Source: Hyphomicrobiales bacterium (lineage in GTDB: Bacteria > Pseudomonadota > Alphaproteobacteria > Rhizobiales > Rhizobiaceae). Taken from it: DNA of 64,000 nt. Below the pieces are notes generated by a model. The model did no database searches, had not been told where the DNA came from, and saw only the letters and a program-made list of their open reading frames with translations. The stretch spans positions 406-64,405 of the forward strand of contig UBPA01000016.1 in the NCBI GenBank assembly GCA_900467185.1, read 5' to 3'. The stretch's first letter is position 1. The number at the start of each line of letters is the position of its first letter. A program made the translations under genes and the position numbers. Shown here piece after piece: positions 1 to 64,000 of the stretch.

Positions 1-802
1 CGGTGTGGCCATCGCCACGCTGGCGCTCGCGCTCGTCGCCTGCAGCGACGAGAAGAAGGAGACGGCGAATGCGGCGGCTCCGGTCGAAACGGTCGATACG
101 GCGACCAAGACGGAGATGAAGCCCGCGGATACGATGACGACGTCATCCACCGCCGCCACCCCGGCAACGACGCCGGCGCCGGCCCAGACGCAGATGGCCC
201 AGGCGGCAGCGCCCGCTGCGGCACCCGCGACGGCAGAGCTGCCCCAGGCCGATGGCGAGGTCGAGCTTTCCAAGCTGATGGAGCCCGGCGCCCTGCCGGA
301 AATGGCCATCGGCAAGGCGGATGCGCCGGTTACGATCGTCGAATATATGTCGATGACCTGCCCGCATTGCGCACACTTCCACAACACGACCTTCGATGCC
401 ATCAAGGCGAAATACGTCGAGTCCGGCAAGGTGCGCTTCGTGCTGCGCGAGTTCCCGTTCGATCCGCGTGCCGCCGCCGCCTTCATGCTGGCGCGCTGCG
501 CCCCGGAAGGCCAGTATTTCCCCATGGTCTCCATGCTCTTCAAGCAGCAGGAACAGTGGGCCGCCGCCCAGAACGGCCGCGATGCGCTGCTGCAGATGTC
601 CAAGCTCGCCGGTTTTTCACAGGAGAGCTTCGAGGCGTGCTTGACGAACCAGAAGCTTCTGGATGATGTGAACGCCGTGATGCAGAAGGGCATGAAGGAG
701 TACCAGGTTGCTTCGACGCCGACCTTCTTCATCAACGGCAAGCGCTATTCCGGAGACATGTCGGTTGACACCATGTCGGCCCTTATCGACCCACTGCTCT
801 AA
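1..802 (+). CDS. DsbA-family thiol:disulfide interchange lipoprotein (5' end outside window)
   Basis: The open frame runs in from the left edge, so the true start lies upstream. The visible part opens with the end of a hydrophobic signal segment and a lipobox-like LVAC (Cys about residue 13), suggesting a lipid-anchored periplasmic protein. A long Ala/Thr/Pro-rich linker of about 65 residues follows, then a thioredoxin-fold domain with the CPHC redox motif (first Cys about residue 119) and a cis-Pro loop TPTFFING near the C-terminus. The family oxidises or isomerises disulfides in secreted proteins. The downstream gene is smc on the same strand, separated by a repeat-bearing spacer, so I see no sign of an operon. 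Family assignment is firm; the specific substrate is unknown. Confidence 0.88.
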   Translation, partial: GVAIATLALALVACSDEKKETANAAAPVETVDTATKTEMKPADTMTTSSTAATPATTPAPAQTQMAQAAAPAAAPATAELPQADGEVELSKLMEPGALPEMAIGKADAPVTIVEYMSMTCPHCAHFHNTTFDAIKAKYVESGKVRFVLREFPFDPRAAAAFMLARCAPEGQYFPMVSMLFKQQEQWAAAQNGRDALLQMSKLAGFSQESFEACLTNQKLLDDVNAVMQKGMKEYQVASTPTFFINGKRYSGDMSVDTMSALIDPLL

Positions 803-815
803 GTCGCTTCCGGTT

Positions 816-996
816 GCGGCACGGGAAACCGCGCCGTTCGAAACGTCCGCAGCCCTCTCCTCCGTCCTGCTCGGGCTCGTCCCGAGCATCGGCAACGGCC
901 CGGTTGCGTCGATGTCTGGAGATGCTCGGCACAAGGCCGAGGATGACGCTTCGCGAACGAAAATATCCGCCATCACACAGGCGGCACGGGAAACCG
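816..996. repeat. Palindromic intergenic repeat with flanking 16-bp direct repeats
   Basis: The spacer between the DsbA-like gene and smc holds a palindromic unit at about 862-948. Its outer parts are complementary: a 'gtcctgctcgggctcgtccc' arm and an inverted 'aaggccgaggatgacg' arm. Related units recur at 45395, 49416, 55287 and 63715. It is flanked by two identical copies of GCGGCACGGGAAACCG at 816-831 and 981-996. Architecture resembles the small mosaic palindromic elements (RIME-like) of rhizobial intergenic regions; that name is by resemblance only. Confidence 0.7.
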
Positions 997-1048
997 TGCC
1001 GCTTTCCGCTCTCAGGACCTCCTTCCCGATCATGACCGGCACGCCGTC

Positions 1049-4000
1049 ATGAAATTCACCAAGCTGCGCGTGGTCGGCTTCAAATCCTTCGTGGAGCCGT
1101 CGGAGTTCGTCATCGAGCGCGGGCTGACCGGTGTGGTCGGCCCGAACGGCTGCGGCAAATCGAACCTCGTCGAAGCGCTTCGCTGGGTGATGGGCGAGAA
1201 TTCCTACAAGAACATGCGCGCGTCCGGCATGGACGACGTCATCTTCTCCGGTTCCGGCAAACGCCCGGCGCGCAACACCGCCGAGGTCGGCCTCTACCTC
1301 GACAACACCGACCGCACCGCGCCGGCCGCCTTCAACGACAGCGACGAAATCCAGGTCACGCGCCGCATCGAGCGCGAGAATGGGTCGGTCTACCGCATCA
1401 ACGGCCGCGAGGCCCGCGCCAAGGATGTGCAGCTGCTCTTTGCGGATGCCTCCACCGGCGCCCGCTCGCCCTCCATGGTCGGGCAGGGGCGCATCGGCGA
1501 GCTGATCGCCGCAAAGCCGCAGGCCCGCCGGCAATTGCTGGAAGAAGCCGCCGGCATTTCCGGCCTCCACTCCCGCCGCCACGAGGCGGAGCTGCGCCTG
1601 CGCGGTGCCGAAACCAATCTGGAGCGGCTGGACGAGGTGACGGCCGAACTCGAAAGCCGCATCGAAAGCCTCAAGCGCCAGTCGCGGCAGGCCAATCGCT
1701 TCAAGATGCTTTCGGCCGAGATCCGCGCCCACGAGGCCATGCTGTTCCACATCCGCTGGGTGCAGGCAAAGGCGGCCGAGGCGGAAGCCGACAGTCTCCT
1801 CAACCAGGCGACCTCGCTGGTGGCCGAAAAGGCGCAGGCGCAGATGGAGGCGGCGAGGAACCAGGCGGTCGCGAGCCTGAAGCTGCCGGAGCTGCGCGAG
1901 GAGGAGGCCCGCACGGCCGCCGGCCTTCAGCGGTTGCAGATCGCCCGCACCCAGCTCGACGAGGATATGAGCCGCACGCTGCGCCGCCGCGACGAGCTGC
2001 AGCGCCGCCTGGCGCAGCTGGGCGAGGATATCGCCCGCGAGGAGCGTCTGGCGCTGGACAATGCCGGCGCCATGGCGCGGCTGGAGGAGGAAGCCGGGGC
2101 CCTGCGGGAAGACGCCGAAGATGCCGGAGCGCGGGCGGACGAGGCGCGCGAGCGCCTGATCGATGCGCAGGACCGGCTGGTGGAAAGCGAACGGACACTC
2201 TCCACGCTGACGGCCGAACGCGCCGAGGCGCAGGCCGCGCGCGGCCAGCTGGAGCGCACGATCCGCGATCTCGGCGACCGCCGCATGCGCCTGTCCCGCC
2301 AGATGTCGGAGCAGGCCGGCGAGATCGACACGCTCGACCGCGAGATCGCGGCGCTCGAAGATCCCGAGATATGCCGCGAGGCCGTAGACGCCGCGGAAGC
2401 CGACATCGAGGCGCGGACCGAGGCCGTTGCCGGCGCCGAGCATGCGCTGGGCGAGGCGAGGGCGCGCGAGGCGGAGGCGCGTGGCCCGCTGGAGGCCGCG
2501 CGGGCGCGGCTGAGTGCGGCGGAAACCGAAGCGCGCACCATCCGCCGCCTGCTGGAGGCCGCCACGCTGGCCGGCGGCGCGAGCCCCGTGGTCGATGCCA
2601 TCACCGTCGAGCGCGGCTTCGAGGCGCTGCTGGGCGCCGCGCTGGGCGACGACCTCGAATCCCCGCTCGATCCTTCCGCCCCCGTGCACTGGCGCGATCC
2701 CGGATCAGGCCGGGACGACCCGGCTCTGCCGGCCGGCGCCGCCCCGCTGATCGACCATATGACGGTGCCGGAGACGCTGCGGCGCAGCCTGTCGCAGGTC
2801 GGCATCGTCGCGGATGATGCCGAGGCGGCGCGGCTGCTCCCGGCGCTCCGGTCCGGACAGCGGCTCGTGACCCGGTCGGGCGCGCTCTGGCGCTGGGATG
2901 GCCATGTCACCGGTGCCGACGCCCCGAGTGCCGCCACCCTGCGGCTGGAGAACCGCAACCGTCTGAGCGAGCTGGACGCCGAAATCGCCGAGGCCGCCGA
3001 CGCTCTGGCGCATTGCGAGCGGATCCTGAGCGCGGCGGCCTCGGCGATCCGCGCCGGCGACGATGCGCTGCGGATGACGCGCGAGGCGGAACGGCAGGCG
3101 ATCCGCCGCCTGTCGGAGGCGCGCGATGCGCTGGCTCTGGCCGAGCGCGCCCGGGGCGATCTCGCCCGCCGCCGCGCGGTGCTGACGGAGGCCGCCGCCC
3201 GCATCGCGGAGAGCCACGAGGAGGCGGTCGCCACGCTGGAGGATGCCGCGGCGGCACTCGAGGATGCGCCCGATATGGCCGGTCTCGACCAGCGCCTCGC
3301 CGCGCAAGGCTCAGCCGTTGCCGCCGACCGGGCCGCACTCGCCGAGGCCCGCGCCCTCTCGGATGGCCTCAACCGCGAGACGGAGGCGCGCGAGCGCCGT
3401 CTGCGGGCGATCGCCGCCGAGCGCCAGACATGGGCGAGCCGGGCGGCGAGCGCCGACGACCATATCGCCACCCTGCGCGACCGCGAGGCCGAGGCCCGCG
3501 ACGAGATCGAGGCCATTCTCGACGCGCCCGATGAATTCGACGAAAAGCGCCGCGCCCTGATGAGCGCTCTCTCGGACATGGAAGCGGCCCGCCGCGCGGC
3601 AAGCGACCGGCTGGTCGAGGCCGAAACCCGCCAGCGGGATGCCGATCGGCTCGCCGCGACAGCGCTCTCCGAACTGGCGGAGACCCGCGAGAAGCGCGGC
3701 CGCGCCGAGGAACGGCTGATGTCGGCGCGGGAAAAGCGCGTCGAGGTGGAGGCGGCGATCCGGCAGGCTCTGTCCATCGACCCGCAGGAGGTGCTGCGCC
3801 TCACCGGTCGCGCGGTCGATGCCCTGCCGTCCGACCCGCGCACCGTGGAGCGGGATCTCGAACGCCTGAAGATCGAGCGCGAGCGTCTGGGCGCCGTCAA
3901 CCTGCGCGCGGAAGAGGAGCAGACCGAGCTGTCCGACCGGCTGGCCGCGATCCTGAAGGAGCGCGAAGATGTCATCGACGCCATCCGCAAGCTGCGCAGC

Positions 4001-4513
4001 GCCATCCAGAACCTCAATCGCGAGGGCCGCGAGCGGCTGCTCGCCGCCTTCGACATCGTCAATGCTCAGTTCCAGCGCCTCTTCACCCACCTCTTCGGCG
4101 GCGGCACGGCCGAGCTGCAGCTGATCGAGAGCGACGACCCGCTGGATGCCGGCCTCGAAATCCTTGCCCGCCCGCCGGGCAAGAAGCCGCAGACCATGAC
4201 GCTGCTGTCGGGCGGCGAGCAGGCCCTGACCGCCATGGCCCTGATCTTCGCCGTGTTCCTCACCAATCCAGCGCCCATCTGCGTGCTGGACGAAGTGGAC
4301 GCCCCGCTCGACGACCACAATGTCGAGCGCTACTGCAACCTGATGGACGAAATGGCCGCCTCCACGGAGACCCGCTTCGTCATCATCACCCACAATCCCA
4401 TCACCATGGCCCGCATGAACCGCCTCTTCGGCGTCACCATGGCGGAGCAGGGGGTGAGCCAGCTGGTGTCGGTGGATCTGCAGACGGCGGAGCAGTTGCG
4501 GGAGGCGGTGTGA
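1049..4513 (+). CDS. smc: Chromosome segregation protein SMC
   Basis: A 1154-residue ATPase of the size usual for bacterial SMC, which with ScpA/ScpB forms the condensin that compacts and helps segregate the chromosome. The N-terminal Walker A is GPNGCGKSN at residues 31-39. Two long Glu/Arg/Ala-rich coiled-coil arms surround a hinge at about residues 510-640. The C-terminal head carries the ABC signature LLSGGEQAL (about 1052) and the Walker B ICVLDEVDAPLDD (about 1077). The ATG start gives MKFTKLRVVGFKSF, the usual N-terminus. No part appears missing. The gene stands alone between the repeat spacer and a decayed toxin-antitoxin patch. Confidence 0.97.
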   Translation: MKFTKLRVVGFKSFVEPSEFVIERGLTGVVGPNGCGKSNLVEALRWVMGENSYKNMRASGMDDVIFSGSGKRPARNTAEVGLYLDNTDRTAPAAFNDSDEIQVTRRIERENGSVYRINGREARAKDVQLLFADASTGARSPSMVGQGRIGELIAAKPQARRQLLEEAAGISGLHSRRHEAELRLRGAETNLERLDEVTAELESRIESLKRQSRQANRFKMLSAEIRAHEAMLFHIRWVQAKAAEAEADSLLNQATSLVAEKAQAQMEAARNQAVASLKLPELREEEARTAAGLQRLQIARTQLDEDMSRTLRRRDELQRRLAQLGEDIAREERLALDNAGAMARLEEEAGALREDAEDAGARADEARERLIDAQDRLVESERTLSTLTAERAEAQAARGQLERTIRDLGDRRMRLSRQMSEQAGEIDTLDREIAALEDPEICREAVDAAEADIEARTEAVAGAEHALGEARAREAEARGPLEAARARLSAAETEARTIRRLLEAATLAGGASPVVDAITVERGFEALLGAALGDDLESPLDPSAPVHWRDPGSGRDDPALPAGAAPLIDHMTVPETLRRSLSQVGIVADDAEAARLLPALRSGQRLVTRSGALWRWDGHVTGADAPSAATLRLENRNRLSELDAEIAEAADALAHCERILSAAASAIRAGDDALRMTREAERQAIRRLSEARDALALAERARGDLARRRAVLTEAAARIAESHEEAVATLEDAAAALEDAPDMAGLDQRLAAQGSAVAADRAALAEARALSDGLNRETEARERRLRAIAAERQTWASRAASADDHIATLRDREAEARDEIEAILDAPDEFDEKRRALMSALSDMEAARRAASDRLVEAETRQRDADRLAATALSELAETREKRGRAEERLMSAREKRVEVEAAIRQALSIDPQEVLRLTGRAVDALPSDPRTVERDLERLKIERERLGAVNLRAEEEQTELSDRLAAILKEREDVIDAIRKLRSAIQNLNREGRERLLAAFDIVNAQFQRLFTHLFGGGTAELQLIESDDPLDAGLEILARPPGKKPQTMTLLSGGEQALTAMALIFAVFLTNPAPICVLDEVDAPLDDHNVERYCNLMDEMAASTETRFVIITHNPITMARMNRLFGVTMAEQGVSQLVSVDLQTAEQLREAV

Positions 4514-4589
4514 GGGGCTGGGAAGCCGTTGGCAATCCCGAACGTCCTTGTTATTCTTGGCGATACGCGCTCTCTGAAGGAGATTGTCC

Positions 4590-4817
4590 ATGCCAACGCG
4601 CAATGTCGTCTTGACCGAACACCACGCGACCATCATCGATCGCCTCGTGACATCAGGGCGCTACGAGAGTGCGAGCGACGTGCTGCGGGAAGGTCTTCGC
4701 CTCGTCGAACGCAACGAACATCTGGATGCCGTCAAGCTCGAGGCCTTGCGCGACGCTGCCAAGGTCGGCTTCGGCGATCTCGATCGGCACCTCCCGGTGG
4801 AGTACCGCTCCGAATAG
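4590..4817 (+). CDS. ParD-like ribbon-helix-helix antitoxin, orphan
   Basis: A 75-residue protein starting at ATG 4590, chosen because an AGGAG ribosome site lies about 8 nt upstream; an in-frame TTG six bases earlier is less likely. The N-terminal NVVLTEHHATIIDRLVTSG and the following YESASDVLREGLRLVE match the CopG/Arc-type DNA-binding fold of ParD antitoxins. The acidic tail would normally bind ParE. No parE-like frame follows: within 35 bp of the stop a palindromic repeat begins. It is therefore an orphan or a remnant of a broken ParDE module. Function as a repressor or antitoxin is inferred from the family. Confidence 0.8.
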   Translation: MPTRNVVLTEHHATIIDRLVTSGRYESASDVLREGLRLVERNEHLDAVKLEALRDAAKVGFGDLDRHLPVEYRSE

Positions 4818-4850
4818 GGGCATGACGATGATGCTCGTCACCTCCGGCCT

Positions 4851-5010
4851 GCCCCTCATCTGCCTGCCGGCATCTTCTCCCCGCCGGGCGGGGAGAAGAG
4901 GACTCGTTGAGCCGCCATTCCGTCAATGGTTCCAAGGAAGATCGAGCGGCCCGCCCCCGAGCTCTTCTCCCCGCGGGCGGGGAGAAGATGCCGGCAGGCA
5001 GATGAGGGGC
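4851..5010. repeat. 160-bp palindromic element with perfect 32-bp terminal inverted repeats
   Basis: The ends at 4851-4882 and 4979-5010 are exact inverted copies of 32 bp beginning GCCCCTCATCTGCCTGCC. Inside each arm is a shorter palindrome built on CTTCTCCCCG/CGGGGAGAAG. A second, diverged member with the same plan lies at 60442-60606. It encodes nothing recognisable, so it looks like a MITE or RIME-type non-autonomous element. It sits exactly where a parE toxin gene would be expected after the ParD-like gene. Confidence 0.85.
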
Positions 5011-5195
5011 AGATGTTGGAACTCTACAGAACCGACAGCAAGTTCCCACTCCATCACAATCACCCGCCCACTGCGCAAGGGAACCGAAACATTCAGTCGC
5101 CCGCCGAACCAGCATTCAGCAGAACGGAGAACACCATGATTCATCGAAGACAGCACGTCCGCGATGGCCCGATGTTCGGCGCGGAGATAGCTCAT
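5011..5195 (-). pseudogene. Truncated AbiEii/nucleotidyltransferase-like toxin gene remnant
   Basis: Reading from ATG 5195, the first 33 codons give MSYLRAEHRAIADVLSSM... ending in CWFGG. This is typical of the start of nucleotidyltransferase-fold toxin proteins, where the GG(G)T motif of the polymerase-beta-like core would follow. Right after CWFGG the reading becomes unrelated (RLNVSVPLRSG...) and runs into the palindromic element. The catalytic domain is missing. The start overlaps the stop of the upstream 73-residue gene as TGATG, so the pair was translationally coupled. Family call is from memory of the N-terminal pattern and is tentative; truncation is inferred from loss of sense at about position 5096. 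Confidence 0.5.
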
Positions 5196-5416
5196 CACAC
5201 CAGCATGCGGCCGTGACCGAAGATATCGGTCAGTTCCCGGATCAGCATCGCTTCCTTGTCCGACAGGCGATCACGATCGACGAAGCGCCAATTTCGCTCG
5301 TAAAGGGCAAAGACGTCCTCGGCATCGATTGGGCGCAAGGGGTCCCTGTTCCAGACGAGGGTTCGAAGCTCGGGAAATTCCGCGGGTACGATCTGATGTC
5401 CACAACGTTGCGCCAT
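5195..5416 (-). CDS. Small conserved protein, possible antitoxin partner of the truncated toxin
   Basis: A 73-residue protein (start MAQRCGHQIVPAEFPELR) with AGGA 7 nt before its ATG. It contains the well-ordered stretch LRTLVWNRDPLRPIDAEDVF and ALYERNWRFVDRDRLSDKE, and looks like a complete, folded product. It ends in TGATG overlap with the nucleotidyltransferase-like remnant, the arrangement of an antitoxin-toxin operon. I do not recognise a DNA-binding motif. Role as antitoxin is inferred only from position and coupling; with the toxin truncated it may be functionless. Confidence 0.55.
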   Translation of the reverse strand: MAQRCGHQIVPAEFPELRTLVWNRDPLRPIDAEDVFALYERNWRFVDRDRLSDKEAMLIRELTDIFGHGRMLV

Positions 5417-5653
5417 GCATCATTCCTATCAGGAAACAGTGGAAAAATCAAAAAAGACAAGGGGCCTGAGGATGCGTGGACATCACCCGCCCACCCCGCA
5501 ATAATTTTGCTGCAATGCAACAATAATCCCGCATCCGCAGCATTCCTAATCGGGGGCTGATGTTGTAGCGTGAAGGGGGAGACGAGGCGGGGCGGACCGG
5601 AAGTTGCGGGAATGCGGCGTGCGGACGGCTTGGGCCTTAGGGTGGAGACGGAC

Positions 5654-8329
<2,676 letters not shown>

Positions 8330-8435
8330 CAAAGGGGATGCAACCCGATTTTTCGGGGCTGCACGCAGCCTATTCATGTCCGCTTAAAGGTTCATCAGTA
8401 AGGAATTTTGCAGGGAAAGCTCAAGGACACGACGG

Positions 8436-10224
8436 ATGAACCAGGGACGGCGAGGTGCACGATCGCTCTACTGCAAGTGGCGCAGTGCCTCCCTCGTCGT
8501 CGGGGCCGCCCTGATCGGCATGGCGGTGTGGATCGTCGCGCCCTCGGTAAAGGCTTACGTCGGAAAGCAACCTGATCTCCGTTCAGGAATATGAAGCGAT
8601 GCTGATCGCGTCGCGCGCGCTCTCGGCCGAGCGGGGCCCGTCCAATGTCCTCATGTCGGTCGAGGTCGGCTCCGACCCCGCGGCGGCCATCCGCCTCCAG
8701 GAAGCCCGCCGCGCCACCGACACGGCGCTGTCGGCGATGGACGGGACGACAAACCTGCCGCTCCCGCCGGGGCTGCTGCGCAGCCTGGGCGACGATCTGG
8801 ACCTCGCCCGCCGCCGTATCGACGTCATCGCGCGGATGCCGCAGGCGGAGCGCTCGCTCGATATGCTCACGGACGCGATCACCGATATGTTCGCGATCGT
8901 GGACGAGATCCAGCTGACCGTCGCGCTCGCGGCGGAGACGCTGGAAAGGGACAACCCTGCGCTCGCCGGCAGCGTCTTCACCGCCCTCATCGTCACGGAT
9001 CTGCGCGAACAGGCGGGGCGTCTGGGAAGCCATATCGTGCCCAGCGTCTCGCGTTCGCTGCCCATGCCGCCGGCCGCCGTCGACAGGGTCAACCGCACGC
9101 AAGGCCATATCGACAAGCTGATGCAGATGCTCGGCCTGCGGCTCGATACGTCCAGAGGAAATCTGCGCGCCCTGATAGGCGAGGTCCGCCGGCTCTTCGT
9201 CGGGCGGGGCGTCCGCCTCATGGAAAAGCTGACGCTCGAAGGGCGCGCCGGTGGCCACTACAGCATTGCGCCCGCCGGGCTGACCGGCCTTTACGTGCCG
9301 ACGCTGGTGCCGCTGGAAGAGCTGCGCAAGGCCACCATCGCCCAGATGCTCGCGGATATCGTCCGCAGCCGCGATATCGCCTTCGTCAGGCTCATCGGCA
9401 TTGCGGCGGCGACCGTGCTGCTGCTGACGCTGCTGGTCGCGGTCATGCGCCGCCTGTTCTTCTCGGTTCTGCGCCCGCTGCTGACGGCCCACGAGATGAT
9501 CGTCGGTCTGGCCGAGGAAAAACCCACCGAGCGCAATGGCGTGATGGCGGATACGCGCGAGATCAACGATCTCTTCGACGCGATCGGGCGGCTGGAAGGC
9601 CAGCTTGCCGATCGGCGCGATCTGACCGAACGGCTGCGCTTCCAGGCGGAAACCGATCCGCTGACCGGTCTCCTCAACCGCGCCCGCTTCCTCGGTCTTG
9701 GAGATTCCAGAGTGGCGGCCGTCAGCCACACGACCGCTGCGGAGGGCGGTGCAGAGGGGCAGCCTGTCGGCGTGCTCTATATCGATCTCGACGGGTTCAA
9801 GGCTGTCAACGATACGTTCGGGCACTTTGCCGGCGACCAGCTCCTGCGCGAAATCGCCTTCCGCCTGTCGAATGCCGTGGGCCCGGAAAGCCTGCTTGCC
9901 CGTCTCGGCGGCGACGAGTTCGCCATCTGCACGCTGGGGCTCGACATGGCCGGGCTCGAGGCGTTCGCCACCCATATCCTGCTGCAGTTCAACAAGCCGA
10001 TCGACATCGGCGGCATACAGGCGCGGGTCGGCGCCAGCATCGGGCTTGCGCTGATGGCGGATGGGAAGGCGCGCGACGCCGGCGGCGCGTCCTTTTCGCA
10101 GCTCTGCTGCAATGCCGATATCGCGCTCTACGAGGCCAAGCGAAGCGGCCGCAACACCTACCGCATCTTCGGCGCCGCGACGGAAAAGCCCGCCTGCGAG
10201 CTGCGCATGCTGGCGTCCGGCTGA
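8436..10224 (+). pseudogene. Membrane GGDEF diguanylate cyclase with an apparent 1-nt frameshift
   Basis: The main frame from 8599 carries about 541 codons: an all-alpha sensory region, a transmembrane helix (AAATVLLLTLLVAV), a linker and a GGDEF domain with DPLTGLLNRARFL, DLDGFKAVNDTFGH and LARLGGDEF, so the active site is intact. An RxxD inhibitory site is not at the usual spot. The N-terminal membrane anchor is in another frame: ATG 8436, after an AAGGAC ribosome site, encodes MNQGRRGARSLYCKW and a helix ALIGMAVWIVAP, then runs to a stop near 8586. Removing one G of the GG at 8562-8563 joins it as AYV-ESNLISVQEYEAM, giving about 595 residues. It is either a sequencing error or a mutation that removes the first helix. 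Confidence 0.7.
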
Positions 10225-10239
10225 GGCGGCCGCCGCAGC

Positions 10240-10632
10240 CTACATCCGCTGGAACACGTCCACGAAGGCCTGGGCGAAACGGGCAAGGCCCATGGTGCGT
10301 TCGTCCGGCTTCTCGATGCGGATGGCGGTGCCGTCGGCCTCCAGGCAGGCGAAGATCGTCTCGCTGCCCGCGCCGCTGTCGCGCGGGATCCGCAGGACGG
10401 CGATCCGCACGCAATTCTCGACGAGACCGGAGGCGGGGAGGTCGAACAGGAACGCGCCCTTGAGGTCGGCCGCAGCGGCGCGCACCCTGTCGGAAAAATC
10501 GTCGCCATCCGGCGCGATGCCGTCGAGCGACAGTTCCAGCTCCAGCATTTCCATGGTGAATTCGAACTCGCTGCCATCCGGCGTGCCTGGTGCGGAGGCG
10601 GTTTCGATATCGGCAGAGCGCATGGTCGTCAT
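10240..10632 (-). CDS. Conserved hypothetical acidic protein, 130 aa
   Basis: I do not recognise this family. Taking ATG 10632 (MTTMRSADIETASAPG) gives 130 residues; ATG 10623 is equally possible. The open frame extends further upstream, but the extra part is low-complexity and looks non-coding. The product is acidic, with TMEMLELELSLDGIAPDGDD and a mixed alpha/beta core (CVRIAVLRIPRDS, ETIFACLEADGTAIRIEKPD) ending in a Phe-rich helix (RFAQAFVDVFQRM). There is no signal peptide or membrane segment. It converges on the GGDEF gene with only 15 bp between stops. Confidence 0.55.
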   Translation of the reverse strand: MTTMRSADIETASAPGTPDGSEFEFTMEMLELELSLDGIAPDGDDFSDRVRAAAADLKGAFLFDLPASGLVENCVRIAVLRIPRDSGAGSETIFACLEADGTAIRIEKPDERTMGLARFAQAFVDVFQRM

Positions 10633-11343
10633 CCCTTTGCAACCGGTCCGAGCCGGTGGAAGCGGGCCCCAGCCGCGGTCTGAAAGGCCCAAGGTCATCG
10701 ATGATGTCGTTAACAAGAATGGCAATTGTGTGGAGACGCGTCTCCCGGTTGCGGACATTCGGGAAGCGCCCACTAACGCCGCAAGTGCCGAAAGGTTCCC
10801 GATCCGGCGGAGACGGGGGCGACAGGGGTGCGGAAACCTCCGCCGCTCTGTTGCGTCGCCGCGGGAATCAGCCTTGGATGGACGGCGACAGGCTAGGGTG
10901 AGGAGAGCCGCCCGGACGACAGGCGCCGTCCGAGGGGCCGGGCAGGGGTTGACCCGCCGGCGACGCTGTCCGGCGGGTGTCCATCGGCGAGACTTGGTGT
11001 AAGAGACTGTTTCAGGACGTGGAGGCTCGATCCGGCGGGGCCGGACAGCCTCTCCGGCGGAGTGCGGTCGATCGGGATCGGCTCAGGGACGAAACCGTCT
11101 GGCGTCGATCACCGGTCGGGGCGGCCTTGGCGCATCATGACGGAGGCGCGGCGCTCTGGCGTAAGTCAAAGGCCGGCGTAAGTCAAAGGTAAGGGAAAAC
11201 GAGTATCCCGGAGAGACGAACGACGACACGCACATGCAGCGCCCGCCGGTTCGCCCCGCCGGTTCGCAAGCAACCGTGCAGGTTCCCAGACGAGGTGACG
11301 GCGCATCGGCCGCACGAAGGCAGAGACAGAGGTTCGGCCGGCA
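10633..11343. other. 711-bp intergenic region, no gene seen
   Basis: No convincing coding frame or RNA gene is visible between the small hypothetical gene and the DUF1499 gene. A perfect tandem pair of the 15-mer GGCGTAAGTCAAAGG, separated by two bases, sits at about 11159-11190. Several short GC-rich palindromes occur around 10930-11060. The 5' region of the DUF1499 gene presumably lies in the last 150 bp. Confidence 0.5.
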
Positions 11344-12327
11344 ATGATCACCTATGAGCGCCCGATATCCTACGCCGCCCGCTGGGCGCGGCACGTGGCG
11401 CGGCTCGCCTTCGTCCTGTTCGTCCTGTCGCTTGCGGCCCATCGGTTCGGCTCGCTCTCCAGCACGCTCTTCGTCACGCTCGCGCTCGTCAGTGCCGGGC
11501 TGGCGCTGCTGGCCGTCATCCTCTCCGCCATCGGCTTCGTCCGCCTCTGGCAGGTGGCGGCGGTCGCCGGCATCGCCTCCACCATGGCTTTGCTCTATGC
11601 GTCCCTGCCGCTTGCCGCCGCCGGGCTCGTCCTGTCGCAGCTGGTGGCAAAGCCCGCCATCACCGATGTCTCCACAGATCTGGCAACGCCGCCGCCCTTC
11701 ATTCGCGACCGGCCGCTCGAAACCGGCTGGCTGACGCCGGTCGCCGCCGTCGTCGCCGACCGGCAGGCGCAGGCACGCGCCTATCCCGCCCTGACCGGAC
11801 GCCGCTACGACGGTGCGCTCGACCGCGTGCTGACCGGCGTGCGCACGGTGGCCGACCAGTCGGGCATCGCCATCGTCGCGGAAGAGGGGCTCGAAAATGC
11901 CGAGCCCGACTTCGAGGATCTCGCCTTGCGGCCCGAGCCGCCGGCCGAACCGCCCGGCACCGCCACCGGCAAGACCACGAGCAAGGGTGCAGGCCGGACA
12001 CCGGCGGGAAAAGGCGGCCGCATCACCCCCGCCGCGCGTGATCCGGGGCCGGTTCCCATTCCGCTCTCGCGGCCGAAGCCGGATGCCGCGCCCCTGCCGC
12101 CCGGCCGCAAGGCCGGCGACATCCTGCTGCAGGGCGAAAGCCGCAGCCGCATCGCCGGCTTCCGCTTCGACCTCGTCATCCGCCTGCGCGAGGAATCCGA
12201 AACCACCTTCGTCGATATCCGCGTCGCCTCCCGCCTCGGCCCCCACGACCTCGGCCTCGACGCCGCCGTGGCCGAACGCTTCCTCCACGCGCTCGACGCC
12301 GAGCTTCTGGGCATTGCGGGCGACTGA
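11344..12327 (+). CDS. DUF1499 family membrane protein
   Basis: A 327-residue protein. After a basic N-terminus (MITYERPISYAARWARHVAR) come three hydrophobic helices between residues 20 and 105 (LAFVLFVLSLA; TLFVTLALVSAGLALLAVIL; VAAVAGIASTMALLY). A DUF1499-type domain then has ITDVSTDLATPPPF and YPALTGRRYDGALDRV. Between about residues 195 and 255 is a Pro/Lys/Gly-rich insertion, before a C-terminal FDLVIRLREESETTFVDIRV and ASRLGPHDLGLD segment that completes the domain. Function of the family is unknown. The low-complexity insertion looks like a flexible linker. Confidence 0.72.
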   Translation: MITYERPISYAARWARHVARLAFVLFVLSLAAHRFGSLSSTLFVTLALVSAGLALLAVILSAIGFVRLWQVAAVAGIASTMALLYASLPLAAAGLVLSQLVAKPAITDVSTDLATPPPFIRDRPLETGWLTPVAAVVADRQAQARAYPALTGRRYDGALDRVLTGVRTVADQSGIAIVAEEGLENAEPDFEDLALRPEPPAEPPGTATGKTTSKGAGRTPAGKGGRITPAARDPGPVPIPLSRPKPDAAPLPPGRKAGDILLQGESRSRIAGFRFDLVIRLREESETTFVDIRVASRLGPHDLGLDAAVAERFLHALDAELLGIAGD

Positions 12328-12463
12328 GACACGATCCCGTGCCCTCGTACGCCCGTCATCCGGCCTTCCGCGACCTGACCCTCGTCAGATCAGCAAGCAT
12401 CTGTTCAACTGAAGACGGTGCGCGGCATGGCGCCCCGTCGCCGGGCGAATGACGGGGCGACGG

Positions 12464-13414
12464 TCAAGCCGACCGCCCATCCTCCGCCAGCCGGTAGCAC
12501 CCCGACAATGCGGGCGGCCCGTCCGTGACCACGAGGCCCCGCTCGACCAGATCCTCCAGATGCGCGAGCACCGACAGGGCGGCCGCCCCGTGCAGCCGGG
12601 GATCCGTGGAGGCATAGAGCGCCTGCACGAGCTCGGAAATCGCCCGGTCGCCGCGGCGGATGCGCTCCAGCACGCCGCGCTCGCGCATGCGCCGGTGGGC
12701 GCGCAGGCCGCGCAGGAATTTCGCGGGCTCCGTCACCGGCCCACCATGGCCCGGCAGATAGAGCCGGTCGTCACGCGCCAGCATTTTATCGAGCGAGGCC
12801 ATGTAGTCGCGCATCGCGCCATCCGGCGGCGCGACGATGCTGGTCGCCCAGGCCATGACGTGGTCGGCGGAAAAGACGATGCCGGTGCCCTCGAGCGCGA
12901 AGGAGAGGTGGTTCGCCGTATGCCCCGGCGTGGCCAGCGCCGTCAGCGCCCAGCCGTCGCCGGTCACCGCCGCGCCGTCGGCCAGCGCCAGATCGGGCGT
13001 GAAGTCCATGTCGGAACTTTCCGAAAACGGATTGACCTCGCCGTCATGCAGCGGCCGGGACGGGCGGTGCGGCCCTTCCGCCGCGATCACCCCGCCCACC
13101 CGGGCCTGCAGAACCCGGGCGAGCGGCGCATGGTCGCGATGCGTATGGCTGACGAGGATATGGCTGACCGGCCGCCCGTCGATGGCCCGCAGCAGCGCGT
13201 CCAGATGATCGCCGTCCAGCGGGCCGGGATCGATCACCGCGAGCGTGCGCTCGCCGACGAGATAGCTGTTCGTGCCGTGAAAGGTGAACGGCCCCGGGTT
13301 GTTCACCGTGATCCGCCGCACGCCGGCGGCAACATCGATGGGCTGCCCGTGCGCAGGCTCGAAGGCGCGCTCGAACTGCGGCTCCTCCTCGCTCTCCAGG
13401 GGGGCGCCGCTCAC
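12464..13414 (-). CDS. Metallo-beta-lactamase-fold hydrolase
   Basis: Starts at GTG 13414, which overlaps the stop of the upstream gene as GTGA, giving 316 residues; a longer open frame upstream is in the wrong register for the neighbour. The zinc site is canonical: SHTHRDHAPL, then ATPGHTANHLSF, SADHVMAW, and YLPGHGGPV. The C-terminus has a winged-helix-like LACTB2 extension (RGLRAHRRMRERGVLERI ... LVERGLVVTDG). This architecture is typical of LACTB2/RNase-Z-like hydrolases of the glyoxalase II superfamily. Substrate is unknown. Coupling to the 110-residue gene suggests the two act together. Confidence 0.88.
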   Translation of the reverse strand: MSGAPLESEEEPQFERAFEPAHGQPIDVAAGVRRITVNNPGPFTFHGTNSYLVGERTLAVIDPGPLDGDHLDALLRAIDGRPVSHILVSHTHRDHAPLARVLQARVGGVIAAEGPHRPSRPLHDGEVNPFSESSDMDFTPDLALADGAAVTGDGWALTALATPGHTANHLSFALEGTGIVFSADHVMAWATSIVAPPDGAMRDYMASLDKMLARDDRLYLPGHGGPVTEPAKFLRGLRAHRRMRERGVLERIRRGDRAISELVQALYASTDPRLHGAAALSVLAHLEDLVERGLVVTDGPPALSGCYRLAEDGRSA

Positions 13415-13743
13415 GTCCGTTCGATCTCGATGAAGCGCATGGGGGCGGTACCGGCCTGGGCGACAATGTGCCCCACCCCGGCATTGCGCCGAAAGACCGC
13501 GCTCTCGGCGACCTCCACCGCCCGCGCGCTGTGCACATCCGCGATCCGCAGACGCCAATCCGTCGTCGGCACGCCGAGAGAGCCAAGCCCGTGCACCGGA
13601 TGCCCCGTTTCGGCCCCCATCTCGGCTACCCTCTTGGCCGAAGTCTCGACCCGGCACGCGAAATCCCGCGGCGTCACGCGCCTGAAAGCACCGTCGCCGA
13701 TCGCCATCGGCCGCGCCGGCCTCCAAGCCCGATATCCCGCCAT
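13411..13743 (-). CDS. Small conserved protein coupled to the MBL-fold hydrolase, 110 aa
   Basis: ATG 13743 follows a strong AAGGAG site and yields MAGYRAWRPARPMAIGDGAF, 110 residues. The body contains RVETSAKRVAEMGAETGHPV and a beta-rich C-terminus (GHIVAQAGTAPMRFIEIERT). No signal peptide, metal motif or DNA-binding motif is seen and I do not recognise the family. The four-base GTGA overlap with the downstream hydrolase indicates a two-gene operon. Confidence 0.65.
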   Translation of the reverse strand: MAGYRAWRPARPMAIGDGAFRRVTPRDFACRVETSAKRVAEMGAETGHPVHGLGSLGVPTTDWRLRIADVHSARAVEVAESAVFRRNAGVGHIVAQAGTAPMRFIEIERT

Positions 13744-14040
13744 CCGTCTCTCCTTCAGACGACACCCGCAAGGCACGCGCGCGTCACCTGCGACCCTAGC
13801 CCAAAAATCCCCGAACCGAAATCGCCACCCCCACAAAGAGAGCGCCCCGGACAACCAGAGCGCCCGGACGACCAGAGCGCCGACAAACAGAGACCCCGGT
13901 CAAAGCACGCGCGACCAAGGCAAGCCCGCCAAAACCCGCCTTTCGGACAAACTGACCACCAAGCAAACTTACCCGTTGTCCCCGCCCTCGCGCTTTGCTA
14001 TCAGCCCAACACCCGGACATCACCGCACCCGGGCCGGCAA

Positions 14041-14115
14041 TGGGGCGTCGCCAAGCGGTAAGGCACCGGTTTTTGGTACCGGCATTCCCAGGTTCGAATC
14101 CTGGCGCCCCAGCCA
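14041..14115 (+). tRNA. tRNA-Gln (anticodon TTG)
   Basis: A complete 75-nt cloverleaf. The acceptor stem TGGGGCG pairs with CGCCCCA, followed by G-CCA at 14112-14115. The anticodon stem is CCGGT/ACCGG and the 7-nt loop TTTTGGT places TTG at positions 34-36. The T arm has GGTTCGAATCC. A tyrosine recombinase gene begins 163 bp downstream in the same orientation, and a degenerate copy of the tRNA 3' end is found 25.6 kb away, so this tRNA is the likely integration site of a genomic island. Confidence 0.97.
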
Positions 14116-14117
14116 GC
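14096..14117 (+). other. Probable attL core in the tRNA-Gln 3' end
   Basis: The last 22 bases around the T arm and acceptor end of tRNA-Gln recur, with two mismatches and a one-base gap, at 39705-39725. Both copies begin GAATCCT and end CCCCAGCCAGC. The element keeps the tRNA intact on this side, as islands using tRNA 3' ends do. Confidence 0.6.
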
Positions 14118-14187
14118 AACTCCTTTTCAAGCCAGGAATCCATGTTTTCCGGCGCTTTCGCTTAGCTGGGAATCCAGATTCGGGCAC

Positions 14188-14235
14188 TGTCGTACAGGAT
14201 TGTCTTACAAGACTGTCGTACACAGCTGTCTTACA
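14188..14235 (+). repeat. Four 13-bp-spaced direct repeats, probable integrase arm sites
   Basis: TGTCGTACA or TGTCTTACA occurs at 14188, 14201, 14214 and 14227, exactly 13 bp apart, between the tRNA and the integrase gene. Two further copies (TGTCTTACA, TGTCTGACA), again 13 bp apart, lie at 39615 and 39628. Short repeats at both ends of an element are expected for arm-type binding sites of a tyrosine recombinase. They may also let the integrase regulate its own promoter. Confidence 0.7.
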
Positions 14236-14278
14236 GGAAGGCCACCAAATCCTGCTCACCCTTCACGAAGGGTTTAGC

Positions 14279-16294
14279 ATGGCAGCAATTCAGCACGTCT
14301 TCAAACGCGGTTCCGTCTACTGGTGGCGCCGCCGTTTACCAACTGGAACAAGCCCCTGTGCTTCTATGCGGACAGAACTGAGCCTGCACACCAAGGAGCT
14401 GAAACTGGCAAGGACGATCGCGGCCGAGGTAACGCTCGTCAGTCATCGCCTCGTGCCGGGCCTGAAGACCGAGATGATTTCTTCCGAGGACGCCAAGAAA
14501 ATCCTTGTCCAGGTTGCGATGGAGCACAGCGCGCATCTCGATTCGATCATGGCCTACAAGAACAGAGCCGAACGTGATCCGGAAGCGGGCCGGCGGGGTG
14601 AAATCTGTACCGGTTGGGCAATGAGGCTTTATGCCGCCCAAGGTGACAAAGCTGACCTCGGCCCGACGGAGGAACGCGAATTGCGTGCCACCGGTCTCGA
14701 TGAAGAGATGCTTCAGCGTGTCAGGACGACACTGAATTTCTACAAGAGCACTGGGTTTGGCCGTCCAGGCAAGGAAAAGCTTGAGGGCATCCTGGCGCAG
14801 TACGACATCTCGCCTGTGGACATCCATCTCCGCCAAGCTAAGGCGCTCTACATGCGTGGCAAGTCGGCGGCCTTGCTCAATACCGAACGTCGCTGGTCGG
14901 GGGTGCGAACGGACGATCTTGCCCTGCTGCAATCAGCCTATGCAAATGGGGGGATGTTCGACGCAGTGGCGCCGGCAGGTGCCATCATGCCCAACCAAGG
15001 TCCCCACCTACCCTTGGACACAGCGGTTCCGGTTCCACCGTTGCCGCGTCCTACCGTCGTAGAATTGCCTGCGGTTGACCCTGAGCTTGATGAAGAAGAT
15101 GAAGTTGACGATGTAGAGCCGGACAGAGATCAGCCTGGCCTCGTCGCTCTCGTTACACGGGCCTCCGAGGAGCGGGTGGCGTCAACGGAGTGGGACATCA
15201 AGACAGGCCGGCAGCACATCAAACTCGCCATGCTGTTCATCCGGTTCGTCGGTCACGACAAACCCGCTAAGATGCGGCAGGCCCATATTGCGAACTTCAA
15301 GAGCATCTTCTTCAAGATGCCCAAGAACTACGGCAAGTCACCCAAAGACTTTGTCATCAGCATCGCTGACATTTTGAAACGGGCAGAGGGTCTTCCGGCC
15401 GCAGAAAGGGGATTTTCGACCAGCACTATCAATCGGCACATGACCCAGATGGGCAACATCGTCAGCATCTGCAAACATGCCGGTTACCCCTTCGGAAATT
15501 ATGAGGGCGTGAGCGGACTTCGCTCGAAAAAGAGGGGCGACGTACGCGACGAACGGGGCAAGTTTTCAACGAGAGAACTCCAGACGATTTTTCAGCTGCC
15601 CCTCTGGAACGGTTCCGCCGGAGAAGACGATCGTTACAGCATCGGGCAGGACGTCATTCACGATGCTGCGTATTGGGTGCCTATCATTGCGGCCTACGAG
15701 GGCGCGAGGCGCGAGGAAATATGCGGCTTGCTCCTGAACGACATTGAGATCGACGCCATCGGTGATTTCGGGATTCCGTGTCTGCGCATCGAAACAAGCA
15801 CGGTTCGACGTGTGAAGAACCCTCAGTCGAAGAGACGTATTCCCCTTCACCCGGAATTGCTGCGGCTTGGTTTCGCTGACTATGTCGAGGAGCTACGTCG
15901 ACTTGGGCAAACTCTGTTGTTTCCTGAACTGCGCGCGGCCTCGCAGGACACACCCATGGGCGACGTGTTCGACGACAGCTGGCAGGCAATGCGCGCGGCA
16001 GCGCTTCCGAATGCCAAGGAGGAGCGAAAGGTCTTTCATTCCCTTCGTCACTGGTGCAACAACGAGATGAAGCAGTCCGGAGTGGCAGCCGAGGTCCGCA
16101 AGGACATATTGGGGTACACGAACGGCGATGTGAACGAGGGACGCTATGCGGAGATGGCGCGCTTGCGCCTCATGGCGGATGCCCTCAGCCACCTTCCTCA
16201 CCCCACGTCACATCTGACGCCGCATCCTGTTCGCGTGCTGGAAAGCGTAGCGGGTCACGAGGCGAGGCAGGCCAGGAAAAGCCGTCAGGCGTAA
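14279..16294 (+). CDS. Tyrosine-recombinase integrase of a genomic island
   Basis: Starts at ATG 14279 (MAAIQHVFKRGSVYWWRRRL) after AAGGG, giving 671 residues. The open frame extends far upstream through the tRNA and the opposite-strand hydrolase, but that part is not coding. The N-terminus resembles the DUF6538-type arm-binding domain found in long island integrases. A Pro/acidic linker (about residues 245-285) precedes the core-binding and catalytic domains. The catalytic set is visible: Arg in YEGARREEICGL, FHSLRHWCNNEM (HxxR), and the nucleophile Tyr in NEGRYAEM. Location beside tRNA-Gln indicates site-specific integration there. Confidence 0.93.
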   Translation: MAAIQHVFKRGSVYWWRRRLPTGTSPCASMRTELSLHTKELKLARTIAAEVTLVSHRLVPGLKTEMISSEDAKKILVQVAMEHSAHLDSIMAYKNRAERDPEAGRRGEICTGWAMRLYAAQGDKADLGPTEERELRATGLDEEMLQRVRTTLNFYKSTGFGRPGKEKLEGILAQYDISPVDIHLRQAKALYMRGKSAALLNTERRWSGVRTDDLALLQSAYANGGMFDAVAPAGAIMPNQGPHLPLDTAVPVPPLPRPTVVELPAVDPELDEEDEVDDVEPDRDQPGLVALVTRASEERVASTEWDIKTGRQHIKLAMLFIRFVGHDKPAKMRQAHIANFKSIFFKMPKNYGKSPKDFVISIADILKRAEGLPAAERGFSTSTINRHMTQMGNIVSICKHAGYPFGNYEGVSGLRSKKRGDVRDERGKFSTRELQTIFQLPLWNGSAGEDDRYSIGQDVIHDAAYWVPIIAAYEGARREEICGLLLNDIEIDAIGDFGIPCLRIETSTVRRVKNPQSKRRIPLHPELLRLGFADYVEELRRLGQTLLFPELRAASQDTPMGDVFDDSWQAMRAAALPNAKEERKVFHSLRHWCNNEMKQSGVAAEVRKDILGYTNGDVNEGRYAEMARLRLMADALSHLPHPTSHLTPHPVRVLESVAGHEARQARKSRQA

Positions 16295-16390
16295 TTGACC
16301 GCGTTTCGCATAGCTTACCGATCGGGATGAAATTGAGAATCGTTCATTATTCTTCCTCATCGGTAAGTTTCATCTGGATTGGCGGCTATC

Positions 16391-16406
16391 CTTACTGTAC
16401 GGTAAG
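16391..16406. promoter_or_regulatory. Probable HipB operator palindrome
   Basis: The 16-bp near-perfect palindrome CTTACTGTACGGTAAG ends 20 bp before the HipB-like start. Half-sites of the same type occur upstream: CTTACCG at 16314-16320 and CGGTAAG at 16361-16367. Spaced palindromic operators bound by HipB are the known mode of autoregulation of hipBA operons. Assignment is by position and symmetry. Confidence 0.6.
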
Positions 16407-16426
16407 TTCGATCAGAGGAGCGCATG

Positions 16427-16693
16427 ATGATCCGTTCGGCAGCAGACTTCGGCGCGTTGGTTCGCGAACACCGCAAGAAGCAGGGCTGGACTCAGACCCA
16501 GCTTGCGGAGCGCTGCGGCACGGGCGAACGCTTCATCGTCGATCTGGAGAACGGCAAGCCCAGCTGTCAGCTTGAAAAAGCGCTGATCGCCGCCCGGACT
16601 GTCGGTATCGATCTTGGTGACCTGAAAGCTGCTGCCCAGATTGCACCTGCGGCAGCCGACGACGATCTCGACTATCTGCCCCGCTTCTCCTGA
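16427..16693 (+). CDS. hipB: HipB-like antitoxin / Xre-family repressor
   Basis: An 88-residue helix-turn-helix protein. Two adjacent ATG codons exist; 16427 is preferred since GAGGAG lies 6 nt before it, against 3 nt for 16424. The Xre-type HTH is clear: FGALVREHRKKQGWTQTQLA, then ERCGTGERFIVDLENGKPS. The C-terminal tail DDDLDYLPRFS would contact the toxin. The gene is 12 bp upstream of the HipA-like kinase and downstream of a palindromic operator, so it should repress the operon and neutralise HipA. Confidence 0.88.
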   Translation: MIRSAADFGALVREHRKKQGWTQTQLAERCGTGERFIVDLENGKPSCQLEKALIAARTVGIDLGDLKAAAQIAPAAADDDLDYLPRFS

Positions 16694-16705
16694 TCGGGTG
16701 CCGTT

Positions 16706-17941
16706 ATGACCACGATCTTCTATGAAAGCATCGCCGTCGCCAATCTCATCGACCGCGATGGGATTTCTCTTCGCTATGAGCCGGGTTGGGAGCAACGCGC
16801 GTCGGCCTTTCCGGTCTCGCTGACCATGCCGCTGCGCTCAGCCATCTACGGGCCTGATCTCATCATGCCTTGGCTTGCCAATCTTCTTCCTGAGAAGCAC
16901 CTGTCCGAGATCGGGCAGCAGCTGAAAATTTCCCCGCAGGACATTGTCGGTCTGCTTCTTCGCCTCGGGCGGGACACTGCCGGAGCTTTTTCCATCGGTG
17001 AGCCGCGCCGAGACGGAAATCATTTCCGCGTCGTGCCCGACGAAGCGGCGCTCGAGCGCATTCTGAACGCGCTGCCGGAACGCCCGTTTCTGGTTGGCGA
17101 GAAAGGCGTGTCGATGTCGCTGGCGGGCGTGCAAGACAAGCTGCCTGTCTTTGTCGGTGAGGACGGCAATATCGCCATTCCCGTCGACGGCACCCCATCT
17201 ACCCATATTCTGAAGCCCGACATCAAGAGGCTGGCGGGGAGCGTCCAGAACGAAGCGTTCTGCATGACGCTCGCCAGGCTCTGCGGCCTGGACGCGGCGG
17301 AGGCGACGACCGGTCGGGCAGGAAAACGGGACTACCTCCTCGTCAAGCGCTACGACCGAATTGCAGATGGCCAGGGGACGATCCGCCGTATCCATCAGGA
17401 GGATTTCTGCCAGTTGCTCGGCCTGTTTCCGTCCGAGAAATATGAGCGCACCGGACTTGGCCAGCGGGGTGGCGCAACCCTCGCCCAGATGTTCGACGCA
17501 TTGGCGAGAACCGTCTCCCCCGCCGAACGACTGAAGCTGCTCGACGCCGTCATCTTCAACATCCTGATCTGCAACGCCGACTCCCATTCCAAGAACTACT
17601 CGGTTCTCGTCGGTGCCGCCGGGACGGCGAAACTCGCACCGCTCTACGATCTGATGTGTGCCGCGGTCTACAAGCAGGTCGACCAGTCACTTCCACAGCT
17701 GATCGGCACCAAGCGAAGCGCCAGCGAGCTTCATGAGGATGATTGGCGGCAGCTCGCCACGAGCATCGGCCTGAGCCCTGCCGTCGTCGTACGGCGTGTC
17801 CGAGCGCTCTGCGCGACCGTCGTTTCCAATCTGGATCTTGCATCGGAAGCGTCCTCCTTGCTCAAACGCGACGTCGGCGCAAACCTCAGTTTCCATATCC
17901 GTAAGAGATGCCAGCGGATCGAACGGCAGTTGGGCAGGTAG
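16706..17941 (+). CDS. hipA: HipA-like serine/threonine kinase toxin
   Basis: A 411-residue protein with the two-part HipA architecture. The N-terminal subdomain has AFPVSLTMPLRS and MPWLANLLPEK. The kinase part has SLAGVQDKLPVFV (nucleotide-binding loop region), THILKPD, the catalytic loop FNILICNADSHSKNYSVL (Asp about 291, Asn about 296) and the metal-binding LAPLYDLM. HipA kinases phosphorylate a translation factor or aminoacyl-tRNA synthetase and cause growth arrest. All key residues appear intact. Being next to the integrase, the pair could stabilise the island. Confidence 0.92.
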   Translation: MTTIFYESIAVANLIDRDGISLRYEPGWEQRASAFPVSLTMPLRSAIYGPDLIMPWLANLLPEKHLSEIGQQLKISPQDIVGLLLRLGRDTAGAFSIGEPRRDGNHFRVVPDEAALERILNALPERPFLVGEKGVSMSLAGVQDKLPVFVGEDGNIAIPVDGTPSTHILKPDIKRLAGSVQNEAFCMTLARLCGLDAAEATTGRAGKRDYLLVKRYDRIADGQGTIRRIHQEDFCQLLGLFPSEKYERTGLGQRGGATLAQMFDALARTVSPAERLKLLDAVIFNILICNADSHSKNYSVLVGAAGTAKLAPLYDLMCAAVYKQVDQSLPQLIGTKRSASELHEDDWRQLATSIGLSPAVVVRRVRALCATVVSNLDLASEASSLLKRDVGANLSFHIRKRCQRIERQLGR

Positions 17942-18474
17942 GTGGTGGGTGCCCGCGGTAAGGTCGCGTAACGGGCTGGAACGTCTACATCGGGATCGAC
18001 CGGTTTACCCTTGTCTTATCTGCTCCAGTGTCCGTCCTCTGGTCTCCGGCCTTCGGGAGGGAGATTCACGGACGAGCGGTCAACCGGCGACGTCTCCAGC
18101 CCATTGGAAACACGCCTCCGCTCAGCACGCTCCAGACGGGCTCCATGGAACCCGATCGCGGATCGAAGCGGTCAGACGAAGCTCAAGAATCTCCCGTAGG
18201 AAATGAATAGTGCTCATTATTTCCGCTTTGCATTTCCATCAGCGCCGAGTTCGCTCGTAGCGACTGTCAACATGAGATGATGAGATTTTATTGGCGTTTC
18301 AAAGGGCTGAGAAGCGGTGGCGTCCCTGAAGCGAGGAAAGCTGACGCCCAACGACGCCTCTCTTCGGGTCGCGATCGTTCTGAACAGGTTGCGGTCGTAA
18401 CGGCCTATCAACAATGATTGGATTGCTGCCGTAAAGCTGTCATGCTGGTGATATCTAAAGATACGGGAATCTCC
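17942..18474. other. 533-bp intergenic region between hipA and the LacI regulator
   Basis: No gene is supported here. A weak inverted repeat, AATGA at 18202 and TCATT at 18214, flanked by GGAA and TTCC, may be an operator or hairpin. The last 60 bp should hold the promoter of the LacI-type regulator. Short open frames in this stretch lack ribosome sites and recognisable composition. Confidence 0.45.
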
Positions 18475-19503
18475 ATGAAACGTCCTACCATCGCCGATGT
18501 CGCACAGGCGGCGGGTTTGAGTGTCGCCACCGTCGATCGGGTTTTGAACGGTCGTCTTCCTGTTCGCGAGGAGACCGCACGTAAGGTCTACGAAGCGGCA
18601 GAGAAGCTGGGCTTTCACGGCGCTAAAATTATCCGCCAGCGCATGATGGCCGATCTGCCGTCTTATCGGTTCGGCATTATTCTGCGGAAGGAGCGACAGC
18701 CATTCTATCAGGCTTTCGCCGAACAGTTGAATGCGGCGGCGGCGGCCGTGAAGGATCGCCATGTCAGCCTGACGATCACCTATGCTGTTTCGGGCGAGCC
18801 GAGCGAACTGTCGGAACTGATACACGGCATGGCCGGCAAGGTTTCGGCGATCGCTGTGACGGGGCCGGATCACTATGACGTGACGGCTGCAGTCTCGACG
18901 CTGAAGGCCAAGGGCATCCCCACGTTTGCCCTCTTGACTGATCTGGCTCAAGGCGTGCGCGAGGCCTATCTCGGGACCAATAATATGAAGGTCGGCCGAA
19001 GTGCGGCTTGGATGATATCCAAACTCTCGCCCGCACCGGGAAAGGTGGTCCTGTTTCTCGGCGGTCACCGGTTTCACGGACATTCGCTCCGTGAAATGGG
19101 TTTTCGCGCTTACATGCGCGAGTTCGCACCGCAATTTCAGGTTCTCGATTCCCATATCAATCTTGAAACCCGGCGGCTGACCTATGAACTCCTCATGGAT
19201 ACGTTGTCGCACCATCCCGATCTCGTCGGCCTCTACTGCATGGGCGGTGGCATGGAGGGGGCTATCCAGGCGCTGAAGGAGAGTGGCCGCTCGGAGGAGA
19301 TCGCCTGCCTCGTTAACGAACTGACCCCGGAGTCCCGCCAGGCGCTGCTCGAGCGCCGGATCTCGGGTGTTTTTCAGACGCCTCTTGTCGAACTTTGTAC
19401 CGACCTGATTGCAACGATGGTGCATACGATCGAGCACGGCATGGCCGAAAGCCCCGGACAGCGCTTCTTTCCGGCGCTTCTCTGGGTTCCTGAAAGTCTA
19501 TGA
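18475..19503 (+). CDS. LacI-family transcriptional regulator
   Basis: ATG 18475 gives MKRPTIADVAQAAGLSVATVDRVLNG, the classic LacI HTH at the extreme N-terminus; the in-frame ATG at 18442 would add an unlike extension. Total 342 residues. The hinge helix is followed by a periplasmic-binding-protein-like ligand domain (FGIILRKERQPFYQAFAEQL; VSAIAVTGPDHYDVT; VVLFLGGHRFHGHSLREMGF; LVGLYCMGGGMEGAIQALKE). The DRVLNG variant of the recognition helix is shared with the second LacI-type regulator at 38.4 kb. It precedes the transporter operon on the same strand and probably controls it in response to an inositol or inositol-derived ligand. Confidence 0.92.
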   Translation: MKRPTIADVAQAAGLSVATVDRVLNGRLPVREETARKVYEAAEKLGFHGAKIIRQRMMADLPSYRFGIILRKERQPFYQAFAEQLNAAAAAVKDRHVSLTITYAVSGEPSELSELIHGMAGKVSAIAVTGPDHYDVTAAVSTLKAKGIPTFALLTDLAQGVREAYLGTNNMKVGRSAAWMISKLSPAPGKVVLFLGGHRFHGHSLREMGFRAYMREFAPQFQVLDSHINLETRRLTYELLMDTLSHHPDLVGLYCMGGGMEGAIQALKESGRSEEIACLVNELTPESRQALLERRISGVFQTPLVELCTDLIATMVHTIEHGMAESPGQRFFPALLWVPESL

Positions 19504-19508
19504 TCGAA

Positions 19509-19547
19509 TGATAGAAAAATGTCAGGCTGAACAAAACGTTTCTATCA
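19509..19547. promoter_or_regulatory. 9-bp inverted repeat, possible operator or hairpin
   Basis: TGATAGAAA at 19509-19517 and its exact complement TTTCTATCA at 19539-19547 lie immediately after the LacI stop and about 200 bp before the transporter operon. The AT-rich arms and lack of a T-run argue against an intrinsic terminator. An operator for the LacI-type protein or another regulator is plausible. No second copy was found by eye near 38.3 kb. Confidence 0.4.
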
Positions 19548-19750
19548 GAAATGACGGCTAGACCCTCTCATGACGTGTTGACCCGCCGGGCCGACTGCGG
19601 AATTGTCCCCCTGCGGTGACGAGGTAGGAGCTCACCGCTTACGCAACAAGATCCTTGTTTCCCGCTGCTGGTTCGCCAGCGGCATCGGACACGCATGCCC
19701 ATAAACAGCCGCGCAACGGCGGCAACATGAATAAAGTGGAGGAGAACCCG

Positions 19751-20692
19751 ATGAAGAAATATTTGCTGGCGACAGCACTCGCAACGATGCTCGCAACAAC
19801 GGCTTCGGCCGAGACTATCGGCGTCTCGATGGCGCTTTTCGACGACAACTTCCTGACCGTTCTTCGCAACGGCATGACGGACTACTCGAAGGATCTCAAG
19901 GACGTCACGCTGCAGATCGAGGACGCGCAGAACGATGTCGGCAAGCAGCTGAGCCAGGTGCAGAATTTCGTGGCGTCCGGCGTCGATGCGATCATCGTCA
20001 ACCCGGTTGATACCGATGCGACCGTCGCGCTGTCGCAGGCTGCGGCTGCCGCCGGCATCCCGCTCGTCTATGTCAATCGCCAGCCCGTCAACGTCGATGA
20101 CCTTCCCGAAAAGCAAGCCTTCGTCGCCTCCGACGAAAAGGAATCCGGCACGCTGCAGACGAAGGAAGTCTGCCGCATGCTGAAGGCTGCCGGTAAGACC
20201 GAGGCGAAAGCCGTCGTGATGATGGGCGAACTGTCGAACCAGGCGGCGCGTATGCGCACGCAGGACATCAAGGACGTGCTTGCGACGCCGGATTGCAGCT
20301 TCATCAAGATCGCCGAGGAACAGACCGCCAACTGGTCGCGCACGCAGGGCGCCGACCTGATGACCAACTGGCTGTCGGCCGGTGTGCAGTTCGACGCCGT
20401 GATTGCCAACAACGATGAAATGGCCATCGGCGCGATCCAGTCTTTGAAGTCGTCGGGGCGCGCCATGGACGATGTCATCGTCGCCGGCATCGATGCCACC
20501 CAGGATGCCTTGGCATCGATGGCCGCTGGCGAGCTCGACGTATCGGTGTTCCAGAATGCGGCTGGCCAAGGCCGTGGTGCCGTGGATGCCGCGCTGAAGA
20601 TCGCACGTGGCGAGACGGTCGAGAAGAAGGGCTACGTTCCCTTCGAGCTCGTGACGCCTGCAAACCTCAAGGACTATCAGGCGAAGAACTAA
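19751..20692 (+). CDS. Periplasmic sugar (inositol-type) binding protein of an ABC importer
   Basis: ATG 19751 after GGAGGAG gives a 313-residue protein. It has a clear signal peptide (MKKYLLATALATMLATTASA, cleavage after Ala20) and a type-I periplasmic-binding fold: IGVSMALFDDNFLTVLRNGM, GVDAIIVNPVDTDATV, NWSRTQGADL, FDAVIANNDEMAIGA, VIVAGIDATQDAL. It belongs to the ribose/inositol (RbsB/IbpA-like) group. It heads a binding-protein/ATPase/permease operon inside an inositol locus, so an inositol or derivative is the likely ligand. A paralogue follows the permease at 23428. Confidence 0.92.
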   Translation: MKKYLLATALATMLATTASAETIGVSMALFDDNFLTVLRNGMTDYSKDLKDVTLQIEDAQNDVGKQLSQVQNFVASGVDAIIVNPVDTDATVALSQAAAAAGIPLVYVNRQPVNVDDLPEKQAFVASDEKESGTLQTKEVCRMLKAAGKTEAKAVVMMGELSNQAARMRTQDIKDVLATPDCSFIKIAEEQTANWSRTQGADLMTNWLSAGVQFDAVIANNDEMAIGAIQSLKSSGRAMDDVIVAGIDATQDALASMAAGELDVSVFQNAAGQGRGAVDAALKIARGETVEKKGYVPFELVTPANLKDYQAKN

Positions 20693-20708
20693 TCCTCTTA
20701 GCCACAAT

Positions 20709-20735
20709 GGGGCGAGGCGGCGCACGCCTCCCCCC
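20709..20735 (+). promoter_or_regulatory. Stem-loop between binding-protein and ATPase genes
   Basis: GGGGCGAGGCG and CGCCTCCCCCC can pair around a five-base loop with one mismatch. It has no T-run. Hairpins here commonly protect the abundant binding-protein transcript and reduce expression of the downstream ATPase gene. That role is inferred. Confidence 0.5.
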
Positions 20736-20758
20736 AACCCCATATGGAGGGTTTGCAC

Positions 20759-22297
20759 ATGGTCAGTCCCCGCACTGCCGAAGCGATCAAGCACGTCATC
20801 GAAGAGACTGAACGCCACGGACTTCTCGCTATCGAGGGTATCCGCAAAGAGTTTCCGGGTGTCGTCGCGCTCGACAACGTCCAGCTGCGCGTTCGCCGCG
20901 GCACCGTTCACGCCCTCATGGGAGAAAACGGGGCCGGCAAATCGACATTGATGAAAATTATCGCCGGGATCTATCAGCCGGATGCAGGCCAAATCCGCCT
21001 TCGCGGTGAGCTCGTCACGCTGAAGTCGCCGCTTGATGCGCTCGAACAGGGCATCGCGATGATCCATCAGGAGCTGGCCCTGATGAACTGGATGACGGTC
21101 GCCGAAAACATCTGGATCCGGCGCGAGCCGAAAAACCGTTTCGGTCTCATCGATCATGGCCGGATGGCCGAGATGACGGCCGAACTTTTCGACCGTCTGC
21201 GCATCAAGCTCGATCCGCGCGTGCAGGTGTTGGAGTTGACCGTCGCTCAGAAGCAGATGGTCGAGATCGCCCGCGCCGTAAGCTACGACAGCTCGATCCT
21301 CATCATGGACGAGCCGACATCCGCTTTGACGGATCGCGAGGTCGAGGGCCTTTTCTCGATCATCCGCGACCTGCGCGAACGCGGGATCGGCATCGTCTAC
21401 ATCACTCACAAGATGAACGAGCTTTTCGAGATCGCCGACGAGTTCACGGTGTTCCGCGACGGGAAATATGTCGGCTCCCATCTGTCGAAAGACGTCAATC
21501 GCGACGACATCATCCGCATGATGGTCGGGCGCGATATCACCGACATGTTTCCGAAGATCGAGTGCCCGATTGGCGAGGTCATCCTCGAGGTTCGCAATCT
21601 TACGATTCCCGGCGTCTTCCACGACATATCGTTCTCGCTCCGGCGCGGGGAAATCCTCGGGCTTGCAGGGCTTGTGGGGTCGAAACGGTCGAACGTCGCC
21701 GAAGCGATCTTCGGGGTCACGCCTGCCACATCCGGCGAGATCCTGGTCAACGGCACGGCGGTGACCATCGGGAGCCCGAGCGCTGCCATGGCGCAGGGCT
21801 TTGCCTTCCTCACCGAGGATCGTAAGGAGACGGGCTGCTTCCTGAGCCTCAATTGCCTGGAAAACATACAGTCGGCGCTCATCACACGGTCGCACGTCAA
21901 GGGCGGTTTCGTTGACCAGTCCACCGTGACCAAGCTTGCCGAGGACATGGCCCACGAGTTGAGGGTGAAAACACCGAACCTCTACGAGACTGTCGAGAAC
22001 CTCTCGGGCGGCAACCAGCAGAAGCTGCTGATCGCCCGCTGGCTCCTGACCAAGCCGCGCATTCTCATCCTCGACGAACCGACGCGCGGCATCGACGTCG
22101 GGGCCAAGTCGGAAATCCATCGGCTCATCACCGGTCTCGCGGCGGAGGGGGTCGCGGTGCTGATGATTTCGTCGGAACTGCCGGAGGTGCTGGGGATGAG
22201 CGACCGCATCGTCGTCATGCATGAAGGTCGCGTGTCCGGTGTCCTCGACCGCACCGAAGCCACTCAAGTCAAGATCATGGACCTCGCTGCGCGCTAG
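20759..22297 (+). CDS. Sugar ABC transporter ATP-binding protein (RbsA/MglA/IatA-type)
   Basis: A 512-residue tandem ATPase. ATG 20759 is chosen since GGAGGG lies 8 nt upstream; the in-frame ATG at 20744 would place that ribosome site inside the coding region. The first domain has Walker [10 protein letters not shown], a divergent signature [14 protein letters not shown] and Walker [14 protein letters not shown]. The second has a degenerate Walker A (GLVGSKRSN), signature LSGGNQQK and Walker [15 protein letters not shown]. The asymmetry is normal for this family. It energises uptake through the permease that follows; context suggests inositol-type substrates. Confidence 0.94.
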
Positions 22298-22325
22298 TCG
22301 TGCACCGCGGGAGGAGACAGCGAAC

Positions 22326-23345
22326 ATGAACACCATCACGCAACCCGTTCCCCAGCTGCAGCAGACGCGACGGCGCGTTCCGCCGGAACTGACCATCCTT
22401 CTCGTCCTTGTCGGGATTTCGCTGACGTTTGAAATTCTCGGCTGGATGCTGCAGGGGCAGAGCTTCCTCGGCAATACGCAGCGGCTCTCGATCATGATCC
22501 TGCAGGTCTCGGTCATCGGCATCATCGCGATCGGTGTCACGCAGGTCATCATCTCGGACGGCATCGACCTCAGCTCCGGTTCGATCGTCGGGGCAACGGC
22601 GATGATCTCCATGAGTTTGGCCCAGGTCGGCACCTTTGAGCGTGCGCTCTATCCCGGACTGACGGATCTTCCCGTCATCGTGCCCGTTATCGCCGGACTT
22701 CTGGTCGGCGTCGTCTGCGGCGCGATCAACGGGCTCCTCATCGCTTACTCGCGCATCCCGCCGTTCATCGCGACGCTCGGTATGATGGTCACCGCACGCG
22801 GCTTTGCGAAGTGGTACACCAAAGGTCAGCCGATCAGCTTTCCTACAGACAGCTTTGCGGCGATCGGCAAGGGGCTCGCACCGGTCCTGATCTTCCTCAT
22901 CGTCGCCGCCATCATGCATGTCGTCTTGCGCTACACCCGTTATGGCAAGTTCACCTATGCGATTGGCGCGAACAAGCAGGCGGCGCGCGTCTCGGGCATT
23001 GATGTCGAGCGCCACACGGTCAAGGTCTACGCGGTCGCGGGCCTTCTCTCGGCACTCGCCGGAATCGTCGTCGCCTCGCGCGGCCTGACCGCTCAGGCCG
23101 GGATGGGCACGAGCTATGAACTCGACGCGATTGCCATGGCCGTCATCGGCGGTGTCTCCCTGTCGGGCGGTCGCGGCTCCATCCTCGGAACCATGATCGG
23201 CATGGTCATCTTCGGGGTCATCATTTCCGGGTTCACCTTCCTCCGGCTCGATGCCTATTACCAGGAAATGCTCAAGGGCATCATCATCGTCGCCGCCGTT
23301 GTGGCCGACGTCTACCGACAGCGAAAGCGCGTGAAGACGGCCTGA
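22326..23345 (+). CDS. Sugar ABC transporter permease (RbsC/IatP-type)
   Basis: ATG 22326 after GGGAGGAG gives MNTITQPVPQLQQTRRRVPP and 339 residues; the open frame extends upstream inside the ATPase gene. At least eight hydrophobic segments are seen, with the family hallmarks GIDLSSGSIVGATAMISMSL, IPPFIATLGMMVTARG, and IGGVSLSGGRGSILGTMIGM near the C-terminus. It forms the membrane channel for the ATPase encoded upstream and for one or both binding proteins that flank the pair. Confidence 0.94.
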   Translation: MNTITQPVPQLQQTRRRVPPELTILLVLVGISLTFEILGWMLQGQSFLGNTQRLSIMILQVSVIGIIAIGVTQVIISDGIDLSSGSIVGATAMISMSLAQVGTFERALYPGLTDLPVIVPVIAGLLVGVVCGAINGLLIAYSRIPPFIATLGMMVTARGFAKWYTKGQPISFPTDSFAAIGKGLAPVLIFLIVAAIMHVVLRYTRYGKFTYAIGANKQAARVSGIDVERHTVKVYAVAGLLSALAGIVVASRGLTAQAGMGTSYELDAIAMAVIGGVSLSGGRGSILGTMIGMVIFGVIISGFTFLRLDAYYQEMLKGIIIVAAVVADVYRQRKRVKTA

Positions 23346-23427
23346 AAGCCAGGCACGTCTTCCAAGGGGGCCGGCCTCCCAGCGTCCGACATCACCACCA
23401 AACGACCTTCAATTAGCGAGACCTCCG

Positions 23428-24366
23428 ATGAGACAGCTCCTGATCACGACCGCACTTTGCCTTTTTGCAGCACCTGACCTTCTTGCATCACCAGCATTCG
23501 CCGAGACGAAGGTTGCGGTGTCCATGACGTCCTTCGACAATCCATTTCTGACGATCCTGCTGAACGGCATTCGCACCGGCGCAGCGAAAGATACGACCAT
23601 CGAGCTTCTCACCGAAGACGCCCAGCTCGATCCGGCCAAGCAACTGAGCCAGGTCGAGAATTTCATCGCCAACGGCGTCGACGCCATCATCGTCAATGCC
23701 GTCGATGGAGACGCGACGGCCGCGATTACGCAGGCGGCGCGAAACGCCAAGATCCCGCTCGTCTACGTCAACCATCCGCCGGCCGAGCTCGAGAGCGGCC
23801 TGCCGGATAGCACCGCTTTCGTCGGCTCCAACGAGCTTGATTCCGGGACCATGGAAGCAGACGCAGCCTGCAAGCTGATGGGCGGCAAAGGTCGCGCCGT
23901 CATCCTGATGGGCCCTCTCGAGAACCACGCTGCCTTGACCCGCACCAAGGATGTCGAGGCCGTGTTCGCGCGGCCCGACTGCAAGATCGAGATCATCGAG
24001 AAGCAGACGGCCAACTGGAACCGGACCCAGGCACAGGATCTCACCGCGTCCTGGCTGACCGCAGGCGTGCAGTTCGATGCCGTGATCGCCAATAATGACG
24101 AGATGGCCATCGGTGCCGCCCAGGCTCTGAAGTCAGCTGGCGTCGACATGAAGAGCATTGTCATCGCCGGCATTGATGCCACACCGGACGGCCTTGCCGC
24201 CATGATTTCCGGCGACCTCGACCTGACGGTCTTCCAGAATGCGACCAGGCAGGGGGAAGTCGCCCTCGAGACGGCCGTCGCGATGGCCTCTGGCAAGCCG
24301 ACCGAGAAGGCCCTCTGGGTGCCCTTCGAACTCGTCACGCCTGAGAACATGGCGACCTACAAGTGA
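23428..24366 (+). CDS. Second periplasmic sugar-binding protein, paralogue of the first
   Basis: 312 residues with a signal peptide ending at about SPAFA. Long stretches align with the protein at 19751: FDNPFLTILLNG against FDDNFLTVLRNG, GVDAIIVNAVDGDAT against GVDAIIVNPVDTDAT, and QTANWNRTQAQDL, FDAVIANNDEMAIGA and IVIAGIDATPDGL in the same order. The two are therefore tandem paralogues around one ATPase/permease pair. A second binding protein could broaden the substrate range (for example different inositol isomers). Which ligand each binds is unknown. Confidence 0.9.
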   Translation: MRQLLITTALCLFAAPDLLASPAFAETKVAVSMTSFDNPFLTILLNGIRTGAAKDTTIELLTEDAQLDPAKQLSQVENFIANGVDAIIVNAVDGDATAAITQAARNAKIPLVYVNHPPAELESGLPDSTAFVGSNELDSGTMEADAACKLMGGKGRAVILMGPLENHAALTRTKDVEAVFARPDCKIEIIEKQTANWNRTQAQDLTASWLTAGVQFDAVIANNDEMAIGAAQALKSAGVDMKSIVIAGIDATPDGLAAMISGDLDLTVFQNATRQGEVALETAVAMASGKPTEKALWVPFELVTPENMATYK

Positions 24367-24394
24367 AACGATAGCGGCCCCGGAGAAGAAGCCC

Positions 24395-25297
24395 ATGAAA
24401 CACACACTCGACCCGCACATGTTCCGGCACCTGTCGCTGGAGGACACCTGCCGCAAGGTGGCCGATCTCGGCTATGACTACGTCGAACTGTCCCCGCGTC
24501 CGGATTTTCTCTCCTGGTGGACGCGGCCGAAGGTCTATCCGGAGCGCGTTGCCAGCTTCAAGAAGGCGCTCAAGGATCATGGCGTCGGCCTCGCCACGCT
24601 CCAGCCGATGTATCGCTGGGCGAGCCCCTATCCGGATGAATGGGACAACGCGATCGACAACTGGAAGCGCGTGATCGAGATCGCGGTCGAGATGGATGGC
24701 CCGATGCTCGTCTCGGAGTTCGGCCGCGGCGGATCGCCGGAGCGCAGCCTGAACGATCGATCGGGTCTTCATCGTCCCGAAACCTGCGAGGCCCAGTTCT
24801 TCCGCGCCATGGATATTCTCGTGCCGCTCCTGGAGAAGGAGGGCCTTGTCTTGTCGCTGGAAGCGCACCCGGAAGACTGGATCGAACAGATCGCGCCGGC
24901 CGTCGACATCATCAAGACGATCAACTCGCCGTCCGTCAAAGCGTCGTTCATCGCGCCACACACGTTCTTCTACGGACCCGACATGGTCGCCAATCTCCGT
25001 GCGACGGAGGGGCATCTGGTGCATGTCCGGCTGGCCGACACCTACGACCACAACAAGTCGTCGGAGCTCCGCTACATCGTCAACCCTCCCGGTTCCAAGG
25101 TGCGCGTCCATCAGCACACCGATTTCGGTCAGGGCGAGATCGATTTCGATACGTTCTTCGCGACGCTCGCCGACATGAACTTCGACGGTGTCCTCTCGAA
25201 CTGCGTGTTCGCCTGGGAAGACCGCGTCGACGAAAGCGCGCGCTTCATGCTCAACGAAACCCGGCGCTATGTCGCCAAATACTGGAATGAGGTCTGA
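24395..25297 (+). CDS. Sugar phosphate isomerase/epimerase-type TIM-barrel protein
   Basis: 300 residues from ATG 24395 ([20 protein letters not shown]). The AP-endonuclease-2-like barrel shows [68 protein letters not shown] and [17 protein letters not shown]; Glu and His residues at strand ends form the expected metal site. It lies 2 bp before iolG and resembles IolH/IolE-type enzymes of inositol operons. Probably an isomerase, epimerase or dehydratase of a keto-inositol; exact reaction unknown. Confidence 0.8.
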
Positions 25298-25299
25298 AA

Positions 25300-26310
25300 A
25301 TGACGGTGAGAATGGGCGTTATCGGCACAGGCGCCATCGGGCGCGATCATGCGCGCCGCATCAACCACGTCCTCGGCGGCGCAAGGATCGTCGCTCTGAG
25401 CGACGTCAACCGCGCCTCGGCCGAAGCGGTCAAGGCAGACATCGCACCGGATGCCGCCATCTTCGAGACGGGCGAGGCGCTGATCGCGTCGCCCGATGTC
25501 GATGCCGTTCTCGTGACCTCCTGGGGCGCGACACACGAGCAATATGTTCTCGCAGCGATCGCTGCCGGCAAGCCGTGCTTCTGCGAGAAGCCGCTGGCCA
25601 CCACGGCGGACGGCGGCAAGCGCATCGTCGATGCGGAGGTGGCCCATGGCAAACGCCTCGTGCAGGTCGGCTTCATGCGCCGCTACGATGCGGGCTACGT
25701 CGCCCTGAAGACGGTCGCCGACAGCCAGATCGGCGCGCCGATCATGGTGCATGCTGCGCACCGCAACCCCGCCGTGCCCGAGCAATACGTCACTCCGATG
25801 GCGATCCACGACACGATGATCCATGAGATCGACGTGCTGCGCTGGCTGCTCGACGACGACTACGTCTCCGCCCGCGTCCTCTTTCCGCGGGCCTCCGCCC
25901 GCAGCCATGCCAAGCTGCGCGATCCCCAGATCGTCATTCTGGAAACTGCCAAGGGCACGATCATCGACGTCGAGATCTTCGTGAACTGCCACTACGGCTA
26001 CGACATCCAGTGCCAGGTCGTCGGCGAGGACGGGATCGCGAACCTGCCCGATCCCATGGCGATCCCCATGCGGCTCGGTGCGCGCCGTCAAAGCGAGATC
26101 CTGACCGACTGGAAGGACCGCTTCATCGCCAGCTACGACGTCGAGCTGCAGGACTTCATCCATGCAGCCGCCAAGGGCACCGCCTCCGGCCCGAGTTCCT
26201 GGGACGGCTATGTCGCCGCGATCACATCGGATGCCTGCGTCAGCGCGCAGGACGCCGAAGGAGCCGCGATCGCCATCAACCTTCCCGCCCGTCCGGCGCT
26301 CTATAACTGA
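25300..26310 (+). CDS. iolG: Inositol 2-dehydrogenase (Gfo/Idh/MocA family)
   Basis: 336 residues. The Rossmann start is [17 protein letters not shown], followed by the family marker [14 protein letters not shown] and the active-site helix [17 protein letters not shown], whose His/Asp pair is typical of IolG. NAD-dependent oxidation of myo-inositol to 2-keto-myo-inositol (scyllo-inosose) is the first catabolic step. Position between a TIM-barrel isomerase gene (2-bp gap) and an IolI-like gene supports the call. It is one of four Gfo/Idh/MocA enzymes in the island and the most like classical IolG. Confidence 0.85.
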
Positions 26311-26318
26311 GGTCTCCC

Positions 26319-27104
26319 ATGCGTTTTGCCATCAACCACATCACCGCCCCGAACCTGTCTCTTGATGCGTTCTTCTCCACCGCCCGCCGTCTCGGGCTGA
26401 CGGAGGTCGAGATCCGCAACGACCTTCCGGATGTCGTCAACACGATGGATCCCGCCGATGTTAAGGCGGCGGCGGAAAAGACCGGCGTCGAGATCGTTTC
26501 GATCAACGCGCTCTATCCGTTCAATGTCTGGTCGGGGGACCTGCCGGCCAAGGCTCTGGCCCTTGCCGACTACGCTGCGGCAAGCGGCGCCAAGGCGCTG
26601 GTCATGTGCCCGCTGAACGACGGGACAAAGGTTTCGTTCGATGATCTCGTGGCGGCCCTCTCAGCCATGAAGCCGATCCTTCAGGAGCGCGGTCTGACAG
26701 GCCTCGTCGAGCCTCTGGGGTTCCCGATTTCTTCGCTCAGAACCAAGGCGGAAGCCCTGCGCGCCATCGACGCGGCAGGTGGCGGCGATGTCTACAGACT
26801 GGTGCACGACACCTTCCATCATCACCTTGCCGGCGAAACCGCGTTTTTCCCAAGCCGTACGGGCCTCGTCCACATTTCGGGCGTGGTCGATCCGGCGGTT
26901 GCGGTGGACGACATGCTCGACGCGCACCGCGTGCTGGTGGATGGCGCAGACCGTCTGGAGAACGTGGCGCAGATCAAGGCGCTGACCGCCGCCGGCTTCG
27001 ACGGCCCCTTCAGCTTTGAGCCCTTCGCCGAAGAGGTCCACGCGTTGACCGATCCGGAAGCGGCGGTCCGTGAGAGCATCGCCTACGTCTCGGCCCATCT
27101 CTGA
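26319..27104 (+). CDS. IolI-like 2-keto-myo-inositol isomerase (TIM barrel)
   Basis: 261 residues beginning MRFAINHITAPNLSLDAFF, a start typical of IolI/hydroxypyruvate-isomerase-like barrels. Metal-site candidates are GLVEPLGFPISSLR (Glu), VYRLVHDTFHHHLAG (Asp/His), LVHISGVVDP and PFSFEPFAEEVHAL (Glu). Bacillus IolI interconverts 2-keto-myo-inositol and 1-keto-D-chiro-inositol; the same job here would feed D-chiro- or other inositols into the main route. It lies 8 bp after iolG. Confidence 0.75.
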   Translation: MRFAINHITAPNLSLDAFFSTARRLGLTEVEIRNDLPDVVNTMDPADVKAAAEKTGVEIVSINALYPFNVWSGDLPAKALALADYAAASGAKALVMCPLNDGTKVSFDDLVAALSAMKPILQERGLTGLVEPLGFPISSLRTKAEALRAIDAAGGGDVYRLVHDTFHHHLAGETAFFPSRTGLVHISGVVDPAVAVDDMLDAHRVLVDGADRLENVAQIKALTAAGFDGPFSFEPFAEEVHALTDPEAAVRESIAYVSAHL

Positions 27105-27181
27105 CGCAACGAGCGGCCGTGTCTGCGCGCAGGTGCAGGCACGGTCGATCCCTGGAACCACGGCCGATGCCGGAGGATGAA

Positions 27182-29119
27182 ATGAACAAGTCACTGGATG
27201 TCATCACGATCGGTCGATCATCTGTCGATCTTTACGGCGCACAGATCGGGGGACGTCTGGAGGATATGGGGTCCTTCCGCAAATATATCGGCGGCTCGCC
27301 GACCAATATGGCTGCGGGAACGGCGCGGCTCGGCCTCCGGTCTGCCCTGATCACGCGGGTCGGCAACGAGCATATGGGGCGCTTCATTCGCGAGGAACTG
27401 GCGCGCGAAGGTGTCGATGTCACGGGCGTGAAGACCGATCCCGAGCGGCTGACGGCGCTCGTGCTTCTCGGTATCCGCGACGAGGAGACATTCCCGCTGA
27501 TCTTCTATCGCGAGAACTGCGCCGATATGGCCCTGTGCGAAGATGATATCGACGAAGCCCTGATCGCCCGCGCGCGTTCGGTCGTTGCCACCGGCACGCA
27601 TCTGAGCCACCCCGATACGGAAAAGGCCGTTCTGAAGGCGCTGGAGCTTGCCCGCAAGCACGGGGGCCGGACCGCGCTCGATATCGATTACCGTCCCAAC
27701 CTCTGGGGCCTTGCCGGCCATGGCGACGGCGAAAGCCGGTTCGTCGAAAGTGCGGCCGTCACATCCAAGCTGCAATCGACACTGCATCTCTTCGACCTCA
27801 TCGTGGGGACGGAAGAGGAATTCCACATCGCGGGCGGCTCCATGGACACCATCGCGGCGTTGCGTGCGGTGCGCGCCGTCTCGCGCGCGACGCTCGTCTG
27901 CAAACGTGGTGCGGCAGGAGCCGTCGCCTTCACGGGCGATATTCCCGGCGATCTCGACGACGGAGAGATTTTCCCCGGCTATCCCATCGACGTCTTTAAC
28001 GTGCTGGGCGCCGGCGACGGATTCATGTCCGGCCTCATCAAGGGCTGGCTTGAAGATGCCGCATGGCCGCGTGCCCTTCAATATGCCAATGCCTGCGGCG
28101 CCTTTGCCGTCAGCCGCCACGGCTGCACGCCGGCCTATCCCTCGCTGGAGGAACTCACATTCTTCCTCGATCAAGGGGTGAAGACCAAGGTTCTGCGTCA
28201 GGATCAGGAACTTGAGCAGATCCACTGGGCGACCAACCGCCACGCGGACTGGTCGACGATGCGTGTCTTCGCCTTCGATCACCGTATGCAGCTGGAAGCC
28301 ATGCCGGGGGCAACCCCCGACAAGATCGGCCACTTCAAGGCGCTCTGCCTTGAGGCGGCGCTCGACGTGCAGGACGGTCGTTCGGGATACGGCATTCTCT
28401 GCGATAACCGCCTCGGCAAGCGCGCTCTGCATGCGGCATCCGGCACCGGCCTCTGGATCGGCCGCCCGGTGGAATGGCCGGGGTCGCGTCCGCTGACGCT
28501 CGAGCCGGAACTCGGCCCCGACTTCGGCGGCCTGGATGAGTGGCCGCTCGACAATGTCGTCAAGGTGCTGTGCTTCTGCCATCCGGACGATGCCCCCGAT
28601 CTCAGGGATATGCAGGAGGAAACGGTGCGCCGACTTTTTGCCGCCGCGCGGCGCAATCGGCTGGAGTTTCTGCTGGAGATCATTCCGTCGAAGGTCGGCC
28701 CGGTCGATGACGACACGAACGCCACGCTGATCCGCCGCTTCTACGAGATCGGCATCTATCCCGACTGGTGGAAGCTCGAGCCGATGGCAAGCCGCGTCGC
28801 TTGGGACAAGGCCTGCACCGCCATCACCGACAACGATCCGAACACACGCGGCATCGTCGTCCTCGGCCTCGATGCGCCGGAGGACGAACTTGCGGCCAGC
28901 TTCAAGATCGCCGCCAGCTTCCCGCTGGTGAAGGGCTTTGCTGTGGGCCGAACGATCTTCGCCAACGCTGCCCGAGAGTGGCTCGCTGGAGACATCACGG
29001 ATGCGGACGCCGTGCAGGATATGCAGGCCCGCTACCGCCGCCTCTGCGTCCTCTGGGAGACGGCGCGGGCGGTGGCGCAGGACAACGAAGCGACGGATCC
29101 GTCGCAGGGAGGACTTTGA
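27182..29119 (+). CDS. iolC: 5-dehydro-2-deoxygluconokinase fused to a DUF2090 domain
   Basis: ATG 27182 after GGAGG gives 645 residues. The N-terminal half (about 1-330) is a PfkB-type kinase: ITIGRSSVDLYGAQIGG, YIGGSPTNMAAGTARLG, DIDYRPNLWG and the catalytic NVLGAGDGFMSGL. It would phosphorylate 5-dehydro-2-deoxygluconate (DKG). The C-terminal half (about 350-635) is a DUF2090-type barrel with VFAFDHRMQLEAMPG, RSGYGILCDNRLGKRAL, LLEIIPSKVGPVDDDTN and VVLGLDAPEDELAASF. Its aldolase-like fold suggests it may cleave the kinase product (IolJ role). This fusion is known in proteobacteria. It is 1 bp upstream of iolD. Confidence 0.9.
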   Translation: MNKSLDVITIGRSSVDLYGAQIGGRLEDMGSFRKYIGGSPTNMAAGTARLGLRSALITRVGNEHMGRFIREELAREGVDVTGVKTDPERLTALVLLGIRDEETFPLIFYRENCADMALCEDDIDEALIARARSVVATGTHLSHPDTEKAVLKALELARKHGGRTALDIDYRPNLWGLAGHGDGESRFVESAAVTSKLQSTLHLFDLIVGTEEEFHIAGGSMDTIAALRAVRAVSRATLVCKRGAAGAVAFTGDIPGDLDDGEIFPGYPIDVFNVLGAGDGFMSGLIKGWLEDAAWPRALQYANACGAFAVSRHGCTPAYPSLEELTFFLDQGVKTKVLRQDQELEQIHWATNRHADWSTMRVFAFDHRMQLEAMPGATPDKIGHFKALCLEAALDVQDGRSGYGILCDNRLGKRALHAASGTGLWIGRPVEWPGSRPLTLEPELGPDFGGLDEWPLDNVVKVLCFCHPDDAPDLRDMQEETVRRLFAAARRNRLEFLLEIIPSKVGPVDDDTNATLIRRFYEIGIYPDWWKLEPMASRVAWDKACTAITDNDPNTRGIVVLGLDAPEDELAASFKIAASFPLVKGFAVGRTIFANAAREWLAGDITDADAVQDMQARYRRLCVLWETARAVAQDNEATDPSQGGL

Positions 29120-29120
29120 C

Positions 29121-30956
29121 ATGACCGACACCATTCGCCTGACCGCGGCACAAGCCATGTTCCGCTGGCTTTCCGTGCAGATGACCGAGGACGGGAACCG
29201 CTTTATCGAAGGGGTCTGGGCGATCTTCGGACACGGCAACGTCGCGGGTATCGGCGAGGCCCTGCATGGCATCGGCGCGAAGCTGCCGACATGGCGCGGA
29301 CAGAACGAGCAGACGATGGCGCATGCGGCCATCGCCTATGCCAAGACGAAGCGCCGTCGGAAAGCCATGGCGGTGACGTCGTCCATCGGTCCCGGCTCGA
29401 CCAATCTCGTGACGGCCGCAGCCTTGGCCCATGTAAACCGTTTGCCGGTCCTCTTCATTCCCGGAGACGTCTTTGCCAATCGCCGGCCGGATCCGGTTCT
29501 CCAACAGATCGAGGATTTCGACGACGGCACGATGAGCGTCACCGACTGCTTCCGTCCGGTCAGCCGCTATTTCGACCGGATCACCCGGCCCGAGCATCTT
29601 CTGACCGCACTGCCGCGCGCCCTTCAGGTGATGACGGACCCCGCCACCTGCGGTCCCGTCACGCTGGCCTTCTGCCAGGATGTTCAGGCGGAGGCCTACG
29701 ACTATCCTCTGTCCTTCTTCGACACGAAGACATGGCGCATCCGGCGCCCGGAGCCCGACCTGCGGGAGGTCGAGGAGGTGGTGGCGGCGCTGAAGGGAGC
29801 TGAGACCCCGGTGATCGTCGCTGGTGGCGGCGTGCTCTATTCGAGTGCCGACGCAGACCTTCTGGCCTTTGCCCGAAAGCACAACATCCCCGTCGTCGAG
29901 ACGCAGGCGGGCAAAGGGGCGATCGACTGGCAGGAGAAGCTCAACTTCGGTTCGCCGGGGGTAACAGGCACGGACTGCGGCAACGCGATCGCGGCGAAGG
30001 CCGACCTCATTCTGGGTGTCGGAACGCGCTTTCAGGATTTCACGACGGGAAGCTGGGCCATCTTCGGCAAGGCAAACCGCAAGCTCGTGTCCATCAACCT
30101 CACCGGCTACGATGCGGCCAAGCATGGCGCGATCCCGCTGGTCTCCGACGCGAAAGTGGCGCTGGAGCGGATTTCGAAGGGCCTCGGCGACCATCGCTTC
30201 GCCGATCCGGATTTCGCAGCGCGTGACGCCTGGTTTAAGGCGACGGACCAGGTGACGGCGGCACCGGAGCCTGAGAGCGTGAATGTCTTGCCCTCGGATG
30301 CCCAGGTCATCGGGGCGGTGCAGCGGGCTGCCGGGCCACAGACGGTTGCCATGTGCGCGGCCGGCACCATGCCGGGCGCCTTGCAGATCCTGTGGCGGTC
30401 CGCAGCGGGCGGCTACCATATGGAGTACGGCTTTTCCTGCATGGGCTACGAGGTAGCGGGCGCGTTCGGCATCAAGCTGGCAGCGCCGGAAAAGGAGGTC
30501 GTCTGCTTCGTCGGCGACGGCTCCTACATGATGGCAAATTCCGAACTGGCAACCGCCGTCATGATGCGCGTCCCCTTCACGATCGTGCTCACCGACAACC
30601 GCGGTTACGGCTGCATCAACCGGCTTCAGCAGGAGTGCGGCGGTGCCGAGTTCAACAACATGTATAAGGACAGCAACATCGAGGTGCAGCCCGAGATCGA
30701 CTTCGTGGCGCATGCCGGCTCGATGGGCGCACATGCGGTCAAGGTCGATGGCATCGCTGCCCTTGAGAGCGAGATCGTGCTGGCGCGGGATCGCCAGATC
30801 CCCACCGTGATCGTCATCGATACGGAAGCGGAAACCGGTCCGGGCATCGGCGGCGCTTGGTGGGATGTCGCCGTTCCCGCGGTCGGCGATACGTACAAGC
30901 TCAGGCAGGCCCGCGCCCACTACGAGGCCAACACCGCCCGCCAGCGCATCAACTAA
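29121..30956 (+). CDS. iolD: 3D-(3,5/4)-trihydroxycyclohexane-1,2-dione hydrolase
   Basis: A 611-residue thiamine-diphosphate enzyme that opens the inositol ring after IolE. ATG 29121 is one base after the iolC stop, with AGGGAGGA before it; the frame extends further back inside iolC. The conserved Glu of the cofactor site lies in RGQNEQTMAHAAIAYAK. The ThDP/Mg motif is FVGDGSYMMANSELATAV with TDNRGYGCINRLQ. Length and order of the three domains match IolD. The overlap-level spacing implies strict coupling with iolC. Confidence 0.95.
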   Translation: MTDTIRLTAAQAMFRWLSVQMTEDGNRFIEGVWAIFGHGNVAGIGEALHGIGAKLPTWRGQNEQTMAHAAIAYAKTKRRRKAMAVTSSIGPGSTNLVTAAALAHVNRLPVLFIPGDVFANRRPDPVLQQIEDFDDGTMSVTDCFRPVSRYFDRITRPEHLLTALPRALQVMTDPATCGPVTLAFCQDVQAEAYDYPLSFFDTKTWRIRRPEPDLREVEEVVAALKGAETPVIVAGGGVLYSSADADLLAFARKHNIPVVETQAGKGAIDWQEKLNFGSPGVTGTDCGNAIAAKADLILGVGTRFQDFTTGSWAIFGKANRKLVSINLTGYDAAKHGAIPLVSDAKVALERISKGLGDHRFADPDFAARDAWFKATDQVTAAPEPESVNVLPSDAQVIGAVQRAAGPQTVAMCAAGTMPGALQILWRSAAGGYHMEYGFSCMGYEVAGAFGIKLAAPEKEVVCFVGDGSYMMANSELATAVMMRVPFTIVLTDNRGYGCINRLQQECGGAEFNNMYKDSNIEVQPEIDFVAHAGSMGAHAVKVDGIAALESEIVLARDRQIPTVIVIDTEAETGPGIGGAWWDVAVPAVGDTYKLRQARAHYEANTARQRIN

Positions 30957-30983
30957 CATTTCGACAGGCCGGAAGGAACGACC

Positions 30984-31901
30984 ATGATACTTTACGGAAC
31001 CAACCCCATTGCCTGGTCGAATGACGACGATCAGACGATCGGCGCGCATCTGACCCTCGAGGACTGCCTGTCGGACTGCCGCAAGATCGGCTTCGATGGC
31101 ATTGAGAAGGGCCACAAGATGCCGAACGAGGGCGGTGCATTGAAGGACGCGCTCGGTGCGTTCGGCCTGCGCTTCGTCGGCGGGTGGCACTCCACCAATC
31201 TCCTCGTCAACGACGTGGAGACCGAGAAGGCAGCGCTGCAGACCTTCATCGACATGACCAAGGCCGCGGGCGGCGACCATATTAATGCCTGCGAATGCTC
31301 CAACACTGTGCATGGCAGCGAGGGCACGCCGGTCAACGACCGACCCATCATGACCGATGCCGAGTGGACACGGTTTTCGCAAGGGTATGAGGCGCTCTCC
31401 CGGCATGCCGCCGATCAGGGCGTCAAGATGGGCTACCACCATCACATGGGCACGATCATCGAGAGCGCCGCCGATATCGATCGCTTCATGAGCATGGCCG
31501 GGCCCCACACGCGGCTTCTCCTCGACACGGGCCATTGCACCTTCGGCGGTGCCGATCCGCAGGAAGTTGCTCGGAAATACATGGACCGCGTTACGCACAT
31601 TCACGCCAAGAACATCCGGCCCGAGATCATGGCGCGCGTTCGCTCCGAAAACCTGTCGTTTCTCGATGGCGTGCGCCTCGGCGTCTTTACCGTGCCGGGT
31701 GATCCGGAAGGCTGCGTCGCCTTCGAGCCTGTCCTGAAGATCGCAGCTCAGCACGGCTATGCCGGTTGGCTCGTCATCGAAGCCGAGCAGGACAGTGCTG
31801 TTCGGGAGCCGTTCCTCTACCAGAACATGGGCCTGAAAGCTCTAAAGGCGATGTCTCGCAACGCGGGGCTCGACACATCCGCCGCAACGGCAGCCGAATA
31901 A
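30984..31901 (+). CDS. iolE: Inosose (2-keto-myo-inositol) dehydratase
   Basis: 305 residues, the usual IolE length. The barrel begins [18 protein letters not shown] and has the metal-site elements [40 protein letters not shown] and [11 protein letters not shown]. It dehydrates 2-keto-myo-inositol to the substrate of IolD. The segment [17 protein letters not shown] is nearly identical to one in the second IolE-like protein at 36321-37235. It sits between iolD and iolB in a tight operon. Confidence 0.95.
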
Positions 31902-31915
31902 GGAGGGCAAGAGCG

Positions 31916-32728
31916 ATGAGCATGCTTCGACGCCGGCCCTTTGGCGGGCACGGCAAGGTCCACGAGATCACGCCGCAATCGGCCGGCTGGCGCTATGTCG
32001 GCTTCAGCCTCTACCGCCTGCGCGCGGGCGACACGATTGGCGAGGCGGCCGGTGCGATGGAGGCCATTCTGGTGATGGTTGAGGGCAAGGCACGATTTCA
32101 GGCGGCGGGCACGGATTGGGGCGAACTCGGCGATCGCATGAACGTCTTCGAGCGCACGCCGCCGCACTGCCTCTATGTGCCGAACAATGAGACGTGGCAG
32201 GCGCAGGCGACCACGGACTGCACCATCGCCGTCTGCCTGGCTCCGGGAAAGGGCGGCCACAAGGCCCACCGCATCGGGCCGGACCGGATCACGCTCACCC
32301 CGCGTGGGGTCGGCGCAAACCAGCGCTTCATCAACAACATCGCGATGGAGGCGGACGATGACTGCGACAGCCTGCTGGTGACCGAAGTCTTCACGCCCGC
32401 CGGCAACTGGTCGTCCTATCCAAGTCATCGGCATGACGAGGACGATTTTCCGCGGATCACCTATCTGGAGGAGACCTATTACCACAGGCTCAATCCTGAC
32501 CAGGGTTTTGGCGTCCAGCGGGTCTACACGGAGGATGGCGCGCTGGACGAGACGATCGCCGTGACGTCGCACGATGTCGTCCTCGTGCCGCGCGGCCATC
32601 ATCCCTGCGGCGCGCCCTATGGCTTCGAAATGTACTATCTCAACGTCATGGCAGGTCCGTTGCGGAACTGGCGTTTCGTGCCTGACCCGGCCGTCCAGTG
32701 GATTATCGATCGCGACACCAAGGCGTAA
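31916..32728 (+). CDS. iolB: 5-deoxy-glucuronate isomerase
   Basis: ATG 31916 after AGGAGGGCAAGAGCG gives MSMLRRRPFGGHGKVHEIT and 270 residues. The tandem-cupin IolB signature is present: YPSHRHDEDDFPRITYLEE with HxH and Glu ligands, then DVVLVPRGHHPCGAPYGFEM. It converts 5-deoxy-D-glucuronate to 5-dehydro-2-deoxygluconate, the IolC substrate. The gene follows iolE by 14 bp. The reading extends upstream inside iolE but without a better ribosome site. Confidence 0.95.
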   Translation: MSMLRRRPFGGHGKVHEITPQSAGWRYVGFSLYRLRAGDTIGEAAGAMEAILVMVEGKARFQAAGTDWGELGDRMNVFERTPPHCLYVPNNETWQAQATTDCTIAVCLAPGKGGHKAHRIGPDRITLTPRGVGANQRFINNIAMEADDDCDSLLVTEVFTPAGNWSSYPSHRHDEDDFPRITYLEETYYHRLNPDQGFGVQRVYTEDGALDETIAVTSHDVVLVPRGHHPCGAPYGFEMYYLNVMAGPLRNWRFVPDPAVQWIIDRDTKA

Positions 32729-32749
32729 CCGCTGCCGAAAGGACGTATC

Positions 32750-33139
32750 ATGCCGCTGATCAAGCTGCACATTCGCAAGGGCCGGTTGGAGGCCGACATC
32801 ACACGGCTTCTCGACACGGTGCATGCGGTCATGCTGGGCGCCTTTCATGTGCCGGAGCGGGATCGCTACCAGATCGTGTTCGAACACGAAGACACGCATT
32901 TTCGCGCGCTGGACACAGGCCTCGGCTTCACGCGGACGGATCGTTTCGTCCTGATCGAAGTCGTCTCGCGGCCGAGGCCGAGATCCGAAAAGCTCGCATT
33001 CTACCAGGGCCTTGGTGGTCAGTTGTCTGAAAGGTGCGGCATTCCGGCATCCGATCTCATGGTGTCTTTCGTTGAGAACAGTGACGAGGATTGGTCGTTC
33101 GGCGCGGGTGTCGCTCAATTCGTGACGGGTGATCTATGA
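32750..33139 (+). CDS. Tautomerase-superfamily protein
   Basis: 129 residues beginning MPLIKLHIRKG, so Pro1 would be exposed after methionine removal, the catalytic residue of 4-oxalocrotonate tautomerase/MIF-like enzymes. Two repeats of the beta-alpha-beta unit can be made out (PLIKLHIRKGRLEADITRLL and DRFVLIEVVSRPRPRSEKLA). The 129-residue form matches the tautomerase subfamily with two fused units. In this operon it may interconvert enol and keto forms of an inositol intermediate. It overlaps the downstream regulator gene by 4 bp (ATGA). Confidence 0.8.
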   Translation: MPLIKLHIRKGRLEADITRLLDTVHAVMLGAFHVPERDRYQIVFEHEDTHFRALDTGLGFTRTDRFVLIEVVSRPRPRSEKLAFYQGLGGQLSERCGIPASDLMVSFVENSDEDWSFGAGVAQFVTGDL

Positions 33140-34041
33140 CTGGTTGCCTGGACCCCGTCCCGCGAGGTCGTCGGGCGTCTGCCTCCGCACGTTCGTTTCG
33201 GACATCTCTATTGGGTGACGGGGACCACCGTCCGCCGGATCTCGATACGCTGAAAGCCGTGATGCTGGCGCGGCACGCAGACTTTCCCAAGCGGATCGCA
33301 ACGATCGCGCACTTTGCCCTTGACCATCCTGATGACATCGCGTTCGGCACCGTCGCATCGATTGCAAAAGCTGCGCAGGTTTCGCCGTCGGCGCTCGTCC
33401 GCTTTGGGCAGTTCTTCGGATATAGCGGGTTCAGCGATCTTCAGTCGGTGTTCCAGCAGGCGGGACGCACGAGAATTGTTGCCAAAGCCGCATCTGATGT
33501 CGCATTGAAGGTTGGCCCCGCCTGCGGCCACTGGAATGCCATTCACGAGACGGTCGAGACTGGCCGCATGTCGATCGACGTGATGTGTGAGACCATCCCG
33601 CTTGCCGATATGAGGGCTGCGTCGGACATGCTGTCGATGGCGGATAGCATCTTCATTCTCGCAGGCAAAGACGCTCTGCCGTTCGCGAGCTTCTTCCACC
33701 TGCGTCTTGTCGAGATGAGCATCCGAGCGATTCTGCTGACCGACATGGCCTCCGCAACCGATATCCTCGCTCTTGCAAGACGCGGAGATGCGGCCGTCGT
33801 CCTGGAGACGGCCCCGGTCAGCAGCGCGCTCGCCGCTCATGTCGTGACCATCAAAGAGCTGCAGATGCCGATTGTCTGCATGACCGACATGCCGTTATCG
33901 TCCACGGCAGCACTCGCCAGCGTTCGTTTCGATCTCGCCGGTGCCGGCAGAGACGCCTTGTCACGCGTGACTGCAGGCATCGTACTCGGCAACGCCCTGG
34001 CGAACGGCATTCGTGCGTCGTTGCAGACGACCAGCGGGTGA
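33136..34041 (+). CDS. RpiR/MurR-family transcriptional regulator
   Basis: 301 residues starting at ATG 33136, overlapping the tautomerase stop. After a basic tail of about 30 residues comes the HTH_6 domain (FGTVASIAKAAQVSPSALVR, FGQFFGYSGFSDLQ). A SIS sugar-phosphate-binding domain follows (MADSIFILAGKDALPFASFF; LLTDMASATDILALARRGD). Rhizobial IolR repressors belong to this family and respond to inositol intermediates, so autoregulation of the iol operon is likely. Translational coupling to catabolic genes is unusual for a repressor and ties its dose to operon expression. Confidence 0.88.
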   Translation: MTGCLDPVPRGRRASASARSFRTSLLGDGDHRPPDLDTLKAVMLARHADFPKRIATIAHFALDHPDDIAFGTVASIAKAAQVSPSALVRFGQFFGYSGFSDLQSVFQQAGRTRIVAKAASDVALKVGPACGHWNAIHETVETGRMSIDVMCETIPLADMRAASDMLSMADSIFILAGKDALPFASFFHLRLVEMSIRAILLTDMASATDILALARRGDAAVVLETAPVSSALAAHVVTIKELQMPIVCMTDMPLSSTAALASVRFDLAGAGRDALSRVTAGIVLGNALANGIRASLQTTSG

Positions 34042-34048
34042 CGGAGGC

Positions 34049-35095
34049 CTATTCCACCAGCCCTGCCTTCGTGAAGTCGATACCAAGCGCCTGCCGTATG
34101 CCGTCGAGCAGCCGCATGGTGGCAAGCGATGCCTCGGCCGGTCGGCACGCGGTCTCCAATTTTCCTTCCGCAAGAGCCCAGGCGATCTCTGCGGCCTCAT
34201 GGAAAAGCCCCTCGAAATGCGCGCCTCTCGGCTCTTCGTAGCGGAGGCGGCGGGTGCCATCGAGGGACCAGACCTCGAAGCTGCCCGGCAGGTGAAACTC
34301 CGTCTCGAACCGGATCGTGCCTCTGCTGCCTATGGTCGCCGCGTTCGTCGGGCTGAAACCGTAAGGCGAGGTCGACATGGTGCCGAGAGCGCCGCGCGTA
34401 TTGGAGACGACGACGGAGAGTTGTCCGTTGACACCGGTCGGGTCTGGCGTGGCGAGGCCGACGATGCGCTCGGGCGTGCCCAGAAGCTTGGCGAGAAGCG
34501 AGACGGGATATGTCCCGAGATCGAGAAGGGGCCCGCCTGCAAGCGTCGCGTCGAAGATCCGATGCTCGCGCGGCAGGTACTCGCCATAGTCCGTGTAGAC
34601 GGACAGGATGTCGCCGATGACGCCGGCATCGAGCACTTGGCTGATCACGTCGAATTTCGGGAGGAAGTAGGTCCAGAGAGCCTCGGCGAAGAACACACCC
34701 TTCTCCCGCGCGGCCGCCACCATGTCCGCTGCCTGTGCGTGATTGAGAGCCACCGGCTTCTCGACGAGGACATGCTTTCCTGCCGCAATCGCCAACATCG
34801 CGTGCTCATGGTGCAGGTTGTGGGGTGTCGCGACATAAATGATGTCGATATCGTCGGCAGCAACGAGCGCTTCATAACTGCCGTAAGCGCGAGGAACCTG
34901 CCAGGTCGCCGCAAACCTTTCGGCGGCTTCAGGCGATCGGGAGCCGACCGCCGCGATCGTCTGGCGCGTATGTGCCTGAACCGACTCCACGAACTTTGCG
35001 GCGATCCATCCCGAGCCGAGAATACCCCAGCGAAGCGGGGGTGCCTCCATCGGCGGCCGGGTCCGGGGCAGGGGCAGTGTTTCTGGGAAAGACAT
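34049..35095 (-). CDS. Gfo/Idh/MocA-family oxidoreductase
   Basis: 348 residues. After a Pro-rich leader the Rossmann motif LRWGILGSGWIAAKFVESV appears, then HVLVEKPVALNHAQ and the C-terminal alpha/beta domain with VFFAEALWTYFLPKF and GGPLLDLGTYPVSLLAKLLG. These resemble the dihydrodiol-dehydrogenase-like branch rather than classical IolG. It is the last gene of the minus-strand operon and ends 7 bp from the convergent RpiR gene. Probably an NAD(P)-dependent dehydrogenase of a cyclitol or sugar; substrate unknown. Confidence 0.85.
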   Translation of the reverse strand: MSFPETLPLPRTRPPMEAPPLRWGILGSGWIAAKFVESVQAHTRQTIAAVGSRSPEAAERFAATWQVPRAYGSYEALVAADDIDIIYVATPHNLHHEHAMLAIAAGKHVLVEKPVALNHAQAADMVAAAREKGVFFAEALWTYFLPKFDVISQVLDAGVIGDILSVYTDYGEYLPREHRIFDATLAGGPLLDLGTYPVSLLAKLLGTPERIVGLATPDPTGVNGQLSVVVSNTRGALGTMSTSPYGFSPTNAATIGSRGTIRFETEFHLPGSFEVWSLDGTRRLRYEEPRGAHFEGLFHEAAEIAWALAEGKLETACRPAEASLATMRLLDGIRQALGIDFTKAGLVE

Positions 35096-35124
35096 GAGGG
35101 CTCCTCCTTCTCGTCAATAGCGCG

Positions 35125-36297
35125 TCAGCCGGCGGTCTTCTGCCAGGACCCGGTCACGACGGAGCGTTCCATCGCGTCGATGATGCGTTCGTTGGCAAGC
35201 CCGAATTCGAAGTTCGGAAAACAGTCCGCGTCGTTGCAGATGCCCTCGATGAGATCGCGGACCTCGATGACCTTGACGTCGAAGTAGCCGAGACCGCCGC
35301 CTGCAAAATCGAACCCGAAGAAGGCGCCGAACTGCGGCACCTGGCTTCCGGCAAGGATGGTCTTGAAACCGCGGTCCGGTTTCGGATCGGTGAAGCGCGA
35401 AATCTTCAGCTCGTTGAAGCGCTCGCCATCCATGATGATCGTGCCCTCGGTGCCGGAAACCTCCCAGTAGATGCCGAAGACCTTGCCGGCAGCGACGCGC
35501 GATGCCTCGATCGTACCGCCCGCACCATTGCTGAAGCGGATCAGCGTCTGGATCTGGTCTTCATTCTCCACAGTCGCGCGGGGCGCATCCGTGTCCGACG
35601 TCGCTCCATAGCCGGAGCCGCTTTGCGGCACGGGCCGCGTTGGAAAGAAAGTCTGCGTCTGCGCGATGACCTGGTCGATATCGCCGACCAGATATTGCGC
35701 CACCGAGATTACATGGCTTCCCAGATCCCCAAGCGCTCCCGAGCCCGCATCCTTGCGTGTGCACCGCCAGGAAAATGGCAGGTCCGGATCGTTGAAGAAG
35801 CCTTGATCGAACCATCCGCGAAACCGCATCAGCGTGCCGATATCGCCGCGGTCGATCATGATTTTGGCGAGCATAGCGGCAGGGGTCTTGATGTTGTTGA
35901 AAGCGACCATGGTCTTCACGCCCTGCCTCCGTGCCGCGTCCGCCATCTCTTCGGCCTGCGCCAGCGTCACAGAGAGCGGTTTTTCGCAATAGACATGCTT
36001 GCCCGCGGCAATGGCGGCGAGCGCCATCTCGTGGTGCATCGCGTTGGGCGAAGTGATGTCGACCACGTCGATGTCGGGATCGGTCACGAGCCTCCGCCAA
36101 TCGCCGGTGCTCCGCTCAAACCCGAAACGGTTGGCGGCATCGGCCGCAAGCTCGCTCGTGACATCGGCGAGCATGCTCAGATGCGGAACCGCCGGCAGAT
36201 CCCGGTACAGCATGGCTGCGCGACGATAGGCGTCGGCATGAGCCTGACCCATGAAGCCGGAGCCGATCAGACCGATATTCAGCGTCTTTTTTGGCAT
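35125..36297 (-). CDS. Gfo/Idh/MocA-family oxidoreductase (390 aa)
   Basis: ATG 36297 is preferred: TTGAGGACA lies about 9 nt upstream and the product begins MPKKTLNIGLIGSGFMGQAH. An in-frame ATG at 36321 overlaps the neighbour's stop but lacks a ribosome site. The NAD motif is GLIGSGFMGQAHADAYRRA, followed by HVYCEKPLSVTLAQAEE and the active-site region GSGALGDLGSHVISVAQYLV. Its length and C-terminal extension place it near myo-/scyllo-inositol or sugar dehydrogenases of catabolic islands. Exact substrate cannot be read from sequence. Confidence 0.86.
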   Translation of the reverse strand: MPKKTLNIGLIGSGFMGQAHADAYRRAAMLYRDLPAVPHLSMLADVTSELAADAANRFGFERSTGDWRRLVTDPDIDVVDITSPNAMHHEMALAAIAAGKHVYCEKPLSVTLAQAEEMADAARRQGVKTMVAFNNIKTPAAMLAKIMIDRGDIGTLMRFRGWFDQGFFNDPDLPFSWRCTRKDAGSGALGDLGSHVISVAQYLVGDIDQVIAQTQTFFPTRPVPQSGSGYGATSDTDAPRATVENEDQIQTLIRFSNGAGGTIEASRVAAGKVFGIYWEVSGTEGTIIMDGERFNELKISRFTDPKPDRGFKTILAGSQVPQFGAFFGFDFAGGGLGYFDVKVIEVRDLIEGICNDADCFPNFEFGLANERIIDAMERSVVTGSWQKTAG

Positions 36298-36320
36298 CGT
36301 CGTTGTCCTCAAGCGGGCCA

Positions 36321-37235
36321 TCAGGCCGAAAATTGCGCAAGGATATGGTGAAAGGCCGAAGTGACGGCCGGCAGGGGCGGCACGATCGCCGGATCCTGCT
36401 CCGCCTCGACCACAAGCCATCCGCGATAGCCGCTCTCCCGGACGAAGCGCGCCAGGGGCATAAAATCGAGACTGCCATCGCCCGGCACCGTGAACATGCC
36501 GCTCCGCACGCCGTCATTAAAGCTCAGGTCACGGGCACGAACCCGGTCAAGAATCGGCGCGCGGACATCCTTCAGGTGAATATGGACAATGCGGTCGCCG
36601 AAGCGTTCGATCATCTGGGTGTAGGCAAAGCCCGCAGCCGCCGCGTGACCTGTGTCCAGGAGAAGCCCGACCGACGGCCCTGCCGCGTCGAAGATCATCG
36701 AAATCTCATCGAACGTTTCAGCGACCATCATGAGATGATGGTGGTAGGCGAGCGTCAGGCCGTACGCATCGGCGAGCTTGGTGCCGAAATCGGTCAATCG
36801 GGACGAATAGGCCGCGACATCCGCTCTCGCGAGATGCCGCCTCCGGGACATCGGCACATCGAGAGGCGCACCGGGCGTCATCATGGCCGTTTCGCCATAG
36901 ACCATGACGGTCGATCCCATGGAACGCAACAGATCCGCATGTGCAGCCACCGCGGTTAGTTCGTCTTCTACGCTGCCTTCGGCGAGTTGACCGGAATGCC
37001 AGCCGGAGGCGAGAGCGAGCCCGCGACTGCCGAGCAAGGGGGTGAGCGCCTGTCTTGTGCGCGGCAGCTTGCGGCCAAGCTCGACCCCTTCGTAGCCGGC
37101 ACGGGCGGCGTCATCGAGACATGTCTCGACCGGGATATCCGCGCCAAGGTCCTCCAGGACATCGTTCGCCCAGGACAAAGGGCTCACGGCGAGGCGGATT
37201 CCGGACGGAAGCGCTGAAAGGTTTTCAGATCTCAT
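36321..37235 (-). CDS. IolE-like inosose dehydratase paralogue / TIM-barrel enzyme
   Basis: 304 residues from the second of two adjacent ATGs, which has GGAG at 6 nt. It shares with IolE at 30984 the metal-site and core segments: LAYHHHLMMVAETFDEIS, LLLDTGHAAAAGF, IVHIHLKDVRAPI, LSFNDGVRSGMFTVPGDG and LVVEAEQDPAIVP. It is clearly a second member of the inosose-dehydratase group, diverged in the substrate region. It could act on another keto-inositol isomer (for example from D-chiro- or scyllo-inositol). It sits between two dehydrogenase genes. Confidence 0.85.
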   Translation of the reverse strand: MRSENLSALPSGIRLAVSPLSWANDVLEDLGADIPVETCLDDAARAGYEGVELGRKLPRTRQALTPLLGSRGLALASGWHSGQLAEGSVEDELTAVAAHADLLRSMGSTVMVYGETAMMTPGAPLDVPMSRRRHLARADVAAYSSRLTDFGTKLADAYGLTLAYHHHLMMVAETFDEISMIFDAAGPSVGLLLDTGHAAAAGFAYTQMIERFGDRIVHIHLKDVRAPILDRVRARDLSFNDGVRSGMFTVPGDGSLDFMPLARFVRESGYRGWLVVEAEQDPAIVPPLPAVTSAFHHILAQFSA

Positions 37236-37287
37236 CATGATCTCCGGTAGGAAGGACTGTGTCAGGGTTGCCACGCGGTGTCGCCGT

Positions 37288-38295
37288 TCAGGGCCTCCAG
37301 TCGGGGCCAATCCGGACGGGCAGGCCTGTGGCGACGGACTTCACCGCTGCTTCCGCGATCCGTTGCGCTTCCAGACCGTCGCGGATCGTCGCCAGCGGTT
37401 TTGTGCCGGTCCGGATCAGGTCGATGAACGCGGACATCTCGGCGCGATAAGCCGTCGAGAAGCGCTCGATGAAATAGTTCATCGGCGGGGAGGCCCTGAA
37501 TCCATCGGCATCGGCGATGAGGACCCCGCGCTGCGGGCGGTTCTCGACATAGAGCACTTCATGGGCACAGAGCGCTTCGAGGCGCTGGTCGTAACCAAAG
37601 GGTGCACGGCGGCAGTCGATCATCTGGACGAAGCGCCCGGATGCGGATGTTAGCGTGACCATGGCCGTATCGATATCGCCGGCTGCGCCGATCTCGGGGT
37701 CGATGAGGCAATTCCCCACGGCGTAGACCGTCACGATCTCCTCACCCAGCAGGTAGCGCGCCATGTCGAAGTCATGGATCGCCTGATCCCTGAACATGCC
37801 GCCGGAACGCTCGACATAGGCGCGGGGCGGCGGCGCGGGATCGCGCGTGTGCATGACGATATGTTCCAGCGGTCCCGCAGTGCCATCCGAAATCCGGTCT
37901 CTCACGAAGCGGAAATCCGGATCGTAGCGGCGCTGGAAGGCCAGCAGGCACGGCACAGCTGAACGCTCCACCGCATCCGTGACCGTCTCGACCGTCGCGA
38001 AATCGAGGCTCACAGGCTTTTCGCAGAAGATGGCCTTGCCGACACGCGCGGCCTCGATCAGCAGAGCGGCATGCGTGTCCGTCGAACTCGCGATGATGAC
38101 ACCATCAATCGACGGATCGGCGAAGACCTGCGCAGCCTCGACGATATCGGCGCCGACTTTCGCCGCAAGCTCCGATCGGGCCTCACTCTCGATGGGATCG
38201 ACAAGATAGCGCACCCGCACCGAGGGCAGGCTTGCGGCGTTCGTCGCATGCACATGCCCGATGCGCCCTGCACCGAAGACGGCGAGATGTATCAT
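37288..38295 (-). CDS. Second inositol 2-dehydrogenase-like enzyme (Gfo/Idh/MocA)
   Basis: 335 residues starting MIHLAVFGAGRIGHVHATNA, with the NAD motif and IFCEKPVSLDFATVE. The active-site block SGGMFRDQAIHDFDMARYLL carries the Asp/His pattern of IolG, and QRRYDPDFRFVRDRI is also IolG-like. It is the first gene of the minus-strand operon and faces a divergent LacI-type gene only 90 bp away. It probably oxidises an inositol isomer distinct from the substrate of the first IolG. Confidence 0.86.
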   Translation of the reverse strand: MIHLAVFGAGRIGHVHATNAASLPSVRVRYLVDPIESEARSELAAKVGADIVEAAQVFADPSIDGVIIASSTDTHAALLIEAARVGKAIFCEKPVSLDFATVETVTDAVERSAVPCLLAFQRRYDPDFRFVRDRISDGTAGPLEHIVMHTRDPAPPPRAYVERSGGMFRDQAIHDFDMARYLLGEEIVTVYAVGNCLIDPEIGAAGDIDTAMVTLTSASGRFVQMIDCRRAPFGYDQRLEALCAHEVLYVENRPQRGVLIADADGFRASPPMNYFIERFSTAYRAEMSAFIDLIRTGTKPLATIRDGLEAQRIAEAAVKSVATGLPVRIGPDWRP

Positions 38296-38385
38296 GACGA
38301 TCCTCCCGATCCACGCGAGACGTTCTCGGCCTCGTTCGTTGTCGTCACTCTAGCGTGGTGCTAATGAGGGGATACGTCGATCTTG

Positions 38386-39426
38386 ATGAGATCTCCTCAA
38401 ACGGGGTGTGCCGTGGGCAAGCTGACATCGCGAGATCTTGCCATCGCAGCCGGGGTATCGCTGGCCACGGTCGATCGTGTCCTCAACGGGCGTGGTGGCG
38501 TGAGCCCGGACAAGGAGCGGCGTGTTCTTGAACAGGCGAGACGGCTGAAGATCAACCGTGTGATCGACCCACGCGCTGCGCGGACGCTGCGTGTCGCCGT
38601 TCTCCTTCAGTCGCGCGCAAATCCGTTCCATGCGGCCGTGCAGGATGGTTTCGAGGGAGCGACGCGGCTCTATCCTCAGTATAACCTGCAGTTTCAGGTT
38701 CATCACATCGACCCGGTTCGACCCGCCGCCACCGTCGCGCTCATTCGCGCCTTGGCCGGACATTGCGATGCGCTGATCATCGTGAGTTCACAGAATGAGG
38801 ATGTCGCCAGCGCCCTTCGAGCCTGGGGCGGGCAGGGGAAACCCGTCATGACGCTTGCCACTGACATTCGCAACGCGGACCGCATCGCGTATATCGGCCC
38901 CGACAACCGGAAAGCAGGACGGGTCGCCGGAGACTTGATGGCACGCCTCATGGGCAGGGAAGGCGGCGAAATCGTCATCATATCCGGCATGTTGAGCATG
39001 ATCGGTCATGAGGAGCGCGAGATGGGCTTTCGCGCCGTGTTGCGCGAACGCTATCCGCACTGCCGGGTGACGGACGTTTTGGAGAGTCTGGAGCGTGCCG
39101 AAACGGCAGGCGATCTCGTCTTCGACGCCCTGCGCAGAAATCCTCAGATTCGCGGCATCTACAACGCTTCCGCCGGTGCTCAGACGGTTGTGACGGCGCT
39201 CAAGACACTCGGACTCGCCGACGAGGTGGTATTTATCACGCACGAATTGACCGACGACCGTCGCCAGCTCATTCGCCAAGGCCTGATCGATGTCATCATC
39301 GACCAGCGACCCGAACTCGAAGTGCAAACCGCCGTTCAGGCACTAGCGTCCTATTTCGGCAGGAACGATCATCCCCCCGTATCCCTCGTGACGCCGATAG
39401 ACATCTACATGATCGAAAATGCTTGA
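38386..39426 (+). CDS. LacI-family regulator divergent from the second inositol operon
   Basis: About 346 residues from ATG 38386; a GTG at 38413 is a credible shorter start placing the HTH closer to the N-terminus. The HTH reads LTSRDLAIAAGVSLATVD with RVLNGRGG, and the ligand domain shows LRVAVLLQSRANPFHAAVQD, GHCDALIIVSSQNEDVA, AYIGPDNRKAGRVAGDLMAR and EVVFITHELTDDRRQLI. It is paralogous to the LacI-type protein at 18475. The 90-bp intergenic region shared with the dehydrogenase gene should hold the operator. Ligand is probably an inositol derivative. Confidence 0.9.
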   Translation: MRSPQTGCAVGKLTSRDLAIAAGVSLATVDRVLNGRGGVSPDKERRVLEQARRLKINRVIDPRAARTLRVAVLLQSRANPFHAAVQDGFEGATRLYPQYNLQFQVHHIDPVRPAATVALIRALAGHCDALIIVSSQNEDVASALRAWGGQGKPVMTLATDIRNADRIAYIGPDNRKAGRVAGDLMARLMGREGGEIVIISGMLSMIGHEEREMGFRAVLRERYPHCRVTDVLESLERAETAGDLVFDALRRNPQIRGIYNASAGAQTVVTALKTLGLADEVVFITHELTDDRRQLIRQGLIDVIIDQRPELEVQTAVQALASYFGRNDHPPVSLVTPIDIYMIENA

Positions 39427-39614
39427 GGCGAAGGCAAGACCGTCAAAGGTGCGTGCCGGGTCCCGGCAACTGACGAGTGCTGTAGAAGAGCATGGCGGCT
39501 ATATCGAGGGCGTCGCGCGATTGTCGACAACCTAAGCGGAATTATTTCCCGACGCGGAACCAATGGAGACGTGCCGTTCAAGAGGCTGTTGATAATCAAA
39601 CCTACCCTCCGGAC

Positions 39615-39636
39615 TGTCTTACAAGACTGTCTGACA
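39615..39636 (+). repeat. Two 13-bp-spaced arm-type repeats at the island right end
   Basis: TGTCTTACA at 39615-39623 and TGTCTGACA at 39628-39636 have the same sequence and period as the four repeats at 14188-14235. They lie about 80 bp inside the degenerate tRNA copy, roughly the same distance as on the left. Confidence 0.65.
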
Positions 39637-39704
39637 CGAATTTCAGGTGATCAGGGTTTATTAACCTTCTCAAAGGCTTGAAAAGAGGCCGGTTCCCCGG
39701 CTGG

Positions 39705-39725
39705 GAATCCTAGCCCCCAGCCAGC
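39705..39725 (+). other. Probable degenerate attR
   Basis: This 21-bp segment begins GAATCCTAG and ends CCCCCAGCCAGC. It matches the 3' end of tRNA-Gln (14096-14117) apart from two substitutions and one missing base. The imperfect match would be explained by decay after integration or by an island att that was never identical. Confidence 0.5.
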
Positions 39726-39917
39726 GAGGCTTCAAAAAGCACAGTCCAGCGTCACGCCCTCCATCTCGTGCGATGCCGCGGCGAAGTCCTTTGCTCGCTG
39801 GCATCGCGCGTTTCCAGTCTGACGACAGATTGCCGGGGTAGGGAACAGGTCTACAGGGCGCGGCATCCGGTTCCGTTTGGGTGGGGATGGGATGATGATC
39901 GATGGGACTGGCGTGAT

Positions 39918-40766
39918 ATGAGCAGGCTTCTTTTCTCTCTTCCGGTGCACGAGCGGCCGGACATCGTCCGCGAGCAGATCCGGAACATCGACTATTTCTG
40001 CCCCGGCTCGGTCATCTGCCTGCATGTGTCCGCGATCGCGCTTGGCGAAAAGGAGACGTTTCGGGCGCTGTGTGCGGCGGACAACGTTCTGATCAATCCC
40101 CAGTCGCATGAAACCCTGTGGTCGGCCGGGATCATGCACGCCCATATCAGCAATTTTCTCCATGCGATGGAGGCGGATGTCGCCTTCGACAAGATCGTCC
40201 TGATCTCCTCCAACGAGCTGCTCGTGAAGCCGGGGCTTGCCGATTATGTCGGGGCCTACGACATCGGGTCCCAGATGGAAGTCTTCGATACGTCGAACGA
40301 CTGGGGCGTGTTTCGCCAGGACTACCTCCACAGTCCCGCCATGCAGGGGTTTCTCTCGGCCCTCGGCCTGCCGCTCTTCTTCGGCGGGCAGGCGGAGGGC
40401 CAGTTCGCCAGCCGGCGCATCTTCTCCCAGCTTGCCCGGGCCTTCACCGATCATTTTCCCATGGAGTCGATCGGCTTCCCGATCGAGGAGGTCATTCTGC
40501 CGACCTTCGCCGCACGCTTCGCGATGACCGGCGTCACGGTCGGCCTGCCGATCACGCTCTGCAACTACTGCAACAATCTCGAGATGAACGCCGACACGGT
40601 CGATACGGTGCGCAAGGGCAAGGGCGCCGTCTTCGCGCGCCGCATCCCCCGCGCGCTGCGCTCGCCGCATATCGGCGCATCGGTCCTCGACACCGTCTTC
40701 AGCGTCAAGCGCGTCCCCCGCGAGGCCTGCGCGCTGCGCGACTATATCAACAGTCTCATGGTGTAG
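39918..40766 (+). CDS. Putative glycosyltransferase-like protein
   Basis: 282 residues from ATG 39918 (MSRLLFSLPVHERPDIVREQ). The pattern of a short Rossmann-like N-terminus, then a residue run like that of core-2/I-branching-type transferases (FDKIVLISSNELLVKPGLAD), and FPIEEVILPTFAARFAMTGV suggests a sugar transferase, but there is no decisive motif. No signal peptide or membrane helix is seen. It converges with the nucleotidyltransferase operon (58-bp gap) and may share a surface-polymer pathway with it. Family call is tentative. Confidence 0.5.
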   Translation: MSRLLFSLPVHERPDIVREQIRNIDYFCPGSVICLHVSAIALGEKETFRALCAADNVLINPQSHETLWSAGIMHAHISNFLHAMEADVAFDKIVLISSNELLVKPGLADYVGAYDIGSQMEVFDTSNDWGVFRQDYLHSPAMQGFLSALGLPLFFGGQAEGQFASRRIFSQLARAFTDHFPMESIGFPIEEVILPTFAARFAMTGVTVGLPITLCNYCNNLEMNADTVDTVRKGKGAVFARRIPRALRSPHIGASVLDTVFSVKRVPREACALRDYINSLMV

Positions 40767-40824
40767 CGGCGGCGGGGTTGCCTGACGACCTGCACATTGC
40801 AGGCGGATGTCGCAGAGACGCCCG

Positions 40825-41520
40825 TCACGCGTCGTGGAAGATCTTGCCCGCGGGGCGACAATCCTGGATGTGCGGCGCGATGACGGCATGTCCGTCCGCG
40901 ATGACGCCGTTGATCATCGGGCAGATGAACAGGCTGCCTTTATGCGCGAGTTCGTCCCGGTGGGCGATGCTGTGAGCACTGGCTCTCAGAAAGACCTCGA
41001 CATTCCGAAACATATAGACGCCGGCCGAGGCATGGCCCGAGATCACCTGCTTTTCGCGCGCTCCGGTGACGAGCCCGTCGCTGATCGTCAGATAGCTGTA
41101 GCACGGCTCGCTTGAGGCAAAGACGGGAACGATGGCTCCGTATGCGCCCTGGGCAAACAGCGCGGCGGGATCGGCCGGACCTTCGTGAAAGAGAACGTCG
41201 GCGAGATCGACGATGAGCGGTTCATCCGCCGGTACGAGAGCCGTTGCGGCAAGACAGGAAAACAGGGCGCCGGCGCTCAGATGCGACAGCGTGACGATTC
41301 GGCATCCGGGCCAGGCGTCCTTCAGGAAGGCGACGAGATCGAGGTGCGCCGTCGTCTCCCGGACGACGAAGACATAGTCGCTCGGCAACAGCCTAGGGCC
41401 CCAAGCGCGAGGCCGCAAGGCGGCCTCGATCAGGGGCGTTCCCTCATGGTTCACAAGCGGCCGCAGGCCGTGTTTCTCGGTCCACAGATCCGGGCCGGCA
41501 AGCGGCACGATGCACTTCAT
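40825..41520 (-). CDS. Degenerate sugar-phosphate nucleotidyltransferase-like protein
   Basis: 231 residues. The fold is that of NTP_transferase proteins (MKCIVPLAGPDLW, RPLVNHEGTPLIEAAL, LPSDYVFVVRE, DEPLIVDLADVLFHE, SAGVYMFRNVEVFLRASA), but the glycine-rich GxGxRF loop and the PKP lysine are lost, so catalysis is doubtful. The start overlaps the stop of the tandem nucleotidyltransferase by 4 bp (ATGA). It may be a regulatory or binding subunit of that enzyme. Confidence 0.72.
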   Translation of the reverse strand: MKCIVPLAGPDLWTEKHGLRPLVNHEGTPLIEAALRPRAWGPRLLPSDYVFVVRETTAHLDLVAFLKDAWPGCRIVTLSHLSAGALFSCLAATALVPADEPLIVDLADVLFHEGPADPAALFAQGAYGAIVPVFASSEPCYSYLTISDGLVTGAREKQVISGHASAGVYMFRNVEVFLRASAHSIAHRDELAHKGSLFICPMINGVIADGHAVIAPHIQDCRPAGKIFHDA

Positions 41521-43010
41521 GCGATCTTGCGCAGCCCGAGATAGGCGTCCAGATCGTTTGGAGTCCCGATCCCGTGCATCGCCGTCGCCGCGATTTCATA
41601 GACGCCGATCTTGCCCCCGCGGCGCTGGAGATAGTTGTAGACCGGGCAGACGTAGAACTCGTTGTTCGACCGGTCGTTGGCGGTGATCATGTCGATCGAC
41701 GCGTCGATGAAGGCCTGGGCGCGCCGGAAATAGTAGATGCCGACGGTCGCCAGATCGGAAATCGCCACCTTCTCGCGAACCTCTTCGACATATCCGTCGT
41801 CGTTCGTGCGCGCAAAAGACCATTTCGGATCGCGATGGACGTCGCGGAAGCAGAGGATCGAGCCATCGAGATCGCGCCGCGTGGCGTCCTCCAGAAAGGC
41901 GCTGCAGTCGAAATCGACGATCTGGTCGCAGTTGGCGATCATCAGCGGCGCGTCGGGATCGAGATGCGTCCGCGCCGTCAGCACCGTGCATGCGGCACCC
42001 TCGGTGGTGAAATCGATGGGGGAGAACACGAGATCGCCGCGGCGCAGGAGACCCTCGACCACCTGCGGTTCGGCCACCAGATGGTCGCGACGGGCAATCA
42101 GCACGAAGCGTCCGTTCTCGACGCGCAGATTGTCCATGACCCGCTCGATCATCGTCGCGCCATCGACATCGATGAAGGGCTTCGGCTTGGCGTAGCCTGC
42201 CTGCGAGAATCGGCTGCCGAGGCCCGCCATGGGAATGACGACTTGAACGGCCGGGCTCGATTGCGGCAGCGGCGCGATACGGCCCTGGTTCTCGGCCTGG
42301 TACAGTTCGACGCGCTTCGGGGAATAGAACGAAACGTAGCTTTCCGCGGAAACTTCGAACTGCACGATGCGTCCGCCGGACAGCACGACCTCGTTGAGGA
42401 CGGGAGACAGATAGTATTTCCCGCCGATCGGGTCCGACTTCAGCAGGCAATCCTGCGCGAGGGCCACGAACTGACGACCCTTGCGGAAGTAGTAGTAGCC
42501 GGCAATGGCCTTGCGGCTGAGCACGCGCTTTTCCGCTGTTTCCACGACGCGGCCATCGGCATCCTCGCGCACATAGGACCAGCGCGGATGGACGGAGGGG
42601 AATGTCACCACGCCGGCATCGGCGTCCGAATGGTAGAAGGAATCCGCGATGGCGCCGAGATCGGCATTGATGATCTGGTCGCCGTTGCAGATGACGAGAG
42701 GTTCGTCGTCGTCGATATGGTCGATGGCCATCAGCGCCGAGCAGATGGCGCCCATCGTCGGGTTGCCGAGCTCGATGACGATGCAGCCGTCTCCGGCGAT
42801 CAGCTTCAGGATCGAGTCGAGGCTGTATTCGAGCACGTCCTGCCGCAGAACGATGAAGATGAAGCGTGCCGAGGGGTCGCGCTTGCGAATGCTTCCGACG
42901 ACCAGCGCGATCATCGGGATCCCGTCCACTTCGATCAGCGGCTTGGGAAAATGAAAGTCTTCCTTGGGGAACAGATCGTCCTTCGACGCGATCGGAATGA
43001 GATATCTCAT
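41517..43010 (-). CDS. Tandem nucleotidyltransferase fusion protein
   Basis: 497 residues made of two nucleotidyltransferase domains in a row. Domain 1 (about 1-235) keeps FPKPLIEVDGIPMIALVV, NGDQIINADL and AIAGYYYFRKG but has a broken glycine loop (PIASKDDLFP). Domain 2 (about 250-495) is canonical: VVIPMAGLGSRFSQAGYAKP, KPFIDVDGATMIERVM, NCDQIVDFDC and ATVGIYYFRRAQ. The second domain probably transfers a nucleotide to a sugar- or polyol-phosphate and the first may be non-catalytic or have another specificity. The start shares one base with the HAD stop (TGATG). Confidence 0.85.
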   Translation of the reverse strand: MRYLIPIASKDDLFPKEDFHFPKPLIEVDGIPMIALVVGSIRKRDPSARFIFIVLRQDVLEYSLDSILKLIAGDGCIVIELGNPTMGAICSALMAIDHIDDDEPLVICNGDQIINADLGAIADSFYHSDADAGVVTFPSVHPRWSYVREDADGRVVETAEKRVLSRKAIAGYYYFRKGRQFVALAQDCLLKSDPIGGKYYLSPVLNEVVLSGGRIVQFEVSAESYVSFYSPKRVELYQAENQGRIAPLPQSSPAVQVVIPMAGLGSRFSQAGYAKPKPFIDVDGATMIERVMDNLRVENGRFVLIARRDHLVAEPQVVEGLLRRGDLVFSPIDFTTEGAACTVLTARTHLDPDAPLMIANCDQIVDFDCSAFLEDATRRDLDGSILCFRDVHRDPKWSFARTNDDGYVEEVREKVAISDLATVGIYYFRRAQAFIDASIDMITANDRSNNEFYVCPVYNYLQRRGGKIGVYEIAATAMHGIGTPNDLDAYLGLRKIA

Positions 43011-43636
43011 CAGTGGACGGCCTCTATTGCTGCGATTTCTTTGCCGATGCGGTCGTAATTGACGTCGTTGACGGAGCCGACGACCATGACATGCGCGCCG
43101 GATGCGCGCGCCGCCTGAATGCCGTGCTCGTTATCCTCGAGGATCAGGCATTCATGGGGTTGCAGCTTCAGCCGCTCGATGGCCGTGAGGTAAATTTCCG
43201 GGTGCGGCTTCGCCTTGGCCACGTCCTGGTTGGAGAGCAGGAAATCGAGATATTTGAGAAGGTTGGACTGCTGCATCATGGCCTCGACCGTCGAGCGCAC
43301 GGAATTCGAGCAAACGACAAGACGCTTGCCTTCCCGCTGCAGGCGGCCGAGCGCATATTCGTGGTGGAAGACGGGCCGGCACTTTTCCACGATGACGCGG
43401 TAGGTCATCTGCTGCTTCAGCGTGTTGAGGAAGTCGTGCAGCTTGGGCGATAGGCCCCGCGTGCGCGAAAGCATTTCGAGCTTCTTGCGCGTCGGCAGGC
43501 CGTCATAGACCGCCAGGTGCTCCGTACGGCTGATGTTCAGGCCGAAAACGGCCAGCGCGTCGTTCAGCGTCTCGTAATGCCACTCCTTGGCATCGATGAG
43601 AACGCCGTCCATGTCGAAAAGAACCGCCTTGATCAT
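43010..43636 (-). CDS. HAD-family phosphatase / beta-phosphoglucomutase-like
   Basis: 208 residues. Motif I is VLFDMDGVLIDAKEWH, motif II is VVCSNSVRST, motif III includes KAKPHPEIYL and motif IV is LILEDNEHGIQAARASGA, all intact. The small alpha-helical cap fits beta-phosphoglucomutase-like or phosphatase members. With the downstream nucleotidyltransferases it could prepare or dephosphorylate an activated phosphorylated precursor. Coupled to the next gene by TGATG. Confidence 0.86.
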   Translation of the reverse strand: MIKAVLFDMDGVLIDAKEWHYETLNDALAVFGLNISRTEHLAVYDGLPTRKKLEMLSRTRGLSPKLHDFLNTLKQQMTYRVIVEKCRPVFHHEYALGRLQREGKRLVVCSNSVRSTVEAMMQQSNLLKYLDFLLSNQDVAKAKPHPEIYLTAIERLKLQPHECLILEDNEHGIQAARASGAHVMVVGSVNDVNYDRIGKEIAAIEAVH

Positions 43637-43664
43637 GACTTCCCACCGTTAGGCCCCCCGGGCG

Positions 43665-44285
43665 CTATGTCCAAAATTCCGCGGCCCTGTCGGGCAGGTC
43701 CGTGCAGATCGAAAGACCGTCGCCCCGCAGCCCGCGCCACATCGCCCAGGCCGCAGCCGGGTCGCGTCCGTGCAGTTCCGGCGAGACGAGCGCGACGTTC
43801 TTACCAGCGGCACGGTGCCGCTCGATGATGTCGGGCGTGATCCAATCGTCGAAGAACGCGTCCAGCCAGACGCCGTCCGCCCGGTCGTAGAAGGCCGGAA
43901 CCGGTTCGATCTCGGAATGCCGCGTATAGCTCGAAAAGCCTGCACGCAGATAACCGAGCGCGTCGGGAACGGCCATGTCGAAGCAGAAGAGGTCGGAAAC
44001 CCCGGAGCGGTCGAGGGCCGACCGTATCGTCGCCTGGAGGCCGTCGGCCTTGATGTTGAGTGCGATCGTGCCGGCATGCGCGTGGGCCTTGTGCAGGTCC
44101 AGAAACCCGTCCAGATCCATGGCGCTATTGCCGATCGGCATGTCGTGCGAGATCTTGAGGAGACCATTCTGATCGCGAACGTCGGTCTCGACGCCGAAGC
44201 CATGCTCGAAGGCACGACGAAAGGCTGCTTCCGTATTCTTCTCGGCCGGAACATGCCACCAGCCGCGATGCGCTAGGATCTTCAT
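43665..44285 (-). CDS. Glycerophosphodiester phosphodiesterase-like protein
   Basis: 206 residues, shorter than typical GDPD (about 240-250). The GDPD core motif is present: ILAHRGWWHVPAEKNTEAAF, then FEHGFGVETDVRDQNGLLKI with SHD, giving the His/Glu/Asp/His set. The latter part (VWLDAFFDDWITPDIIERHR) keeps the barrel. No signal peptide, so cytosolic. It leads the four-gene operon 28 bp before the HAD gene, so its substrate is probably a polymer or nucleotide-linked phosphodiester rather than phospholipid waste. Confidence 0.82.
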   Translation of the reverse strand: MKILAHRGWWHVPAEKNTEAAFRRAFEHGFGVETDVRDQNGLLKISHDMPIGNSAMDLDGFLDLHKAHAHAGTIALNIKADGLQATIRSALDRSGVSDLFCFDMAVPDALGYLRAGFSSYTRHSEIEPVPAFYDRADGVWLDAFFDDWITPDIIERHRAAGKNVALVSPELHGRDPAAAWAMWRGLRGDGLSICTDLPDRAAEFWT

Positions 44286-44543
44286 AGGTTTCTCGTCGAC
44301 AGCAAGAAAGGTTTCGTGTCGATGCTGTACACGCGAGAGTTTATGAGGCGGAACTTGTACGAAGCTGGAAAGGGGCGTTCATGACGTCCAGACCGGGCGA
44401 GATAGCCCCGCACCGGCACCGTCCGGACGTCATCGATCATCATCCAAGAGACCGTCCCGAATGCCAGCCCGACGCGAACGACAGGCTGCGGCTATCTTAT
44501 GCCGGATCGCGGATGATCAGGTGAAGGAGGCGTGCCCGCCCCC

Positions 44544-44843
44544 TCACGCGTCCTCGCCCGCTCCGTTCATCAGGGCGTTGCGCACGAGGCCGCATTGGCC
44601 GTTCTGGGTCGAGAGCAGGGTGACGGGATCGACGAGGCCGGCGGTGACGCCAAGCGCGTTGGCGGCGGCCCAGCCCCAGTTGTCCTGCGCCATCTGCAGC
44701 AGGCGGGGGCCTTCGGCCGAGATGCAGGCGCGTCCGGCCTCGATCAGCGCGGCGGAGGGCATGCCCTGCAGCCGGTCGGTCAGTTCGGCCTGCAGCGGCG
44801 TGACGACGAAGATGGCGAAGAGGTAGCTGATGAAGTCGGACAA
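44544..44843 (-). CDS. Small conserved exported protein, 99 aa, TTG start
   Basis: TTG 44843 follows AGGAG by 6 nt and gives (M)SDFISYLFAIFVVTPLQAEL; an ATG at 44867 lacks a ribosome site and would put that site inside the gene. The N-terminus resembles a signal peptide or membrane anchor. The rest, LTDRLQGMPSAALIEAGRAC with CGLVRNALMNGAG, has a conserved Cys pair. I do not recognise the family. It is transcribed away from the Phd-like gene. Confidence 0.55.
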   Translation of the reverse strand: MSDFISYLFAIFVVTPLQAELTDRLQGMPSAALIEAGRACISAEGPRLLQMAQDNWGWAAANALGVTAGLVDPVTLLSTQNGQCGLVRNALMNGAGEDA

Positions 44844-45034
44844 TGGGGTCTCCTGGCAAGACTCCATAGATGGTTACGCATATTGCGGATGCAAGGAGAG
44901 GCGGGGAGGTCTCGCGTGTCGATGTCCCGCGTGGGCCGGCTCATCGTCCGACGGCCAGACCGCCACATCGTGCGATCTTGCGAATGTCAGGAAATCCGTA
45001 CAGATTCATAGACGTTCGAAAAGGGGAGGTTCCG

Positions 45035-45094
45035 TTGGCCCCTGTGCGTTTGGTCCCTGCGCGTTTGGCCCCTGTGCGTCTGGCCCCTGTGCAT
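45035..45094 (+). repeat. Four tandem 15-bp repeats
   Basis: Four copies of TTGGCCCCTGTGCGT with a few substitutions start at 45035, 45050, 45065 and 45080. They are in frame with the Phd-like gene and begin at its likely TTG start, so every copy after the first also contains a possible start-like codon (TTG or CTG). Copy number may vary among strains. Confidence 0.85.
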
Positions 45095-45331
45095 GAGACG
45101 GAGTTCAGCCGGAACATCGCGACATATGTCGACGCCGTCATCGGATCGCGCGCACTGCTGCTTGTCACCCGGCAGGGATCGGAGGCGCTGGGTCTCATGA
45201 CCGAGGGTGAGGACGATAGAATGCAGGAAACGCTGCATCGTCTCTCCACGCAAGCGCATTCCGATCGACTGCGGACGAGCCTGACGCAGCTTCGTACAGA
45301 AGACGTGATCGAGAGAGGCCCGATCTCGTAA
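45035..45331 (+). CDS. Phd/YefM-like antitoxin with N-terminal pentapeptide repeats
   Basis: TTG 45035 is chosen because GGGGAGG lies 5 nt upstream, giving 98 residues. The first 20 residues are four near-perfect pentapeptides (LAPVR, LVPAR, LAPVR, LAPVH). A Phd-like body follows: HETEFSRNIATYVDAVIGSR, ALLLVTRQGSEALGLMTEGE, where the TRxG strand is typical of prevent-host-death proteins. The helical C-terminus ends RTEDVIERGPIS. No toxin gene follows. Family call is moderate; the repeat tract is certain. Confidence 0.6.
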   Translation: MAPVRLVPARLAPVRLAPVHETEFSRNIATYVDAVIGSRALLLVTRQGSEALGLMTEGEDDRMQETLHRLSTQAHSDRLRTSLTQLRTEDVIERGPIS

Positions 45332-45394
45332 GACGGCTTCCGGTCGATTGCCGCGCGATGGCAGCGTTCTGGTGTCGAGCGATGCCAGCCCCTG

Positions 45395-45504
45395 CCGTCA
45401 TGCTCGGCCTTGTGCCGAGGATGTGCTGCACGATCCGCGATCTGGAGGACCATGGTGTTTGCGGTGCCGACATCAGATGCTCGGGACGGGCCCGAGCACG
45501 ACGG
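45395..45504. repeat. Palindromic intergenic repeat
   Basis: CCGTCATGCTCGGCCTTGTG at the left and a matching inverted CTCGGGACGGGCCCGAGCAC at the right bound this unit, of the same family as those at 862, 49416, 55287 and 63715. Its middle part (gatccgcgat..ccatgg) recurs in inverted orientation at about 46204-46225. Confidence 0.7.
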
Positions 45505-45564
45505 CGGTGAGGGGCGAACGGCTGCCCGACACCAGAACGTGGCATTGAGGAACCGGAAACCGCC

Positions 45565-45783
45565 TCACGCCTTCTTGCGGGGCTTGGCAACTTTCTTCAC
45601 GGGCGCCTCGGGCGCGATCTGGCTGGCTTCCTGGGCGATGCGGGCCTGCTTCAGCCGCTCGGTCTTGGCGCGGCGCTGGGCGGCTTCCACCTCGATGATG
45701 GATCGGGAGGCCGAATCGGTCTGCGTGGCTTTGGCGTTCGCAGGGCGGGTTTCGGTCTTGAACAGGCGGTCGGCGGGAACCAA
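45565..45783 (-). CDS. Short Lys/Ala-rich hypothetical protein, 72 aa, TTG start
   Basis: TTG 45783 lies 6 nt after AAGGAG and gives (M)VPADRLFKTETRPANAKATQ. The 72-residue product has a basic, Ala-rich helix (VEAAQRRAKTERLKQARIAQ) and a basic tail KKVAKPRKKA, with no membrane or signal segment. Coding status rests on the strong ribosome site and composition; function unknown. Confidence 0.55.
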   Translation of the reverse strand: MVPADRLFKTETRPANAKATQTDSASRSIIEVEAAQRRAKTERLKQARIAQEASQIAPEAPVKKVAKPRKKA

Positions 45784-46484
45784 GGCGTTCTCCTTCGGGA
45801 GTATCGGTGAGGCGTCGAAGGCCGGTCGGCCACGATCGCGCAGTCTGGTGTCGATGTCTGTCGGTCCTGCCCGCCTCCGATGCCTGCCGCGTCGTCGTTC
45901 GCGGGCCTGTTCCGGATGTAACGTGCCGACATACGCAATGTTATGAACAGCTTACTGCATTGCACCGGAAATCGAAAGCGCCAGGGGCAGGAAATACAGG
46001 GCGAAACCGGCGGTCGAAGCATGCCGGCCGGCCGGCTGCGGCCCTTCGGCGAGTAGGGCAGGCCGAACCGCAAAGGGCGCCAACGGACATGTCCGGTACA
46101 GATCGAGGTCTCTCGATGCCCGATCGGATGTCGAACCACCGTTCGGTCTCTCCTGCGTCATTCGCGGCCTTGTGCCGAGAATCTGCTGTCGTCCCCGCAG
46201 ATGCCATGGTCCTCCGGATCGCGGGCCGCGCATCGGCTGGGAGGTCCATAGCTGAGCACTGCCATCAGCCGAAAGCCGTAGGAGAACTGTCTCCGAGCCG
46301 GCGGGTCCGGCTCGATCATGTCCTGCGGGAGCCGGATATCGCAGGGCGCGCCGAACCGAACGACCACACATGCCCGCAGGAAAGTCACAAAAAAAGGCCG
46401 GGAAATTCCCGACCTTCTCGATATCGTCTCGACGGTTTCTGCCAGTACATCCGTGGTCAGGCGCCGGAAACGAAATTCTGTATA
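45784..46484. other. 700-bp intergenic region with repeat fragments
   Basis: No gene is supported. A partial palindromic repeat lies at about 46152-46225, and the 3' terminator of the cold-shock gene at 46389-46416. A long plus-strand open frame across the stretch has composition of the opposite strand and no ribosome site. Confidence 0.5.
46389..46416 (-). terminator. Rho-independent terminator of the cold-shock gene
   Basis: Read on the minus strand, AAGGTCGGG and CCCGGCCTT form a nine-base-pair stem with one G-U pair around AATTT, followed by a run of seven T. It lies about 70 bp after the cold-shock stop. Confidence 0.85.
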
Positions 46485-46694
46485 TTAGGCTGCGGACAGG
46501 TTGTCGGCAGCGCTCTTGCCGCTACGACGGTCCTGAACGATTTCGAAGTTGACCTTCTGGCCTTCGTTCAGCGAACGCATGCCGGCGCGCTCAACGGCCG
46601 AGATGTGTACGAAAACGTCGCTTGCGCCGTTGTCCGGAGCGATGAAGCCGAAGCCCTTGGTTGCGTTGAAGAACTTTACGGTACCTGTTGCCAC
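46485..46694 (-). CDS. Cold-shock domain protein (CspA family)
   Basis: GTG 46694 follows AAGGA by 8 nt and yields (M)[19 protein letters not shown], 69 residues, the size of CspA proteins. RNP1 (KGFGFIAP) and RNP2 (VFVHISAVE) motifs are intact, as is the C-terminal [19 protein letters not shown]. It acts as an RNA chaperone in the cytosol. A long AT-richer leader upstream may regulate translation, as in other csp genes. It is followed by a strong terminator. Confidence 0.95.
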
Positions 46695-47056
46695 GACGTG
46701 ATTCCTTTTCAATCGTGATGAAGTTTCGCTCGCAGTGTGCGGGCGGTGATAGATCGACGTTGAAAGAGAAGATTGAACGGCGCGTTGCGCGGGAGCAAAG
46801 CTCAAAATGCAAGATCGATAGCCAAGAGATAGACGATCCCCCCGGCAATTGCAAGTCGCCCTGTCAAAATTTGCGGGTCTCCCTCACGGCCTCGGGCCGG
46901 CAAGGCCTTGGAAAAACGGGCAAATGCCGGCCGTCGATCTGCCCGGGGCAGCCCCGCAACGTCCGTCAGGTTCAGTGCGAACCCGCCGGACTCGCGATTC
47001 TCCTGTCGTCGTTCGTCTTCTAGCGATAACCGGATTTCCCGTATCCCTGACGACCG
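46695..47056. other. 362-bp spacer upstream of the cold-shock gene
   Basis: Nothing beyond the probable long 5' leader and promoter of the cold-shock gene can be supported. A GC-rich dyad occurs near 46885-46900 (GGCCTCGGGCCGGCAAGGCC). Confidence 0.4.
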
Positions 47057-48646
47057 CTAGCGCTTCAGGCTGCCGAGGATGCCGCGCACCAGGGCCCGGC
47101 CGAGCGAGGATGCGACCGTGCGTGCCACGGTCTTCATGGCGGCTTCCACCACCGTTTCCCGCTGATAGCCCCCACTGCGCGGCCGGGCCGCGGTGCCGGC
47201 GCGCGCGGGCTTCTGCGCGGGGGCGTCCGCATCGCCGAAGCCCGGCAGCGTCCAGCGGCTGCCGCCGGTGGCGGGCGCATCCGGTGCCTCCGCCTCGCGC
47301 GCGGCCTCCGCCTGCTGGCTCGCCTTGGCGGCACGGGCGGCGAGGATCTCGTAGGCCGATTCGCGATCGACATCCCGGTCGTAGACGCCGGCGACCGGGC
47401 TCTGCGCCATCACCTGCGCCCGCTCGGGCTCGGTCAGCGGGCCGACGCGGGCGGAGGGCGGGCGGATCAGCGTGCGCTCCACCATGGAGGGCGAGCCCTT
47501 GCCCTCCAGCGTCGAGATCAGCGCTTCCCCGGTCGAGAGCGTGGTGATCACCTCGGCGCAGTCGAAATCCGGGTTCGGGCGAAAGGTTTCGGCGGCGGTC
47601 TTCACCGCTTTCTGCTCGCGCGGCGTATAGGCGCGCAGCGCATGCTGCACCCGGTTGCCCAGCTGCGCCAGCACGGTTTCCGGCACGTCGAGCGGGTTCT
47701 GCGTGACGAAATAGACGCCGACGCCCTTGGAGCGGATCAGGCGCACCACCTGCTCGATGCGCTCCAGCAGCACCTTCGGCGCGTCCTTGAAGAGAAGATG
47801 CGCCTCGTCGAAGAAGAAGACGAGCCGCGGCTTTTCCGGGTCGCCCACCTCCGGCAGTTCTTCGAACAGCTCCGACAGCAGCCAGAGAAGAAAGGTGCCG
47901 TAAAGCCGCGGGTTCATCATCAGCTTGTCGGCGGCCAGCACCGAGATCGTGCCGCGCCCGTCCGGCGTCACGCGCATGATGTCGGTCACCTTCAGCGCCG
48001 GCTCGCCGAAGAAGTGTTCGGCGCCCTGCTGCTCGAGAATCAGCAGCTCCCGCTGGATCGACCCGACGGAGGCCTTGGAGATCAGCCCGACGGTGGACGA
48101 CAGCGCGCTCGCATTCTCGCTCATATAGGTCAGCAGCGCGCGCAGATCCTTCAGGTCGAGAAGCGGCAGGCCGCCCTCGTCGGCGATCTTGAAGGCGATG
48201 TTGAGCACGCCTTCCTGCGCATCCGTCGCATTCATCAGCCGCGAGAGGAGGAGGGGCCCCATCTCCGACATGGTGGTGCGCACGCGGTGGCCCTTCTCGC
48301 CGTAGAGATCCCAGAAGATTACCGGAAACTGGGTGAAGTCGTAGGGGTCGAGCCCGATCTCGGCGGCGCGCTTGAGCAGGAAATCCTTGGGCTCGCCCCG
48401 GGCGGCGATGCCGGAGAGGTCGCCCTTGATATCGGCGCAGAACACCGGCACGCCGGCGCTCGCAAAGCCCTCGGCCAGCACCTGCAGCGTCACCGTCTTG
48501 CCGGTGCCCGTGGCACCCGTCACCAGCCCGTGGCGGTTGCCGTATTTGAGCGTCAGATATTCGCCCTTGTCGAGCGTGTCGTCCGGCTTGCGGCTCGTGC
48601 CGAGGTAGAGCATTCCGGGCTGCAGCATTGCCATATCGGGATCCAT
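47057..48646 (-). CDS. DUF853 / HerA-like ATPase
   Basis: ATG 48646 gives MDPDMAMLQPGMLYLGTSRK and 529 residues; ATG 48634 is an alternative, and further upstream the frame is non-coding in style. Walker A is VTGATGTGKTVTLQV and Walker B is PRLVFFFDEAHLLFKDAP. The region VTQNPLDVPETVLAQLGNR is the sensor typical of HerA/VirB4-like ATPases. The C-terminal 90 residues are Ala/Pro-rich and probably disordered. The family is described as a helicase-like or DNA-translocating ATPase of unknown process. Alone in its transcript. Confidence 0.88.
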   Translation of the reverse strand: MDPDMAMLQPGMLYLGTSRKPDDTLDKGEYLTLKYGNRHGLVTGATGTGKTVTLQVLAEGFASAGVPVFCADIKGDLSGIAARGEPKDFLLKRAAEIGLDPYDFTQFPVIFWDLYGEKGHRVRTTMSEMGPLLLSRLMNATDAQEGVLNIAFKIADEGGLPLLDLKDLRALLTYMSENASALSSTVGLISKASVGSIQRELLILEQQGAEHFFGEPALKVTDIMRVTPDGRGTISVLAADKLMMNPRLYGTFLLWLLSELFEELPEVGDPEKPRLVFFFDEAHLLFKDAPKVLLERIEQVVRLIRSKGVGVYFVTQNPLDVPETVLAQLGNRVQHALRAYTPREQKAVKTAAETFRPNPDFDCAEVITTLSTGEALISTLEGKGSPSMVERTLIRPPSARVGPLTEPERAQVMAQSPVAGVYDRDVDRESAYEILAARAAKASQQAEAAREAEAPDAPATGGSRWTLPGFGDADAPAQKPARAGTAARPRSGGYQRETVVEAAMKTVARTVASSLGRALVRGILGSLKR

Positions 48647-48909
48647 TCGCTTGTTTGTGCGCGATACTATACGTTGCCCGTGGGCAGACAAGCCGGCAAG
48701 CCGCCAGGCACATACACCGTCACGCACGCCTTCACGTCGGGGCAAACGAACGGGTCCGCCGGTGCCGGCATTGCGGTCTGCGGGCGGCCGCTTTACCATG
48801 CGGCACGGTTTCGCCGAGACCGGTCGAAAAGCGTCGCGAGACGGCTTGATTTCTCCCACCATCCCTTTACGTTGACGTGAACGTTAGAACGCTTGCCGAG
48901 GAGAAAAGC

Positions 48910-49296
48910 ATGAGCGAACTGGTCACCCGCGTATCCGATAATGTCGGCATCGAGCCGGACAAGGCGGAGAAGGCGATCGGCATGATGTTGGGCTTCCTGC
49001 AGCGCGAAGCCGATGCCGGCCCCGTCGCGCGCATGATCGAAGCCGTACCCGGCGCGCCGGATCTGGTCGCCCGTTTCAACGGCGAAGGCGCCAAGACCGG
49101 CCTGCTCGGCAAGGTCATCGGCGCCGTCGGCGGCGGTGTCATGGCGCTCGGCCAGCAGCTGATGGGCCAGGGCCTCTCCATGGGCGAAATCACCGGCCTC
49201 GCCAAGGAAACGCTGGCCTACGCCCGCGAACATGCCGGCGACGAAACGGTGGATGCGGTGATCAACTCGGTCCCGGGTCTTCGCCAGTTCGTTTGA
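48910..49296 (+). CDS. Small conserved helical protein (DUF2267-like)
   Basis: ATG 48910 after GAGGAGA gives 128 residues: MSELVTRVSDNVGIEPDKAE, KAIGMMLGFLQREADAG, then a Gly-rich LLGKVIGAVGGGVMALGQQL and ETVDAVINSVPGLRQFV. The composition of helices with a Gly-rich turn resembles DUF2267/DUF2780 proteins. No membrane segment is certain, although GKVIGAVGGGVMAL is hydrophobic. Function unknown. Confidence 0.7.
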   Translation: MSELVTRVSDNVGIEPDKAEKAIGMMLGFLQREADAGPVARMIEAVPGAPDLVARFNGEGAKTGLLGKVIGAVGGGVMALGQQLMGQGLSMGEITGLAKETLAYAREHAGDETVDAVINSVPGLRQFV

Positions 49297-49415
49297 GGGG
49301 TGTCGGTGGCTGCTTATGGCGGCACTGAATCCCATAAGTGGCAATTCTGGCGGCTTGGACGCCAGAGAATGCGTCGAGAGACTCGCTGGTCGCCCGTGGC
49401 GGTCCACTCCACCCT

Positions 49416-49503
49416 CCGTCATCCCTAGGGCTTGTCCCGAGGATCTGATAACGATAACTAAATCAATCGGTTGCAGATGCTCGGGACAAGCCCGAGCATG
49501 ACG
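49416..49503. repeat. Palindromic intergenic repeat
   Basis: A CCGTCATCCCTAGGGCTTGT arm and a CTCGGGACAAGCCCGAGCAT arm enclose an AT-rich middle. Same family as the units at 862 and 63715. It lies in a 280-bp spacer that holds no gene. Confidence 0.7.
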
Positions 49504-49576
49504 AAAGAGAGCGTTTTGGCCCGATTACCGCGGGCCATCGCGCCCGCGGCTTCATCCCTATCAGTTAAACCCGACC

Positions 49577-50413
49577 TTACGCCGCCTCATCCCATGTCGG
49601 CGCGAGGTGCCCCGGGTTGACAATGCGGCCGTCGGGGCGGGCGAGTGCGTGGATGGCCTGCATCTCCTCGTCCGACAGCGCGAAATCGAAGATGCCGAAA
49701 TTCTCCGCCAGCCGCGCTTCCGTCGAGGTCTTCGACAGCGTGATCACGCCGTCCTGCTGGACCAGCCAGCGCAGCACCACCTGTGCGGCGGTCTTGCCGT
49801 GGCGGCTGGCGATGTCGTTGAGCAGCGCCTCCTTCGGCACCCGGCCGTCGGCCATGGCGTAGTAGGCGGTGATCGACTGGCCCAGCTCGCGGGCCGTTTG
49901 CAGCACTTTCGACTGGTCGATATAGGGGTGATACTCGATCTGGTTGGTCACCAGCGGAACCGCAGACAGGCGGCTCGCCGCGCGCATGTCGTCCGTGTTG
50001 AAATTGCTGATGCCGATATGCCGCGTCTTGCCGGCCTTCACGGCGGCGTTCAGGCCCTCGATCTGCTCTTCGAGCGGCACGGAGCTTCCGCGCGGCCAGT
50101 GCAGCAGCAATAGATCGACATGGTCGGTCTTCAGCTTCGTCAGGCTCTCGTCCACCGACTGCGCAAAGCTCGACCGGGCGTACTTCTCCGGCCAGACCTT
50201 GGTCGTCAGAAAGATCTCGTTGCGGTCAACGCCGGATTGCTGGATCGCCGTCCCCACCTCCGCCTCGTTGCCGTAGATCTGGGCCGTGTCCACATGGCGG
50301 AAGCCGAGCCGGATGGCTTTCGGCACGATCTCCAGAACCTCCGGTCCCGGCATGCGGAAGGTTCCGAAACCGAGCGCGGGGATCTCGGCGCCGTTGGCTT
50401 TGACGATGTTCAT
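49577..50413 (-). CDS. Aldo/keto reductase
   Basis: ATG 50413 after AGGAGA gives MNIVKANGAEIPALGFGTFR and 278 residues. The NADPH-dependent AKR fold shows FRHVDTAQIYGNEAEVG (Asp/Tyr), Lys in IFLTTKVWPEKY, HVDLLLLHWPRG (His), GISNFNTDDMRAASRL and GVITLSKTSTEARLAENF. This is the 2,5-diketo-gluconate/methylglyoxal-type subfamily (YeaE/DkgB-like). It reduces small aldehydes or ketones. It stands apart from the second reductase by a 357-bp spacer. Confidence 0.92.
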   Translation of the reverse strand: MNIVKANGAEIPALGFGTFRMPGPEVLEIVPKAIRLGFRHVDTAQIYGNEAEVGTAIQQSGVDRNEIFLTTKVWPEKYARSSFAQSVDESLTKLKTDHVDLLLLHWPRGSSVPLEEQIEGLNAAVKAGKTRHIGISNFNTDDMRAASRLSAVPLVTNQIEYHPYIDQSKVLQTARELGQSITAYYAMADGRVPKEALLNDIASRHGKTAAQVVLRWLVQQDGVITLSKTSTEARLAENFGIFDFALSDEEMQAIHALARPDGRIVNPGHLAPTWDEAA

Positions 50414-50770
50414 AGGCGTATCTCCTGGGTCGAAAGGGCACGGCCGTCCTGCGGCCGAGCGGGGAAGGGGGCGGCGCTGATCCTCTACAAGAAGATGCTG
50501 AAATCCCGCCAAGGGATTCTCCGCGTTGGTTTTCCGGTCGGCTGGCAAACGCGCCGTCCGGAGAGGGGTAATGGGACCGGGCTGCGGAAGGTTCCCGTGA
50601 AGCCCGGCCTGAGCGGGCGCTGTGACGTCATACGGCTGCCGGATGGCAGCGCTCTGGTGGTGAGCGATGCCCGCATGTCGTCATGCCCGGGACAAAGCCC
50701 GAGCATGATGGAGGAGAGGGCGAAGGGTTGCCTGACGCCGGCCTCTGAAATTGATCGACCGGACGCCGTA
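50414..50770. other. 357-bp spacer with a half palindromic repeat
   Basis: No gene is seen. A single-arm copy of the palindromic family (GTCATGCCCGGGACAAAGCC and adjacent GAGCATGATGG) is at about 50676-50712. Confidence 0.5.
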
Positions 50771-51808
50771 TCAGGCGGTCAGCGGCGGATCCAGCCGGGC
50801 GAAGCCGGCCTGCCTGCGATAGGGGAAATGCGGATAGGGTGCCGTCACCGTGCTCGCCGCATCCAGAACGCGGATCTGCTCGGCGCTGAGCTGCCAGCCG
50901 ATGGCGCCGAGATTGTCGAGAAGCTGTGCTTCGTTGCGGGCGCCGATGATGACGGAGGCGACGGTCGGGCTTTGCAGCAGCCAGTTGATCGCCACCTGCG
51001 GCACGGTCCTGCCCGTCTCCTTCGCCACCGCGTCCAGCGCATCGATCACGCGGTAGAGATGCTCGTCCTCGACCGGCGGCCCGAACTCCGCGGTGGCGTG
51101 CAGGCGGCTCGTCTCCGGCACCGGCCGGTCGCGGCCGATCTTGCCCGTCAGGCGACCCCAGCCGAGCGGGCTCCAGACGAGGGCCCCGAGCCCCTGATCC
51201 TTGCCGAGCGGCATGAGATCCCATTCGTAGTCGCGGCCGAGGAGGGAGTAGTAGACCTGGTTTGCGACGTAGCGCGGCCAGCCATGTTTTTCGGCGACGG
51301 CGAGGGACTTCATGATCTGCCAGCCGGCAAAGTTGGAGATGCCGACATAGCGCAGCTTGCCCGCCCGCACGAGCAGGTCGAGCGTGGCCAGAACCTCCTC
51401 GACCGGCGTCGACGCATCGAAGGCGTGCAGCTGGAAAATATCGATCACGTCGGTCCCGAGCCGTTGCAGAGCCGATTCCACGCTTTGGATCAGCCGGCTG
51501 CGGGATGTCCCCGCCTCGTTGGCGCCGTCTCCCATCGGCAGGCCGGCCTTGGTCGAGATCAGCACCTTGTCGCGCCGTCCCTTGATGGCCGCGCCGAGAA
51601 CCGTCTCGGAGGCTCCGTTGGAGTAGACATCGGCCGTATCGAACAGCGTGACGCCGGCGTCGAGGCAGATATCGACCATCCGGCGCGCTTCGGTCTCGCC
51701 CGCCGTGCCCCAGGCGCCGAACAGCGGGCCGGAGCCGCCGAAGGTGCCGGCGCCGAAGCTGAGGACGGGGACGTTCAGGCCGGATCGGCCGAGTGTGCGG
51801 TGGTCCAT
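50771..51808 (-). CDS. Aldo/keto reductase, second family
   Basis: ATG 51808 gives MDHRTLGRSGLNVPVLSFGA and 345 residues. It has the AKR11/YghZ-type signature: VTLFDTADVYSNGASETVLG, Lys in RDKVLISTKAGLPMGD, DVIDIFQLHAFDASTP, GISNFAGWQIMKSLAVAE, and a C-terminal PTVASVIIGARNEAQLLDNL. NADPH-dependent reduction of carbonyl compounds. It lies 46 bp downstream of the MFS exporter gene on the same strand, so both may be under the LysR regulator. Confidence 0.92.
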   Translation of the reverse strand: MDHRTLGRSGLNVPVLSFGAGTFGGSGPLFGAWGTAGETEARRMVDICLDAGVTLFDTADVYSNGASETVLGAAIKGRRDKVLISTKAGLPMGDGANEAGTSRSRLIQSVESALQRLGTDVIDIFQLHAFDASTPVEEVLATLDLLVRAGKLRYVGISNFAGWQIMKSLAVAEKHGWPRYVANQVYYSLLGRDYEWDLMPLGKDQGLGALVWSPLGWGRLTGKIGRDRPVPETSRLHATAEFGPPVEDEHLYRVIDALDAVAKETGRTVPQVAINWLLQSPTVASVIIGARNEAQLLDNLGAIGWQLSAEQIRVLDAASTVTAPYPHFPYRRQAGFARLDPPLTA

Positions 51809-51854
51809 GGAGGCTGTCCTTTCGAAGGGGGATGTCACGGGTCGAAGGGGGATG

Positions 51855-53039
51855 TCACGCGCAAGCGGGCTTCAGCGTCTTTTCGCGTCCGTCGAGCGAC
51901 GCGCTGACGACTGTCAGTCCCAGCGCGCCCAGCACCATCAGTGCGCCGACCCAGGGCGTGTCCCCCAGCCCGAGCGCGGAGGCGACGGTGAGGCCGCCGA
52001 TCCAGGCGCCGGCGGCGATGCCGAGGTTGAAGGCGGCGATGTTGAGCGCCGAGGCGACATCGACGGCGGCCGGGCGGTGCTGGCGCGCCAGTTCCACCAC
52101 ATAGAGCTGCAGGCCGGGCACGGTGGCAAAGGAGAGGAAGCCGAGCGCGGTCAGCGTGACGAGGGCGGGAATGGTGGCACTGGCCGTGAAGGTGAGGAGC
52201 AGCAGAACCAGCGACTGGGCCGCAAAGAGAAAGGCGAGCGCCTTCACCGGATGGCGATTGGCGAGCCGCCCGCCGGCCAGGTTGCCGGCCGCGATCGCCA
52301 GCCCGTAGAGCACCAGCACGAGGCTGACGGCGGAGGCGGACAGGCCGGTGATCTCTTCGAGCAGCGGCGCGAGATAGGTGAAGGTCACGAAGGTCCCGCC
52401 ATAGCCGAGCGCCGTCATGCCGAAGACGAGGAGCAGGCGGCCGCTGCCGAGAACCTTCACCTGATCCATGATCCGGGCCGGCGGGCTGGAGGGCAGATGG
52501 GCCGGCAGCAGCAGCGCGATGGCGGCAAGAGCGATGGCACCGAGGCCCGCGACGGCCACGAAGGTGGCGCGCCAGCCGAAGGTCTGTCCGATCAGCGTGC
52601 CGAGCGGCACGCCGGTGACGATCGCGACCGTCAGGCCCATGAACATCATGGCGATGGCCGAAGCCCGCCGGTTCTCCGGCACCAGCCCCGCCGCAATCGT
52701 CGCGCCGACGGAGAAGAACACGCCATGCGCAAAGGCCGAGAGGACACGGGCGACGAGGAGGAGACCGTAGCCGGGCGAGACTGCCGCCAGCCCGTTGCCG
52801 ACGATGAACAGCGCCATCAGCCCGAGCAGCAGCGGTTTGCGCCCGATGCGCCCGGTCAGCGCGGTGAGGATCGGCGCGCCGAAGGTGACGCCGAGCGCAT
52901 AGATCGAGACGATGAGACCGGCCATCGGCAGGGTGATGCCGAGGTCGCGGGCGACCGTCGGCAACAGGCCGACGATGACGAATTCGGTGGTTCCGATCGC
53001 GTAGGCCGCAATCGTCAGGGCAAAGAGAGCAAGGGGCAC
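51855..53039 (-). CDS. MFS transporter (DHA1 / arabinose-efflux type)
   Basis: 394 residues with twelve hydrophobic segments starting MPLALFALTIAAYAIGTTEF. The family marker GRIGRKPLLLGLM is the loop 2-3 motif, and FAHGVFFSVGATIAAGLVP and VGALMVLGALGLTVV are further hallmarks. Members export sugars or drugs using the proton gradient. A divergent LysR gene lies 150 bp upstream, the normal arrangement for a regulated exporter. Confidence 0.92.
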   Translation of the reverse strand: MPLALFALTIAAYAIGTTEFVIVGLLPTVARDLGITLPMAGLIVSIYALGVTFGAPILTALTGRIGRKPLLLGLMALFIVGNGLAAVSPGYGLLLVARVLSAFAHGVFFSVGATIAAGLVPENRRASAIAMMFMGLTVAIVTGVPLGTLIGQTFGWRATFVAVAGLGAIALAAIALLLPAHLPSSPPARIMDQVKVLGSGRLLLVFGMTALGYGGTFVTFTYLAPLLEEITGLSASAVSLVLVLYGLAIAAGNLAGGRLANRHPVKALAFLFAAQSLVLLLLTFTASATIPALVTLTALGFLSFATVPGLQLYVVELARQHRPAAVDVASALNIAAFNLGIAAGAWIGGLTVASALGLGDTPWVGALMVLGALGLTVVSASLDGREKTLKPACA

Positions 53040-53189
53040 AGGCAGCCTCCATGAGGTGGGAAAGGGGTGCGCGGCGATGGCGTTTCGGGCCCGGCCGCTG
53101 ATCTGACGAAGATATAGACGCTGCCCGCTTGTGCGATAATCCGGCCTATCGGATAATCACCTGTGATTTGAATTCATGAGCGGTGACCC

Positions 53190-54128
53190 ATGGACAACAG
53201 AGCGGGCGAGATGGAGGTCTTCGTGGCGGCCGTGGAGGGCGGCGGCTTTTCGGCGGCCGGCCGCCGGCTCGGCCTGTCGCCGTCTGCAGTCAGCAAGCTC
53301 GTCGCGAGGCTGGAGGACCGGCTGGGAACGCGGCTTCTGGTGCGCACCACCCGCACGCTGCAGCCGACGCCGGAGGGCGCGCTCTATCTGTCGCGCGCCC
53401 GCGCCATCCTCGCCGAAATCAACGAGACGGAGCGCCTGATCGCCAGCGGCACGCAGGCCGTGCCGCGCGGCGTCTTGCGGGTCAGCGCGCTGATGGCCTT
53501 TGCCGAGCGCTTCATCCTGCCGCTGATCGGCGAGTTCCACAGCCTCTATCCGCATGTCCTCATCGATCTGTCGCTCAGCGACGACGTGGTCGATCTCGTC
53601 GGCGATCGCACCGATATTGCCATCCGCTCCTCCGGGGCCCTCCGCGACTCCTCCCTGAAGACGCGAAAACTGCTCGACAGCCACCGCCTGCTGGTGGCCT
53701 CGCCGGATTATCTCGCCCGCCACGGCACGCCGCAGGTGCCGGCCGATCTCGCCCGCCACGTCTGCATGGGCTTCAACATTCCGGGCATGCGGGCGGAATG
53801 GCCGTTTCTCGACCCGGCGACCGGCGAGACGATCCGGCGGCCGTTCGAGCCGGCGGTTCTCGTCAATGCCGGCTTCATCATGCGGCGGCTCTGCCTCGAT
53901 GGCGTCGGCATCGGCCGCATCGGCGCCTTTCACATCCAGCCGGATGTCGATGCCGGCCGCCTCGTGCCGCTGCTGCAGGCGCACCGCCCGGCCGATCGCG
54001 AAACCATCCACGCCGTCTTCGCCAGCCACGAACACCTCGCCGCGCGCATCCGCGCCTTCATCGATTTTCTCGTCGCCCGCATCGATCCGGTCGGCGGCGT
54101 CCTGCCCGAAGATGGCCCGACCCCTTGA
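53190..54128 (+). CDS. LysR-family transcriptional regulator
   Basis: 312 residues. The N-terminal winged HTH is FVAAVEGGGFSAAGRRLGLS with PSAVSKLVARLEDRLGTRLL, and VRTTRTLQPTPEGALYLSRA follows. The effector domain has GVLRVSALMAFAERFILPLI and DLVGDRTDIAIRSSGALRDS. It is divergent to the MFS gene, and the 150-bp spacer between 53040 and 53189 should carry its binding site. It probably activates or represses the exporter and the adjacent aldo/keto reductase. Confidence 0.95.
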   Translation: MDNRAGEMEVFVAAVEGGGFSAAGRRLGLSPSAVSKLVARLEDRLGTRLLVRTTRTLQPTPEGALYLSRARAILAEINETERLIASGTQAVPRGVLRVSALMAFAERFILPLIGEFHSLYPHVLIDLSLSDDVVDLVGDRTDIAIRSSGALRDSSLKTRKLLDSHRLLVASPDYLARHGTPQVPADLARHVCMGFNIPGMRAEWPFLDPATGETIRRPFEPAVLVNAGFIMRRLCLDGVGIGRIGAFHIQPDVDAGRLVPLLQAHRPADRETIHAVFASHEHLAARIRAFIDFLVARIDPVGGVLPEDGPTP

Positions 54129-54277
54129 GACCCGTCTTCTGCCACCTTACGTCAGCCCGTCGTCGCCGCCGCGCACCGGTGGCGTGCGAAAAACGGCGGG
54201 TCATCGACACCGCCGGTGCCCCGCCGTCTTGACAGACGAACCGCTCCGGCCTCCGATAGGGGCAGGAGGAGCCTTCG

Positions 54278-55132
54278 ATGTCCGCAAGGAAACGTGCTTC
54301 CATGTCCAAGAGTCCCTCCGCAACATCGCCTGCATCGCCGCGTGCCGCGCCGCGCCGGATGTCGCTGACGCCGGAGCTGGTGGCGCTCTGCTACCGGGAG
54401 GAGGAAGATCCCGGGCTGAACGCGCGGTGGACGCCGATGGAGGACGAGGATTACCGTTCGCTCGCCCTTAAGCTCGATGCGCAATCCGGCGGCGCGCCGC
54501 TCTGGGTCTTTGCCTATGGCTCGCTGATCTGGAAGCCGGAATTCTGTTCGGTCGAAAGCCGCCGCGCCACCGCCTATGGCTGGCACCGCGCCTTCTCGCT
54601 GAAGATCGACCGCTGGCGCGGCTCGCGCGAGGCGCCGGGGCTGATGATGGCGCTGGAGCGCGGCGGCCGCTGCGACGGCGTCATCTACCGTCTGGCCGAC
54701 GACGACCGCATCGCCCAGATCGAGCGCCTGCTGCGCCGCGAGCTCTCCGCCCGCGAAACCGTCTCCACCGTCCGCTGGATGCCGGTCAGCACGCCGGAAG
54801 GCCCGGTCAAGGTGCTGGGTTTCTGGCTCGGATCGACGGGCCACGACGCCGTCTCCCGCCTGCCGCTCGAAGAGGTCGCCCGCATCCTCGCCCGCGCCTG
54901 CGGCCATGTCGGCTCCTGCGCCGAATATCTCTACAACACCGTCCTCCACCTCGAAGCCGTCGGCATCCGCGACCGCAACCTCTGGCGCCTCCAGGCTTTG
55001 GTCGCCGACGAGATCCGCAAGCTCCACGGCGATCATTCCAGGCCGCAGGCCCTGCGCGGGGAAGCGAAGGCCGCGCTGGAGGCGGCGCCCGTGGCGAAGA
55101 TCGGTGGCGAAAAGGCGCGCGATTCCGCGTGA
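54278..55132 (+). CDS. chaC: ChaC-like gamma-glutamylcyclotransferase
   Basis: 284 residues starting MSARKRASMSKSP; GGAGGAG precedes ATG 54278. After a Ser/Pro-rich N-terminal tail the ChaC fold starts with LWVFAYGSLIWKPEF (substrate-binding YGSLIW loop), then TAYGWHRAFSLKIDRWRGS, GRCDGVIYRLADDD and the conserved Glu in RLLRRELSARETV. The enzyme releases 5-oxoproline from glutathione in the cytosol. No operon partner is evident. Confidence 0.9.
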   Translation: MSARKRASMSKSPSATSPASPRAAPRRMSLTPELVALCYREEEDPGLNARWTPMEDEDYRSLALKLDAQSGGAPLWVFAYGSLIWKPEFCSVESRRATAYGWHRAFSLKIDRWRGSREAPGLMMALERGGRCDGVIYRLADDDRIAQIERLLRRELSARETVSTVRWMPVSTPEGPVKVLGFWLGSTGHDAVSRLPLEEVARILARACGHVGSCAEYLYNTVLHLEAVGIRDRNLWRLQALVADEIRKLHGDHSRPQALRGEAKAALEAAPVAKIGGEKARDSA

Positions 55133-55286
55133 GCGGGGTGTGTCGGTGGACGCCTGCAAGGGGGAAGACGGCCGGGATACAGCCTCTTTCTGACCCGTGT
55201 CGGCAGTCGCTGCCTGTGTCGCAACACCATCGGACTGCAGGATGATGAGCAATCTTGACCGTCACCCGCAGCGGCCACCCCACCCA

Positions 55287-55388
55287 CCGTCATCGGCGGG
55301 CTTGTGTCCCCGGGATCTGCTGCATACGCCATTGGCGTGAACCCATCTCTTGCGTCCCGGATCCTCGGGACAAGGCCCGAGGATGACG
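55287..55388. repeat. Palindromic intergenic repeat
   Basis: A CCGTCATCGGCGGGCTTGTG arm and a CTCGGGACAAGGCCCGAGGA arm bound a short non-palindromic middle. Same family as those at 862, 45395, 49416 and 63715. Confidence 0.7.
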
Positions 55389-55433
55389 GTGGGGGAGGAG
55401 CTGGATCGTCAGACAGGCGTCGGCGGTCTGCCG

Positions 55434-55550
55434 GCCGGCCGGGCAGGGCTTGCCCGTGACAACCCCGGCAGGTCCGCAAAATTCTGCAGCGTCGTGATCA
55501 GCCGGGCGCCGTGAAGCTGGGGAAGGATATGGCCCCGTCCGGCAAGGGAG
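55434..55550 (-). pseudogene. Duplicated, decayed 3' end of a receiver-domain gene
   Basis: The plus strand from 55434 to 55550 closely parallels that from about 55890 to 56020, which is the 3' end of the receiver gene. Shared segments include CTGCAGCGTCGTGATCAGCC and GGGCAGG..TTGCCCGT. Translated on the minus strand, it gives LPDGAISFPS then, after a frame change, RLITTLQNFADLP, matching LPDRAVFFPK and RLITTLQGFADLP of the intact protein. The receiver core upstream is absent. Confidence 0.75.
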
Positions 55551-55558
55551 CCCGCCCC

Positions 55559-55780
55559 TTATTGCTGAGGCTGAGCGTAGGAGGCGATGGCCCATCCGCG
55601 TCTGCGCAAACCAGCGCGGACCATATATATGAAATTGACGGACAGAAACGCGGCAAGGCCACGCAACGCCAGATGCAGCGTCGGATACAGCACGTTCAGC
55701 AGCAGCGACACGCCGATGCTGAAGGCGATAGCCAATGTTGCCCACAGCGCGATCGAAAGCCATATCTGACGTGTGGACAT
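55559..55780 (-). CDS. Small membrane protein, 73 aa
   Basis: ATG 55780 lies 9 nt after GGAG; upstream ATGs in frame lack ribosome sites. The product MSTRQIWLSIALWATLAIAF has two hydrophobic helices (SIALWATLAIAFSIGVSLLL; AALFLSVN-like stretch near FLSVNFIYMV) and a basic C-terminus. No family recognised. It is located between the intact receiver gene and its decayed duplicate, so it came along with, or was spared by, the duplication. Confidence 0.55.
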   Translation of the reverse strand: MSTRQIWLSIALWATLAIAFSIGVSLLLNVLYPTLHLALRGLAAFLSVNFIYMVRAGLRRRGWAIASYAQPQQ

Positions 55781-55915
55781 GATGTTCATCTCCATTGCGT
55801 TCGAAAATGCCTCACGCCGTTTTGCGCGCGGCATCGGATCCGACGTTCGTCCGATCATACGGGATTGTTCGCCCATTTGGAACCGATGTCCGGCCGCCCG
55901 GGCAGGCCTTGCCCG

Positions 55916-56317
55916 TTAGAGCCCCGGCAGCGACGGCAGGTCTGCAAAACCCTGCAGCGTCGTGATCAGCCGGGTGTGGTCGTAGGGCTTGGGGAAGAAG
56001 ACGGCCCGGTCCGGCAGTTGGGCCGCGGCATTGGTGACGGCACCGGAGGTGATGATGATCTCGATCGGCGGCCAGCGGTCGCGGATGGCGGCGGCGAGCT
56101 TCAGCCCGTCCATGCTGCCGGGCATGTCGATGTCGGTGAAGACGATGCGGATGTCGAGCCGCGTTTCCAGAAGATGCACGGCCTCGTCGGCACTGCTGGC
56201 CTCCACCACCGTGAAGCCGGCCTCCTCGATCAGGTCCACCGCCATCATCCGCAGCAGCGGCTCATCCTCCACCACCAGCACCACGGAGGGGGATGACGGG
56301 TCCCTGGACTGGCCCAT
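55916..56317 (-). CDS. Receiver-only response regulator
   Basis: 133 residues consisting of a single CheY-like domain: VVLVVEDEPLLRMMAVDLIE (acidic pocket), the phosphoacceptor Asp in VFTDIDMPGSMDGL, IIITSGAV (Thr/Ser switch) and the Lys in AVFFPKPYD. No output domain. Such proteins usually receive phosphate from a nearby or remote hybrid histidine kinase; none is adjacent. The 3' part was duplicated at 55434-55550. Confidence 0.92.
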   Translation of the reverse strand: MGQSRDPSSPSVVLVVEDEPLLRMMAVDLIEEAGFTVVEASSADEAVHLLETRLDIRIVFTDIDMPGSMDGLKLAAAIRDRWPPIEIIITSGAVTNAAAQLPDRAVFFPKPYDHTRLITTLQGFADLPSLPGL

Positions 56318-56550
56318 GCCTCAGCCTCCCCGACGCAGGTCCGCCACCGGTGCCGGGGCGCCGTGCGGAGACAGGGGGAAGGCGAGACATGCGGTCATGG
56401 ATCAGGATGCGTTGTGGATGACATGGGCTGTTCTGTTGTGAAGCGGCCCGGCAGGGCAAGCAAGCGCTTTAATGTTCCCTCGGTCTTTTTCCCGTCCGGC
56501 TCTGTATGAGGGCATCAGCCGTCCGCGTTTCTGCATCATACAGGCGCTTC

Positions 56551-57324
56551 TCAATTGCGTATAGCCACCAGAAACAACCTGGGGAAGCGCAGCAGCACCC
56601 GCCCGTCGGCAAGCGGCGGGTAGTCGGCGCGGATGCGTGCGAGATAGCGGGCGAGAAAGCTCTGCCGGAGATCGTCGGACAGCGGCGCGAGATACGGGCG
56701 CAGGCCCGTGCCCTTCACCCATTCGACGATCGCCTCGGGACCGTCCAGCCGGTGATAATAGATCGTATGCCACACATCGACCCGGGCGCAGAGCGGCGAC
56801 AGGAGATCGACCAGCCGGCCGGGTGCGGGAAGGCTGTTGCGGTCCGGCAGGCCATCCGTGCCATAGGCTTCGGCAAAGGCCGGGTCGGCGGCGATCGCGC
56901 GCATGGCCCGGTGCGTCGGCTCGGTCAGATTGTCCGGCATCTGCACCGCCAGCACGCCGCGGGGCGCCAGCATGCCGGCGAGGCGGACGATGCTGGCCGC
57001 CGGGTCGGGCATCCATTGCAGAACGGCATTGGCAAAGAGCAGCGCCGGCGCTTCGCTCGAGCGCCATGTGGCAAGATCGCCCTGAACGAAGGGAATGCCG
57101 GGCAGGCGCCGCCTTGCCGCAGCCAGCATGTCCGCATCGCTGTCGATGCCCGTCAGCGGCGCCCCGGCAAAGCGTGCGGCCACCAGCTCGGTCGAATTGG
57201 CCGGCCCGCAGCCGATGTCGAACAGCGGGCCTTGCGGCAGGTCGGGCACCTGCGCCAGAAGATCGCGCGCCGGCCGCGTCCGCTCGTCCTCGAATTTGAC
57301 ATATTGCGCCGCCGACCAGGCCAT
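56551..57324 (-). CDS. tam: Trans-aconitate 2-methyltransferase
   Basis: 257 residues, the usual Tam length. The S-adenosylmethionine site is LFDIGCGPANSTELVAARF with GIDSDADMLAAARRRLPGIP, followed by LLFANAVLQWMPDP. The N-terminal MAWSAAQYVKFEDERTRPAR and the late YYHRLDGPEAIVEWVKGTGL match Tam. It esterifies trans-aconitate, a spontaneous by-product that inhibits aconitase. It is 16 bp downstream of the phosphatase gene on the same strand. Confidence 0.93.
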   Translation of the reverse strand: MAWSAAQYVKFEDERTRPARDLLAQVPDLPQGPLFDIGCGPANSTELVAARFAGAPLTGIDSDADMLAAARRRLPGIPFVQGDLATWRSSEAPALLFANAVLQWMPDPAASIVRLAGMLAPRGVLAVQMPDNLTEPTHRAMRAIAADPAFAEAYGTDGLPDRNSLPAPGRLVDLLSPLCARVDVWHTIYYHRLDGPEAIVEWVKGTGLRPYLAPLSDDLRQSFLARYLARIRADYPPLADGRVLLRFPRLFLVAIRN

Positions 57325-57340
57325 ATCTATTCCTTCGCGC

Positions 57341-57904
57341 TCACCCCTTTGCCGGCTTCCACACCTTGGCCGGAAAGCGCAGCGCCTGTTTGGCCAGCTT
57401 GCCCTTCAGCCCGAGGGCCGAATCGCAAAGGCCGACGACATGCCGGTTCGGCTTGGCGTCCGGCCGCAAGGCATGCAGCGCGGCGGCGGCGGCTTCGGAG
57501 TCCATGTAGCGCGCGAGAATGCCGAGCGTCAGCGCCGTCGAGCGGCCGATGCCGCGCAGGCAGTGAACGAGCAGCCGCGCATCGCCCGGCAGGCCGTCGA
57601 TGAAGGCGAAGGCCTGCGCGATGGCCTGCGGCCGGGCCGCGTCACGCTCTTCCGGGTCCATCGTGTCGCCGAAGATCAGCTGCAGGTGCCTGTCGTCCGG
57701 CAGGTCGATCATCGACAGGAGCTTGGTGTCCGGCGCGCGTATGGAGATGAGATGGGTCGGTGCCCAGGCCGCGCGATTGTGCCGCGCCTCCGTCTGCGAG
57801 CTGACCATCAGGGCCAGCGGCCAGCCATGGATATGGCCGGGATTGGGAAGCAGCACCGGCGAAAACAGGACGTCCTCCTCCGGCTTCTGCGCTGCGCGTG
57901 CCAT
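57341..57904 (-). CDS. Protein tyrosine/dual-specificity phosphatase-like
   Basis: 187 residues. The P-loop is LLVHCLRGIGRSTALTLGI, the CX5R signature with preceding His and following Ser. The general acid is likely in the loop IFGDTMDPEERDAARPQ. This atypical dual-specificity fold is found as stand-alone small proteins in rhizobia. Substrate unknown. It is the first gene of a two-gene unit with tam. Confidence 0.88.
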   Translation of the reverse strand: MARAAQKPEEDVLFSPVLLPNPGHIHGWPLALMVSSQTEARHNRAAWAPTHLISIRAPDTKLLSMIDLPDDRHLQLIFGDTMDPEERDAARPQAIAQAFAFIDGLPGDARLLVHCLRGIGRSTALTLGILARYMDSEAAAAALHALRPDAKPNRHVVGLCDSALGLKGKLAKQALRFPAKVWKPAKG

Positions 57905-58182
57905 GCTCCACCTCGTGATTCTCTGTCTGCCCCGCGCGCGAATTTATCAGCCGAAGCTTGATCGAGCAAAGTGTTCCCGTCGGAAACAGGGCAACGACAG
58001 GCGGGGTAGCACCCTTCTCCAGTATCCCGCACGTAATGCGCAACGCGCGGCCTCACGTCCGTCAGGTCGAAAAACGCCTTTCAAACCAAGGGCCTGGGCA
58101 GGCCCGATCCCGGGTCGGGCCCGGGATGACGCGGGAGAGACGGGACTGTCTTGCTCCCCGTTCGGGGTGAACGGGATATCCG

Positions 58183-59223
58183 TCAGAACGTCGTGATGAC
58201 GCTGATGCCGAGGTCGGTGGCGGTGTCCATGGTGGTCAGCGCGGGCACGGCCTCGTCCAGCGACAGATGCCGGCCGATCAGCTTCTGGGGGCTGAGCTTG
58301 CCCGATGCCACCAGCGCCAGCATCGCCTCGTAGCGCCAGGCCTGCATGCCGTGGCTGCCATAGATCTCCAGTTCGTGGCCGATGACCTGCGCCATGGGGA
58401 TCTGCGGTGCGGCATGGTCGCCGAGCATCAGCCCCACCTGCACATGGCGGCCGCGCCGGCGCAGGTTGCGGATGGAGTTGAAGCAGGTGACGGGCGAACC
58501 GAGCGCGTCGATCGAGAGATGCGCGCCGCCGCCGGTGATCTCGCGCACGGCCTCGGCGACGTCGCCCGTCTGCGTGGCGTTGATGGTCTGGACCGCGCCG
58601 ATCTCGCGGGCGAAGGAGAGCTTGGTATCGGCAATGTCGATCGCGATCACGTTCGCGCCCATGGCGGAGGCGATCATGACGGCCGACAGCCCGACGCCGC
58701 CCGCGCCATGCACGGCCACCCACTCGCCGCCGCGCACCCGGCCCTGATCGACGATCGCCCGGAAAGCCGTGGCAAAGCGGCAGCCGAGGCTCGCCGCCGT
58801 CGCCGCATCGATCGTATCGGGCAGGAGCACGAGGTTCTCGTCGGCAAAGTCGATCGCGACATATTCGGCAAACGAGCCCCAATGGGTGAAGCCCGGCTGG
58901 AACTGGTTGGGGCAGACCTGCTGGTTGCCTGAATGGCACTCCGAGCAGCGGCCGCAGCCGGAAACGAACGGCACCGTCACGCGGTCGCCCGTCTTGTAGC
59001 GCATCACGCCGCGGCCCGTGGCCACCACCGTTCCCGCAAGCTCGTGGCCGGGCACGTGCGGCAGGCGGATGTCGGCGTCGTGGCCCATCCAGCCGTGCCA
59101 GTCGCTCCGGCAGAGCCCGGTCGCCTCCACCTTCACCACCACGCCACCATCGGTCGGTGTCGCGTCGGGCACGTCGCGGATCTCCGGCGTCTTGCCGAAC
59201 GTGTCGAAATACATGGCGCGCAT
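58183..59223 (-). CDS. Zinc-dependent alcohol dehydrogenase (MDR family)
   Basis: ATG 59223 with GGAG 6 nt upstream gives [20 protein letters not shown] and 346 residues; the frame extends further but without support. Catalytic zinc ligands Cys ([13 protein letters not shown]), His-Glu ([11 protein letters not shown]) and the structural four-Cys lobe ([16 protein letters not shown]) are intact. NAD site is [20 protein letters not shown]. Late part LGISVITTF ends the protein. Oxidises a primary or secondary alcohol; substrate unknown. Confidence 0.93.
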
Positions 59224-59529
59224 GGTGGTCTCCGCGTGGTTTGGATCGGCGTTCCGGCGTCCCTGGGACAATTCCCGCAACAGAGCGAAGCGGTTTTGCC
59301 TCCCGCGTCGCCTGGAACAAGGAGGAGGTAGAGCGTTTGTGCGATTCAACGCGCTCTAGCGCAAACAGCATAGGCCGGAAAAGCCCCGACGTCCGGTCGA
59401 TCAGAAGTTTTGATCGATCCATTCACCCCTGTTCTCCGTTTTCAGGCTATGCGACAAGCCGGATCGATCCTGTGCGCGCCGACCGACAGATCCGGCGCGC
59501 CATCCGAGAACGAGAACGAGGAAAGCATC
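59224..59529. other. 306-bp divergent spacer with inverted repeats
   Basis: The region lies between the divergent dehydrogenase and aminotransferase genes. CGATCA at 59398-59403 and TGATCG at 59411-59416 form a 6-bp inverted repeat with a 7-base centre, a possible operator. An AGAGCG..CGCTCT dyad lies around 59332-59357. No gene seen. Confidence 0.5.
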
Positions 59530-60414
59530 ATGGCCGTCGATACGTCACCGCGCAGCACCACCTGGACCTTCGTCGATGGCGAATGGGTGACGGGCAATCC
59601 GCCGCTGATCGGCCCGACCTCGCACGCGATGTGGCTCGGCACCACCGTGTTCGACGGCGCCCGCTGGTTCGACGGCATCGCGCCGGATCTCGACCTCCAC
59701 TGCCAGCGCGTCAACCGCTCGGCCCTGGCGCTCGGCCTCGATCCGGTCGTGGCGGCCGGGGATATCGAGGGCCTCGCCTGGGAGGGCGTGAAGAAGTTCG
59801 ACGGGCAGACCGCGATCTACATCAAGCCGATGTACTGGGCCGAACACGGCATGCCGGGCTCCGTCGTCGCTGCCGATCCCGCCTCCACGCGCTTCGCGCT
59901 CTGCCTGTTCAAGGCGCCGATGAACACGGCGCAGCCCTCCTCGCTCACCGTCTCGCCCTATCGCCGCCCGAGCCCGGAGGTCGCGGTGACCACGGCCAAG
60001 ACCGGCAGCCTCTACCCCAATTCCGGCCGCATGATCCTGGAGGCCCGCGCCCGCGGCTTCGACAATGCGCTGGCGAAGGACATGAACGGCAACGTCGCGG
60101 AAACCGCCTCGTCCAATATCTTCATGGTCAAGGACGGCGTCGTCTTCACCCCGCTCGCCAACGGCACTTTCCTCGCCGGCATCACCCGCTCCCGCGTCCT
60201 CCACCTCCTGCGCCGCGCCGGCCTCGACGTGCGCGAAACGACGCTGACGGTCGAGGACTTCCTGGCCGCCGACGAGATCTTCACCTCCGGCAACTACTCC
60301 AAGATCGTCCCCGTCGTCAGGCTCGACGACCGCCACCTGCAGGAAGGCCCCGTGGCCAAGAAGGCGCTGGAGGTCTACATGGACTGGGCGCATGGCAACG
60401 GGTCGGATTTTTAA
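59530..60414 (+). CDS. Branched-chain amino acid aminotransferase-like (class IV)
   Basis: 294 residues from ATG 59530 (MAVDTSPRSTTWTFVDGEWV); the upstream ATG at 59410 would add a leader with no ribosome site. The fold-type IV PLP enzyme pattern is clear: HAMWLGTTVFDGARWFDGIA, HCQRVNRSALALGL, the PLP lysine in TTAKTGSLYPNSGRMIL, EARARGFDNALAKD and ETASSNIFMVKDGVVFTP, and GITRSRVLHLLRRAG. It catalyses a 2-oxoglutarate-dependent transamination, probably of Val/Leu/Ile or a D-amino acid. A palindromic element follows. Confidence 0.9.
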   Translation: MAVDTSPRSTTWTFVDGEWVTGNPPLIGPTSHAMWLGTTVFDGARWFDGIAPDLDLHCQRVNRSALALGLDPVVAAGDIEGLAWEGVKKFDGQTAIYIKPMYWAEHGMPGSVVAADPASTRFALCLFKAPMNTAQPSSLTVSPYRRPSPEVAVTTAKTGSLYPNSGRMILEARARGFDNALAKDMNGNVAETASSNIFMVKDGVVFTPLANGTFLAGITRSRVLHLLRRAGLDVRETTLTVEDFLAADEIFTSGNYSKIVPVVRLDDRHLQEGPVAKKALEVYMDWAHGNGSDF

Positions 60415-60441
60415 GGCGATGTGTCGTCTCTAGCGTAGAGC

Positions 60442-60606
60442 CGCCCCTCATCCGGCTGCCGCCACCTTCTCCCCGCCAAGCGGGGCGAAGGGACACGCGG
60501 CGAGCGCTCGCTTGTTTCTTGAAGGTTGATGATCGGGGCAGACGCCGCGCCCCAAGTCCCTTCTCCCTGCGCGCGGGGAGAAGGTGGCGGCAGCCGGATG
60601 AGGGGC
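60442..60606. repeat. 165-bp palindromic element with perfect 32-bp inverted ends
   Basis: Termini at 60442-60473 and 60575-60606 are exact inverted copies starting GCCCCTCATCCGGCTGCCGC. Same plan as the element at 4851-5010 but a different subtype (CCGGCTGCCGCCACC against CTGCCTGCCGGCAT). It occupies the spacer between two convergent genes. Confidence 0.85.
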
Positions 60607-60675
60607 AGCCACACCCACCGACGCACCCCATCAGCCCTTAAGGCGCAACCCCCACACCCTCCGACCCCAGATCCT

Positions 60676-61455
60676 TCAAGGCCCACGGATCAACCCAACC
60701 TCCCGCATCTCCTTGACGCTCAGATACGCCAGCCGATCCGGCGGCGTTTCCATCGCCCGTTGCCACAGCCCGGGCTTGATGCCCATGGCGTCGAGGTGGC
60801 GGGTGATGGTGGCGGTGGTGCGCTGGGCTTCGGACATCGCCATTTCCGGCGAGAGCTTTTCGCGCGTGCCGTTGAAGATCTGGTGCACGCCGACGACGGC
60901 GCCCTCGGCCACCGTCCGCTCGACCCCGCCCGAGAGAACGATGGGGCAGGAGGAGGCGCAGAGCGCGCCTTTTTCGACGATCGTGTTCAGCTGCCGATCG
61001 CGGATCAGCTTCGACATGGCCAGCGCATCGCTGACGGAGCCGCCGGGCGAATCCAGCTGCACCACCTTCACATATTCCCCGCGCGCCTCGATTTCCACGG
61101 CAAAGCGTGCGGCGGCGCCGGGGTCGATCGCCCCTTTGGCGAGCATCACGCCGCCGGGCTGCAGCTCGAAGCGGATGGCCTGCTTCAGGGTTTCCGCGTC
61201 GGTCGTCACCTCGCCCGGCGCATCCTCCGGCTCGCCGGTGGTGAGCGCAGGGGGCAGGACAGGCTCGCTCATCGGGTTTGCCGGATTGAGGGCGGCTGCC
61301 GCGTTCTGTCCCGCGATCTCGCGAAAATCGATGACCACGAAAACGAGGGCCGCCGCGAGCAGGATATAGAAGAAGGCGCGCATCATCTGGCCGTCGTCCA
61401 CTTTCGCAGAAAAGCGTGTCAGGGCGTTTATGGCGCCGCCGGCCGTCGGCCTCAT
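60676..61455 (-). CDS. ClpP/crotonase-fold membrane-anchored serine hydrolase
   Basis: 259 residues. A transmembrane helix at about 24-42 (MMRAFFYILLAAALVFVVI) is followed by a linker and a ClpP-like domain: ARGEYVKVVQLDSPGGSVSD, ALAMSKLIRDRQLNTIVEKG and a Ser-rich ALCASSCPIVLSGG, VVGVHQIFNGTRE. The SxxCP/S-containing turn carries the candidate nucleophile and HQ the base. Such proteins act on periplasmic or membrane polypeptides; activity here is unproven. Its start overlaps the preceding gene by 4 bp (ATGA). Confidence 0.78.
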   Translation of the reverse strand: MRPTAGGAINALTRFSAKVDDGQMMRAFFYILLAAALVFVVIDFREIAGQNAAAALNPANPMSEPVLPPALTTGEPEDAPGEVTTDAETLKQAIRFELQPGGVMLAKGAIDPGAAARFAVEIEARGEYVKVVQLDSPGGSVSDALAMSKLIRDRQLNTIVEKGALCASSCPIVLSGGVERTVAEGAVVGVHQIFNGTREKLSPEMAMSEAQRTTATITRHLDAMGIKPGLWQRAMETPPDRLAYLSVKEMREVGLIRGP

Positions 61456-62780
61456 GCCTGGGGTGCCTTGCCCTGCGGGCCTAAGCGCGTTCCCTTTGCC
61501 GGAAGATCGAGGCTGGTGATGTTGGAGGGCTCGTCGGCCACGTCGTCCGCAGCCGGCGCGGCCTCCCGGCGCGCCAGAGCCTCGAGATCGACGCCGCTGC
61601 GGGCGAGGGCCTGCTGCACCTCCATCGCCGCCAGCAGTTCGGCCGCGGTGATGCGGGCGGCAAAGGGCAGGCTTTCCTCCTGACGGCGGAGCGACGCATG
61701 CGCGATCGCCAGCATGAACACCAGCACCGCCGGCAGGAGGTCGATCGAGATCGCCCCGGCCCAGCTCGGAATGAAATCAGAGGCATAGACGAGCACGGCG
61801 GCCGCCGCCGACAGCGGCACGAAGCGGCGTTCCTCCACCGGCGGACGCTTCAGGATCTCGGCTGCGGCATCCGACAGAACCTTCGACTGCGCGGCGACCG
61901 AGGTGCGGATCGTCGCAATCACCTGATCCTGCCGGTTGATGAGGTCGGGCTCCAGCCCGCTTGCCACCGGTGCGATGAAGCCGAGCGAGAGATCGTCGGC
62001 CGCACGCTTGACCGAGCCGGCAATGGAGGTCTGCTCGAGCGCGGTGATCGTGCCCGTCAGCGCCACGGCTTCCGTGGAAAACGAATCGGCCCGCGGCTCG
62101 ATGGCGCCGGGGGAGGACAGGAGGCCGCGCATGGTGGAGATGCGGCTCTGACCTTCGGTGAAGAGGGTTTCCACGCGGTCGCGCGATGCCGCGATGCCGG
62201 CCTGCAGCTCGCGCAGCTGCGCGGCCATCTGCGCCAGAAGCTGCACGACGCTGCCGGCCCCGGTCGTGCCGGTCAGGGCGCCGCTTCGCTGTTCCTGATC
62301 CGACAGGCGCTGGAACCGCTCGGAGGTGCGCTGGATATCCGGCAGCAGGCTCTGGGCGGCGAGCGCGTTCTGGTGCGCCTTGTCGAGATCGGCCGTGTAG
62401 TCCTCGATCGTCTCGGCCAGATGCTGCTCGACGGCGGCGGAACCGGCAAGGGCCGCCGCATTGAGCCAGCTCGCCATGGCGATGATCATGACGCAGCCGA
62501 GCGCCATGATGCCGAGCATGCCGGTGCGGCCCGAACGGCTCGTCACATGCGGGTAGAACCGCGCCATATAGGTCCAGAAGGCGTAGATCGCGACGGAGAC
62601 GGCGCAGGAATAGATCATCGCGGCGAAGAACACGGCCGTCGCCGACCCGTCGAGGATCGAGCGCACGCCCAGATAGGTATAGACGCCCGAGGCGAGTGCC
62701 AGAACGGCCAGCGCGAAACGCGTCATGGTTTCGACGGCCTCGATGCCGTCCTGCAATCGATGCGAAGCGCCAAGCGCCAT
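61452..62780 (-). CDS. Multi-spanning membrane protein with periplasmic coiled-coil
   Basis: 442 residues. N-terminal helices at about 20-110 (RFALAVLALASGVYTYLGV; ATAVFFAAMIYSCAVSVAIY; MLGIMALGCVMIIAMASWL), a long helical/coiled region to about 300 (AVEQHLAETIEDYTADLDKA, RTSERFQRLSDQEQRS, AALRELQAGIAASRDRVE-like) and C-terminal helices (AAAAVLVYASDFIPSW; IDLLPAVLVFMLAIAHASL). Family not recognised. It is translationally coupled to the ClpP-fold gene and may be its scaffold, receptor or substrate. Confidence 0.75.
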   Translation of the reverse strand: MALGASHRLQDGIEAVETMTRFALAVLALASGVYTYLGVRSILDGSATAVFFAAMIYSCAVSVAIYAFWTYMARFYPHVTSRSGRTGMLGIMALGCVMIIAMASWLNAAALAGSAAVEQHLAETIEDYTADLDKAHQNALAAQSLLPDIQRTSERFQRLSDQEQRSGALTGTTGAGSVVQLLAQMAAQLRELQAGIAASRDRVETLFTEGQSRISTMRGLLSSPGAIEPRADSFSTEAVALTGTITALEQTSIAGSVKRAADDLSLGFIAPVASGLEPDLINRQDQVIATIRTSVAAQSKVLSDAAAEILKRPPVEERRFVPLSAAAAVLVYASDFIPSWAGAISIDLLPAVLVFMLAIAHASLRRQEESLPFAARITAAELLAAMEVQQALARSGVDLEALARREAAPAADDVADEPSNITSLDLPAKGTRLGPQGKAPQA

Positions 62781-63036
62781 GGAGAATTCCCCTGGTTTCG
62801 AAAGTCTTAACAGGGGCTTAAGAAACGGGCGAAATGAAGGCCGGCCTGCGGGTGCACACGGGCTCCGTCGTGCTGGCGCGCGTGTGATGACGCAGTCGTG
62901 AAGCGGGCGCGGGAGAAAACCATTTCGCCGGAGGCGATGAATTTAGCGATGGCGCCGGTTGCCTCGCATGGCCGGGGTGCCTATGTTCTCCCTGACGATT
63001 TCGTGAATGAATTCCGATGCCAAGAGGAGAACCGCC

Positions 63037-63636
63037 ATGGCTTTCGAACTTCCCCCGCTGCCCTATGACTACGATGCGCTTGCGCCCTTCATGTCGCGCG
63101 AAACGCTGGAATATCATCACGACAAGCACCATCAGGCCTATGTGACGGCCGGCAACAAGCTGGCGGAAGAGGCCGGCCTTGCCGATCTCTCGCTCGAAGA
63201 GATCGTCAAGAAGTCCTACGGCACCAACCAGCCGCTCTTCAACAATGCCGGCCAGCATTACAACCACCTCCACTTCTGGAAGTGGATGAAGAAGGGCGGC
63301 GGCGGAACCTCGCTGCCGGGCAAGCTCGACGCAGCCATCAAGTCCGACCTCGGCGGCTACGACAAGTTCAAGGCCGACTTCATCGCAGCCGGCGTCGGCC
63401 AGTTCGGCTCCGGCTGGGCCTGGCTCGCCGTCAAGGACGGCAAGCTGCAGATCGCCAAGACCCCGAACGGCGAAAACCCGCTGGTCCACGGCGCGACCCC
63501 GGTGCTCGGCGTCGACGTGTGGGAACACTCCTACTACATCGACTACCGCAACGCGCGCCCGAAGTACCTCGAAGCCTTCATCGACAATCTGATCAACTGG
63601 GACTACGTCCTGGAGCTTTACGAAAAGGCAGCCTGA
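63037..63636 (+). CDS. sodB: Superoxide dismutase (Fe/Mn)
   Basis: 199 residues from ATG 63037, chosen for AGAGGAGA 6 nt upstream. Metal ligands are visible: His in LEYHHDKHHQAYV, His in NNAGQHYNHLHFW, Asp in VLGVDVWEHSYYIDY and His in WEHS. The GSGWAWLAVKDGKLQ block and the C-terminal YRNARPKYLEAFIDNLINWD are typical of the cytosolic enzyme that disposes of superoxide. Fe or Mn preference cannot be told here. A strong terminator follows. Confidence 0.97.
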   Translation: MAFELPPLPYDYDALAPFMSRETLEYHHDKHHQAYVTAGNKLAEEAGLADLSLEEIVKKSYGTNQPLFNNAGQHYNHLHFWKWMKKGGGGTSLPGKLDAAIKSDLGGYDKFKADFIAAGVGQFGSGWAWLAVKDGKLQIAKTPNGENPLVHGATPVLGVDVWEHSYYIDYRNARPKYLEAFIDNLINWDYVLELYEKAA

Positions 63637-63655
63637 TCAGGCTCGGAAACGACGG

Positions 63656-63686
63656 AAAGCGGGGCCCTCGGGTCCCGCTTTTTTTC
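63656..63686 (+). terminator. Rho-independent terminator of sodB
   Basis: AAAGCGGGGCC and GGTCCCGCTTT form a GC-rich stem of about 11 pairs, including one G-T, around a four-base loop, followed by a run of T. It is 20 bp after the sodB stop. Confidence 0.9.
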
Positions 63687-63714
63687 TGTCTGACAAAGTG
63701 CGCAATCCTCTCCT

Positions 63715-63801
63715 CCGTCATGCTCGGGCTTGTCCCGAGCATCTGCAACGGTCTGATTTTGTTGACGTTAGCAGATCCTCGGCACAAGGCCGAGGATGAC
63801 G
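63715..63801. repeat. Palindromic intergenic repeat
   Basis: A CCGTCATGCTCGGGCTTGTC arm and the inverted CCTCGGCACAAGGCCGAGGA arm flank an AT-richer middle. Closest in layout to the unit at 862-948. Confidence 0.7.
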
Positions 63802-63935
63802 TCGCGTCAAGAGGGATCCCGCTCGGCAGACCTGTGGCCCTCCGGCTCCGCTTTCCGGCACGCCGATCGTGTCGCAGAGCGTTTGGCCGACAGTCTGTCA
63901 TCCCTCTGTCATCCCCCTTCGCTACCTCGCCCGTC

Positions 63936-64000
63936 ATGACCGAAAACCCCGTCCTCCGCCTCGGCATCATCGCCGATCCGCAATATGCCGATCTCGCGCC
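63936..64000 (+). CDS. Metallophosphoesterase-like protein, 5' end only
   Basis: ATG 63936 gives MTENPVLRLGIIADPQYADL and runs off the window. The GIIADPQYAD start fits calcineurin-like phosphoesterases, in which the first Asp and a following polar residue bind metal. Too short to say more. Confidence 0.5.
   Translation, partial: MTENPVLRLGIIADPQYADLA

Follow-up and report, generated by a model that had tools for sequence, protein, structure and literature searches.

Rhizobial ICEs that reside at tRNA genes, such as ICEMlSymR7A, combine a tyrosine recombinase and a tRNA 3' end target with metabolic cargo. The reference for the Salmonella myo-inositol island is reportedly Kroger and Fuchs 2009. 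This island is known as GEI4417/4436 in the accessible part of one source (PMC10783015). According to the accessible part of another (PMC3835674), epidemic strains of Aeromonas hydrophila carry a 17.5-kb iol island that is absent from reference isolates. In open-licence PMC text, no description was found of a Rhizobiaceae inositol island located at tRNA-Gln.

The window analyzed here is the whole 64,000-nucleotide stretch, taken from source genome G000; the source organism is a plant-associated rhizobial relative. Positions 14116-39723 (25.6 kb) can be assigned with high confidence to a tRNA-Gln-specific integrative genomic island, the cargo of which is HipBA and a 21-kb block for inositol uptake and catabolism. 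The preliminary description had proposed a single integrative unit, and this is supported by an empty site in a congener (G001) and by sister islands that share both ends. The features are listed in Table 1.

Table 1. Features of the island and its ends, numbered from the first nucleotide of the window.
Feature	Position	Strand	Evidence or remark
tRNA-Gln(TTG), intact	14041-14115	+	ARAGORN, Rfam
Left arm of inverted repeat, CTTTTCAAGCC	14123-14133	+	Partner at 39675-39685
Core-like repeat TTAGCTGGGAATCC inside left end	14162-14175	+	Element-side motif of attR
Four arm-type repeats, 13-bp register	14184-14236	+	Same place in sibling islands
Tyrosine recombinase of 671 aa with an N-terminal DUF6538 domain	14279-16294	+	PHROG_1, Pfam
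HipB-like antitoxin	16424-16693	+	Pfam HTH_3; TIGR03070 slightly below cut-off
HipA-family kinase toxin	16706-17941	+	HipA_C, Couple_hipA
LacI-family regulator, left edge of inositol block	18418-19503	+	
Sugar ABC importer and sugar-isomerase-like protein	19655-25297	+	
ABC importer binding proteins (two)	19655-20692, 23428-24366	+	
ABC importer ATPase	20744-22297	+	
ABC importer permease	22221-23345	+	
Sugar-isomerase-like protein	24239-25297	+	
IolG-type inositol/D-chiro-inositol dehydrogenase	25300-26310	+	NF052679, solved inositol dehydrogenases
Sugar-isomerase-like TIM-barrel protein	26319-27104	+	Pfam AP_endonuc_2; no NCBIfam match
IolC fused to DUF2090 aldolase domain	27119-29119	+	NF047869 above cut-off
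IolD, listed ORF	28938-30956	+	TIGR04377 above cut-off; family match from residue 67
IolE	30984-31901	+	TIGR04379 above cut-off
IolB, as listed ORF	31766-32728	+	TIGR04378 above cut-off
Tautomerase-like protein	32750-33139	+	Pfam Tautomerase_2
RpiR-family regulator	33136-34041	+	Pfam HTH_6, SIS
Gfo/Idh/MocA dehydrogenase	34049-35095	-	
Gfo/Idh/MocA dehydrogenase	35125-36420	-	Like scyllo-inositol/levoglucosan dehydrogenases
Second IolE	36321-37310	-	
Gfo/Idh/MocA dehydrogenase, IolG	37288-38295	-	
Second LacI-family regulator, right edge of inositol block	38383-39426	+	
Two right-end arm-type repeats	39611-39637	+	Aligned with sibling right ends
Right arm of inverted repeat, GGCTTGAAAAG	39675-39685	+	
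Degenerate right att site, forming the right island boundary	39700-39723	+	

The left att core is the tRNA-Gln 3' end (14096-14115); in G001, where the site is empty, this core is joined to the right flank. A copy of this tRNA end had been placed at 39705-39725. A degenerate copy does exist, but it spans 39700-39723, and the boundary lies at 39723, where the att core common to sibling islands finishes at CCA. Aligned with the sibling-island att consensus with one gap allowed, this segment scores 40; across 60 Markov sequences the score averages 25.3 and never exceeds 36. The segment carries a single substitution and a single deletion, three bases differ ahead of the aligned part, and it is missed when the tRNA end is searched for without gaps. 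An 11-mer present in both ends is, taken alone, at chance level (three places with at most one mismatch against 2.4 expected). The shared word being no rarity would suit a chance resemblance, in which the 39.7-kb repeat would not be an att site and the inositol genes would belong to the ordinary chromosome, but the empty site, the homologous sibling ends, and the arm repeats at both ends make this hardly credible.

The 13-bp-spaced repeats reported inside both ends were recovered as four units on the left and two on the right; exact pairs at this spacing occur four times in the window and in none of 200 Markov sequences. The TTAGCTGGGAATCC motif is found with small changes, at approximately the same distance, in nine other aligned left ends. 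The two inverted-repeat arms would flank the att core in a circular form. The length of this inverted repeat across both ends was reached in 0 of 1000 shuffles for G000 and for the sister islands G357 and G361, and in 9 of 1000 for G198; for G350 (267 of 1000) and G414 (276 of 1000) it does not exceed chance. In the proposed mechanism, the 13-bp arm repeats within the two ends would be what the recombinase recognizes, and crossover in the tRNA 3' end would keep the tRNA whole to the left of the island, with a copy of that 3' end to its right.

The GC content is 0.616 in the island, 0.680 to its left, and 0.668 beyond 46.9 kb, with 39.7-46.9 kb also low at 0.625. Because low GC runs on to approximately 47 kb, the right boundary cannot be located from composition. 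A boundary further right, as the low GC might suggest, was rejected, since both the empty site and the right ends of sibling islands put it at 39723. REP-like palindromes occur at seven places in the window and at none between 955 and 45395, in agreement with the earlier remark that the island lacks palindromic core repeats. The genes at 39.8-44.4 kb, right of the island, seem to form a separate piece of accessory DNA: G003 has a 79%-identical copy on a RepC-bearing contig, and neither G004 nor G006 has a match to the protein encoded at 41517-43010.

The tyrosine recombinase noted beside tRNA-Gln is borne out by an ORF that starts 163 bp 3' of the tRNA gene and matches PHROG_1 'integrase' with an E value of 1.4e-16. 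Its match to Pfam PF00589 has an E value of 3e-5, yet is below the cut-off (24.3 vs 27.1 bits). Tyrosine recombinases share the catalytic motif R-K-HxxR-H/W-Y, and residues R477, H587-x-x-R590, and Y623 are present. Residue 613 is Tyr, where all four aligned siblings have His (G052 and G198 are outside this alignment). We take Tyr613 to be the H/W position of the motif, with all other motif positions matching.

Integrase matches at E ≤ 1e-100 are present in 7 of 394 family genomes, including G000, and tRNA-Gln adjoins the integrase in all six of the others. In five of these (G350, G357, G361, G414, and G198), the right att copy is complete and lies at 13-39 kb; in the sixth (G052), the right-end arms are present but the core is broken. 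The right end of the G000 island aligns closely with those of G350 and G357 and less closely with those of G361 and G414. The homologous integrase, arms, and att ends place the G000 island in this group. The six sister islands share the integrase family and the target with the G000 island and have related ends. The sisters have a large AAA ATPase with no homologue in the window by tblastn. IetA models match only the ATPase domain of these proteins, which was not taken as proof of an IetAS system. The sister cargo is unrelated to that of G000 and lacks inositol genes; it includes Zorya in G357, Mza genes in G414, and a restriction-enzyme-like protein in G350. In addition, hipB or hipBA is present in G361, G414, and G052, with HipB homologues at 82% in G052 and G414 and 68% in G361, and a HipA homologue at 78% in the G052 stretch. 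The recombinase family, which inserts at tRNA-Gln in many genera, would then be specialized on this tRNA, with exchangeable cargo that sometimes includes anti-phage systems.

HipBA and the inositol genes lie inside the island as described, identified by Pfam and NCBIfam profiles; HipB and HipA have weak PADLOC matches only. The inositol block has edges at 18.4 and 39.43 kb. IolD, two IolE, IolB, IolC-aldolase, and one IolG exceed curated cut-offs. The dehydrogenase at 25300-26310 scores 516 bits against NF052679, slightly below the cut-off of 540, and matches solved inositol dehydrogenases at 6e-123. By its content of IolG, IolE, IolD, IolB, IolC, and aldolase, the block is an inositol (iol) catabolic locus. 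It is not the complete locus first proposed, as no iolA (aldehyde dehydrogenase) is among the island's 22 genes. Another iol locus is present in all seven genomes of the genus, and the island block is the second one. It is a divergent set, with four Gfo/Idh/MocA dehydrogenases in all, and would feed inositol isomers into the standard pathway, with the last step (IolA) encoded elsewhere.

The genus sample consists of seven genomes. In Ferranicluibacter rubi (G001), tRNA-Gln is intact and continues into the DNA found right of the island in G000, the arrangement that the preliminary description suggested looking for in relatives. Four of the seven (G000, G002, G003, and G005) have the same inositol block at the tRNA-Gln site, although G003 shows the left end and the start of the block followed by a contig break. 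Inositol genes in place without the integrase had been named as evidence against the island. Taken literally, this applies to G002, G003, and G005, but these sites are read as decayed island copies because left-end DNA is kept in G002 and G003, and G005 retains the tail of the integrase, fragments of hip, and the island's right end. G004 has a left-end scar with left arms and integrase ends. G006 has tRNA-Gln without the island, but also without the right flank of G000.

The core tree joins G001 and G005 (98%), and these with G002 (100%). F. rubi therefore nests among occupied congeners, and loss of the island there is likely. Independent gains by each occupied lineage, with F. rubi never having had the island, would fit an integrase family that inserts at tRNA-Gln across many genera and the conflict between block and core trees (below). 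This is unlikely given the same block at the same site in four of seven congeners, the G004 scar with its left arms and integrase ends, and the sister relationship of G001 to occupied G005.

Loss in F. rubi, the fragmented or missing integrase in occupied relatives, and the changed attR and catalytic position suggest that the island is probably old in the genus and decaying. No relaxase, conjugation, or excisionase gene was found by Pfam among the 22 genes, with very small ORFs covered partly, and by this gene set, without conjugation machinery or a relaxase, the island does not classify as an ICE or IME. That the integrase still excises a circle, which spreads through the transfer machinery of another element, would accord with its open, full-length reading frame, the arms and core kept at both ends, and the clean empty site in one congener. 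Against this stand the missing mobility genes, Tyr613 in place of His, the mutated attR, and a fragmentary or absent integrase in three other occupied congeners, so continued mobility seems distinctly improbable. With Tyr613 and the mutated attR, current mobility is unproven, and the island is probably fixed now or only rarely moving.

The inositol genes are carried by the island, as first described, but the block is not tied to it: in G001, G004, and G006 it is located away from tRNA-Gln. Block and core data, both codon-based and with six block genes of G003 left out, each reject the topology of the other (AU p 0.00014 and 8e-50). From these locations and the tree conflict, it follows that the block has moved independently of the tRNA-Gln site. 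Fourfold-site divergence of block and left flank is 0.129 and 0.122 for G001-G005, 0.207 and 0.194 for G001-G002, and 0.204 and 0.179 for G002-G005. The block is lower for G004-G005 (0.105, left flank 0.278, rpoB 0.163); for G000-G004 it is below the left flank (0.157 vs 0.285) but not below rpoB (0.145). Block divergence for G003 includes genes outside its contigs (sbp1 and lacI2 are paralogues). As divergence is not uniformly lower in the block, the claim of transfer rests on the topology conflict. Block divergence of G006 (0.53-0.55) exceeds that of its left flank (0.40-0.45), and this block may itself be foreign.

Transport of the block by the tRNA-Gln integrase in G001 and G004 was considered and is unsupported. 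The stretches around the block in G001 (contig C40, 70 kb, tRNA scan from 10 kb on) and in G004 (contig C25, 40 kb, with the block starting 514 bp from a contig end) yielded neither a tRNA nor an arm pair at 13-bp spacing nor an att motif. The surroundings of the block in other genomes were covered as right flanks of 4 kb only.

Chances are about even that the block was captured second, received by recombination into an older tRNA-Gln island with the integrase, HipBA, and perhaps other cargo, from a plasmid or another chromosomal site. This would account for sister islands without inositol genes, three of them with hipB or hipBA, for block edges that are similar in G001 and G004 although the surroundings differ, and for the tree conflict; iol genes are also common on rhizobial plasmids. 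No donor junction or repeat was found at the block edges. This order of events is compatible with the main explanation of a tRNA-Gln-specific island. A broader reading is put forward tentatively, at somewhat less than even confidence: the Rhizobiaceae tRNA-Gln integrase family would be a swap platform with conserved ends around contents that can be exchanged entirely, complete anti-phage systems among them. For this genus, the platform would have come to hold a 21-kb inositol cassette moving between the platform, plasmid-like DNA, and other sites; F. rubi would have lost the platform cleanly, with the cassette surviving elsewhere.

With an empty site and sister islands, the locus is a clean case of a metabolic trait on a recombinase family otherwise able to carry phage defense. 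It shows that a second, portable locus can bring the ability to use inositol, a trait of relevance in the rhizosphere. The integrase, arms, core, and natural empty site define a tRNA-Gln integration system that can be tested at the bench.

The island resembles rhizobial ICEs such as ICEMlSymR7A in its recombinase, tRNA 3' end target, and metabolic cargo, but is without conjugation or relaxase genes. Salmonella GEI4417/4436 belongs to another taxon and has another gene set, and the accessible part of its source (PMC10783015) describes no tRNA-Gln integrase; relative to that account, the iol locus of the G000 island is a second one and includes an ABC importer as well as several dehydrogenases. 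The Aeromonas hydrophila iol island, as far as the accessible part of PMC3835674 describes it, has a transposase at its flank, unlike the G000 island, and is alike in that inositol catabolism is laterally acquired and low in GC.

The tRNA-Gln(TTG) is the single tRNA of the window and, as the preliminary description held, is adjoined by a tyrosine recombinase, whose ORF begins 163 bp downstream. The recombinase matches the PHROG_1 integrase with an E-value of 1.4e-16, and its match to PF00589 is below the cut-off. R477, K513 or K518, H587-x-x-R590, and Y623 are at the positions expected from the tyrosine-recombinase catalytic motif. The H/W position is Tyr613, and is histidine in all four aligned sister integrases. 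Features are listed in the table.

Positions of island and flanking features in the window
Feature	Position	Content
tRNA-Gln(TTG)	14041-14115	
Internal copy of attR element-side motif	14162-14175	TTAGCTGGGAATCC
Tyrosine recombinase ORF	14279-16294	671 aa
Inositol block, regulators	18.4-39.43 kb	two LacI, one RpiR
Inositol block, uptake	18.4-39.43 kb	ABC importer, two binding proteins
Inositol block, dehydrogenases	18.4-39.43 kb	four Gfo/Idh/MocA
Inositol block, Iol proteins	18.4-39.43 kb	IolC fused to its aldolase, IolD, IolB, two IolE
Inositol block, others	18.4-39.43 kb	two more isomerase-like proteins, one tautomerase-like protein
Shared 189-bp stretch	19909-20097 and 23604-23792	substrate-binding-protein genes, 71% identity
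Right att (attR)	39700-39723	imperfect second copy of tRNA-Gln 3' end
Low-GC genes	39768-44400	NTP transferase, HAD hydrolase
REP-like palindromic repeats	855-955, 45395-45511, 46148-46232, 49413-49503, 63708-63806	none in island

The degenerate tRNA 3'-end copy claimed for the right end is present, but requires one gap and was not found by ungapped searches. With one gap allowed, the att consensus of the sibling islands scores 40 there and no more than 36 in any of 60 Markov sequences, while the 11-base word common to both ends is, alone, no rarer than usual. The 13-bp-spaced repeats (arms) reported inside both ends are confirmed, with no such pair in 200 Markov sequences. An inverted repeat spans the ends (GGCTTGAAAAG right, CTTTTCAAGCC left), and would flank the core solely in a circular form. 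This repeat exceeds all 1000 shuffles in the window's genome and in the sister islands G357 and G361; in G198 it exceeds 991 of 1000. The letters of the repeat are not the same in G361 and G198. It is not above chance (1000 shuffles) in G350 and G414. The element-side motif of attR recurs approximately 47 bp inside the left end; the aligned islands are alike, some with small changes.

An integrase match at E ≤ 1e-100 was found in 7 of 394 genomes of the family (presumed Rhizobiaceae on the basis of the named records, and drawn evenly out of a larger group), the window's genome included. The integrase adjoins tRNA-Gln in all six others (TTG in four, CTG in two). Among weaker matches, tRNA-Gln lies within the fetched stretch at 11 of 16 loci examined (taken from 30), the first 11 of the 16 having 26-36% identity. 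A distant relative of the integrase (26%) adjoins the other glutamine tRNA, tRNA-Gln(CTG), in three congeners (L007 in G004, L009 in G003, and L010 in G001). The right att copy is complete in five of these six relatives, at 13-39 kb, matching 18-20 of 21 bases versus 13-17 in shuffles. In the sixth, G052, the right-end arms and the element-side motif remain, but the core beyond them is missing. The window's right end aligns closely with G350 and G357 and more loosely with G361 and G414; G198 is divergent.

To compare cargo, 26 proteins of the window were searched against the sister islands, counting matches above 30% identity that span more than 40% of the length. Within the bounded sister islands, matches are limited to the integrase and hipB (G361 and G414); hipBA is present in G052, and the inositol-like matches of G357 fall outside its island, past the right end. 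PADLOC was applied to 38 proteins from the sister islands: 12 of the 34 predicted ORFs of G350, 11 of 28 in G357, 4 of 31 in G361, 6 of 22 in G414, and 5 of 11 in G198. In G357 it identified a type III methyltransferase and a complete Zorya set (ZorA, ZorB, ZorC, and ZorD). G414 contains MzaB, MzaC, MzaE, a methyltransferase, and a dGTPase, and one protein of G350 matches a portion of a type I restriction enzyme. All five scanned islands encode a large AAA ATPase, its ATPase domain matching IetA models, with no homologue in the window. Besides these, many big genes of the sister islands (L199-L216) have no PADLOC match.

The inositol locus had been described as complete, but iolA is missing from the block. 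A second IolD (58-59% identity) exists in all seven genomes of the genus comparison (G000, the window's own, to G006), and in G000 is on a different contig, in an iolC-to-iolB region. The stretch shared by the two substrate-binding-protein genes suggests a duplication.

The empty site proposed as a check is present in G001 (Ferranicluibacter rubi CRRU44), where an intact tRNA-Gln and CCCCAGCCA are followed by DNA homologous to the right flank of G005 and, to a lower degree, of G000. G005 and G002 have the inositol block at this site with a fragmented integrase. In G003 the left end is followed, with no integrase, by the beginning of the block, where the contig breaks off; in G004 a scar consisting of left arms and integrase ends remains. 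G006 has neither the island nor a window-type right flank. In a phylogeny built from rpoB and genes of the left flank, G001 groups with G005 (98%), then with G002 (100%), and the node adding G000 reaches just 61%. The island could have inserted repeatedly at tRNA-Gln; the simplest account of this pattern is a single insertion with later loss in G001. The low-GC genes right of the island, with counterparts on a RepC-bearing G003 contig and one gene unmatched in G004 or G006, are probably a second accessory stretch.

The block also lies on other contigs of G001 and G004 (93% DNA identity) and, in pieces, in G006 (71-79%). The 4-kb right flanks of these copies differ, that of G004 resembling a RepC-bearing G002 contig. 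The block tree places G004 with G005 at 100%, its remaining nodes being 65-84%. Because the block data reject the core topology, and the core data that of the block (AU p of 0.00014 and 8e-50), the block has moved among congeners, though the island's integrase is not necessarily the agent. Some part of the block matches 243 plasmid records, none covering >80% of it in one place. The attR is altered, and Pfam identified no conjugation, relaxase, or excisionase genes among 22 island genes. We infer that the island is old and decaying, and now fixed or rarely mobile.

Inositol-bearing islands as such are already known, and this island adds one; they are described in Salmonella (PMC10783015) and Aeromonas (PMC3835674). 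Less expected is a single tRNA-Gln recombinase platform on which catabolic cargo takes the place of defence cargo.
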